Shown: positions 1-38,160 of the stretch, one piece after another | Numbering within the stretch: position 1 is the first letter of the stretch | How the letters are laid out: each line of letters begins with the position of its first letter | Assembly: GCA_019359505.1 (NCBI GenBank) | Contig: JAHHHD010000046.1 | Location: 1-38,160, forward strand | Direction of reading: 5' to 3' | Length of the DNA stretch: 38,160 bases | Source of the DNA: Drouetiella hepatica Uher 2000/2452 | GTDB taxonomy: Bacteria > Cyanobacteriota > Cyanobacteriia > Elainellales > Elainellaceae | Program-made: the position numbers and the translations under genes | Notes under the pieces: model-generated | Seen by the model: only the letters and a program-made list of their open reading frames with translations | Database searches by the model: none | What the model was told of the DNA's origin: nothing

Positions 1-60
1 AATGAACAGAGGTTCAAAGATTTCCCATTCTGCATCAGTGAGGCTGCTGGAATACGGCAT
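1..60 (-). CDS. IS5-family transposase, N-terminal fragment cut by window edge
   Basis: Read on the minus strand, an ATG at 58-60 opens an uninterrupted 20-codon frame to the window edge. Its product begins MPYSSSLTDAEWEIFEPL, the hallmark start of the small N-terminal domain (DUF4096 type) of IS5-family DDE transposases common in cyanobacteria. The catalytic part lies outside the window, so I cannot say whether the element is intact. The 70 bp between this start codon and the ISAs1-type element at 131 presumably contain the terminal repeat of this second element, but no repeat partner is visible. A plus-strand frame over the same bases has no recognisable product and was discarded. Confidence 0.75.
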   Translation of the reverse strand, partial: MPYSSSLTDAEWEIFEPLFI

Positions 61-130
61 AGTTGCTAGATTAGACGGCTTCAAGCACCTTAAAGCAGAA
101 GCCGGAAGATGTCAAATGGGTTCTATATGG

Positions 131-1357
131 CAGGGCAAACGCATCTTAATGGTTTTGCTGACAGTCAGGTTCTCTAATGGGAGAGGATAGGCAAGACCTG
201 TTGAGAACCGATTGATGAAGCTAAAGCCGAAGCACAAGCTGGTTGAGCATTTGAGTTCGATCGAAGACCCCCTCATTGAGCGCAGTCAACGCCACAAACT
301 CATTGACATCCTGACCATTGCCATTGTTGCGGTCATTTGCGGTGTAGATAGTTGGGTGGGAATGGAAAGCTTTGGACAAGCCAAGCTCAAGTGGCTCAAG
401 CGCATCCTGGAGCTACCCAACGGCATTCCCTCCCATGACAACTTTGCGCGTGTGTTTTCCCGTTTAGATCCAGACCAGTTGCAGCAGAGTTTTCTCAACT
501 GGGTGCGCGCTCTGGGGCGCTTGAGCAACAAAGAGGTGATTGTCATTGATGGTAAAACGCTACGCCAGTCCTATGACAGTGCTGACAGCAAAGCAGCCAT
601 CCATATGGTGAGTGCCTGGGCAACCCAAAACCGCTTAGTGCTGGGGCAATGCAAGGTCGATGAGAAGTCCAATGAGATCAAGGCTATCCCGCAGTTGCTC
701 AAAGTGCTCGAACTGAGCGGCTGTATTGTCACAATTGATGCAATGGGCACTCAAAAGCAGATCGCCAAGCTGATTGTTGAACAAAACGCTGATTATATTC
801 TGGCGCTCAAAGACAACCAGGGCAATTTGTTTGAGGATGTCCAGCAAATCTTTGCTCAAGCACAAGCAACTCAGTTTGCTGGGATTGAGCATGAGTTTGA
901 CCAAACCGTAGGCAAAGGACATGGACGAATCGAGATTCGCCGCACTTGGACGATGGGACAAGTGGAATTCCTCATGGATGCCGACCAGTGGGCAAAGTTC
1001 ACCAGCATCGGCATGGTGCAGTCCGAGCGCCGAATCAATGGCAAGGTTGAACGGGAAACGCGCTACTACATCAGTAGCCTCAGCAGCAATGCTCAGCGTC
1101 TAGCACAGGCGGTTCGCAGCCATTGGCAAGTGGAAAACTCGCTCCACTGGGTGTTAGATTTAGCGTTTCAAGAAGATGCCTGCCGAATTCGCAAAGACCA
1201 TGCGCCGGAGAATCTTGCCGTTGTGCGCCACATTGCTCTCAACTTGCTCAACCAGGAGACTACAGCAAAGCTCGGCGTCAAGAACAAGCGACTGCGGGCA
1301 GGGTGGGATGAATACTACTTGCTCAAGGTCTTGCTCAATTAAGATGCGTTTGCCCTG
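131..1357 (+). mobile_element. Complete ISAs1-family insertion sequence (1227 bp)
   Basis: The ends are a perfect 20-bp inverted repeat: positions 131-150 begin CAGGGCAAACGCATC, and 1338-1357 are the exact reverse complement. The element encloses a single transposase gene, as is usual for ISAs1. The transposase stop codon (1340-1342) lies inside the right repeat. The ten bases on either side (TTCTATATGG on the left, ATCGTAGGAG on the right) do not match, so no target-site duplication is visible; the flanks may have been rearranged after insertion. The element sits between an IS5-type transposase start and an orphan AraC-type promoter module at 1409. Confidence 0.92.
215..1342 (+). CDS. ISAs1-family DDE transposase
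   Basis: This 375-residue protein catalyses cut-and-paste movement of the surrounding element. Its N-terminal part ([20 protein letters not shown], then a hydrophobic helix near residues 28-50) matches the DDE_Tnp_1-associated region. The first catalytic Asp lies in [12 protein letters not shown] near residue 111, followed by [23 protein letters not shown] and ALKDNQGNL. The Glu-containing region [17 protein letters not shown] sits near residue 310. These blocks are diagnostic of ISAs1/H-repeat transposases. No frameshift or stop interrupts it, so it may be active. A TTG at 212 is possible as a start, but ATG 215 gives the usual N-terminus. Confidence 0.93.
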
Positions 1358-1408
1358 ATCGTAGGAGTCCTCTCTACTCGACGGCTCGACCCCAGGTTCG
1401 CTAACACC

Positions 1409-1471
1409 ATAAGAATCTGATAAATCATTATAAGAATCTGAAAGAACTTGAGTGTTTGCACTCATTACACT
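1409..1471 (+). promoter_or_regulatory. AraC-type promoter module, copy 1 (orphan)
   Basis: Two direct repeats ATAAGAATCTGA (1409-1420 and 1430-1441) start exactly 21 bp apart, and a -10-like TACACT follows 24 bp after the second (1466-1471). The same arrangement occurs at 10188, 10781 and 15172. Tandem sites two helical turns apart, with the second box overlapping the -35 position, are typical of AraC-family activators. Here the module lies 52 bp after the ISAs1 element and the nearest convincing gene starts 290 bp downstream, so its original target may have been lost. Confidence 0.7.
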
Positions 1472-1761
1472 TAAGTTAACTACTCATAGATGGATTTGAA
1501 GCGCGGTGAAACGATGCAACTCAACAAGTTATTAAATCAGCGGTCTTTTCGTGCGCGAGACTTCCGCGCAGATTCATTGAATCACTAACTTTGATCAGAT
1601 CATGCTCCTGAAATTGATGTGACCGATCGAGCCGCAGACTTTGCAGTCATCAGGCTGCGAACGATCAGTTTAGACAGTTGAAAATGACATATCGGCACTA
1701 CGGTTTGATGGCTCAGAACGCAAATCAGTATCAAACCATATTGAGACAAAGAAAGTCTTGT
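1472..1761 (+). other. Region between promoter module and lipoprotein gene; 32-codon frame only
   Basis: The only reading frame placed correctly for the copy-1 promoter is ATG 1490 to TAA 1588 (32 residues, starting MDLKRGETMQLNKLLNQRS). It has no recognisable domain, and I cannot tell a leader peptide from the remnant of a deleted gene. The rest (1589-1761) shows no repeat, terminator or tRNA that I can recognise. Confidence 0.3.
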
Positions 1762-2217
1762 ATGAAAACACAATCAATGCCCAAAACATTGACAGTGATA
1801 ATCAGTTTGGGAGCTTTTGCATTGATGAGCTGTACTCCTCAATCTACGGCAGAAGAACCCGCACCAGAATCCTCCGTAGAAGCTTCTGCCACTGCAGCCC
1901 CGTCAGTTGCTCCATCTCCTCAAACCTCTAGTAATCGCCAAACTATGAATCTAAATCAAGCTAATACGGCAGCCTCCCAAACCAGTAATCTTTACGTCGG
2001 AATGTGGGTTACGGAAGATGGTTATATCCGCCATGAACTTCTACCGAACAATCGTTACGACGAAGCTCGCGGTAACAGAGAGAGAGCGTATCAGGGATGC
2101 TATGAAATCACAGGAAATCGCATTAATTACTGGGACGATACTGGATTTACCGCCGATGGCGAGTTTCGTGACGGCGTACTTTATCACGGTGGCTATATTT
2201 TTTACCAAGAAAGATGA
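1762..2217 (+). CDS. Small lipoprotein with Atu4866-type domain
   Basis: This is a 151-residue exported protein. The start at 1762 is chosen because it gives a clean lipoprotein signal: basic start, hydrophobic run and lipobox ALMSC with Cys24; the longer frame from 1678 would bury it. Residues 25-75 form a Pro/Ser/Ala/Thr-rich linker. The C-terminal ~75 residues (YVGMWVTEDGYIRHELLPN, then GFTADGEFRDGVLYHGG) resemble the Atu4866 family, a small beta-rich domain of unknown biochemical role often found next to SDR and SnoaL genes. It heads a same-strand group with 2275, 2981 and 3779 (gaps 57, 61 and 33 bp), which may be an operon. Function is unknown beyond probable membrane-anchored periplasmic location. 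Confidence 0.8.
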   Translation: MKTQSMPKTLTVIISLGAFALMSCTPQSTAEEPAPESSVEASATAAPSVAPSPQTSSNRQTMNLNQANTAASQTSNLYVGMWVTEDGYIRHELLPNNRYDEARGNRERAYQGCYEITGNRINYWDDTGFTADGEFRDGVLYHGGYIFYQER

Positions 2218-2274
2218 TCCCTTCAACAGAGAGCAACGATGACTCAAATTGCATGAAGATTTCAGGAGATTGGG

Positions 2275-2919
2275 ATGATACGTTATTTAAGTCAGATTTT
2301 CATTGGCACAGGGCTGATCGGACTGCTGGCTATTCCGGTGATGACGCAAGCTCGCACGAATGAGGCAGATTTTCAGTCGAATGGGACTGCGTTTGAGCCA
2401 AGTCATGACTCGACCGCATTGCATAACCAGCCTGCCCTCGATCAGTTTCCAGCGATCGCAGATTTGGCTCAGGCAACTCAGCCCAATCAAGCAGACGCAC
2501 AGGAGACTCAGGTGATCGAACAGCGCAACAAGGAAATCGTCCGGCAGTCTTTTGACGGTTGGCGCAACGGAACTGGCAACTTCTTCGACCTGCTCGCCCC
2601 AGAAGCAACCTGGACGATCACGGGCACTGGCGCAACTGCGGGAACCTATCGCAAGCAAGCGTTACTCGATCAAGTTATCAACCCAACCAGTGCCCGATTA
2701 TTGACCCCAATCGTACCAACCGTACGCGGCATCTGGGCAGATGGCGATATGGTCATTGCCCTGTGGGATGGAGAGGCGACCGCCGGAGACGGCAGACCTT
2801 ATCGGAACACCTACACCTGGTATTTCAGAATGCAAAACGACAAAGCAATCGAAGCGATCGCCTTTCTGGATATGCAAGAGTTCAACGACTTGTGGGCAAG
2901 AGTTTCACCGAGAAACTAG
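2275..2919 (+). CDS. Exported SnoaL/NTF2-like protein
   Basis: A 214-residue protein with a Sec signal peptide (hydrophobic residues 8-23, likely cleavage after MTQA at 26). A low-complexity linker follows to about residue 80. The remaining part (NKEIVRQSFDGWRNGTGNFF, then LLAPEATWTITGTG and WDGEATAGDGRPYRNTYTW) is a SnoaL-like alpha+beta barrel of the NTF2 superfamily. These proteins may be cyclases, isomerases or simple binding proteins; no catalytic residue can be assigned here. An AGGAG at 2264-2268 lies six bases before the ATG. It is followed at 61 bp by an SDR gene, a frequent pairing in bacterial small-molecule modification loci. Confidence 0.8.
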   Translation: MIRYLSQIFIGTGLIGLLAIPVMTQARTNEADFQSNGTAFEPSHDSTALHNQPALDQFPAIADLAQATQPNQADAQETQVIEQRNKEIVRQSFDGWRNGTGNFFDLLAPEATWTITGTGATAGTYRKQALLDQVINPTSARLLTPIVPTVRGIWADGDMVIALWDGEATAGDGRPYRNTYTWYFRMQNDKAIEAIAFLDMQEFNDLWARVSPRN

Positions 2920-2980
2920 GGCTGGTCGCCATGTCGCTGAGCTAGAGCGACTTCCAAAACTTTAACAAGGAGAACTAACC

Positions 2981-3745
2981 ATGACAAACAACACGAAGAT
3001 CGCATTGATCACAGGAGCGAGTCGAGGACTGGGCAAAAATACGGCTTTGGCACTGGCTAAAAAAGGAGTCGATGTGATTGTGACCTATCGCAGCAGCAAG
3101 GCAGCAGCGAACAGCGTTGTCTCTGCAATTACAGAAATCGGTGGTAAAGCCGCTGCTCTGCAATTGGACACTTCCAGCACAAAATCCTTTGATGAATTTG
3201 TGGCACAGGTCAAACAGACACTTCAAGATCAGTGGCAGACCAAACAGTTTGATTTTCTGGTGAACAATGCTGGAATTGGAATCCATAAGCCGTTCGCTGA
3301 AACCACCGAGGACGATTTTGATCGATTAATGAACATCCAATTCAAGGGCGTTTTCTTTCTCACTCAAAAGCTGCTGCCCTTGCTCAAGGACGGTGGACGG
3401 ATTGTGAATCTTTCGTCAGGTCTGGCTCGTTTTACGCTGCCGGGTTACTCAGCTTATGCCAGCATGAAAGGCGCGATCGAGGTGTTGACTCGATACATGG
3501 CAAAAGAACTGGGACACAGACAGATTGCTGTCAATGTTGTGGCTCCGGGTGCGATCGAAACCGATTTTGCGGGCGGTGCAGTCCGTGACAATCCAGAAAT
3601 CAACAGCTTCCTCGCTTCGCAAACGGCGTTAGGTCGGGTGGGTGTTCCCGATGATATTGGCGGGGCGATCGCATCTTTACTTTCTGAAGACAACCGCTGG
3701 GTAAATGCCCAGAGAATCGAAGTCTCTGGTGGTCAGTCTATTTAA
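2981..3745 (+). CDS. SDR-family NAD(P)-dependent oxidoreductase
   Basis: A 254-residue classical short-chain dehydrogenase, complete for the family (about 250). Visible landmarks are the cofactor motif TGASRGLG (11-18), the NNAG motif (95-98), catalytic Ser145/146, and YASMK with Tyr159 and Lys163. The C-terminus (WVNAQRIEVSGGQSI) matches the usual GGxxx end. Arg15 in the glycine motif and Arg37 after the second strand suggest preference for NADPH. The substrate cannot be predicted. AAGGAG at 2968-2973 supports the start. The gene follows a SnoaL-like gene and is followed by a second, broken SDR. Confidence 0.93.
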   Translation: MTNNTKIALITGASRGLGKNTALALAKKGVDVIVTYRSSKAAANSVVSAITEIGGKAAALQLDTSSTKSFDEFVAQVKQTLQDQWQTKQFDFLVNNAGIGIHKPFAETTEDDFDRLMNIQFKGVFFLTQKLLPLLKDGGRIVNLSSGLARFTLPGYSAYASMKGAIEVLTRYMAKELGHRQIAVNVVAPGAIETDFAGGAVRDNPEINSFLASQTALGRVGVPDDIGGAIASLLSEDNRWVNAQRIEVSGGQSI

Positions 3746-3778
3746 TTTCAATCCACCTCAACAGTCAGGAGAACCATC

Positions 3779-4634
3779 ATGTTGAATGTAGAAAACAAGG
3801 TGATTGCTATCACCGGGGCCAGTAGCGGTATCGGTGAAGCCACCGCGAAGCTGCTCGCCCAAAATGGTGCAAAAGTCGTTTTGGGGGCGCGGCGGACAGA
3901 CAAGCTAGAGAAGCTCGTCGAGGAGAATCAAGAACTCCGCCGCAAGCGGACGGAGTATGAACAGCCAACTTTTCTTGCTAATGACTTACGCCGCAAGCGG
4001 CGGGGAATCTACCCGTAGAGAATCAAGAACTCCGCCGCAAGCGGACGGAGTATGAACAGCCAACTTTTCTTGCTAATGACTTACGCCGCAAGCGGCGGGG
4101 AATCTACCCGTAGAGATTGAGTTTGCCAAAGACAAGTTTGGTCGCGTCGATGTCATCTTCAACAATGCAGGTGTAATGCCCTTATCGCCGATGAATGCCC
4201 TGAAAGTCGCGGAATGGGACAACATGATCAATGTAAATATTCAGGGCGTGTTGAATGGTATCGCGGCGGCGCTGCCAATTATGGAAGCGCAAGGGGGCGG
4301 ACAAATCATCAATACTGCGTCCATTGGTGCCCATGTGGTCGTACCCACTGCGGCAGTTTACTGTGCAACCAAGTATGCGGTTTGGGCAATTTCTGAAGGA
4401 CTGCGGCAGGAATCACAAACTATTCGCGTCACCATCATATCTCCGGGTGTCGTTGACACTGAACTTGGCTCTGATATCACCGATGAGTCATCCAAAGGCT
4501 TGTTAGAAGAATTTCGCAAAACTGCACTGGCCTCAGAGGCGATCGCCAGAGCCGTTTTATACGCTGTATCCCAGCCGGACGATGTTGATGTCAATGAAGT
4601 GGTTGTCCGCCCAATCAGCCAGACGATGATGTAA
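3779..4634 (+). pseudogene. SDR oxidoreductase disrupted by a tandem 95-bp repeat
   Basis: The N-terminal part starts well (AGGAG at 3767-3771, ATG 3779, cofactor motif TGASSGIG) and reads to about codon 48. A 190-bp insert follows, made of two copies of a 95-bp unit, and it introduces stop codons. Downstream (4113-4634) the SDR resumes in another frame: EFAKDKFGRVDVIFNNAG, then YCATKYA with the catalytic Tyr/Lys pair, ending VVRPISQTMM. Compared with a normal SDR about 25 residues around the adenine pocket are missing, so the insert replaced host sequence. A C-terminal frame from ATG 4176 alone would lack the cofactor domain and should be inactive. Confidence 0.88.
3923..4112 (+). repeat. 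Two tandem copies of a 95-bp hairpin-rich repeat
   Basis: Units 3923-4017 and 4018-4112 are identical over 95 bp. Each contains two GC-rich hairpins: CTCCGCCGCAAGCGGACGGAG-like near the left, with a mismatch in the stem, and CGCCGC-AA-GCGGCG near the right. Between them is AT-richer sequence, and the unit ends with GGGGAATCTACCC. One hairpin near each end and the GGGTAGATTCCCC motif resemble the terminal palindromes of IS200/IS605 elements. The unit may therefore be a protein-less derivative of such an element. Identity of both copies implies recent duplication. They lie within an SDR gene and destroy its frame. Confidence 0.9.
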
Positions 4635-5033
4635 ACATTGGACGACACCACTCTGTCTCATCACTGATTTATTTAAGTCTTAAAACCACAAAATCGACTC
4701 GCTTTAATGCGGCGCTCAGTTCTGCTACAGGCATCAACAAAAACGCGAACTTTAGCCGAGAGATGGCGGTTTTTCGGGTACAACCCGGCGATCGCCCTCA
4801 CTCCATCTCTCCCAACCACTCTTTCCCACAACCAACGCCATCGTACTCAATCTTTCGCTGGAAAATGAAACTATCTGAGTGCATCAGTCTTTTACTAAGG
4901 AGTACATATGCAAACACAGTTCATTACATCAGAGGCGATCGCTCCTGCCAATGGTGCAAGATCGGAGATAAGGCAATGACACAAGACACAACAAAAATCG
5001 CTACTTTTTTTGGATGCCACAGTCCTCACTTAA
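4635..5033. other. Spacer between SDR pseudogene and tetR; holds a RidA-like stub
   Basis: About 400 bp without an intact gene. Apart from the 23-codon stub at 4908-4979, which has its own strong ribosome binding site, I see two HIP1-type sequences and no terminator or repeat. A long frame crossing the region (from 4763) is an upstream extension of the TetR frame and has no coding character. Confidence 0.5.
4908..4979 (+). pseudogene. RidA-like N-terminal stub (23 codons)
   Basis: A strong ribosome binding site (TAAGGAG, 4896-4902) precedes ATG 4908, and the product MQTQFITSEAIAPANGA resembles the first residues of RidA/YjgF-family proteins. The frame then ends after RSEIRQ at a TGA. Nothing of the remaining ~100 residues of a RidA domain follows. 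I read it as a gene deleted down to its translation start. A functional 23-residue peptide cannot be excluded. Confidence 0.4.
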
Positions 5034-5062
5034 TTGACTGTCTAGTCACTTATTGTTATAGT
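5034..5062 (+). promoter_or_regulatory. tetR promoter with internal operator
   Basis: TTGACT (5034-5039), a 17-bp spacer and TATAGT (5057-5062) form a near-consensus sigma-70 promoter. The inverted repeat TGACT-GTCT-AGTCA (5035-5048) covers the -35 box and spacer, so a repressor bound there would block RNA polymerase. Transcription should start about seven bases after the -10, at the ATG of the TetR gene (5069), which implies a leaderless messenger. A related, longer palindrome lies at 5650-5675 in front of the next gene. Confidence 0.65.
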
Positions 5063-5068
5063 GTGGGT

Positions 5069-5635
5069 ATGGCTAGACCTAAAAGCGAAGATAAGCGGAA
5101 TGCGATTATGGAAGCAGCAACACGCGCGATTGCTTCACAGGGGTTAAGTGCGTCAACCGCTTTAATCGCCAAAGAGGCGGGTATTGCGAATGGTTCACTG
5201 TTCACTTATTTCGAGACTAAGACTGATTTATTCAACCAACTTTATCTTGAACTAAAAACCGAAATGACTGCAGCCGCTATGAAAGACCTTCCGGAGAGTG
5301 GCGATCTCCGCAAACAGGTTTTTCACGCTTGGTCGAACTGGATCTACTGGGCTGTTTCCAATCCCTACAAGCGGTACGCCTTGAGGCAACTGAATGTTTC
5401 AGATGGCATTACCCCTGCGACGCGCAGTGCAGCGGACAAGGTTGCCGTTGAATTTAACGATTTAATCAAACGCATCCGTGCCCACGGCTCTTTGCAAACA
5501 GCACCATTCAGCTTTGTTGGCGCGCTGCTGAATGGGTTGGCTGAAGCAACAATTGTCACTATGGTGAATGACCCTGACAATGCTGAAAAGCATTGCAAAA
5601 CTGGCTTCGAGACATTTTGGCGCGCGATTAGCTAA
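5069..5635 (+). CDS. TetR-family transcriptional repressor
   Basis: A 188-residue regulator, normal size for TetR. The N-terminal helix-turn-helix is clear: ARPKSEDKRNAIMEAATRAIA, then STALIAKEAGIANGSLFTYF near residues 30-49. The C-terminal ligand domain is diverged, as always in this family, and contains WSNWIYWAVSNPYKRYALRQL, similar to TetR regulators of SDR or efflux operons. The start at 5069 is preferred over upstream in-frame codons because the promoter -10 ends only six bases before it and the family start is regular. Probable operators are in its own promoter and in front of the SDR-MFS pair immediately downstream, so it likely controls both. The inducing compound is unknown. Confidence 0.92.
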   Translation: MARPKSEDKRNAIMEAATRAIASQGLSASTALIAKEAGIANGSLFTYFETKTDLFNQLYLELKTEMTAAAMKDLPESGDLRKQVFHAWSNWIYWAVSNPYKRYALRQLNVSDGITPATRSAADKVAVEFNDLIKRIRAHGSLQTAPFSFVGALLNGLAEATIVTMVNDPDNAEKHCKTGFETFWRAIS

Positions 5636-5649
5636 TTTTTTTTGACTTA

Positions 5650-5675
5650 TTAGTGACTGCCTAGACAGTCACTAA
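5650..5675 (+). promoter_or_regulatory. TetR-type operator before the SDR-MFS operon
   Basis: A perfect inverted repeat TTAGTGACTG-N6-CAGTCACTAA lies between the tetR stop codon and the SDR start. Its inner half-sites TGACT and AGTCA also occur, with 4 instead of 8 bases between them, in the tetR promoter. A plausible -10 (TAATAA, 5673-5678) overlaps its right end. The site is therefore a likely target of the adjacent TetR protein. The palindrome has no T-run after it, so it is not an obvious terminator. Confidence 0.65.
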
Positions 5676-5737
5676 TAAATTGAACACGGCAAACCCATGG
5701 TTGAATGTCAAATTCAACTCTTCATCAGGACAAACTC

Positions 5738-6673
5738 ATGACGAACTGGACAACTGCAAATATTCCTTCTCAAAAAAGCCGATCGGCTGTTGTTACCGGC
5801 ACTGGGGGACTCGGATTCGAGGATGCCCTGGCATTAGCACGGGCTGGAGGCGATGTTATCATTGCGGGTCGCAATTCTCGCAAAGGCGCAGCGGCAGTCG
5901 CAAAAATTCGTAACGAAGTGCCATCAGCAACAGTACGTTTTGAACAAGTTGATCTCGCCAGTCTTCAGTCCGTAACAGACTTCGCCAGACGACTTCGCAG
6001 CCAGCGAGACAGTCTTGACCTGCTGATTAACAATGCGGGTTTAATGGCGCCTCCGAAGCGACTGGAAACCACTGATGGCTTTGAGATGCAATTCGGCGTC
6101 AACTATCTTGGTCACTTTGCCCTTACGGCGGAACTGATGCCGTTGCTGTGCAAAGGGAAAAATGCGCGCATTGTCACGCTATCAAGCATCGCTGCGCGGA
6201 ACGGCACTCTCAATTTTGATGATTTGCAGGCAAACCACAGTTACGAACCAATGGCTGTATATAGCCAATCGAAGCTTGCCTGTCTGATGTTTGCCTTTGA
6301 GCTACAGCGGCGCAGTGAAGCTGGTCAATGGGGCATCGCCAGCCTTGCAGCCCATCCCGGTATCGCGCGCACAGATCTTTTATATAACTCGCCTGGCGGG
6401 TGGAGTGCCCGCATTATCGCGCGATCGCTTTTATGGTTCCTCTTCCAACCGGTACCGCAGGGCGCACTCCCAACGCTTTTTGCGGCGACCTCGCCCGATG
6501 CAAAGGCTGGTGCTTATTACGGACCACACAAGCTGAGCGAAACGCGCGGTTTTCCAGCTTTGTCAAAGGTGCCTCCGCAGGCTACGGACACCGACGTGGC
6601 AGCGCGACTTTGGGACATATCTGAAAACCTGACCAAAATTAACTTTGGGTATCCAAGCGAGGTAAATACTTAG
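5738..6673 (+). CDS. SDR oxidoreductase, retinol/protochlorophyllide-reductase-like subgroup
   Basis: A 311-residue extended-type SDR. ATG 5738 is chosen over the upstream codon at 5705 because AGGA (5727-5730) lies at the right distance. Visible motifs are TGTGGLG (20-26), D72 in VDLASLQSV, NNAG (98-101), Ser149/150 and YSQSK with Tyr175 and Lys179. The length and the AAHPGIARTDL segment place it with retinol dehydrogenase or protochlorophyllide-reductase-like SDRs. The cofactor motif is unusual: most relatives have TGANSGIG, and here the Asn and Ser are missing. The MFS gene starts two bases after the stop codon, so the two are co-transcribed, probably under TetR control. Confidence 0.9.
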   Translation: MTNWTTANIPSQKSRSAVVTGTGGLGFEDALALARAGGDVIIAGRNSRKGAAAVAKIRNEVPSATVRFEQVDLASLQSVTDFARRLRSQRDSLDLLINNAGLMAPPKRLETTDGFEMQFGVNYLGHFALTAELMPLLCKGKNARIVTLSSIAARNGTLNFDDLQANHSYEPMAVYSQSKLACLMFAFELQRRSEAGQWGIASLAAHPGIARTDLLYNSPGGWSARIIARSLLWFLFQPVPQGALPTLFAATSPDAKAGAYYGPHKLSETRGFPALSKVPPQATDTDVAARLWDISENLTKINFGYPSEVNT

Positions 6674-6674
6674 C

Positions 6675-7997
6675 ATGACAGGAAATACTGCACCCTCAAA
6701 TTCCCAATTGGAAGCGATCGACATTGAATATGTGCAGGGATGGCGACAAGCCGCTCTTCTTCTTGTACTTTTCCTGATTAATGCACTTGCTCAGATCGAC
6801 AGAATTTTGCCGTTTATTCTGTTCGAGTCGATCAAGGCGGATCTTTCACTGACTGATACCCAAGTCAGCTTGATTATCGGAATCCCCTTTGCAGTCTGCT
6901 TTACACTCTTCTTGTTGCCGCTTGCCCGTGCTTCGGATCGCGGATCGCCCCGTTTTGTCCTCATTTCGTGTCTCTTGTGCTGCAGCGCGATGACAGCGCT
7001 GGGCGGTTTGTCCGCGAGTTTAGTGTTTTTGGTTCTGACGCGGTTTGGTGTCGCGTTTGGTGTGGCTGGCTGCACTCCTTTAGGACATAAACTGATTGCG
7101 CGCAAAATCAACCCAGGACGTCGCGGTCTAGCGCTAGGCATTTTCTCCATGGGCATTCCGCTCGGCGCTATGGTCGGATTTGCTGTTGGCGGCGCGATCG
7201 GCGATACGTTAGGCTGGCGCGTTGCCCTATTTGGTGCCGGAGCCATCGGAGGGTTGCTCACCCTGTTAGCTACGTTCGTTGTAGAACCGACCCCGCCGCT
7301 TAAGCCAATGGCAGGCAATGTCGAACCGTTTTTGCAATCGAGCCTGAAGTTGCTTTCGTCTCCGGCATTCCGTTGGCTATTCATCACTGCCATCGCCGTC
7401 GGTTTTGCCACAGTCCCTTTTTACATCTTTTGCGCGCCTTTCCTGATCCGTACCCATGGCTTCACCGCCACCGAAGCCGGACTGGCAATTGGGCTTTTGC
7501 AGGGACTGATGGGAATCGTCGGATCGCTCTTAGGCGGACGCGAATTAGACCGCGCAGTTCGCTCCGGGACAAAGAGATTGCTTCTGCCTCCTGCCGTTCT
7601 CTTCCTGATTACCACTGTGACAACAACGGCAGCGTTGTTCGTGCCGACCGGATGGATGTCCGTTCTCTTGTTGGTGCCAGGCATGCTTTCCTTTGCATTT
7701 ATCCTGCCATGGGTTTTTGGCACTGCACACCTTGTGGCAGGTAAGGGTAAGGAGGCGATGGCGTCTAGTCTTGGACTGATAGGTTCCTCTCTTCTGGGTC
7801 CAGCTCTCGGGCCTTTGTTTGTTGGCATGATTAGCGATGCAGCTACAGCGGCACAGATGCCAAATGGACTTAGATTTGGGCTGCTGATTGTTCCGATCGC
7901 ATGTTTCCTGTCCGGTATCGCATGTCTGATTGCAAACCAGCGCATCGCCGTATTGCTTAAATCTGTCCGAAATCTAAGTACAGGACAAAAATCGTAG
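6675..7997 (+). CDS. MFS transporter
   Basis: A 440-residue integral membrane protein with about twelve hydrophobic segments in two halves, the major facilitator layout. The segment LPLARASDRGSPRFVL after the second helix corresponds to the family loop 2-3 motif (GxLaDrxGrrxxl), and GIPLGAMVGFAVGGAIGD matches the glycine-rich fifth helix of many drug and organic-anion transporters. It begins one base after the TAG of the SDR gene, so translation is probably coupled. Together with the SDR and TetR genes it forms a typical inducible modify-and-export unit, but the substrate is unknown. Confidence 0.92.
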   Translation: MTGNTAPSNSQLEAIDIEYVQGWRQAALLLVLFLINALAQIDRILPFILFESIKADLSLTDTQVSLIIGIPFAVCFTLFLLPLARASDRGSPRFVLISCLLCCSAMTALGGLSASLVFLVLTRFGVAFGVAGCTPLGHKLIARKINPGRRGLALGIFSMGIPLGAMVGFAVGGAIGDTLGWRVALFGAGAIGGLLTLLATFVVEPTPPLKPMAGNVEPFLQSSLKLLSSPAFRWLFITAIAVGFATVPFYIFCAPFLIRTHGFTATEAGLAIGLLQGLMGIVGSLLGGRELDRAVRSGTKRLLLPPAVLFLITTVTTTAALFVPTGWMSVLLLVPGMLSFAFILPWVFGTAHLVAGKGKEAMASSLGLIGSSLLGPALGPLFVGMISDAATAAQMPNGLRFGLLIVPIACFLSGIACLIANQRIAVLLKSVRNLSTGQKS

Positions 7998-8265
7998 AAC
8001 GTCTGAAAAACTATTCATTTAGAGATTAGACACAATGAGAAAGCATCTGGGGAAATGTCCGAGCAGTTGACAGGCGTTCGCTTCGTGCCAGTGGGCAATA
8101 CCGCTGAGTCTATTTGCCCTTTGTGCACTTGATTTTCTTGAATACAAGCGAATCGTTTCTGTTCGCCTGATTAGAAATGACCGTGTTCCATCTCTTGCCG
8201 AACGCGAGAGGTGAAATGAGAAGGTCTACTGACGCGGATAATTATAGAGTCACGAGGCAAATCTT

Positions 8266-9144
8266 ATGTATGTAGTTTTCGGTGCGACTGGGCAGACGGG
8301 TTCTGCGGTTGCTGACGCTTTGCTTGAGAAAAATCAGTCCGTGCGGGTCGTTTTGCGCTCGGACAAAACCGCCGCCGCTTGGCGGGACAAAGGCGCGGAC
8401 GTTGCTTTTGCAGACCTAAGCGACTTAGAAGCGATGACCAATGCGATGCAGAACACGGACACTGTTTACGCGATGAATCCGCCTGCATACAACGTCGCCG
8501 ATATGTTCGTAGTGGCGAGAGGAATCGGTGAGCGTTACGTTGCCGCCATCAAAAATTCCGGCGCGCAGAAAGTCGTATTGCTGTCTTCGGTCGGCTCGCA
8601 ACACGCTTCGGGCACGGGAAATATTTTGACGACGCACATGTTGGAGACGATTTTCGGCGACTTAGAAATTCCCGTCGCTTATTTGCGGGCATCGGCATTT
8701 TTGGAAAATTGGGGCAGCGTGGCGCAGGTTGCCGCTGAGCAGGGCATTTTGCCGAGCTTCTACACGCCGCTTGAGCGCAAAATTCCGATGGTTTGCGCCA
8801 CCGATATCGGACGAGCCGTTGCCCAAGCGATGACCGAAACTTGGACGGGCAAGCGCATCATCGAACTGCACGGCGCAGCAGATTATTCGCCAAACGATGT
8901 CGCCGCCGCTTTTGCAGCCGTTCTCAACCGTGAGGTGCAGGCTGTCGCTGTCCCCGAAAGCGAGTGGCAGACAACGATTTCCAGCTTCGGCTTTTCGCCC
9001 GAAGCCGTCAACAGTTACAGCGAGATGATGCGCGGCTTCAATTCTGGTCATATTGTGTTTGAAGGGGGAAGCCACGTTCAAACAGTCAGGGGGCAAACGA
9101 TGATTGCAGATGCCATCGGCAAACTGATCGAAGCACAAGCTTGA
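8266..9144 (+). CDS. NmrA-like NAD(P)-binding protein
   Basis: A 292-residue atypical SDR of the NmrA group. The N-terminal nucleotide motif is FGATGQTGSAV (residues 5-15), and VLRSDKTAAAW follows the second strand. The central LLSSVGSQHASGTGN and YLRASAFLENWG stretches are typical of NmrA/QOR2-like proteins, which either reduce quinones or act as redox sensors. The classical YxxxK pair is absent, as expected for this group. It is followed after 31 bp by another SDR with a strong ribosome binding site, so both may be co-transcribed. No recognisable promoter element could be fixed in the 268 bp before it. Confidence 0.88.
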   Translation: MYVVFGATGQTGSAVADALLEKNQSVRVVLRSDKTAAAWRDKGADVAFADLSDLEAMTNAMQNTDTVYAMNPPAYNVADMFVVARGIGERYVAAIKNSGAQKVVLLSSVGSQHASGTGNILTTHMLETIFGDLEIPVAYLRASAFLENWGSVAQVAAEQGILPSFYTPLERKIPMVCATDIGRAVAQAMTETWTGKRIIELHGAADYSPNDVAAAFAAVLNREVQAVAVPESEWQTTISSFGFSPEAVNSYSEMMRGFNSGHIVFEGGSHVQTVRGQTMIADAIGKLIEAQA

Positions 9145-9175
9145 ATCAAAAATTTCACCCATAAAGGAGTCCACC

Positions 9176-9922
9176 ATGACGACAACACTGGCAGGCAAAG
9201 TGGCACTGGTTACGGGCGGTTCACGCGGGTTAGGAGCGGCGATCGCCAAACGTCTTGCTCACGATGGAGCCGCCGTTGCGCTCACCTACACCAGTTCGCC
9301 CCAAAAAGCGGCTCAGGTGGTTCGAGATATCGAAGTGGCAGGGGGAAAAGCTTTGGCAATTCGGGCTGACAGTGCTGATGTAGAAGCGGTAAAACATGCT
9401 GTAACTGAGACCGTCAACACCTTCGATCGTCTCGATATTCTTGTTAATAACGCAGGAGTTGCCGTCGTCGCGCCGATCGACCAGTTCTCGATCGAGGAGT
9501 TTGACCGATTGGTGGCGGTGAATATCAAAGGCGTTTTTGTCGCCACTCAAGAGGCTATTTGTCACATGGGTGAGGGGGGAAGGATCATTATGCTTGGCAG
9601 CGTCAGCAGTGATTTCATCACCCCCTATGTCGGCCTCTCAGTCTATGCGTTGACGAAGGGGGCGATCGCCAGCTTTACCCGTGGTCTTACCCGCGATCTG
9701 GGGTCTCGCGGCATCACCGTCAACAACATCCCACCTGGCCCGATTGACACCGATATGAATCCCGCTGATGGAAGCTTTGCCGTAGAGGTGACTAAGCTGA
9801 CTGCCCTCAGTCGCTATGGACAGGCCGACGAGGTGGCTGGCATGGTTTCCTATCTCGCCAGCCCTGAAGCCGCTTTTGTCACGGGCGCGAGCCTGAAAAT
9901 TGATGGCGGCTCGAATGCTTGA
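9176..9922 (+). CDS. SDR-family oxidoreductase (FabG-like)
   Basis: A complete 248-residue classical SDR: cofactor motif TGGSRGLG (13-20), NNAG (91-94), catalytic Ser142/144, and YALTK with Tyr157 and Lys161. The C-terminus VTGASLKIDGGSNA is standard. AAGGAG at 9164-9169 supports the start. It resembles 3-oxoacyl reductase-like SDRs, but such similarity does not fix the substrate. It follows the NmrA-like gene by 31 bp and precedes a decayed SDR fragment by 49 bp. With the genes at 2981, 3779 and 5738 this makes an unusual local concentration of SDRs. Confidence 0.93.
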   Translation: MTTTLAGKVALVTGGSRGLGAAIAKRLAHDGAAVALTYTSSPQKAAQVVRDIEVAGGKALAIRADSADVEAVKHAVTETVNTFDRLDILVNNAGVAVVAPIDQFSIEEFDRLVAVNIKGVFVATQEAICHMGEGGRIIMLGSVSSDFITPYVGLSVYALTKGAIASFTRGLTRDLGSRGITVNNIPPGPIDTDMNPADGSFAVEVTKLTALSRYGQADEVAGMVSYLASPEAAFVTGASLKIDGGSNA

Positions 9923-9971
9923 ACGAGACGTAATCAAATTTGCAATTCCTGAACTCGACCAGGAAAGCACG

Positions 9972-10189
9972 ATGTTACAAAAACTTTCAAGAAAAGTTGC
10001 GCTAGTCACGGCGGCACTAGCGACATCGGTCTTGCCACAATCAAGCGATTTGTCGATGAAGGTGCCAATGTCTTTATCACGGGTTGTCGTCAGACTGAGC
10101 TTGACGCAGTTTAAACCAGATGGGTAAGAACGTCTTGGGCATTCAGAGCAATGTGATGGGAAGCTTTATCAATCGCGCAGTAACACCAT
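9972..10189 (+). pseudogene. SDR N-terminal remnant with frameshifts
   Basis: ATG 9972 opens [10 protein letters not shown], the usual first strand of an SDR. The frame then slips: the next part of the fold, [20 protein letters not shown] and [13 protein letters not shown], is read in another frame (10012-10110), and QMGKNVLGIQSNV in a third position up to about 10160. So at least two frameshifts are present and the catalytic half is absent. The remnant ends at the AraC-type promoter module that begins at 10188. It probably continued the SDR series of 8266-9922 before being truncated. Confidence 0.82.
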
Positions 10190-10250
10190 AAGAATCTGAC
10201 AAACTGCCCTAAAAATCTGAAAGAAACCAGGTATCGGAACTGACTACACT
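10188..10250 (+). promoter_or_regulatory. AraC-type promoter module, copy 2, driving RidA gene
   Basis: Boxes ATAAGAATCTGA (10188-10199) and CTAAAAATCTGA (10209-10220) start 21 bp apart, with -10-like TACACT at 10245-10250, 24 bp after the second box. Expected transcription start is near 10257, giving a leader of about 27 bases that contains AAAGGA before the RidA ATG at 10284. The layout is the same as in copies 1, 3 and 4. Confidence 0.78.
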
Positions 10251-10283
10251 CCAGATAAATATATAGAAAAGGACTTAGACACC

Positions 10284-10682
10284 ATGAGAAAGCAACTTGT
10301 TAACCCGCCACAACGTTATGATGGCAAACCGCACGGATTGTCCCACGCTGTAAACGATACCGCATCGGGTGTCGTTTACATTTCTGGTCAGGTTGACTGG
10401 GACATGAATTTCCAAGTCTCATCCCATACTGTCGAGGGGCAACTAAAGAACGTGCTAAATAACCTAACGATCGTCCTAGATGCAGCGGGAAGTTCCGTAG
10501 AGAATTTGCTGAATCTTCGCATCTACATTCGCGGTGAACTTGGAGAATTCTTTGACGATATTGCGCCAATTCTCGCGCAATTTCTGGCAGACTCACGCCC
10601 CGCGATTACTGGCATCGGTGTTGCCTCGCTCGCCTCCCCAGAAACATTAGTTGAGATTGAGGCAATAGCAGCCCTTAAGTAA
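10284..10682 (+). CDS. RidA/YjgF/UK114-family protein
   Basis: A 132-residue soluble protein of the RidA family, whose archetype hydrolyses reactive 2-aminoacrylate-type enamines and imines as a trimer. Visible family features are HAVNDTASGVVYISGQVDWD, QLKNVLNNLTIVLDAAGSS, IYIRGELGEFF and the C-terminal SRPAITGIGVASLASPETLVEIEAIA. The Arg in SRPA lies at the position of the catalytic Arg of E. coli RidA. The TGIGVASLAS variant indicates one of the Rid subfamilies other than the archetype, so its exact substrate is uncertain. It is the first gene after AraC-type module copy 2, and the SnoaL-like gene after it has its own module. Confidence 0.92.
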   Translation: MRKQLVNPPQRYDGKPHGLSHAVNDTASGVVYISGQVDWDMNFQVSSHTVEGQLKNVLNNLTIVLDAAGSSVENLLNLRIYIRGELGEFFDDIAPILAQFLADSRPAITGIGVASLASPETLVEIEAIAALK

Positions 10683-10780
10683 CTGTCTGCTAACTGGGTT
10701 GGCGAAATCCCTCCAAGTGTGTGTTGGGCAGGCGCACAGCTCGTGCGACGCCACCAAAAGTGTCGGGTTCACTCAACACT

Positions 10781-10843
10781 ATAAGAATGTGACAAACTGC
10801 CATAAGAACCTGAGAGTAATCCAGTATGGAGACTTACTACACT
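10781..10843 (+). promoter_or_regulatory. AraC-type promoter module, copy 3, driving SnoaL-like gene
   Basis: Boxes ATAAGAATGTGA (10781-10792) and ATAAGAACCTGA (10802-10813) start 21 bp apart, and TACACT follows at 10838-10843, 24 bp after the second. Spacer CAAACTGCC between the boxes is identical to that in copy 2, so copies 2 and 3 form a sub-type. The expected start of transcription is near 10850, 27 bp before the gene start at 10877. Confidence 0.75.
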
Positions 10844-10876
10844 TCAGATGGATGGAACATTACGTAACTCAAATCT

Positions 10877-11269
10877 ATGGATTTCTCTCACCTTATGGAA
10901 CAAACACTTAAACAGAATAAAACATTCGTTCACAATCATTTTGAAGAGATTGTGAACCGCAAGAATTCTGCCATTGCTTACCAAAACTTTGCACCTAACT
11001 TTATAGATCATGAAGAACCTTTTGCAGGATTGGTGAGTCCCGATCTAGTTAAGCAGACGATGGAGAAAGCATACGCAAAGTATCCCGATTTGCGCGTTAC
11101 AGTCGAGGACACGATCGCTGAAGGCGACAAGGTTATGGTGCGGTGTCTATGGCGTGGGACTGATTCTTCCACAGGTAAAGAGATGGAGTTTAAGGGCTTT
11201 GTACTTTGGAGATTAGCAGAGGGCAAACTTGCTGAGCGTTGGGCAACGATTGCACCGCCACTTAGGTAA
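10877..11269 (+). CDS. SnoaL-like / ester cyclase family protein
   Basis: A 130-residue protein of the SnoaL-like polyketide/ester cyclase group in the NTF2 superfamily. Typical segments are FEEIVNRKNSAIAYQNFAPN, FIDHEEPFAGLVSPD (the family usually has a His in this loop), YPDLRVTVEDTIAEGDKVMV and the closing WRLAEGKLAERWATIAPP. Unlike the protein at 2275, it has no signal peptide and should be cytoplasmic. No clear ribosome binding site precedes ATG 10877; an internal ATG at 10895 is an alternative start. It lies directly behind AraC-type module copy 3, so it is probably induced with the RidA gene. The substrate is unknown. Confidence 0.85.
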   Translation: MDFSHLMEQTLKQNKTFVHNHFEEIVNRKNSAIAYQNFAPNFIDHEEPFAGLVSPDLVKQTMEKAYAKYPDLRVTVEDTIAEGDKVMVRCLWRGTDSSTGKEMEFKGFVLWRLAEGKLAERWATIAPPLR

Positions 11270-11492
11270 AGTATCTTTTTGCTAACCCAGGCACAAGCGT
11301 AATCGCGAATAATTCGTCCTGGTCAACTCTACAATTTTAAGGTGGTGGATAAAATGATTAAGCACAAAGATTTTGCGTCTCGAATTACTGAACGGAGACC
11401 CTTAGCGAACCTGCCAAGTATGAATCCTTCTCTGAGGCTGTTAGTGCGGTAAATCAGCAAATTGAAAAGCACTGCCTGTTTGCGGGAGAGGC
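11270..11492. other. Spacer without recognisable gene before SDR remnant
   Basis: An open stretch (about 11390-11500) reads EPAKYESFSEAVSAVNQQ in one frame but has no start and no family that I recognise. It may be a further gene fragment. No promoter module of the 21-bp type and no terminator are visible. Confidence 0.3.
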
Positions 11493-11648
11493 AAGACTCA
11501 AGAACAGATTGAGCATCTCAGCAAGCTTGCTCCAATGGAGCGGCATGGAGAACCCCTCGACATTGCGCGTGTCGTTTCATTCCTGGCAGAAACGGACGGG
11601 GGCTGGGTTAATGCTCAAGTTCTTCGCGCTAACGGCGGTTACGCTTAA
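11493..11648 (+). pseudogene. SDR C-terminal remnant (51 codons)
   Basis: In frame from 11493 to the TAA at 11646-11648 the translation ends LAPMERHGEPLDIARVVSFL, then AETDGGWVNAQVLRANGGYA. This is the standard C-terminal end of a classical SDR (RxGxPxDIAxxVxFL, then GGWVNGQxLxxNGG). There is no start and no N-terminal domain. The N-terminal SDR remnant at 9972 lies on the same strand; the two might be halves of one gene split by the RidA/SnoaL segment, but different subfamily features are also possible. The remnant is in a frame other than the aldo/keto reductase gene after it. Confidence 0.82.
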
Positions 11649-11697
11649 TTCAAATTCGGTATATTTCATCTTCAACTCATTACAAAGAAAACGCACA

Positions 11698-12798
11698 ATG
11701 AAGGCAACCCGTCCAGCAATTAGGCGAAATGTTTCCCGTCGGTCGGTACTTGGACTGTTAGGATTTGGTGCCGCCACCGCTGCCTTAACACCCACTTTTT
11801 TGAAGACGGCACGGGCACAGAATCAAACTCAAACTCAACCGTCGCAACCTGCTTCAACCCAACTATCGCAAATCATCACGAAGGAAATTCCGCGTACAAA
11901 GGAGAAACTGCCTGCAATCGGTCTGGGAACGTTTATGACCTTTGATACTTTATCTAATCAGCCCCGCGATCATCTTCAGCAAGTAATGCGCCGCTTTTGG
12001 AATGCAGGCGGGCGAGTGGTCGATACCTCACTGCTCTATGGGATGTCGGAAGTGAACGTGGGCGAATTTGCCAGAACACTCGACTTGACCAATGACTTGT
12101 TTATTGCTGACAAAACCTGGGCAACTGGTGAGTATCTGGGCGATCGCAGCCAAGCGCAGCGTCAGTTAGAACAATCAATGACGCGATTATCACGCGATCG
12201 CATTGATGTAATGCAGGTTCATAGCTTGGTGAATGTAGATGCAATTTTGCCCTTGTTAAAAGCATGGAAAGCAGAAGGTAAAATTCGCTACGTGGGCGTT
12301 ACCCACCACGATCCGTTATATTTTGCTGCGCTTGAGAGATGGATCGAGAACGGCGATCTAGACTTTGTTCAACTTCGCTACTCAATTCGTCAACGTGGAG
12401 TTGAAGACAGAATTCTCCCTGCGGCAGCGGCGCGAGGAACAGCCGTCTTAGCCAACATGCCCTTTGAAAAAGCCCGCCTCTTTGAATTGGTAAAGGGGCA
12501 ACCACTACCCGATTTTGCCAGTGAAATTGGCTGCGAGAACTGGGCGCAGTTTTTTCTCAAGTATGTGATTTCTCACCCGGCTCTAACCTGTGCGATTCCC
12601 GCAACTACAAACCCCGATCACGTTGTTGAAAATATGGGGGCACTAAGAGGATCGTTACCTGATGATTCAATGCGTACCCGAATGGTGGAACACATGGAAA
12701 GCCTTCCCGGCTTTGACAACCTTCTCCAAACGCCCTGGTATCCTGGCAAGAATTTTAGCGGGTTGGTTCGCCTGCCAAATCCACGTCCAATCGGTTGA
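11698..12798 (+). CDS. Tat-exported aldo/keto reductase
   Basis: A 366-residue protein. ATG 11698 is the right start because it gives a twin-arginine signal (NVSRRSVLGLLGFGAATAAL, cleavage near ARAQ); the longer frame from 11509 runs through an SDR remnant. A Gln/Thr/Pro-rich linker is followed by an aldo/keto reductase barrel. The catalytic tetrad can be assigned: Asp and Tyr in VVDTSLLYGMSE, Lys in ADKTWATG and His in VMQVHSLVN. Export in folded form fits a cofactor-bound enzyme. NAD(P)H is scarce in the periplasm, so the export is notable, although Tat-tagged members of this family are known. The secreted Kelch gene follows after 15 bp and is probably in the same transcript. Confidence 0.92.
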   Translation: MKATRPAIRRNVSRRSVLGLLGFGAATAALTPTFLKTARAQNQTQTQPSQPASTQLSQIITKEIPRTKEKLPAIGLGTFMTFDTLSNQPRDHLQQVMRRFWNAGGRVVDTSLLYGMSEVNVGEFARTLDLTNDLFIADKTWATGEYLGDRSQAQRQLEQSMTRLSRDRIDVMQVHSLVNVDAILPLLKAWKAEGKIRYVGVTHHDPLYFAALERWIENGDLDFVQLRYSIRQRGVEDRILPAAAARGTAVLANMPFEKARLFELVKGQPLPDFASEIGCENWAQFFLKYVISHPALTCAIPATTNPDHVVENMGALRGSLPDDSMRTRMVEHMESLPGFDNLLQTPWYPGKNFSGLVRLPNPRPIG

Positions 12799-12813
12799 GA
12801 TGGAGTCTGTATT

Positions 12814-13854
12814 ATGTTGCGTAGATTTAGGTATTTGATTTTCCTGTCGCTGTTGGTCTTTTCACTCATAGCGCTAGGTTCGCCCGTGCTCAGTCAAGCA
12901 CAAAGCCAGTTGCCCTATTGGACTGAAGCTGCACCGCCAACAGTCGCTCGGCAAGAGCTATATCCAGAAGTTTTGGACGGAAAAATTTACGTGGTCGGCG
13001 GTTTACTCAGCCCAAACACCGGGTTCTCAGCGCATTTCGAGTCTTATGATCCGGTCAACGATACATGGACAGCCTTGAGACCGCTTCCTGAAGCCCGACA
13101 TCACATTACGCTGTCGGCAGTCAATGGCTTGCTCTATGGTGTGGGTGGTTTCACAGGTGGATTTCCAGACTGGCGGGCGCAGCCGACAATGTTCGTCTAC
13201 GATCCTGCTTCTAATACTTGGACTGGAGGGATTGACCTGCCAGCGGCTCGTGCCGAGGGTGTATCCGCAGTGGTCGATGACAAGATATACCTGATTGGTG
13301 GGCGCGTTCGAGCTACTGAGGATGCTCGGCTGTTCAATGACCACATTGATAGTGTGCGAAACGAAGTCTTTGATCCGACGATAGGGCGTTGGACAGCCCG
13401 TGCCAATGCACCCACAGCGCGAAACAGTGCAGCGTCGGCTGTCATTGATGGAAAGATCTATGTGGTCGGGGGGCGCGAGTTTTCTAAGAATGCTGATGGC
13501 ACGACGCAGCAGGTGAATGTGCCAAATCTTGAGGTCTACGATCCAGAACGCGATCGTTGGGAAACACGATCGCCGCTGCCTCAAGCCCAAGGGGGTCTGG
13601 CTGCAACCGCACTCAACGGCAAACTTTACGTGTTTGGCGGCGAACAGTGGGTTCCAGAGCAAAAAGTTTTTGCCGAAAGTTGGGTATACGACCCGGAAAC
13701 CGACGTGTGGGAAGCATTGCCGCCCTTGCCAACTCCACGACATGGATTGGGAGCATCGGCAATTGGCAACCGAATCTTTGTGTTTGGTGGTGGCACCCAA
13801 ACAGGCGGAAATGCAGCAACAGCAATCCACGAGGTGCTGGTATTGCCCACCTAG
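12814..13854 (+). CDS. Secreted Kelch-repeat beta-propeller protein
   Basis: A 346-residue exported protein: signal peptide at residues 1-30 (RRFRYLIFLSLLVFSLIALG, cleavage near SQAQS) and then six Kelch repeats. Each carries the double-glycine core, for example DGKIYVVGGLL, NGLLYGVGGFTGG, DDKIYLIGGRV, DGKIYVVGGRE, NGKLYVFGGEQ and GNRIFVFGGG, with the spaced Tyr and Trp of YDPxxDxW. Six blades should close into one propeller. Such proteins may bind sugars or partner proteins, or act as sialic-acid mutarotase-like or galactose-oxidase-like folds; no copper ligands can be assigned. Its gene is 15 bp behind the Tat aldo/keto reductase, suggesting both act outside the cytoplasm. Confidence 0.92.
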   Translation: MLRRFRYLIFLSLLVFSLIALGSPVLSQAQSQLPYWTEAAPPTVARQELYPEVLDGKIYVVGGLLSPNTGFSAHFESYDPVNDTWTALRPLPEARHHITLSAVNGLLYGVGGFTGGFPDWRAQPTMFVYDPASNTWTGGIDLPAARAEGVSAVVDDKIYLIGGRVRATEDARLFNDHIDSVRNEVFDPTIGRWTARANAPTARNSAASAVIDGKIYVVGGREFSKNADGTTQQVNVPNLEVYDPERDRWETRSPLPQAQGGLAATALNGKLYVFGGEQWVPEQKVFAESWVYDPETDVWEALPPLPTPRHGLGASAIGNRIFVFGGGTQTGGNAATAIHEVLVLPT

Positions 13855-13892
13855 AGTGCTATGCACTAAGAAGTTTATTGAGAATGATCCTA

Positions 13893-14105
13893 ATGACGCA
13901 TTCAACATTACAATTCAAGAATGATTCTGAGGATGAGATTACACCTCAGAATCATTCTCTCTGTGACTCTAGAGTTAATGATGCTCTGATTGCGATCGCG
14001 CAAGAAGTCGCTGAGTTGTTGAAACAATCTTATCCAGTACAAGCCGATGAAATCGATACCATAGAATTAATAGGCGGGAACAATTTTGTTTTGCTGAATG
14101 CTTGA
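13893..14105 (+). CDS. Small hypothetical protein (70 aa), uncertain
   Basis: ATG 13893 opens 70 codons ending NFVLLNA. The C-terminal two thirds (VNDALIAIAQEVAELLKQSY, then PVQADEIDTIELIGG) look like a regular amphipathic helix followed by an acidic segment and may be a real small protein. No family is recognised and no good ribosome binding site is present. The first third coincides with a perfect 15-bp inverted repeat (13918-13958), which argues that the DNA here may have another role. An in-frame ATG at 13884 is an alternative start. Confidence 0.35.
   Translation: MTHSTLQFKNDSEDEITPQNHSLCDSRVNDALIAIAQEVAELLKQSYPVQADEIDTIELIGGNNFVLLNA
13918..13958. repeat. Perfect 15-bp inverted repeat, 11-bp loop
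   Basis: Arms AGAATGATTCTGAGG (13918-13932) and its exact reverse complement (13944-13958) are separated by 11 bp. It lies 63 bp behind the Kelch gene. No T-run follows, so it is not a classical terminator on either strand. It could be a bidirectional terminator, a protein site or a small element. It also overlaps the small frame starting at 13893. Confidence 0.85.
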
Positions 14106-14279
14106 CTCTTGGCTGAGTTGGTAAAGTCTGTCTAAGGAGAGAAGTATCGATCGCTAGCTTATGCTTTAATACGTCGATGTCATCTTAGGTTCCTGACTGG
14201 AAAACGCTTTTTCTGTGCTAGCGTCGGGCTAGTAAAGTGTCTGCTTTGTAACTGCAAGTAATTGGTAAGAGCAAGCTCT

Positions 14280-15167
14280 ATGGCTAGCAACCTGCTCAAC
14301 TCGCTCGAACTCAGCCAACGGTTCAATAAACCACGGATACTCTCCAGTCGTCAAATGAACTGGAATGGCATTTTGGTTGAGCAGCTTCAAAGTCCTGTTT
14401 CAACTTATGAGGTGGAACTCCCAGCCTTCTCAGATCATTGGCTCAGCTTGCACTTGGGGAATCCTGCCCCTATGATTCAAAAACGGGACGATCGCCTGCA
14501 TGAATCAATCCTTTACGAAGGGGACAATCTCTTTGTCCCTGCTGGACAACCAAGTTACTGGTGTCGAGATAAGAGTGGTGTCATTTGCGCTCCGCTATTC
14601 ATTTGCTTAAAACCGGAACTGATTCAACACGTTGCTGAAGCTTCCGATATTGATTCAAATCGGTTTGAGCTTTTGCATAGCTTCGGTCAGCAAGATCTGC
14701 AACTTCACCAGATTGGCATGCTGCTGTTCGCTGAGTTGCGATCGGGTGGGATGATGGGGAAACTATATGTCGAATCAGTTACTCAAATCCTGGCAATTCA
14801 TTTACTGCGACACTATTCGACTGTCACGCAACCGATCGCATCACAAAACAGCAGCATCACTCGTACCCAGTTGCAGCAGGCGATTGATTATATTCACACT
14901 TACCTAAATCGAGATCTATCCTTGGTGGAACTGGCAAGTGTTGTTAACATCAGCCCGACTTACTTTGCGAGTTTGTTTAAGCAAGCAATGGGGATTTCGC
15001 CCCATCAGTACGTGATTCAACAGCGTGTGAAACAGGCGAAATTGATGCTGTCGAAAACAGATTTGGCGATCGCAGACATCGCCCTACAAGTCGGCTTCTC
15101 CAGTCAAAGCCATCTGACGCAACAGTTTAAACGCCACACTGGAATGACACCGAAGCAGATTCGCTAG
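14280..15167 (+). CDS. AraC-family transcriptional regulator
   Basis: A 295-residue regulator. The C-terminal ~100 residues hold two helix-turn-helix motifs: LVELASVVNISPTYFASLFK, and IADIALQVGFSSQSHLTQQF followed by KRHTGMTPKQIR, the signature end of AraC/XylS proteins. The N-terminal part is a diverged sensor domain (DHWLSLHLGNPAPM, GDNLFVPAGQPSYW) like that of PchR/YesN-type members. ATG 14280 is preferred to TTG 14262 because AAGAG lies eight bases before it. Four copies of a promoter module with 21-bp-spaced direct repeats occur in the window, one starting five bases after this gene. Spacing fits a two-HTH activator, so this protein is the best candidate to bind them. Confidence 0.93.
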   Translation: MASNLLNSLELSQRFNKPRILSSRQMNWNGILVEQLQSPVSTYEVELPAFSDHWLSLHLGNPAPMIQKRDDRLHESILYEGDNLFVPAGQPSYWCRDKSGVICAPLFICLKPELIQHVAEASDIDSNRFELLHSFGQQDLQLHQIGMLLFAELRSGGMMGKLYVESVTQILAIHLLRHYSTVTQPIASQNSSITRTQLQQAIDYIHTYLNRDLSLVELASVVNISPTYFASLFKQAMGISPHQYVIQQRVKQAKLMLSKTDLAIADIALQVGFSSQSHLTQQFKRHTGMTPKQIR

Positions 15168-15171
15168 CTCC

Positions 15172-15233
15172 ATAGGAATCTAATAAATCACGGTAAGAAT
15201 CTGAAAGAACTTGAGTGTTAAAACTCATACACT
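15172..15233 (+). promoter_or_regulatory. AraC-type promoter module, copy 4, directly behind araC-like gene
   Basis: Boxes ATAGGAATCTAA (15172-15183) and GTAAGAATCTGA (15193-15204) start 21 bp apart, with TACACT at 15228-15233, 23 bp after the second. From the second box on it is almost identical to copy 1 (AAGAACTTGAGTGTT). It points towards the paoABC-like operon, but two transposase fragments now fill the 800 bp in between, so this promoter may have lost its gene or may read through them. Confidence 0.72.
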
Positions 15234-15463
15234 CAAAGTAGCTAAGACGAAGACAATCTTTACAGAAAGTATCTAGCAATAGTTCGGACAGAATTAGGGA
15301 GCTATAATGCCGTAGGAACGTAGATTTTGATAGTTCGGATGGGATTTAATCAAAGTTGGATTCAACTCTAACATTGAAATAGGCTCTATAGCTGTTTCAG
15401 GGAGGTCGAGGTATGAGAGAGAATTGATAAGATACAAAGAGACTACAAGCTTTGAGCAGAGCA
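15234..15463. other. Probable IS-derived spacer, no gene
   Basis: The 230 bp between the AraC-type module and the IS1595-type fragment have no coding frame. A terminal repeat of the IS1595-type element should lie here, but without its partner I cannot place it. Confidence 0.35.
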
Positions 15464-15598
15464 ATGTTCAACCTTAACAACCTGATTGATGATGCTAAAT
15501 GTTATCGGATGGTGCGCCAACTGCGATGGTCAGAGAGGGTTCGCTGCCCTCACTGTGAAAGTGCAGAGGTGATAAAACGGGGAAAAGATGACACCTAA
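15464..15598 (+). pseudogene. IS1595-family transposase, N-terminal fragment
   Basis: ATG 15464 opens MFNLNNLIDDAKCYRMVRQL, then RWSERVRCPHCESAEVIKRG. This is the N-terminal zinc-ribbon start of IS1595-family transposases (CPHC, with the second Cys pair normally some 15 residues later). The frame stops at 15598 after 44 codons, at the junction with an unrelated transposase fragment. The second Cys pair and the DDE domain are missing. It is clearly a truncated copy. Confidence 0.72.
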
Positions 15599-15920
15599 CC
15601 TCAACGACAGCGCTGAAGACCTGTTTGAAATCCTGCTGCGGGCAGCCAGTCGGGGCGATAGCATCGAACATATAGTGAAACAGCTTGAAGGGGTGCCGAG
15701 TGGCAATGGGGTGCGCTATCACCCCGACAAACTGAGCGACATGGCGACAGTGGAGCATCAACTCAATGCGGCACTGCAAAGTCGCATCCCGCCCAAGATT
15801 GCCAAAAAACGGCATCGGCTGGCAATTGACTTGCACCTGATTCCCTACTATGGCACTCCCAATGAAGCGGAAGCGCCCTATATCTATCTTGGTGCTTTTA
15901 TGTTGTTGAAGGCTCTGTAA
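15588..15920 (+). pseudogene. ISH3-type transposase, internal fragment
   Basis: The 110-codon frame reads LNDSAEDLFEILLRAASRG, VRYHPDKLSDMATVEHQLNA and RHRLAIDLHLIPYYGTPNEA, which matches the N-terminal third of ISH3-type DDE transposases in cyanobacteria. The first catalytic Asp is in AIDLHLIPYYG. After PYIY (about 15887) similarity stops and the frame ends LGAFMLLKAL. It lacks the real N-terminus and the two further catalytic residues. It is joined to the IS1595-type fragment with no gap, so one element probably inserted into, or recombined with, the other. Confidence 0.68.
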
Positions 15921-16040
15921 TTCTCAACTTTCTGTAATTCTTAACTTAATTTATGTCCTTATGTAGAGGGTGAACTGTACCGAATTGGGATTTACTCGCA
16001 AGCATGACACAGATTCGGACGCTAACTAGAGGCACTGTCG

Positions 16041-16763
16041 ATGCATCCCCCTGAAAACGGAAAAAACCATAGAGCGCGACGAAATTTTTTAGGGCAGGCG
16101 TTGACCGCAGCAGGAGCAGCGATCGCTGCTCCCTCATTGCTCAGTCAAGCAACATCTGCTCAAAGTGAAAAGCCTGCTTCTATTCCTGGACAAGGCGAGA
16201 TATCTGTAACGCTGAGTATTAACGATAAGCAAGAAACTCTGGCGATCGAGCCACGAGTCACACTGCTGGATACGTTACGCGAACGACTGGGACTGACTGG
16301 CAGTAAAAAGGGCTGTGACCATGGGCAGTGTGGAGCCTGTACGGTGCTGGTAGATGGACAGAGAGTATACTCGTGTCTCGCGTTGGCAGTCATGCAGGAG
16401 GGCAAACAAATTGTCACCGTTGAAGGACTGGCAAAGGGAGATGTGCTGCATCCTGTGCAAGCTGCGTTTATTGAAAACGACGGGTTTCAGTGCGGCTACT
16501 GTACGCCCGGACAAATCTGCGCCTCTGTTGCCTTAGTGGATGAAGTTAAACGCGGCTGTGCCAGCGCCGTGACAGAAGATTTTGATAATCTCCCCCAGCT
16601 AACGAATCTTTCTGAGGCTGAGATTAAAGAGCGGCTAAGCGGTAATCTTTGTCGTTGCAGTGCTTACAACGGGATTGTTGCTGCCGTCCAGCAAGTCACT
16701 GGGCAAGCGCCACCTTCACCCGCAGCAGCAATGTTTATGCAGGAAGCAGGAGTTTCGGCATGA
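16041..16763 (+). CDS. paoA: Aldehyde oxidoreductase iron-sulfur subunit (PaoA/YagT-like)
   Basis: This 240-residue subunit passes electrons from the molybdenum site through two [2Fe-2S] clusters. A Tat signal is present (ARRNFLGQALTAAGAAIAAP, residues 12-31), so the complex is periplasmic, as for E. coli PaoABC. The plant-type cluster ligands are seen in GCDHGQCGACTVLVDG plus YSCLAL, and the second cluster in CGYCTPGQ and LSGNLCRCSAY. Length is close to E. coli PaoA (229). Its stop overlaps the start of the next gene by four bases (ATGA). Because only this subunit carries a signal, the other two are expected to be exported with it as an assembled complex. Confidence 0.93.
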   Translation: MHPPENGKNHRARRNFLGQALTAAGAAIAAPSLLSQATSAQSEKPASIPGQGEISVTLSINDKQETLAIEPRVTLLDTLRERLGLTGSKKGCDHGQCGACTVLVDGQRVYSCLALAVMQEGKQIVTVEGLAKGDVLHPVQAAFIENDGFQCGYCTPGQICASVALVDEVKRGCASAVTEDFDNLPQLTNLSEAEIKERLSGNLCRCSAYNGIVAAVQQVTGQAPPSPAAAMFMQEAGVSA

Positions 16764-17752
16764 AAAACTTTTCCTATGTCCGTGCCACCTCGGTGAAAGA
16801 AGCTGTCCAGCAGGCATCAACGGACAACAATGCGATGTTCATTGCAGGCGGCACCAATCTGGTCGATCGTATGAAAGTCTTTTTAGACGAACCCTCCCAA
16901 CTGATTGATATTACTCGCTTAGAAATGACGCGGATTGAGCCAACGGGAGAGGGTCTACGCCTCGGCGCCCTGGTCAGCAACACCGCCGTAGCTGACCATC
17001 CCGAAGTCCGGCGCAGCTATCCCATGCTAACGCGTGCCATTTTGCTCGGAGCGTCCCAGCAAATTCGCAATGTTGCGACTGTGGGCGGTAACCTGCTGCA
17101 ACGGACGCGCTGCCCCTACTACTATGACACTGCCTTCGCCTGCAATAAACGAGAACTCGACACAGGCTGTGCGGCACTGACAGGTATTAACCGCATACAC
17201 GCCTTACTGGGAGCTAGTGACCAATGCGTGGCGGTGCATCCCTCCGATATGTGCGTTCCTCTGGCAGCGCTGGATGCGATCGTGGAAGTGGAAAGCTCTA
17301 AAGGCAAGCGCCAAATCCCCTTTACCGACTTCCATCGACTACCGGGCGATGCCCCGCAACGGGACACAACTCTGGAACCAGGAGAACTCATTACGGCAGT
17401 CATCTTGCCTCCTGCTCCATTTGCCAAGTCCAGCGTGTATCTCAAACTACGCGATCGCGATTCCTATGCCTTTGCGCTAGTTTCAGTCGCGGCGGCGGTT
17501 GAGCTTGCAGATAACCGCATCAAAACAGCCCGACTGGCAATGGGCGGCATGGCGCACAAGCCTTGGCGATTTACGGAAGCAGAGTCATTTTTGGTGGGCA
17601 AAGCTGCGAATACCGAAACCTTTCAGCAGGCAGCAGAGCTTGCGTTGCAAGGAGCCAAGCCGCTTGAATACAACGGCTTTAAAGTTGAGTTAGCCAAGCG
17701 GGCGATTAGACGCGCCCTCACCGTTTCAGCCAAAGGAGGAGGGATTGTATGA
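16760..17752 (+). CDS. paoB: Aldehyde oxidoreductase FAD-binding subunit (PaoB/YagS-like)
   Basis: A 330-residue flavoprotein subunit of the xanthine-dehydrogenase family. ATG 16760 overlaps the preceding stop (ATGA) and begins MKNFSYVRATSVKEAVQQAS, the normal family start. FAD contacts are expected in FIAGGTNLVDRMK (residues ~30-42) and in LGASQQIRNVATVGGNLLQR. The insert RCPYYYDTAFACNKRELDTG with further Cys residues resembles the segment that carries an additional [4Fe-4S] cluster in E. coli PaoB, a feature that separates this subgroup from ordinary xanthine dehydrogenases. It has no signal peptide. The following gene overlaps by four bases, so translation of all three subunits is coupled. 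Confidence 0.93.
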   Translation: MKNFSYVRATSVKEAVQQASTDNNAMFIAGGTNLVDRMKVFLDEPSQLIDITRLEMTRIEPTGEGLRLGALVSNTAVADHPEVRRSYPMLTRAILLGASQQIRNVATVGGNLLQRTRCPYYYDTAFACNKRELDTGCAALTGINRIHALLGASDQCVAVHPSDMCVPLAALDAIVEVESSKGKRQIPFTDFHRLPGDAPQRDTTLEPGELITAVILPPAPFAKSSVYLKLRDRDSYAFALVSVAAAVELADNRIKTARLAMGGMAHKPWRFTEAESFLVGKAANTETFQQAAELALQGAKPLEYNGFKVELAKRAIRRALTVSAKGGGIV

Positions 17753-19863
17753 ACAAGGTGATGGGGACAGCGGTTAGCCGCAAAGATGGACAGGCAAAAG
17801 TAACGGGTACTGCGATCTACTCGGCAGATCACGAAATTGCAGGCCTAGTACATGGGTATGTGGTCACTTCTACTATTGCGAATGGACGAATCAAGACGAT
17901 CGATACTCGCGAGGCAGAACAGGCATCCGGCATAATTGCCATCTTCACCCACAAAAATGCGCCTCAGGTGTTCAAGCCCAGCAACGACTTTATGAAGTCG
18001 AAAATTTATGAAGCGCGGTTGCCGCTGTCGGATGACAGAGTCCACTACGCAGGGCAAATCATTGGTTTAGTGATTGCAGACACCTTTGAACGGGCAAGAC
18101 AGGGTGCCCACCTGGTGAAAGTCGAGTATGATGCTCAGAAACCCATTGTGGAGGCTAAGAACGCGGTTTTCAAGGAAGCCCCACCTCAGATGGGTGAGGA
18201 GTTAAAGTTTGCGAAAGGGGATGTTGTCACAGGCATAGCTAGTGCCGCTATGAAGATAGAGGCAACCTACACGACTTCGACTGAACTCCATGCGCCGATG
18301 GAACCCCATGCCACGATCGCCCAATGGCAAGGGACAGATTCCCTCACGATCTATGAGCCATCCCAGTGGCTTGCGTTGAGCCAGCGTACCTATGCGGATC
18401 TATTTGGACTACCCTCGGAAAAAGTTCGCATTGTTATTCCCTTCTTAGGCGGAGCATTTGGCTCTAAGGCTTTCCCCTGGCCCCATGCAATTTTGACGGT
18501 CGCTGCCGCTCGCCAAATCAAGCGTCCGCTGAAGGTGGTCATGAGCCGCCGACAGATGACGGCTAACACAGGGCATCGCTCTGAAACGGAGCAAACGATT
18601 CGTCTAGCGGCAACGACGGATGGTATGTTGAGCGCGATCGCCCACGAAGCAAAATCGATTACATCTCCTGTAGATGTATTCACAGAGCCTTGTACCGCTG
18701 TCACGCCAGCCCTGTACACCTCTCCTAATCTGCTGCTTACTCAAGAGTTGGCAGTGATGAACGTTGGCACACCGACCTTTATGCGGGCGCCTGGTGAAAA
18801 TCCCGGCATGTGGGCGCTGGAGTCTGCGATGGATGAACTGGCCTGGGCGATGAAGCTAGATCCGGTAGCACTGCGGTTAAAGAACGAGTCAAAGGAGCAT
18901 CAGCGCAAGGGCTTGCCCTTCTCTGCCAAGCATTTCGCTGAGTGTCTCAAAGTGGGGGCAGAGCGCTTTGGCTGGAAAGACAGACCCCAGCTCCGATCGC
19001 TAACTCGCGAAGGCAAGCTCGTTGGCTGGGGTATGGCGGCTTCTACTTACCCTGGTCTTCGCGGCACAACCTCTGCAAAGGTACGCTTGCTGCCCGATGG
19101 AACCGTCCACGTTCTTACCTCTGGAAATGATATGGGGACAGGATCGTATACTGTCGTTGCAATTGCAGCCGCTGATGCCTTGGGAATTTCTGTTGAAAAA
19201 GTGCGGGTAGAGATGGGTGATTCACTGCTGCCGGATGGCGGGTTAGCAGGCGGTTCCCAAATGACCGCATCTCTCGTCCCAACTGTCATGAAAGCCTGTC
19301 AAGATATCCTCAAAACCGCCAACTGCACCACTGCAACTGAGGCATGTGCAGCGCTTCAAAGGTCAGGACGAGCGGCGATCGAAGCCTCTGCGTCCTCTGC
19401 GCCGGGTGACGAAACCAAAAAATGGGCGTTTCAGTCTTGGGGTGCTCACTTTTGCGAAGTCACCGTTGATGAAGAGATTGGGCGACTGCGAGTCACCCGT
19501 TGGGTATCAGTAATGGATGTTGGGCGCATCATCAATACCAAAGCCGCTGCCAGCCAGGTACGCGGAGGGGTAATAATGGGCATTGGGCATGCTCTTATGG
19601 AAGAATGCCATTTTGATCCAAACAATGGCTATCCCGTCGTCTACGATCTTGCGACGTATCATATTCCTGCCCATGCAGATACTCCCCGCATTGATGTTAC
19701 CTTTGTTGGTGAACCTGATCTCAATTTCAATCCCGCAGGTGTGCGCGGTGTCGGTGAAATTGGCATTACGGGTGTCTCAGCAGCCATTGCCAACGCGGTC
19801 TATCACGCCACGGGCAAGCGGTTCCGCAGTTTACCACTTACACCCGATAAGTTAATTGCCTGA
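17749..19863 (+). CDS. paoC: Aldehyde oxidoreductase molybdopterin subunit (PaoC/YagR-like)
   Basis: A 704-residue catalytic subunit that would oxidise aldehydes with a molybdopterin cytosine dinucleotide cofactor. The N-terminal domain has GTAVSRKDGQAKVTGTAIYS and the family hydroxylase region. Cofactor-binding segments include FLGGAFGSKAFPWPHA, MRAPGENPGMWALE, LTSGNDMGTGSYTV and GLAGGSQMTAS. The catalytic Glu is in RGVGEIGITGVSAAIANAV near the C-terminus. Length agrees with E. coli PaoC (732). E. coli PaoABC prefers aromatic aldehydes; that substrate is only inferred here. XdhC and MocA genes downstream supply cofactor maturation. Confidence 0.94.
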   Translation: MNKVMGTAVSRKDGQAKVTGTAIYSADHEIAGLVHGYVVTSTIANGRIKTIDTREAEQASGIIAIFTHKNAPQVFKPSNDFMKSKIYEARLPLSDDRVHYAGQIIGLVIADTFERARQGAHLVKVEYDAQKPIVEAKNAVFKEAPPQMGEELKFAKGDVVTGIASAAMKIEATYTTSTELHAPMEPHATIAQWQGTDSLTIYEPSQWLALSQRTYADLFGLPSEKVRIVIPFLGGAFGSKAFPWPHAILTVAAARQIKRPLKVVMSRRQMTANTGHRSETEQTIRLAATTDGMLSAIAHEAKSITSPVDVFTEPCTAVTPALYTSPNLLLTQELAVMNVGTPTFMRAPGENPGMWALESAMDELAWAMKLDPVALRLKNESKEHQRKGLPFSAKHFAECLKVGAERFGWKDRPQLRSLTREGKLVGWGMAASTYPGLRGTTSAKVRLLPDGTVHVLTSGNDMGTGSYTVVAIAAADALGISVEKVRVEMGDSLLPDGGLAGGSQMTASLVPTVMKACQDILKTANCTTATEACAALQRSGRAAIEASASSAPGDETKKWAFQSWGAHFCEVTVDEEIGRLRVTRWVSVMDVGRIINTKAAASQVRGGVIMGIGHALMEECHFDPNNGYPVVYDLATYHIPAHADTPRIDVTFVGEPDLNFNPAGVRGVGEIGITGVSAAIANAVYHATGKRFRSLPLTPDKLIA

Positions 19864-19963
19864 GACCAACGTTTAACTTGATCGGGTTAGCTGACAAATC
19901 TTTTCACTGTAGGCTGGGTTGAGGTATGAAACCCAACTTACAGCCATTAGAGAATTCACTGTA

Positions 19964-21121
19964 ATGAAAGAGTTACAAGCTATCCTCAAGGCATTTGAAC
20001 AGAGTCAGAGTTCTGGTCAACGATCGGCGATCGCCACCGTCGTCAAAACAATGGGTTCTGTCTATCGTAGACCAGGCGCACGGATGTTGTTGACCGAAGC
20101 AGGTCAAAGGGTGGGGGCGATTAGCGGTGGCTGTCTGGAAAGTGATGTGTTTGAACGGGCAAAACTGTTACTGCTTCAAGACTCCGAACCTATCCTTGTC
20201 CAATACGACACGACTGCTAGTAATGACTTAATTTGGGGCATGGGCATGGGCTGTAAGGGTGTCGTCGAAGTGCTGATTGAGTCACCAAATACAGAGTCTG
20301 CTAAGGGCCAGCTTGAGTTTATTGCAGAATGTTGTCAGCAGAATCAACTGGGCGTGATCGCCACTGTCTTTCAAGTTAAAGGAGACGTTAACGTCCAAGT
20401 TGCTGATCGACTGTTCTTAAAATCTGACGGTACAGTTGCGAACAGAATCGCGAATCCTCAACTGGTAACCCGTTTGTTGGAGGACACTTATAGGGTACTT
20501 GCGAAAGGGAAAACTCAAGTTATCTCCTATACTTTGGATCACGGTTCTGTTGAAGTGCTGATCGAAGTGATTCATCCGCCTGTACCACTGCTGATTTTTG
20601 GGGCAGGGTATGATGCGATTCCAGTGGTGCAACTGGCAAAGCAGCTTGGCTGGCATGTCACAGTCATTGATCATCGATCGACTTACGCAACTCGCGATCG
20701 CTTTCTACAAGCAGACAAAATCATTGTTTGCCATCCTGATGAACTTGAAGCCAATCTCACGCTCAACTCACGCACGATCGCTGTAGTCATGACGCATCAC
20801 TACCTACATGATCGGACCTTGTTAAGAACGCTGTTACCCTCTCCTATTCGCTACTTAGGAGTACTTGGACCGAAACAACGAACTCAGCAATTGTTGGAGG
20901 ATTTACACATTGAAGGGTTTGCCCCAACTCACGTTCAACAGCAACGCCTTCATTATCCCGTTGGGCTTGATATTGGCGCTGAAACTGCTGAGGAAATTGC
21001 GTTGGCGATCGTGGCAGAAATTCAAGCTGTTCTTACCAAACATATAGGCGGGATGCTAAGAGATCGCAAAGCTCCCATTCATCATCCCAATCCAGAACTT
21101 ATATGCCCACCATTGGCTTAA
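19964..21121 (+). CDS. xdhC: XdhC/PaoD-family molybdenum cofactor chaperone
   Basis: A 385-residue protein that would bind, protect and insert the molybdenum cofactor into the oxidoreductase encoded upstream. The N-terminal XdhC/CoxI domain has ATVVKTMGSVYRRPGARML and VGAISGGCLESDVFERA (around residues 25-70). The C-terminal half is a Rossmann-type domain starting LLIFGAGYDAIPVVQLAKQL, followed by DHRSTYA and LGPKQRTQQLLEDL. ATG 19964 is preferred over a TTG at 19919, as MKELQAILKAFEQS is the normal family start; the ribosome binding site is weak. The gene is 100 bp behind paoC and overlaps mocA by 19 bp. Confidence 0.92.
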   Translation: MKELQAILKAFEQSQSSGQRSAIATVVKTMGSVYRRPGARMLLTEAGQRVGAISGGCLESDVFERAKLLLLQDSEPILVQYDTTASNDLIWGMGMGCKGVVEVLIESPNTESAKGQLEFIAECCQQNQLGVIATVFQVKGDVNVQVADRLFLKSDGTVANRIANPQLVTRLLEDTYRVLAKGKTQVISYTLDHGSVEVLIEVIHPPVPLLIFGAGYDAIPVVQLAKQLGWHVTVIDHRSTYATRDRFLQADKIIVCHPDELEANLTLNSRTIAVVMTHHYLHDRTLLRTLLPSPIRYLGVLGPKQRTQQLLEDLHIEGFAPTHVQQQRLHYPVGLDIGAETAEEIALAIVAEIQAVLTKHIGGMLRDRKAPIHHPNPELICPPLA

Positions 21122-21690
21122 TGATTCTAGCAGCAGGAGCCTCTACCCGGATGGGAACGCCCAAACAATTATTATTGTATCAAGGGCGTAGCCTGCTGCG
21201 CTACGTTGCTGAAGTGGCGATCGCTTCTTGCTGTGACCCAGTTGTTGTTGTATTGGGTTCACAGGCTGAGCGAATGAAATTAGAGGCTTGTGCCCTCGCC
21301 GTACACATTGTTGAGAATCAGCAGTGGGCAGAAGGCATGGGTACTTCAATTTTTGCTGGAATGACGGCACTAACAGCCATCAACCAGGCTTTGGACGCAG
21401 TAGTCATTATTCTATGTGATCAACCTTTTGTTTCTCATCATTTACTGAATCAATTAGTCGAGGCATATCGAGCTACTCAAAGCCCAATTATCGCTTCTGC
21501 CTATGAAAATACTCTCGGTGTGCCAGCCCTGTTTGATCGTTCTCTATTTATAGAGCTGATGACGCTAAAAAACGTTGGAGCTAAGTCTTTAATCAAGCGG
21601 CATGCTGAAAGAATTTTTCAGGTTTCCTTCCCAAAGGGAGCCATTGATTTAGATACTCCTGCACAGTATCAGCAGTTACTCAGAGGGTAA
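21103..21690 (+). CDS. mocA: Molybdenum cofactor cytidylyltransferase (MocA-like)
   Basis: A 195-residue nucleotidyltransferase. The N-terminal signature LAAGASTRMGTPKQLLLYQG binds the nucleotide, and ILCDQPFVSHHLL carries the metal-binding Asp. Both belong to the MobA-like fold, and the PKQLL sequence with the location indicate MocA (CTP to molybdopterin cytosine dinucleotide) rather than MobA (GTP). The product is the cofactor form used by PaoC-type enzymes. The reading frame overlaps the end of xdhC by 19 bp, so the two are translationally coupled. The stop is 19 bp from the convergent ABC permease gene, leaving no space for a separate terminator. Confidence 0.92.
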   Translation: MPTIGLMILAAGASTRMGTPKQLLLYQGRSLLRYVAEVAIASCCDPVVVVLGSQAERMKLEACALAVHIVENQQWAEGMGTSIFAGMTALTAINQALDAVVIILCDQPFVSHHLLNQLVEAYRATQSPIIASAYENTLGVPALFDRSLFIELMTLKNVGAKSLIKRHAERIFQVSFPKGAIDLDTPAQYQQLLRG

Positions 21691-21709
21691 GTTTCATCAA
21701 AGCAATGCC

Positions 21710-22540
21710 CTACCCCTTACCTCCTGTAAAGGTAACACTTTGAATAAAGTAGCGGTTGAAAAAGATATATAGGCCGAACATAGGTAGCGTAAACATCATG
21801 GAAGCTGCCATGATGTAATTCCAATAGCTAATATATTGACCCTTAAAGGTATTGAGCCCTAAGGGCAAGGTAAACATTTCGGGTTCAAATAGAATCACTA
21901 CAGGTAACAAGAAGTTGTTCCAACTTCCCATAAATATGAAGACTGCTTGCGCTGCGATCGCGGGTTTTGCCAGCGGTAAAACAATGTACCAAAAGATCTG
22001 TAAGGTGTTGAGTCCATCCAATGCGGCGGCTTCTTCTAGCGATCGCGGAAAATTAATAAAAAATTGTCGCATCATAAAGATAAAGGTAGCGTTAATCATA
22101 CCCGGAATGACCATACCTTGATAGGAATTAAGCCAGCCGAATGACTTGAGAATTAAAAAAGTTGGAATTAGCGTCACCTGCGCCGGAACGGCTAGAACCG
22201 CCAGGATGACCAGAAACCAGAACTGCTTACCCCGAAACTGTAATCTTGCCAGAGCATAGCCCGCCATAGAATTAAACAGAAGATTGAGCACCGTGACGCA
22301 GACGGCAATGAATACACTGTTGAATAGCCATCGCAGAAATAGAGGCTGTTCTAAAAAGATTTGGCGATAGTTGTCTAACGTAAAGTGATGGGGAAAGAAG
22401 TCGCCTGCAATAATTTCTGATAGCGGTTTAAAGGACGCGGATAAAGCCCAGAGAAAAGGGATCAGCGTCACGATCGCGTAAACTCCTAACAAAACATAGA
22501 GAACCCAGCGAAAGTTAAAGGGATGAATTGAGAATTTCAT
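21710..22540 (-). CDS. Sugar-type ABC transporter permease, MalG-like
   Basis: A 276-residue inner-membrane permease with six predicted helices. The EAA loop that contacts the ATPase is EEAAALDGLNTLQIFWYIVL followed by PLAKPA, typical of MalG-like (CUT1) carbohydrate permeases. The ATG at 22540 gives MKFSIHPFNFRWVLYVLLGV; a TTG at 22582 would overlap the preceding gene by 20 bp and adds an unlikely basic stretch. It is the last gene of a minus-strand operon (binding protein, MalF-like, MalG-like). No ATP-binding subunit is encoded nearby, so a shared ATPase from another locus must complete the importer. Confidence 0.92.
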   Translation of the reverse strand: MKFSIHPFNFRWVLYVLLGVYAIVTLIPFLWALSASFKPLSEIIAGDFFPHHFTLDNYRQIFLEQPLFLRWLFNSVFIAVCVTVLNLLFNSMAGYALARLQFRGKQFWFLVILAVLAVPAQVTLIPTFLILKSFGWLNSYQGMVIPGMINATFIFMMRQFFINFPRSLEEAAALDGLNTLQIFWYIVLPLAKPAIAAQAVFIFMGSWNNFLLPVVILFEPEMFTLPLGLNTFKGQYISYWNYIMAASMMFTLPMFGLYIFFNRYFIQSVTFTGGKG

Positions 22541-22562
22541 AAGACGGAAATAAAATTTAAAT

Positions 22563-23471
22563 TTAAGTGGATTCTTGACCAAAGATGTGCTGTTGAATTA
22601 AGGTAACAGTAATAATGACAATGGCTAACAAGAAAGCGATCGCCGCTGCATACCCTAACTGGAGATCGCGGAAGACAGACTGATAAATTAATAAAACAAC
22701 GGTAAGGGTGGCGTTGTTGGGTCCACCTGAACCTCCGGAAAAGATATAGGACTGATCAAACAATTGAAATGTACCAATCACACCCATTGCTACCACAAAG
22801 AATGTGACGGGGCGTAACTGCGGCAATGTAATATAGCGAAATTGCTGCCAGCTATTAGCTCCATCTATTTCTGCTGATTCGTAGAGCGATCGCGGAATAT
22901 CTTGTAGGGCTGCCAGATAGATCACCATAAAAAATGGGGCTGTTGACCAGATGTTCATGATCATGATGCCTTTGAGGGCGACATTAGGATCACTCAACCA
23001 GTTGTAGGTGGGCAGCCCGACCAAAGCTAGAGCCTGATTGAGTAAGCCATCTGCGTTATAAATCCACATAAAGATCAGCGTCAGCACTGCTGATGATGTA
23101 ATGGTGGGCAGAAAGAACAGGATTCGCCAGATATTTTGACCTTTGATTCCAGCATTTAAGGTTGCAGCCAAAGCCAAGGCTAAGACGGTTTGGGCCGGAA
23201 CCACGATCGCGACATACTCTGCTGTATTTTTCAAGGCAATCCAGAGGCGATCGTCTGCCGCCAAGCGAGCAAAATTGCGCAACCCAACAAACTCATACTC
23301 AATTCCACCCAACAGCTTCACTTTTTGAAAGGATAAAAATATGGCAAATAGAATCGGAGCAATCGTAAAAAATCCTAGCCCCAAGATCGCAGGAGCCATC
23401 AGCAGATAACCGGCTCCCTCAGTTCTGATTCCCGGTGTTGTCAAGTGCGATCGCCGTCTGCGCTTGAGCAT
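22563..23471 (-). CDS. Sugar-type ABC transporter permease, MalF-like
   Basis: A 302-residue permease with six hydrophobic helices after a basic N-terminus (MLKRRRRSHLTTPGIRTEGA). The EAA loop is YESAEIDGANSWQQFRYITL followed by PQLRP. ATG 23471 is chosen because GGAG lies nine bases before it; the longer TTG start is less likely. The gene is 22 bp downstream of the binding-protein stop and 22 bp upstream of the MalG-like start. By family it belongs to the CUT1 importers of oligosaccharides and glycerol phosphates, and no closer substrate prediction is justified. Confidence 0.92.
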   Translation of the reverse strand: MLKRRRRSHLTTPGIRTEGAGYLLMAPAILGLGFFTIAPILFAIFLSFQKVKLLGGIEYEFVGLRNFARLAADDRLWIALKNTAEYVAIVVPAQTVLALALAATLNAGIKGQNIWRILFFLPTITSSAVLTLIFMWIYNADGLLNQALALVGLPTYNWLSDPNVALKGIMIMNIWSTAPFFMVIYLAALQDIPRSLYESAEIDGANSWQQFRYITLPQLRPVTFFVVAMGVIGTFQLFDQSYIFSGGSGGPNNATLTVVLLIYQSVFRDLQLGYAAAIAFLLAIVIITVTLIQQHIFGQEST

Positions 23472-23493
23472 GGTTGTTTTCTCCAATCGTTTC

Positions 23494-24786
23494 TTATTGC
23501 TCTGCTGCCTGAATTTGCTGATTCGCGCTGTCTTCTGCCCGTTGCAACGCCTGTCTCAGCGGTTGTTCTCCTAAAATAGCGCTGATAAATTGATTGTTAA
23601 AGCTGTTCATAATGGCTGTAGGATACTGTCCAAGCTGCCAGGGAGTTGCATACTGAATACCTGCCACTAGGGCCGATCGCAGCGGATCGCGGTCATAGTG
23701 CAGTTGCTGTGCCACTGAATGACGGCTAGGTAATGCACTGCCGCCTTTAGCCCAAAGCGCCATGCCTGTTTTACCCGTCAAATAGCGGATCAACTCCCAA
23801 GCTTCCGGTTTGTGCTGCGATCGGCGGTTCATCACATAGCCAACGGTATAGACCATAGTGCCAGATTGGTCTTGGATACGAGGCACTTCAGCCGTGGCAA
23901 ATGGCAGAGCGGGAAACGTCTCTTGTAGGAATGGAATTGCCCAGTTGCCTTCAATTACCATAGCTGCTTTGCCCTGACCAAACATTTCTGTTCCAGAGCT
24001 TGTGCCAACGTCTGGCGGACGCGCAGCGATGCGATCTTGATAGGGCTGCACAATCAGGTTCAAGCCTTTCAGGGCAGCTTCTGAAGCAAATGTCGCCTTG
24101 CCCTGCGGGTCGATCGCAGCTCCTCCAAAAGCCCGCATCAGGTAGACGAGGCGAGCCAAATCGGGCAATATGCCCAAACCATACTGGTCAATTTTGCCGT
24201 TTTGATCGCGATCGCGCGTCAAGCGTTGGGCATCTGCCAGCAGCTCATCCCAAGTAGCGGGTGGCTGAGCAATGCCAGCTTCAGCAAATGCTTGCTTGTT
24301 GTAAAACAGCGCCAGCGAAGAACAGTCTTTGGGTAATCCGTAGAGGATGCTGTCTTGCTGGAAAGCAGCCAGCAGCGTTGTCTCAAAATCTGCTAAGTCA
24401 AAGTCTGGCGTGAGGTAGGCGTTGAGTGGTTCCAACACCTGATTAGCCATCAAAGAAGGAGCTTCAAAGCTGTCGAGGAAAAAGACATCGGGTGCAGCAT
24501 CCCCAATCAATCGGGTTTTGAGCACATCCATGTATTGATCGGCAACGGTTTCAAACTTGACCCGAATATGGGGGTGAGTGGCTTCAAAGGTGGTCAGAAC
24601 AGTCTGGAATAAGCGCTGCTCAGATGGACTCGATCCCCATCCACCTAGTTTAAGGGTAATGGGACGATCGCTTTGTCCAAGTGGGCTGATAGTCCAATCA
24701 ATCTGTGGCATACGAACTTGGCAGCTCATGACACATAGGAAAGAGACAATCATCAGCACAAAAAATTGCAAATCTCTGTAAACCAT
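23494..24786 (-). CDS. ABC transporter sugar-binding lipoprotein
   Basis: A 430-residue extracellular solute-binding protein, family 1. The N-terminus is a lipoprotein signal with lipobox VMSC, Cys22. Typical segments are ITLKLGGWGSSPSEQRLFQT, FETVADQYMDVLKTRLIGDA, APDVFFLDSF, LYGLPKDCSSLALFYNKQAF and WDELLADAQRLT. A sequence like a calcium site, RDRDQNGKIDQYG, lies near residue 190. It resembles glycerol-3-phosphate or maltose type binding proteins but the ligand cannot be read from sequence. First gene of the minus-strand importer operon; 22 bp separate it from the MalF-like gene. Confidence 0.93.
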   Translation of the reverse strand: MVYRDLQFFVLMIVSFLCVMSCQVRMPQIDWTISPLGQSDRPITLKLGGWGSSPSEQRLFQTVLTTFEATHPHIRVKFETVADQYMDVLKTRLIGDAAPDVFFLDSFEAPSLMANQVLEPLNAYLTPDFDLADFETTLLAAFQQDSILYGLPKDCSSLALFYNKQAFAEAGIAQPPATWDELLADAQRLTRDRDQNGKIDQYGLGILPDLARLVYLMRAFGGAAIDPQGKATFASEAALKGLNLIVQPYQDRIAARPPDVGTSSGTEMFGQGKAAMVIEGNWAIPFLQETFPALPFATAEVPRIQDQSGTMVYTVGYVMNRRSQHKPEAWELIRYLTGKTGMALWAKGGSALPSRHSVAQQLHYDRDPLRSALVAGIQYATPWQLGQYPTAIMNSFNNQFISAILGEQPLRQALQRAEDSANQQIQAAEQ

Positions 24787-24973
24787 GGCTAAGCATCAGC
24801 GCAGGTTAAATTCAGCCCACTTATAATTCAGTCACTTACAGTGGTGGCACTATTTTACATGTATCTCAATAAAGTGCATCCCTCTGTCTAGACAGCTTTA
24901 GTAGAAGTTTAAGGTGAAATCTCTCATCAGATTCAAATGTTTTTCCTTGCAAGAATTTATACAAGCTCTAGAC
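24787..24973. other. Upstream region of the ABC importer operon
   Basis: 187 bp between the binding-protein start (minus strand) and an IS3 remnant. It should contain the operon promoter, but I cannot fix -35 and -10 boxes with confidence. No coding frame is present. Confidence 0.35.
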
Positions 24974-25140
24974 TTAGCTGTTGAAGTGTATCTTTGCAGG
25001 GGTCTGATAACTCAACAACTGTGTAATCGCTGATGATTGTAAAAGTGAAAGTACAATGCCAAACTCTTAACTGCGTTGGATACACTCTCGTAATTCTTAA
25101 TATACACCTCTTTATACTTTACCGTTCTCCATAGCTGCTG
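24974..25140 (-). pseudogene. IS3-family transposase (OrfB) C-terminal remnant
   Basis: Minus-strand translation from 25140 gives QQLWRTVKYKEVYIKNYESV and then ALYFHFYNHQRLHS, the well-known C-terminal region of IS3-family OrfB (RLWRTVKYEEVY, FYNxxRxHQSLGYQTPAxxYF). A frameshift follows His-Ser, and SYQTPAKIHFNS continues in another frame to the stop at 24974-24976. No upstream part of the transposase, including DDE residues, is recognised to the right. It is a decayed fragment. Confidence 0.72.
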
Positions 25141-25364
25141 TGAGTGAGCAGGAATAATGGCACGAATAGCAAATGAGTGGCGCAGTAAATGAACATCTAT
25201 AATCTTTGCCCTAATTAGCTTTGAGGTAATTAGGCAGTAGAAACCATTGACAGGTGGTGTAGGTCAAGATGTTAGTAAGATTGATGCAAGGTAGGGACTA
25301 TAGGGATTGCGCTACTCATTTGCTAATTGCGCCAAATAATCTGCTCACCTACGCCTGCGGGGCT
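25141..25364. other. Spacer between IS3 remnant and katG terminator
   Basis: No coding frame, tRNA or repeat is visible. The sequence may include further decayed parts of the IS3-type element. Confidence 0.3.
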
Positions 25365-25406
25365 GCATAGCCTTGGCTAAACATCTGATCTCAGCCAAGG
25401 CTATGC
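25365..25406 (-). terminator. Stem-loop downstream of katG
   Basis: A perfect 14-bp inverted repeat (GCATAGCCTTGGCT at 25365-25378 and its complement at 25393-25406) with a 14-base loop lies 28 bp behind the katG stop codon. There is no clear T-run on the katG strand, so it may act as a factor-assisted terminator or a 3' stabilising hairpin. A small palindrome AACCT-AA-AGGTT lies next to it. Confidence 0.55.
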
Positions 25407-25433
25407 TTAGAAACCTAAAGGTTCTTGCTCAGA

Positions 25434-27740
25434 CTAGCGAACGTCGAAGCGATCGAGCATCATCACCTTGTCCCAAGCTGCGACGAAATCATTAACCATC
25501 CGCTCATGACCGTCATTAGCACCGTAGACCTCGGCAACCTGACGCAGCTCCGCATTTGAACCGAAGATGAGATCGCAGCGGCTCGCCGTGAACTTCGTTT
25601 CGCCCGTTTGGCGATCGTCAATGCTGAAGGTCATTTCGTTTGCATCAGATGGCTTCCACTCGTAGTCCATGCTGGTCAGGACACGGAAGAAGTCGTTGGT
25701 CAAGACACCGGGTCGGTCGGTAAAGATGCCGTGCTTTGAGTAGTCCCAATTCTGGTCAAGGGCACGAAGCCCACCAACAAGAACCGTCCACTCAGGTGCG
25801 GTCAGGGTGAGCAACTGGGCGCGATCGAGGAATATACGCTCCGGCTTTACCTTATAGCCAACAGCATCATTGTGGTAGTTACGGAAACCGTCCGAGACAG
25901 GCTTCAGCCATTCAAAGGTTTCGACATCGGTCAGCTCCTGAGTCGTATCCATCCGCCCTGGGGTAAAGGGAACACTAACGTTGACCCCAGCATCCTGCGC
26001 TGCTTTCTCAACCGCAACGCAACCACCGAGGACAATGAGATCCGCCATCGAAAGCTTCTTATTACCCGACTGAGCACCGTTGAATTCTGATTGAATTTGC
26101 TCAAGGGTCGATAGAACTTGGTTAAGCTCCTGTGGGCGGTTGATCTCGAAGTCCTTTTGCGGATCTAGGCGAATACGAGCGCCGTTTGCGCCGCCGCGCT
26201 TGTCAGAGCCGCGATGGGTTGACGCCGATGCCCAGGCAGCAGATACGAGCGCCGAGACGGAGAGCCCACTTGCTAAAATCTTGGTCTTGAGAGCACTGAT
26301 ATCGGCGGCGGCGACGACGTCGTGGTCAAGCGCCGGAATCGGATCTTGCCAGGGCAGATCTTCCTCCGCAACTTCCGGACCCAGATAGCGCGTTTTCGGC
26401 CCTAAATCCCGATGGGTTAGCTTGTACCAGGCGCGCGAGAACGCATCGCTGAAGTGCTCAAAGTCATTGAGATAGCGCTGACAGATTTCACGATAAGCCG
26501 GATCAACCTTTAACGCAATGTCTGAGGTCATCATCATGAGATTGTGCTCAACACCGGGTTTATGAGCGTCTGGCGTCTTCGGCGCATCGGGAGTGCTCGG
26601 CTGCCACTGAATGGCACCGACTGGGCTCTTGGTCTGCTCCCACTCGTGCTTAAAAAGATTTTCTAGATAGCTGTTGTCCCACTGGGTCGGGTTTGGCGTC
26701 CACGATCCTTCGATCCCGTTCGTCATCGTATATTCAGCAAACCCGGTCCCTTCAGGATTCTGCCATCCCATGCCCATTGCCTGAATTGGCGCAGCTTCCG
26801 GTGCCGGACCGATCTTATCCGGAGCAACCATGCCATGACTTTTGCCGAAAGCATGACCGCCTGCGATGAGCGCGACAGTCTCCTCGTCATTCATAGCCAT
26901 CCGGGCAAAGGTCTCACGGATATCACGGGCGGAGCCAACAGGGTCACCTTCACCGTTCGGACCCTCGGGATTAACGTAAATGAGCGCTTGGTGCGAGGCC
27001 GCCAGCGGGTTCTCGAGGTCGTAGTATTCCTCGTCCGGCTTGCCGACCCACCGAAGATCGCGAGTGACCATCTCATCCGGATGACCAGGTTGCTGCTTGC
27101 CATGCTTGCCATTTTCTCCGAACGGTTGACCGTTCCAGAATTCAGGCCCCCAGTAGGTGGCGCGGTCTGCTTCCCAAGCATCAAGACGACCGCCGCCATA
27201 GCCGAAGGTCTTTAGTCCCATAATCTCCAACGCGCAGTTGCCCGTCAGGATCATCAGATCAGCCCAGCTCAGCGAAGCGCCATACTTTTGTTTGATTGGC
27301 CAAAGTAACCGCCGTGATTTATCGGTATTCCCGTTGTCCCACCAGGAGTTGATCGGGGCAAAGCGCTGCATGCCTCGGCTCGCTCCGCCACGGCCGTCGG
27401 CAATCCGGTAGGTGCCTGCAGCGTGCCACGCCATGCGGATCATCTGAGGTCCATAGTTGCCGTAGTCGGCTGGCCACCAGTCCTTCGAATCCGTCAGTAA
27501 CGCCTTGATGTCGCTCTTCAACTGCTCGAAGTCGATCGCCTGAAACGCTTTTTGGTAATCGAAATCCCGTAGCGGGTTAGCTTGAGGCGGATCTTGGTGA
27601 AGCAGCTCGACCTGAAGTCGGTTAGGCCACCAGTCATCGGCTTGCGGTTTGGAGCCAAGGGCACCGCCAACGCGGGTTCCACGGAAGGGGCATTGTCCAG
27701 GAGTGGATTGTGGTGTGTTCGTGAGAGGGTTACTGACCAT
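25434..27740 (-). CDS. katG: Catalase-peroxidase KatG
   Basis: A 768-residue bifunctional haem enzyme that removes hydrogen peroxide. The distal triad is in [13 protein letters not shown] (Arg102, Trp105, His106). The covalent Met-Tyr-Trp adduct can be assigned to Trp105, the Tyr of LIYVNPEGP and the Met of [11 protein letters not shown]. The proximal His is in [14 protein letters not shown]; many relatives have GGHTFGKTHG, so two small replacements occur here. The C-terminal gene-duplicated domain ends [20 protein letters not shown] and LDRFDVR. Start ATG 27740 lacks a strong ribosome binding site. The gene follows, on the same strand, the remains of another katG of a different subgroup. Confidence 0.97.
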
Positions 27741-27978
27741 AAGTCTGATTCTTTTTAGGGAGTTTCGTTGGATAAGTTGAGCTGAGTACCGCCATTAGCG
27801 GTAGTTTGAACGGCGTCAGGATGCCGGTTTAGTTGGGTCAACGTTCAACTCCTTTTCGTTGTCAAGCGATCGGGAGAAGACCGCATGGTATGGAACAGCG
27901 ATAAGAAACCGCTGGCGATCGCAATATCCAGTGACAATGCTCGATTGAGGTAGGAGTTGCTCTTTCGCAAATGCACAG
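27741..27978. other. Upstream region of katG
   Basis: 238 bp that should contain the katG promoter. A minus-strand frame continuing from the decayed katG copy runs through it without recognisable content. HIP1 sequences occur, but no PerR/Fur box is clear to me. Confidence 0.35.
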
Positions 27979-28232
27979 GCGATCGCTCTAAATCGAGAGT
28001 TGGAACCGAAGATGATGTCAGTAGATAGTGAGCCATCAATCTTATGATGCCATTAACTCAAACTGATCTTTTTTCAGAGCCGCTAAATTGAGTCTCTTGA
28101 ATTCTTCAGCATAGCGAATGCCTTGCCTATGGAATTGGGCAAGGTGAAAGTGCTGATCGAGCACTCTGAGGTTTAACTAATTCGACCATCAGCCTTAGTT
28201 TGATGCGCCTTTGCCAGCTACACGTTCGAAAT
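27979..28232 (-). pseudogene. Decayed, internally deleted second katG
   Basis: Minus-strand translation from about 28220 reads AGKGASN*G*WSN*LNLRVLDQH, which lines up with the KatG N-terminus AGGGTSNRDWWPNQLNLxxLHQH, with stops at a former Trp (TGA) and Gln (TAG). It continues, with frame slips, as YAEEFKRLNLAALKKDQFEL up to a stop at 28042. Right after this comes STDIIFGSNSRFRAIA (28025-27979), equivalent to the KatG C-terminus DLxFGSNSxLRAxA. About 600 codons in between, with both haem regions, are gone. Its N-terminal sequence is of another KatG subgroup than the intact gene beside it ([12 protein letters not shown]). Confidence 0.82.
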
Positions 28233-28562
28233 GTTCGTACGGCACGTAGGTTGGAACGGATCACGGCAGACACAGAATAGTGGATCGAGATAGATGTATT
28301 CTGATAGCCCGTCGCAATGTCACCGAAACGTTGCTCAAAGACTTCAACGCTGATTCAAGGCGGAAATTAGTCGCTCCTGCTTGGGCAACGATGTGGTGAC
28401 AGCCAATCTAATCTCGCGCTGCAGACGGACGCTCATTCAGCACGTCGCCGATCGCGATCGTTAGGTCGCTTAGGCTAACTGTAGGATATACCATTGCAAA
28501 GTTACTTGTTGAGGCGGAAGGTCGGGTATAGCTTTGCCCCTAGCAACCTCATTTGCGACATT
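28233..28562. other. Spacer between katG remnant and ccmK, no gene seen
   Basis: 330 bp rich in HIP1-like sequence (GCCGATCGCGATCG near 28450). No coding frame, RNA or repeat pair recognised. It may hold further degraded sequence upstream of the lost katG. Confidence 0.35.
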
Positions 28563-28877
28563 TTACATCACAGCTCTAAACTGCGTGACTGCTTCGGTGT
28601 AGCGAATGGGCAGCACATACTCCAGATTCTCATTGGGGCGCGCAATGATGTGAGTTGACAGCACAGAGCCGCCACTAACCCGCTTGATCGACTCAATGCC
28701 CGCAGCGATCGAGGCCTGAACTTCGGAAACATTGCCCCGGACGATGACGGTAGCTCGACCACTGCCGATTTTTTCGTAGCCGACTAAGGTAACCTGAGCT
28801 GCTTTCACCATGGCGTCCGCCGCTTCGACAACCGCCGGGAAACCCAGAGTTTCAATCATTCCAACAGCAATTGACAT
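28563..28877 (-). CDS. ccmK: Carboxysome shell hexamer protein CcmK (K1/K2-like)
   Basis: A 104-residue single BMC-domain protein that forms hexamers in the facets of the beta-carboxysome shell. [40 protein letters not shown] and the end [20 protein letters not shown] are near-identical to CcmK2/CcmK1 proteins; KIGSG lines the central pore. The start at 28877 gives this canonical N-terminus; the frame from 28922 adds 15 unlikely residues. No other ccm gene is adjacent: neighbours are a katG relic and an integron-like array. It is therefore an extra, satellite CcmK that could vary shell composition, while the main ccm operon should be elsewhere. Confidence 0.96.
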
Positions 28878-29550
28878 AAAGATACGCCTAACCTTTTTGA
28901 GGGTTGATAGACACCTGGACATCCGTCACTGTTTCCATTGGAACGAATCTGCCTGATAGGTTGATACGGTACCCAACCCATGTTCATCAGGTGTCCTTTA
29001 TTGCCTGTTTTATAGAATGCCGCCCGTGTTAACTAAGTACGGTGGTAGAAGCTCTAAGAACCACAACCAAAGCCTTCGCACTCAATAGCGTTGCGCAGCA
29101 CTATCAATAAAATTCAGGACACGGTGTCAAATAAAATCTTGATTTCTCAAAAGTGTATCTAAGCACTAAGTGTACCGCTATTCGGTCATGACATGGAATC
29201 GAGAGCGAAAGTCTCTCTAAGCTTCACGTTCCTCTCTATCTACAAAAACTTGTGATCCTTTCAGCGCGATCGCGCTCCGGGTCACAACTCCTCTCCTCAA
29301 TGGCAGCGTAAATCCGATCGACCTCACCCTCCTCAATCTCCTGGGATTGTGCCTCTAGTATCTTGTTGCTTAGATGAGTGATTAGAGTAGTTGCGCGGGA
29401 CGCAACTACTCAACGATTGGGTTTGAGGGTCTCAGCCAATGGCAAAAAGAGACAGCTTGAACCATATTTTGTGCAAATCTAAGCAATCTGCTCTTTGTGC
29501 GATCGTCTCACCAGAAAGCTTTAAATCACCACCCCACCGATAACCCAGCA
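28878..29550. other. Long non-coding stretch between ccmK and the cassette array
   Basis: About 670 bp with no credible coding frame. It should hold the ccmK promoter at its left end (minus strand). Visible structures are a 14-bp palindrome AGCGCGATCGCGCT (29263-29276, an extended HIP1 site) and a perfect hairpin at 29385-29411. I cannot identify another attC-like site or gene in it. Confidence 0.45.
29385..29411. repeat. Perfect 11-bp hairpin
   Basis: GAGTAGTTGCG (29385-29395), loop CGGGA, and the exact complement (29401-29411). It lies 140 bp beyond the last attC-like site. No T-run follows on either strand, so its role (terminator, small RNA, element end) is open. Confidence 0.8.
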
Positions 29551-29635
29551 GGCTAACGATGCCCATCACCCGCTGTAAATAATCTTTGCATCACACCGAT
29601 CACTTTTCGGCAGTCGGTGTGCATGGGCGTTGTTT
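29551..29635 (-). repeat. attC-like recombination site F (85 bp)
   Basis: On the minus strand the site starts AAACAAC and ends GTTAGCC, with inner arms AACGCCCAT and ATGGGCATC that pair over most of their length, and a central stem CACACCGA/TCGGTGTG. Length and arm layout match site E, and the last box matches site C. It is less canonical in its first box than sites B and C. It lies 10 bp behind the ExbD-like gene. Confidence 0.6.
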
Positions 29636-29644
29636 GCCTATGCT

Positions 29645-30259
29645 TTATCTACTTGGAGAAATGATATTTGGTAGAGGCGGAAGGGAAGGGATCTCAGGAA
29701 TATGAAGAGGAGGAAGTGAAGGAAGTGAAGAATCGTCAGGGATCTCAAACGGCTGTCGAGAGCAGTTTGGAAATGAAGACGGATAAAGAGAACCAACTGT
29801 AGGTGGTGATAGTTGATTGATTTCAAAAATTACGGATACAAGGGTAAGGACACCATCTTGAGAGTTAAGCGGGAACCCTAACGCTATGCGATTAACTCCT
29901 AAAGCCCTTAAAATGTCTATCATTTCCACAACTGAGGCATATTTTGTTGTAGTGGAAGCACTAAGCACTACTAATCCACACCGATTGGAACGATCAAAGT
30001 CGATTACCACACGAGATAGTTGATCATCCAAGGGGTGAGGAATATGCGGAATATTAGGTGCAACAAGCTGTCCGTCGATATATATCTGCTCATTAGAATC
30101 GATCTGCACAATCAGCATAGAAGGTGGTGATGCAATTGGTACAGGGGTAGGAGCGGCAGGTATTTGACTATTCACTGGCTGGCAAATAATTAATATGAGC
30201 AATAGCGTAGCTGAAAAAACAGCAAGTTTCCTAATCCACACTTCATACTTAAATAACAT
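29645..30259 (-). CDS. Exported/anchored ExbD/TolR-like hypothetical protein
   Basis: A 204-residue protein with one hydrophobic N-terminal segment (VFSATLLLILIICQPVNS, residues 14-31), either a signal peptide or an anchor. The middle part IVQIDSNEQIYIDGQLV, RVVIDFDRSN and YASVVEMIDILRALGVNRIA resembles the periplasmic domain of ExbD/TolR (beta strand with turn, then VVxVxDxLRxAGVxxIxL). The membrane Asp needed for proton coupling is absent, so it cannot work as a normal ExbD. The last 50 residues are rich in Pro, Ser and Leu. It is the only gene between attC-like sites E and F, and its function is unknown. Confidence 0.72.
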   Translation of the reverse strand: MLFKYEVWIRKLAVFSATLLLILIICQPVNSQIPAAPTPVPIASPPSMLIVQIDSNEQIYIDGQLVAPNIPHIPHPLDDQLSRVVIDFDRSNRCGLVVLSASTTTKYASVVEMIDILRALGVNRIALGFPLNSQDGVLTLVSVIFEINQLSPPTVGSLYPSSFPNCSRQPFEIPDDSSLPSLPPLHIPEIPSLPPLPNIISPSR

Positions 30260-30333
30260 TTCACTACATTCCTTGTTGCGATCTCACTCAGTGAATTCGA
30301 GTTGTCATTTTTAAGCTACATGTAGTTTGAGCA

Positions 30334-30418
30334 GTCGAACGATGCCCATAACCCGCCGCCAGTAACCTCTCGAACTTAACCAGCAGCCTCTCAACGGTCG
30401 GGTTTATGGGCGTTGTCA
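30334..30418 (-). repeat. attC-like recombination site E (85 bp)
   Basis: Minus strand: begins TGACAAC, ends GTTCGAC. Inner arms AACGCCCATAA and TTATGGGCATCGTT are complementary apart from three extra bases, and ACCCG pairs with CGGGT. The HAD gene reads into the site and stops inside it (30391). The outer boxes are degenerate compared with sites A-C, but length and arm arrangement agree with site F. Confidence 0.6.
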
Positions 30419-31098
30419 GCTGTCTGGCAACTACTCTCAAATTGCTCAAGAATCAAAGGAATTTCATTGAGTTCATCAATGATTGCATCTGCCTCTTTTG
30501 CATCTTGCCAGTACAAACTGCGTTTCCAAATTGCCTTCATCTCTGCGTTCTTTGCACCCATGATATCTGCTTCCGGGTGATCTCCAATAAACACAGTGTT
30601 TTTGGCTGTCACTCCCAATCGCTTCACGGCTCGATGGAAAATTTCTACTTGTGGCTTTCTCACTTGCTCGATTTCAGAAATCAAGATTACTTCAAAGTAG
30701 TCATGAATTCCTAATCCCTCAATAGCACGAGATTGAAACGTTCCCAAACCATTACTCACAATACCCAACGAGTAGCCCTGCTGTTTCAACCCACTTAACA
30801 CCTCAACGAGAAAAGGGAAAGGAACACAATGCCCCTGAAACTGTGTCTCATAGTCTTGAAGCAATGTCTGCCAACTCAACTCCTTAATCTCAAACTCCGC
30901 AACTAGCTCTTGATAAACCTTATCCTTCCAAACATGACCGCGACAGTCCAATTCGATAAATCTGCTAGTGTAAGCGGCTTTAGGAATGTAGCTCAAGTGA
31001 GTGATGAGTCTGTCATATTGGGCTGCAACGAACTGTTTAATGGATGTATCGCGATCGAGCAGCGTTCCATCTAAATCGAAAAGGACTGCTTGAATCAT
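30391..31098 (-). CDS. HAD-family hydrolase/phosphatase
   Basis: A 235-residue haloacid-dehalogenase superfamily protein. Motif I is LFDLDGTLLDRD with nucleophile Asp8 and acid/base Asp10; motif II is IVSNG; the Lys of motif III is in KPQVEIFHRA; motif IV is VFIGDHPEADIMGAKNA. The helical cap between motifs I and II (residues ~18-95) places it in subfamily IA with phosphoglycolate-phosphatase-like and YjjG-like enzymes. The probable reaction is phosphate-ester hydrolysis of a small metabolite. The last nine codons (NAHKPDR) are read from attC-like site E, which suggests that the reading frame was trimmed or extended by cassette formation. Confidence 0.92.
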   Translation of the reverse strand: MIQAVLFDLDGTLLDRDTSIKQFVAAQYDRLITHLSYIPKAAYTSRFIELDCRGHVWKDKVYQELVAEFEIKELSWQTLLQDYETQFQGHCVPFPFLVEVLSGLKQQGYSLGIVSNGLGTFQSRAIEGLGIHDYFEVILISEIEQVRKPQVEIFHRAVKRLGVTAKNTVFIGDHPEADIMGAKNAEMKAIWKRSLYWQDAKEADAIIDELNEIPLILEQFESSCQTADNAHKPDR

Positions 31099-31154
31099 TC
31101 ATCGAACTCCCAACAACTATCTCAGAATTACGTCCCAACGACCGAAACAAAGAC

Positions 31155-31240
31155 AGCTAACGGCGAAATGTAGCGGCAGCAAGTAACCTCAAACTCAGCA
31201 CCAGGGGCTTTCGACCGTCCGCTGCCATGAAGGGTTAGCT
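31155..31240 (-). repeat. attC-like recombination site D (86 bp)
   Basis: Minus strand: first box AGCTAAC, last box GTTAGCT (perfect complements). Inner arms ATGGCAGCGGACGG and GCCGCTACAT pair with an unpaired extra base, as in classical attC sites. The stop codon TAA of the GNAT gene is part of the first box. Six bp less than a complete RYYYAAC match are not needed for folding, since attC sites are recognised by structure. Confidence 0.75.
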
Positions 31241-31774
31241 CGCGCCACGCACCCTGGCATACATAAACGCATCTCTAGGAATTGCTGAAATGTTAGGGCG
31301 GATCAGATAATAACGCAACCTCCCTTCACACACTAAACCACTCTTCTCTAGAACCTTAACTGAAGCAAGGTTCTCCGTATCGCAAGTTGCCCAAACCCGA
31401 TAAATTTCTGGCAAGCTAATTGCCCATTCCACTACAGCACGAGCGGACTCTGTTGCATAACCTTGTCCCCAATATTTCTGATTGAGCAGATAACCAAAAC
31501 CAGCCGCATGATCTTCTAACCAACAACCGATCGTACCAATGGGTCGATCATCGGGCTTGACTGTAAGTACCCAGGAGAAACTACCTGATTCCCATTCTGC
31601 CGGACGGCTCTCAAGGGATTTTACAACCTCGCTGACATCAGTACGAGAACCATAATCCATGTAGTGAATGACTGTTGAATCGCTGGCGTATTCAAAGATT
31701 GCCTCTGCATCTGAGAGGCGAGGGCGGCGTAAAACAAGCCTTTCCGTTGTAAACACTTCAGGAGCCTGTAACAT
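31235..31774 (-). CDS. GNAT-family N-acetyltransferase (RimJ/RimL-like)
   Basis: A 179-residue acetyltransferase. It has the start TERLVLRRPRLSDAEAIFEY, the acetyl-CoA segment GFGYLLNQKYWGQGYATESA (motif A, QxxGxG/A variant), and ATCDTENLASVKVLEKSGLV in the last third, all standard for the RimJ/RimL-type GNAT family. These enzymes acetylate ribosomal proteins, amino acids or drugs; the substrate here is unknown. The gene is in a cassette of about 810 bp between attC-like sites C and D. The stop codon is in the first box of site D. Acetyltransferases are among the most common cargo of integron cassettes. Confidence 0.93.
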   Translation of the reverse strand: MLQAPEVFTTERLVLRRPRLSDAEAIFEYASDSTVIHYMDYGSRTDVSEVVKSLESRPAEWESGSFSWVLTVKPDDRPIGTIGCWLEDHAAGFGYLLNQKYWGQGYATESARAVVEWAISLPEIYRVWATCDTENLASVKVLEKSGLVCEGRLRYYLIRPNISAIPRDAFMYARVRGAS

Positions 31775-31964
31775 GAGAGCGCTTTCACCTTTTCAGCAAG
31801 TAACGGGTTCACACGTTTGAGATTATTGGATGTAACCCAACTTTTGAATTCCCCTTAAGGGTACTCTTGAGAATTTTGCGATCGCCCTTAAATATCCTGG
31901 TAATAGCTGGACTTTGAACACTAACCGATAAGTTTGCTGCCCTCTCCCCGCAGACAATCGAGCG

Positions 31965-32049
31965 GGCTAACGGCTAGGTTGTCTGCGGCAAGAAATTTGA
32001 AACGAAATCAAGCGACTACAAATCCGCCCGGTGCAAGCATTAGTTAGGC
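31965..32049 (-). repeat. attC-like recombination site C (85 bp)
   Basis: Minus strand: first box GCCTAAC fits RYYYAAC exactly, and the last box is GTTAGCC. Inner segments TTGCACCGGGCGG and CCGCAGACAACC pair imperfectly and a central stem ATTTG/CAAAT closes the structure. The TAA of the ankyrin gene is part of GCCTAAC. A further stem (CCGCAGACAA and TTGTCTGCGG) links the site with bases just beyond it. Confidence 0.78.
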
Positions 32050-33735
32050 ATCAATGCGACTCCAGCTTAAATTTGTTAAGTCTAAGATATAATCCACTAA
32101 GTTTTCAATGTATTCCACTTTTTCGTTCGTCATGACAGAGACTTTACCGCCAGCGACACGTATCTTAGCTGGTTCTTTGTAGTAGGCTTTGTGACGACTA
32201 ATCCATCCAGGTTTATCTCCTGTGGTTTCAATTTTTTCTATGTTGAATGTATCGCAGTGGAGTCGATAAACTGGCGTTTCATCATAGATTCTCTCATGCT
32301 GGTAGCCTGCATTGCCAATGATGTATATGTAGTTTCCAACTAGTGTCGCGGTATGGAAATCAGTTGGAGAAAATACATTCTTAGGATAACCCAAAATCTT
32401 AAAAGTACCGTTACCTTGATAAACTACAACATCGTTGTAGATACAAAAGTCGGGGTCATAGTAGTCTTCATGTTCGCCAGCGATCTCAACGATTCTGCCA
32501 TCTAATAACTCTGTAATTGTTCTGCCGAACCGTTGATAGCACCATACTGGTTCATCTAAATTATCGTTATCAGCGAAGGTGTCTCGAGCTTTATATGCAG
32601 AATGACCGCAACGAACCATTGCTCGCCAAAAATCGATTTCCATGACTTCTGGATTAGCTTTACCAAATTGTCGATATCGTCCTGCTAAGTATTGCTCTCG
32701 CGACACTTGCAGCTCCTGATTGCCCACTCCTGTTAGGAGTGCTCGTACCCCGTCATTGATGTCACTTAAATCTTCACCTGCAGCAACTAATATTCGTACA
32801 ATCTCAAGATTGCCAGCACGGTGAATAGCTTTATTATCGCAATGCTTGACTCTAGCTGGATTGGCATTATTTTCTATCAGGATGCGAACACAATCAGTAG
32901 CCCCACATTCTGCCGCTACCATCAAAGGAGTATTACCAAACTCATCAGTGGCTTCAATATCAAATCCTTCTTCAATCAACCATTCTAGAAATTCAATCCT
33001 GCCGTTCTCTATGGCATACATTAATGGCGTCTTTCCACAACGCCCAACGTCCTCTCGGTTTGCCCCTGATAATAAAAGTAATTTTGCCTTTTTCAATTCG
33101 CCCACTTGGAGGCTCAGAAGCCAAGGCGTTCTCTCCCACCAATCACGCGCCGAAAGATCTGCTCCCTCATCAAGTAATACTTTGACCTCTTCTAAATGCC
33201 CGAAAGCGATCGCGTGCATTAGTTCGGTCCATTCTAGCTGGGTTACATCGGCACCTGCCGTTAGTAATACTTTGACAGCATCAAACCGCCCTACCCTTGA
33301 GGCTATCCTAAGCGCAGACTCTGCATAGCTACTGACACCAGTGACTTTGGCACCTCTTTCAATAAGCAAATTCAAGATTGGTATTAATGAGATATCTGGA
33401 CCACACGTTGCACTAATGAGTACGTCGTAGCCATGCGGCAGTTGGTAATGAATATCGGCTCCAACATCCAGAAGGAATCGAATCTTATCCAAATTCCCTG
33501 ATTTCACCGCTAAGCCAAGGGCAGTATCTTGATCCTCTCCCCCAACCGCATTAATATCGGCATCATTCTCTACAAGGAATTGAAGCATATCGATTCCTGC
33601 ATCTGCACTAGCTACTGCACACATTAGTGGAGTTCTCAAGAAGTATTTCTCTGCACAATTAATATCAACACCACTGGCAACTTGGTGTGCTACTCCTGCA
33701 ATATTTCCTTGTTTCGCATGATCATGAATTTGCAT
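32044..33735 (-). CDS. Ankyrin-repeat protein with C-terminal Kelch-like part
   Basis: A 563-residue protein. Residues 1-330 hold about nine ankyrin repeats (for example GKTPLMYAIENGRIEFLEWL and GNTPLMVAAECGATDCVRIL), a scaffold for protein binding. The rest is different: residues ~380-563 include FHTATLVGNYIYIIGNAGYQ, a Kelch-like strand with its double aromatic pattern, and may form a partial propeller. No signal peptide or enzyme motif is present. The stop codon lies in the first box of attC-like site C, and site B precedes the gene by 30 bp, so it fills a 1.8-kb cassette, longer than usual. Partner unknown. Confidence 0.9.
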   Translation of the reverse strand: MQIHDHAKQGNIAGVAHQVASGVDINCAEKYFLRTPLMCAVASADAGIDMLQFLVENDADINAVGGEDQDTALGLAVKSGNLDKIRFLLDVGADIHYQLPHGYDVLISATCGPDISLIPILNLLIERGAKVTGVSSYAESALRIASRVGRFDAVKVLLTAGADVTQLEWTELMHAIAFGHLEEVKVLLDEGADLSARDWWERTPWLLSLQVGELKKAKLLLLSGANREDVGRCGKTPLMYAIENGRIEFLEWLIEEGFDIEATDEFGNTPLMVAAECGATDCVRILIENNANPARVKHCDNKAIHRAGNLEIVRILVAAGEDLSDINDGVRALLTGVGNQELQVSREQYLAGRYRQFGKANPEVMEIDFWRAMVRCGHSAYKARDTFADNDNLDEPVWCYQRFGRTITELLDGRIVEIAGEHEDYYDPDFCIYNDVVVYQGNGTFKILGYPKNVFSPTDFHTATLVGNYIYIIGNAGYQHERIYDETPVYRLHCDTFNIEKIETTGDKPGWISRHKAYYKEPAKIRVAGGKVSVMTNEKVEYIENLVDYILDLTNLSWSRIDA

Positions 33736-33765
33736 AATTTTTAATCAGGTTTTATTAACAAATAT

Positions 33766-33848
33766 GCCTAACGACCAGTTAAGCAATGACATACTGAACT
33801 GAAACGAAGCTAGAAAATTTCGTTTGCCGCTCCAACTCCGTGTTGAGC
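33766..33848 (-). repeat. attC-like recombination site B (83 bp)
   Basis: The most canonical site. Minus strand: first box GCTCAAC (RYYYAAC), last box GTTAGGC (GTTRRRY). Inner boxes AGTTGGAGCGG and GCTTAACTGG are complementary except for extra bases, as in textbook attC sites, and the terminal stem AAACGAA/TTCGTTT closes the fold. A second GCTCAAC lies 20 bp away (33862-33868). Confidence 0.82.
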
Positions 33849-33884
33849 TGCGGCTACTCACGTTGAGCTGGTTTCATTTTAGTT

Positions 33885-34286
33885 CTATTCAGGTGAGTCA
33901 TCTTTTACAGCCACACCCATCACTTTAATTTTGCTGCCAAAAGGCAGTGCTGCGGCTTGGTAAATTGTTCGAGCAGGTCGCTTACCCTCTGGAAACAAGT
34001 CGGCAAATAATTCGTTTACCTCACCAACATCAGCAAGGTCAATAAAAGCAATATCGACAAAAACTACTTCATCATTTGAGAAACCAGCAGCCTTGACCGC
34101 AGCAAAAAAGTTTGCAAATGAGCGTTCAGCTTCTTTGCGTGCAGAACCAGGCACGTATTGTCCAGAAACATCCACTGAGACTTGACCACTGATGTAGCAG
34201 GTGTCATTTACCACAACTGCATGACTAATGGGCATAGACCACTGCGGCAACCCCTCTCCTTGCGTAATAAACCTTCGAGAATTCAT
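33885..34286 (-). CDS. RidA/YjgF-family protein in cassette
   Basis: A 133-residue RidA-family protein. ATG 34286 is preferred over 34367 because GGGAG lies about eight bases before it and MNSRRFITQGEGLPQWSMPI is the usual start. Visible blocks are SHAVVVNDTCYISGQVSVD, AERSFANFFAAVKAAGFSND, FIDLADVGEVNELFADLFPE and the end KRPARTIYQAAALPFGSKIK, where the Arg of ARTIYQ takes the place of the catalytic Arg. It is clearly distinct from the RidA protein at 10284. Sited between attC-like sites A and B (cassette about 635 bp). Presumed role: hydrolysis of reactive imines. Confidence 0.92.
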   Translation of the reverse strand: MNSRRFITQGEGLPQWSMPISHAVVVNDTCYISGQVSVDVSGQYVPGSARKEAERSFANFFAAVKAAGFSNDEVVFVDIAFIDLADVGEVNELFADLFPEGKRPARTIYQAAALPFGSKIKVMGVAVKDDSPE

Positions 34287-34400
34287 TATGGACTCCCTGT
34301 AGACAACCCAGAAATATCGTCTCACAACTAAACTCTCAGTAGATAGACTCTGAACAACAAACAACATTCAATCTACGGCCCTAACCCGTAATCCAAAGCA

Positions 34401-34486
34401 GCCCAACGGCAGAATTGAACGGCAACAATGGATTCAAGCCTTAGCACGAGTATCCTGGGTAAGTCCGCTCCAATGACAGGTTAGCT
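34401..34486 (-). repeat. attC-like recombination site A (86 bp)
   Basis: Minus strand: first box AGCTAAC, last box GTTGGGC (exact GTTRRRY). Inner boxes ATTGGAGCGG and CCGTTCAAT pair with extra bases. It lies behind the NADAR fragment, whose frame ends inside it, and 115 bp before the RidA start. It is the first recognisable site from the right. Confidence 0.78.
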
Positions 34487-34658
34487 GGATCACGCGCCAA
34501 TCGCCTCCTGGGTGCTTTCGCAATAACCGATCGCTCCTCGCAACTGCCCTCACGATAACCTTCTGGGCATGCAAAGTATCTGCAAACTTCTGAGCCTGAA
34601 AGTAATGCTCTGAAGTCGGCCAGACTTTACCCTGGAGGTCAATGCTAAAGATAGCCAT
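34434..34658 (-). pseudogene. NADAR-domain protein, truncated
   Basis: The 74-codon frame contains LQGKVWPTSEHYFQAQKFAD, the core of the NADAR family (normally preceded by GCFSNF and followed by ~90 residues). The N-terminal FYxxxxPYGCFSNF part is missing; related residues are not readable in one frame upstream. The C-terminal half is replaced by RKHPGGDWRVIQLTCHWSG, the last part of which is read from attC-like site A. NADAR proteins act on ADP-ribosyl or riboflavin intermediates in stress and phage defence contexts. This copy seems inactive. Confidence 0.65.
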
Positions 34659-34953
34659 AAGAGATCGAAGGTGCTGCTGTAATGGGATGGACGCTCCCTT
34701 CTATTCATCCCGATCGCGGAGCATTCTACCCAATAGTGGTACTTGGCTAGCATCTACAAGATGTAGCTCTTTTGTTAAGTCTCTCTTGCCCTGTCTAATC
34801 AGGTTTAATCAGAGCTATAAGATCGATCGCGACTACGACTTGTCATCAAACTAGGCTGTAACTAAAGATACAGAAATAACTGAATTGATTGGCTTATTTG
34901 ACGAACCTAGGAATACAATAGGGAAATCGTGATGGATTCCTGGTGATTGAACA
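34659..34953. other. Spacer right of the cassette array
   Basis: 295 bp with no coding frame and no attC-like or attI-like site that I can recognise. A small stem CATCT-ACA-AGATG occurs near 34748. An integrase gene, expected on this side if the array were complete, is absent. Confidence 0.4.
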
Positions 34954-35538
34954 ATGGCAACTGCAACACTTAAACGGGCGAGAGCTGGAAATGTTTCTAA
35001 GACTGCATTGGATCAAGTGGGGTCTCTGCTACAAGACTTGCCAGAGAAGTCTCAAGACCAGATTTCCCTCCGGGATGCGGTGGCTCAACTTCAGGGAGTA
35101 ATCAAGGATACTCTAGCTAAAGGTTATAGCTACGAAGATGTGGCTGCTCTCTTGGCTCAACAAGAGATTGCTATCAGCCCCTCTACCTTGAGGAACTATG
35201 TGCTGACTAACGGCAGTCGGACAACACAGAAACAGGCATCCACTAAGACTAGGGCAAAACGAGGTGCTAAAGTACCCAGCACTGAGCCGATCGCAGCAGT
35301 GATAGAGCCTGAGCTAGAGACAGAACAGCCAGAGGCGATCGGCTCTACTAAGGCTTCAGCTGAGGCTCAGTCAGCGAAAGGACAGCGTCAATCCTCACCT
35401 GCTACAGCACAACCTGAAACAGAGACAGAGAAGAAGCCCCGTCGAGGACGAGCTTCTAAAGCAGCATCCACTCAGCCAACAGCTGGATCATCTCAGCGTT
35501 CGAGCGCGGCTAGAGGTCGCAAAGCCGCCAAAGCCTAA
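34954..35538 (+). CDS. HTH protein with basic Ala/Lys-rich tail, function unknown
   Basis: A 194-residue protein not assigned to a named family. Residues ~38-87 (SLRDAVAQLQGVIKDTLAKG, YSYEDVAALLAQQEIAISPS, TLRNYVL) look like a helix-turn-helix of the type seen in TraK/MobC-like accessory proteins (KGYSYxxIAxLLxxxGIxIxxSTLxxYL). The remaining 100 residues are low-complexity, rich in Ala, Lys, Arg, Thr and Ser, and include KKPRRGRASKAA, like an AT-hook. The protein is therefore probably DNA-binding. It overlaps the 3' end of the WD40 gene on the other strand by 51 bp. It lies next to the cassette array, but no relaxase is visible. Confidence 0.72.
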   Translation: MATATLKRARAGNVSKTALDQVGSLLQDLPEKSQDQISLRDAVAQLQGVIKDTLAKGYSYEDVAALLAQQEIAISPSTLRNYVLTNGSRTTQKQASTKTRAKRGAKVPSTEPIAAVIEPELETEQPEAIGSTKASAEAQSAKGQRQSSPATAQPETETEKKPRRGRASKAASTQPTAGSSQRSSAARGRKAAKA

Positions 35539-38035
35539 TGCTTCATTACCTTTGCTGAACCTTTGGGCGATCGAGCCTTGAGAGAGTTCAACAGGGATCA
35601 GATAGTAGATTTGAGCAGGGTCAATCTGAGCCGATGAAGCGGATGAAATGCCTTGGCAAAGAGTGCGATCGTCCTTAAACTCCAGCTTGTTTTCCAAATC
35701 GGAGCTATTTTGCAGGTAACCCTGTATCCAAGTGCATCCCCTTTCCAGGAGTTGTTCCAGGTTTTCAATTTTCCAGGTCTTAACCTGCCACGAAGTTACT
35801 GTTCCGTCAGGTGTTCTATTGCTAACTCCTGCTGTGACAAGTTCTGCATTATTGCGAAACGCAATATGTTTCACTTCATCATGCCCTTCAAAGACAGCAA
35901 ACTGTTGCCCGTGCAAATTCCACAGTCGTGCTGTTCCATCCTCTGAAGCTGTCGCCAGCCAGCTGCCATCTGGACTAAACAATACCGCATTGATAATGCC
36001 CTCATGTCCTCTCAGTTCTGCCTGTTGTTGCCCTTCTAAATTTAGGAGCCGTACGATCGCCATACCATCATCAATGCCAGCAACAGCGACCAGATTGCCT
36101 TGGGGACTGAAAACAACATCCCGAACGGGCATCCGGGTTGGAATTACCTTTTGATTCTGGCTAATCTGAACCTGACTCCAGGATTGCACATTGCCTGACT
36201 CTGCTAGATTTTTCCAGTTCCATAACCGTAACTGCTCGTCAAGCCCCCCCGCTGCTAAGAGCTGCCAGGATGAATCAAACGAAAAGGCATGGAGCCAGCC
36301 TGCACTCAAAGTACCTTGATCGGAACCATCCTTTGGCAGAAAAATCTGCTGCTCAGGTTGCAAAGCATTGTATATGATCGTATCGTCTCCCCCCAATATA
36401 AGCTGTTGCCCGTCTGGACTAAAAGCTCCTCCCCACAGTGAACTACCCAGTAAATCCCGTTGCAAGGTGCCGCTTCTCACTTGTGGTCCCTGCATTGCTG
36501 GGCTAATTTGCTGAGTTTCTAAGTTCCATAGGTACGTTTGACCAGCCTCTGTCCCGACTGCGAGAAGCCGACCGTCCGGGCTGAAGCGCAGTCCATCGAC
36601 ACTGGGAACAGGGGTTGGAAGTTCCGTGCCCTGGAGCGTATTTAAGTTCCACATCTGCACCCGACCGGAATTCATACCAACAGCAACTTGGCTCGCATTC
36701 TCAGAATTAAGCTGAATGCTTTGAATCCAGTTCTGTTCTGAATATCCTTTATATTCCTGATATTGACTGCCTTCCAAATGCTGCCAAATCCGAACCGCAC
36801 CATCTCGTCCAACTATCGCAAGCTGCTGACCATCGGGGCTAAACTTCAGATCTAGAACACCGCCTTGATAGTTAAACTGGGCAAGTTGATTACCGCGCAC
36901 ATCCCACAAATAGATCCTTTCGTCTCCACCGCTTGCAGCTACAATACGCTGACTATCTGGGCTAAAACGAATCGTTAGCGATAAATTACTGTTAAAGCTG
37001 AGAGTATCGTTGATGCTGGCAATTTGCTCTTGAGGCTGGCCATTGCTCGAATTAATTCTATAAACAGCAATATTACCAGAACTGATTTCTGCCGTTGCCG
37101 ACAGTGTTGCGTCGGAATTATAAGCAATATATAGCGGATCGGGAGGAAGCATTCTTTCAGTAAGGTTAAAGCCAAGACTGTAAATATCTTGGGCTTCCTG
37201 AATCTGTAAATCTCCCCTTAAATTCCACCGTTTTGCAACAGTTTGATTAGATGTTTGGTCTAGGACTTCTACAATAATATGTTCACTGTCGGTAGTAAAA
37301 CTAATTGCCATAATGCTACCCCCTACATCTGGAGTGTTGAAGTTAGACAGTGGCTTGCCTGAGCGATCCCAAAAGCTGACCGTACTGCTCTGGTTTGTAT
37401 TGCTTTGGTTTGAGTTTTCCTGAACGATCGCACTATTTTGACTTGGACTTTTCTGAACAACTGCAATCAATTGACCATTTGGGCTGAATGCAATTGTTCC
37501 AATTGGCTGGTCGGCGATGAGGCGATTTCTTTCACGGATTTGATACACTGCATTCTGGAGCGTTTCCTGCACCTCATTTCGGCGATTCTCCGTAGGGGGA
37601 AACATTCTTAGCAGCGGTTGTTTTAAGGCTTTAGCTGCCTTGATACTTTCAATGAGCGCCTCCAGATTTTGATTCCGTAAGAGCCGTTCTTCGGCAGATC
37701 CCTGCAAATCTAACATGCGATTGATTTGAGAATTCCGCGAAAAGGCAATTCCTCCGACTGAAAGCAGCCCTACAATAGCTAAAATACCTACATTTCGCAA
37801 ATTGTTAAGTCGACGTTGACGAATGCTACGTTGCATAAAAGTTCGCTCTAGCTGATTCAGCCAAGCTGTATCCTTTTGCTGCAACAGGGAAAGACGAGGA
37901 TTATTATGCCAGAGAAAACGAATTCGCTGCTGCTCTTGCTGCCAGGACACCGCTGCAGGTGTAAGCTGTCTTTGTAGCATTAAATTTTCGTCCTCTGCCT
38001 GTATCCAGTCCCTTAATTTTTGCCATCCCTGAATT
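35488..38035 (-). pseudogene. STAND-type WD40 protein, N-terminus removed by an IS element
   Basis: About 848 codons are left. The first part (IQGWQKLRDWIQAEDENLML, QRQLTPAAVSWQQEQQRI) is the end of the NTPase-linked region of cyanobacterial nSTAND-WD40 proteins. It is followed by a membrane helix (NVGILAIVGLLSVGGIAF), a helical linker (NLEALIESIKAAKALKQPLL), and eleven or twelve WD40 repeats such as FSPDGSWLATASEDGTARLW. The end WIQGYLQNSSDLENKLEFKD is also typical. The frame continues to 38139 only through IS sequence. The expected N-terminal ATPase and effector domains must be on the other side of the IS, outside the window. Confidence 0.85.
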
Positions 38036-38160
38036 GGTAGTGCCCTGAAGGGCAGGATAGAATAGGGAATGGCACTAATAAAGTTTTGAGCGGGAGTCAC
38101 TGACGATGACAATGCAGACCTGTCCAAGTTGTGGGGCACAAGAGATTCGTCGCAATGGTC
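38036..38160 (+). mobile_element. IS1-like element, left end, runs off the window
   Basis: Similarity of the WD40 gene to its family stops at 38036, where GGTAGTGCCC begins. IS1-family ends start with GGT. A transposase start with a zinc-ribbon follows at 38106. The right end and target duplication are outside the window, so the exact boundary is provisional. Confidence 0.65.
38106..38160 (+). CDS. IS1-like transposase, N-terminal fragment cut by window edge
   Basis: ATG 38106 (or 38112) opens MTMQTCPSCGAQEIRRNG to the window edge. CPSCGAxxIRRNG is the zinc-finger start of IS1-family InsA-type proteins (CPxCxSxxIRKNGxxxGxQxYxC). Only 18 codons are visible. The gene is oriented against the WD40 gene that the element interrupts. 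Confidence 0.7.
   Translation, partial: MTMQTCPSCGAQEIRRNG

Follow-up and report, generated by a model that had tools for sequence, protein, structure and literature searches.

A candidate AraC-dependent promoter module repeated in cyanobacterial genomes

In the araBAD system of E. coli, AraC binds at araI1-I2, direct-repeat half-sites 21 bp apart of which the proximal one reaches into the -35 position. XylS/Pm promoters have direct repeats spaced about 21 bp that overlap -35, and in the MarA/SoxS/Rob regulon one type of activator serves many promoters sharing one marbox. In horizontal regulatory transfer, an intergenic regulatory region moves apart from the genes that it drives.

The promoter module described here was found in a window of 38,160 nucleotides, the whole stretch of Drouetiella hepatica DNA that was analysed. 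It has in common with AraC at araI1-I2 a putative activator of double helix-turn-helix type, 21-bp direct repeats and a proximal half-site extending into -35, as well as, by prediction, a regulator with an N-terminal beta domain plus helices. It differs in the sequence of the half-sites, in the location of the operator past the regulator gene and in the repetition of the operator through the genome. The direct repeats of about 21 bp overlapping -35 also match XylS/Pm, for which we know of no repeated portable module. As in the MarA/SoxS/Rob regulon, a single activator type would serve many promoters with the same box, and stand-alone relatives of the DNA-binding domain, of about 118 aa, occur here too. 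In contrast to that regulon, the census modules carry a pair of boxes where that regulon has a single marbox (forms with one box occur as well), and many regulators of the AraC clade carry an N-terminal domain. The likeness to horizontal regulatory transfer lies in a regulatory region that appears mobile independently of the genes driven; here, however, the piece precedes unrelated genes and bears a scrap of its regulator gene, so its origin is marked.

Modules, regulator and neighbouring genes in the window

Four modules lie on the + strand: module 1 at 1409..1471 (box 1 at 1409-1420, box 2 at 1430-1441, -10 element TACACT at 1466-1471), module 2 at 10188..10250 (10188-10199, 10209-10220 and 10245-10250), module 3 at 10781..10843 (10781-10792, 10802-10813 and 10838-10843) and module 4 at 15172..15233 (15172-15183, 15193-15204 and 15228-15233). 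A sequence-only reading of this DNA had reported two boxes 21 bp apart at these four places, with TACACT 24, 24, 24 and 23 bp past the second box, and both statements were borne out. A two-box pattern (12 + N9 + 12, up to three mismatches allowed) matched with 0, 2, 2 and 3 mismatches, respectively, and averaged 0 matches in 100 shuffled sequences. The genome-wide search proposed in that reading found these four modules as the sole matches in 6,416,890 bases on 87 contigs, and the reversed pattern had 0 matches in the same genome.

Two details of the reading need revision. Module 4 is four, not five, bases behind the AraC gene (stop codon 15165-15167, box 1 from 15172). Between box 2 and TACACT the sequence, described as variable, does not simply vary: copies 1 and 4 are alike, as are copies 2 and 3, and several positions are conserved over the 194 copies of the census below. 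A hairpin visible by eye in this stretch of copy 1 is absent from the others. Pairwise identity among the four copies is 0.56-0.78 over 64 nt, which makes recent duplication an unlikely source.

The regulator gene (14280..15167, + strand) encodes 295 aa, with a predicted N-terminal beta domain plus helices and a C-terminal double helix-turn-helix. The C-terminal domain (Pfam HTH_18 6.1e-25, HTH_AraC 6.3e-25) assigns the protein to the AraC/XylS family. The helices of both motifs are predicted, solved AraC-type domains superpose on them (rmsd 1.2-2.5), and by sequence the closest PDB entry is 2k9s, the DNA-binding domain of E. coli AraC. The N-terminal part had no Pfam match and is predicted to be beta-rich (mean pLDDT 83.5 for the whole model); Foldseek ranks ToxT, Rns, CsvR and CuxR at the top, yet with TM-scores of 0.31-0.41.

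Upstream of module 1, an insertion sequence (131..1357, + strand; DDE_Tnp_1 transposase at 212-1342, perfect 20-bp inverted repeats) terminates 51 nt before the module. Between them, 1393-1404 resembles the end of an AraC gene, its final three codons plus stop ('short' class, score 12.4), a match whose length is too small for certainty. The probable target of module 1 is an Atu4866-like protein gene (PF11512; 1678..2217, + strand), and locus L178 has the identical order of module and gene. The next gene on that strand encodes a SnoaL_2 protein (2275..2919) and may be co-transcribed from module 1. An SDR gene (2981..3745, + strand) could be the original target; in loci L095, L097, L102 and L103, whose promoter flank is similar to the one at module 1, the module is followed by an SDR gene.

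Module 2, preceded by a truncated SDR remnant, has as its presumed target a RidA family gene (Ribonuc_L-PSP; 10284..10682, + strand), and module 3 a SnoaL-like gene (10877..11269, + strand), both assigned from Pfam and the downstream-ORF census. In both cases the ATG lies 96 nt from the start of the module. The RidA single-linkage cluster holds 18 census downstream ORFs, including SnoaL fusions. Module 4, behind the window's AraC gene, has evidently lost its usual target. Similarity to relatives stops 71 nt into the stretch past box 2, and the CPBP or TetR gene that relatives carry at this place is absent. The region without homology to them (15276..15920, + strand) contains an ORF at 15588-15920, without a Pfam match, which we take to be a transposase fragment.

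A module family across cyanobacteria

A 69-nt module model matches 66 of the 388 genomes of the class, with 25 matches in one of them (G015), and the census comprises 194 sequence-distinct modules. Loci were gathered by searches with the module and with AraC; training of the PWM used 53 of 58 sites (S11, S19, S38, S46 and S54 excluded), and that of model R1 used 55 (S19, S46 and S54 excluded). The same 4.1 Mb of census sequence read backwards gave 0 operator matches. In the window and loci L055-L134, 71 of 72 strong half-site pairs within 80 nt are 21 apart. The half-sites are thus direct repeats two helical turns apart, as an AraC-type class-II promoter requires. A -10 element (at least five of six letters) stands at one offset in 165/194 modules and one base nearer in 12. 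Consensus positions 34-40 read AAGAAgt, with at most two of six letters matching TTGACA at 17- or 18-bp spacing. A proximal half-site that appears to overlap -35, the lack of a good -35 hexamer and the fixed distance to -10 together fit the class-II arrangement.

The next ORF is on the same strand for 175 modules and on the opposite strand for 12, with none in reach for seven. Random occurrence of the module inside genes, which would have spoken against the regulon proposed in the sequence-only reading, was not seen, as none of the 194 lies within an ORF of at least 120 aa. Downstream genes encode RidA, SnoaL, SDR, cupin, hydrolase, CPBP and other proteins, and 11 of 173 downstream ORFs are TetR genes. 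ORF calls and downstream clusters (single linkage) are mechanical, and the cluster labels rest on 40 downstream proteins taken to Pfam (20 from an earlier list and 20 of 54 cluster representatives). In copies without an intact AraC gene in front, pairwise identity is 0.73 in the module, 0.34 upstream and 0.30 downstream. Even there, conservation is limited to the 64-nt module, that is, to the operator and -10 region.

Scraps of the 3' end of an AraC gene precede 48 of the 194 modules, and for 67 no AraC sequence was found immediately upstream. Because loci were collected by searching with modules and AraC, these classes are not a random sample. Operator scores are nearly level across them (intact AraC 54.0, tail 54.0, trace 53.3, none 52.9). 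The tails span 5 to 97 codons, with no fixed outer end; a suffix score of at least 18 was required to call one, and the shortest tails and 11 'short' traces are uncertain because null scores, 99% of them below 12.6, reach 20.2. In one case tail, partial module, tail and module follow one another in tandem. A recurrent recombination breakpoint 31 codons from the AraC end was rejected: inspected by eye, some 12 of 20 copies in this class have a longer AraC remnant interrupted at a GCGATCGC site by a short insert. Carriage by phage was considered and also rejected, with two Acinetobacter phage matches at only 40%.

The module and a clade of AraC proteins

The AraC clade was delimited at E <= 1e-40 for the 121-aa domain, a cut fixed after a gap was noticed between full-coverage matches of at least 71% and of at most 55%; genome matches accepted later go as low as 68%. 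Both recognition-helix stretches are almost invariant within the clade and different in all 15 other AraC homologues compared. Every clade genome (45/45) has a module-model match, and none of the 322 model-negative genomes has the clade (Fisher p 5e-43), an association that is partly a product of physical linkage because modules adjoin the 3' end of the AraC gene. For co-occurrence the filters were tightened, and no more than 13 candidates per genome were considered. Two clade genomes, G014 and G258, have weaker matches alone (1.3e-10 and 2.3e-7). Three model-positive genomes at E 5e-4 to 7e-4 (G060, G094 and G205) may be chance.

Modules in genomes without this AraC, a second observation that would count against the regulon, do occur in a minority: 21 of the 66 matching genomes, and 7 of the 50 with strong matches (best E <= 1.3e-13), have no intact clade AraC. 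Three of these seven keep AraC remnants (G024, G086 and G157), and in the other four (G009, G088, G183 and G021, the last 83% complete) no AraC fragment above 45% identity was found. All nine genomes checked for remnants have other AraC paralogues, which might act in place of the clade AraC.

Position behind the gene gives a further link. At 53 of 54 loci fetched by protein alone, an operator follows the AraC gene, 40 of them at +7 nt past the last codon, 10 at +5 to +12 and three at +69/+70; 17 of 2000 random 120-nt stretches of module-rich loci match. The 54 were drawn from 77 loci after 23 partial, HTH-only or distant matches were excluded; a few are frameshifted, and the 77, collected by exact peptide patterns, are not exhaustive. 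A module lies within 700 nt upstream of the AraC gene in 5 of 67 cases, three of them near that limit, which rules out general autoregulation through an upstream module. These comparisons suggest a directional promoter linked to the AraC clade.

A set of 29 stop-free HTH-only relatives (classed by script), mostly of 118 aa, consists of stand-alone double helix-turn-helix proteins that fit the MarA-type single-domain form of about 100-130 aa. Two genes of 142-144 aa may be truncated full-length genes. Behind the 29 are two boxes in 7 cases, one box in 3 and no module in 19; among 66 full-length AraC genes, 6 do not reach the threshold for two boxes, and 1 is followed by a single box. The seven HTH-only genes with two boxes rule out a strict pairing of HTH-only with one box and full-length with two. 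Clean loss of one repeat does happen (L113, L120 and L214).

A possible mechanism and its rivals

We consider it likely that the module is the operator and -10 region of a class-II AraC-activated promoter that is now a movable unit serving many genes. The two half-sites (consensus TAAGAATCTGAYAAA), spaced by 21 bp, would be bound from a single face of the DNA by a dimer of the 14280 AraC protein or of a relative in its clade, and the proximal half-site occupies part of the -35 place. Given that placement and no TTGACA-like -35, RNA polymerase would need the bound activator, whose N-terminal domain may sense an inducer. The native site would be directly past the araC stop codon, where the module drives the next gene. 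Recombination would place the araC 3' end and module before many other genes; alternatively, the module may have stayed while the araC gene before it disappeared. The outcome would be a regulon of RidA, SnoaL, SDR, cupin, hydrolase, CPBP and other genes, possibly detoxifying, under the remaining AraC copies in trans.

The sequence-only reading had placed the RidA and SnoaL genes in a dispersed set controlled by the AraC protein at 14280. The co-occurrence, the 53 operators behind AraC genes, the 21-bp repeats reaching into -35 and the RidA and SnoaL genes downstream largely support this, with changes: module 4 has no canonical target, the set is not local but a class-wide cyanobacterial family, and a minority of genomes have modules without an intact clade AraC.

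The promoter could instead be bound by another protein, such as an AraC paralogue, a response regulator or a nearby TetR, with the clade AraC as a frequent neighbour. This is unlikely, although the four genomes with strong modules and neither clade AraC nor remnant all have other AraC paralogues, and a TetR gene is at times downstream. Counter to this, every clade genome has a module match, and the distance past the AraC gene is near-constant across genera. TetR operators, moreover, are usually palindromic, unlike the 21-bp direct repeats here.

If the module were a mobile or repetitive element of MITE or REP type with promoter-like sequence, its repetition would reflect copying, not regulation. 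The plentiful dispersed copies per genome would be expected, and the AraC scraps and the tandem do suggest a piece moved by recombination. Such an element should have defined ends and be conserved as a whole unit. The modules have an unfixed outer end and diverged flanks, the window copies differ widely, none of the modules lies inside an ORF, and 175 of the 187 with an ORF in reach face one on the same strand, so we regard this explanation as improbable. A feature of the araC mRNA, either its 3' end or an attenuator, would account for the near-constant position after the stop codon, but we find it very hard to reconcile with the 67 modules of about equal score that lack a detected AraC directly upstream, the -10 element at one offset and the same-strand downstream ORFs.

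The promoter reading gives cyanobacteria a concrete regulon whose operator is defined, together with a candidate regulator and a list of targets, so that what triggers many RidA, SnoaL, SDR and cupin genes can be tested. The AraC scraps would be a record of the passage of a promoter between genes, which is usually inferred without such marks. No cyanobacterial AraC regulon of this kind was matched among titles and abstract openings, in a collection whose coverage takes in a minority of subscription journals; in that collection the string TAAGAATCTGA occurs in 3 papers, which by their titles deal with plague DNA, juniper and mice.

More tentatively, at somewhat under even chances, the regulon may have spread by its own promoter, the activator 3' end and promoter forming a recombination unit that recruits genes in cyanobacteria and on plasmids, with promoters that outlive their activators. 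Two sorts of activator might serve it: a full-length AraC that senses a ligand, and a DNA-binding domain standing alone whose recognition helices are identical or almost so. If true, one promoter family would join chemical and kinase signals. On two plasmids, a stand-alone HTH-only gene is placed behind genes for a PAS-domain protein and a response regulator.

A candidate portable promoter module

The sequence-only reading had placed four copies of the module in the window, at 1409, 10188, 10781 and 15172, and all four were confirmed, with two half-site boxes 21 bp apart (together the operator) and the -10 element TACACT 24, 24, 24 and 23 bp after box 2. A genome-wide search with the two-box pattern, in line with the motif search that it proposed, returned these as the sole matches in the 6.4-Mb Drouetiella hepatica genome. 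The two-box pattern had zero matches in the shuffled window and was absent from all three remaining genomes of the genus. In the congener G002, a sequence-only 69-nt model of the module (built from 55 sites) has three weaker matches, each without the first box.

In the order, the pattern search covered 36 genomes of a single family; 12 of them hold 53 sites between them, and the reversed pattern matched none of the 36. Across the class, the model matches 66 of 388 genomes at E <= 0.001, of which three at E of 5e-4 to 7e-4 may be chance; in 50 genomes the best match is at or below 1.3e-13. Modules are often clustered, as in G138, with six inside 17 kb.

The consensus over 194 distinct modules is aTAAGAATCTGAcAAAtcatcgTAAGAATcTGAAAGAAgtngAGcaTTggAACTcAnTAcAcTt, and the same loci read backwards gave no operator match. 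Strong half-site pairs within 80 nt are spaced by 21 in 71 of 72 cases, and a -10 element with at least five of six letters lies at a single offset in 165 of the 194 modules and one base closer in 12. In the consensus, the -35 place (positions 34-40) is occupied by the end of the second half-site, with no TTGACA-like hexamer there. This layout is the one known for AraC-type promoters of class II. Random placement inside genes was not borne out: none of the 194 modules lies within an ORF of 120 aa or more. Downstream, 175 modules have an ORF next on their own strand, 12 have one on the opposite strand and 7 have none within reach. The type of regulator and the logic of the promoter are already known; a literature search at title and abstract level found no earlier description of the operator, the regulon or the portable arrangement.

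Association with one AraC clade

The window's AraC gene (14280-15167, plus strand) encodes a 295-aa regulator. Full-coverage matches to its DNA-binding domain in the order form one group at 71% identity or more, the rest being at 55% or less. In the class search (membership at E <= 1e-40) this clade occurs in 45 of 388 genomes, all 45 among the 66 with model matches and none among the 322 without (Fisher p 5e-43). Modules in genomes without this AraC gene, which would speak against the proposed tie, occur in a minority: 21 of the 66 genomes lack the clade. Of the 50 genomes with a best match at or below 1.3e-13, the clade is present in 43 and missing from G009, G021, G024, G086, G088, G157 and G183; remnants of AraC persist in three of these seven (G024, G086 and G157). 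G014 and G258 carry the clade but yield only weaker model matches.

In 53 of 54 AraC loci, chosen by protein alone, a two-box operator lies within 120 nt behind the gene, exactly 7 nt past the last sense codon in 40 of the 53; the lone exception has one box. Among random 120-nt stretches drawn from the collected, module-enriched loci, 17 of 2,000 score for the operator. One-box modules behind the AraC end, with the distal 21-bp repeat cleanly lost, were seen at L113, L120, L214, L132 and other loci.

Protein matches were found in Nodosilinea, Phormidium, Nostoc, Scytonema, Calothrix, Brasilonema, Synechocystis and others. Beyond cyanobacteria they reach 42% or less, except for one Chloroflexaceae metagenome bin at 78%, where binning may have gone wrong. 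On a plasmid of [Synechococcus] sp. NIES-970 there is an 84% copy with two modules, and the clade is absent from three congeners of the window's genome, two of them only 68-72% complete. Together, the plasmid copy and these absences suggest horizontal movement.

Remnants, possible spread and downstream genes

By what stands upstream, the 194 modules divide into 68 with an intact AraC DNA-binding region, 48 with a 3' AraC tail of 5 to 97 codons, 11 with a trace and 67 with none of these; in 97 of 127 modules the final AraC codon lies 7 nt ahead of box 1. Mean operator scores are nearly equal across these classes (54.0, 54.0, 53.3 and 52.9), and among copies without intact AraC identity peaks in the module (0.73, against 0.34 and 0.30 at its sides). 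The module is therefore retained where the AraC gene is decayed or absent, as one would expect of a working promoter. Such copies may have arisen when a tail and its module were transferred together, or alternatively by loss of AraC in place. Some remnants carry short inserts at a HIP1-like GCGATCGC site, some 31 codons before the AraC end (L087, L090, L095, L098, L099, L103, L104, L163, L178, L191, L216). At L086 (site 9759, minus strand), AraC tail, partial module, AraC tail and module stand in tandem.

The 173 downstream ORFs form 54 single-linkage clusters, the largest being RidA with SnoaL-RidA fusions (18), SDR (18), alpha/beta hydrolase (14), TetR (11), three SnoaL-type clusters (9, 5 and 5), CPBP membrane protease-like (9), cupin (7), GMC oxidoreductase (5), FAD/berberine-type, metallo-beta-lactamase fold, isochorismatase and pirin (4 each) and AraC itself (3). 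This mix suggests a role in handling reactive small molecules.

In the window, modules 2 and 3 lie upstream of the RidA and SnoaL genes, respectively, and in both cases the module starts 96 nt ahead of the ATG. The first gene behind module 1 is Atu4866-like, as it is at L178; copies with a similar flank head SDR genes at L095, L097, L102 and L103, and the window has an SDR gene at 2981. Module 4, behind AraC, is orphaned, since homology to relatives stops 71 nt into the stretch after box 2, where these carry CPBP or TetR genes. Shortly upstream of module 1 is a DDE_Tnp_1 insertion sequence (131-1357) with perfect 20-bp inverted ends. A truncated SDR gene (9923-10187) precedes module 2; its counterpart in G027 (L084) is 84% alike, and there the module after it heads an alpha/beta hydrolase gene. 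At 16041-19863, molybdenum-dependent oxidoreductase genes (2Fe-2S and molybdopterin-binding subunits) follow the module region.

The regulator and its HTH-only relatives

The predicted structure of the window's AraC (mean pLDDT 83.5) combines an N-terminal beta domain with helices and a double helix-turn-helix. Whole-chain Foldseek ranked ToxT, Rns, CsvR and CuxR at the top with low TM-scores; solved AraC-type DNA-binding domains fit the model well, and the best PDB sequence match is E. coli AraC. The recognition-helix stretches SPTYFASLFK and SSQSHLTQ(Q/H)FK, presumably DNA-contacting from what is known of the family, occur in 57 and 63 of about 66 full-length genes, with near variants in the others, and both differ in all 15 other AraC homologues compared. 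Among 29 stand-alone double helix-turn-helix relatives (HTH-only, about 118 aa), 14 and 20 have them, and near variants otherwise.

At 1-6350 of L213, from a Gloeocapsopsis dulcis plasmid, and of L214, from a conjugative plasmid of Oscillatoria nigro-viridis PCC 7112, an HTH-only gene comes after genes for a response regulator, a DsbA-family protein and a large protein with a PAS domain. This order suggests that a kinase may drive expression of a MarA-like activator serving the same promoters. Many HTH-only genes have a small ORF, often starting MKFKAI or alike, within about 30-50 nt behind them and no module (L094, L115, L117-L119, L122-L125, L128-L132).
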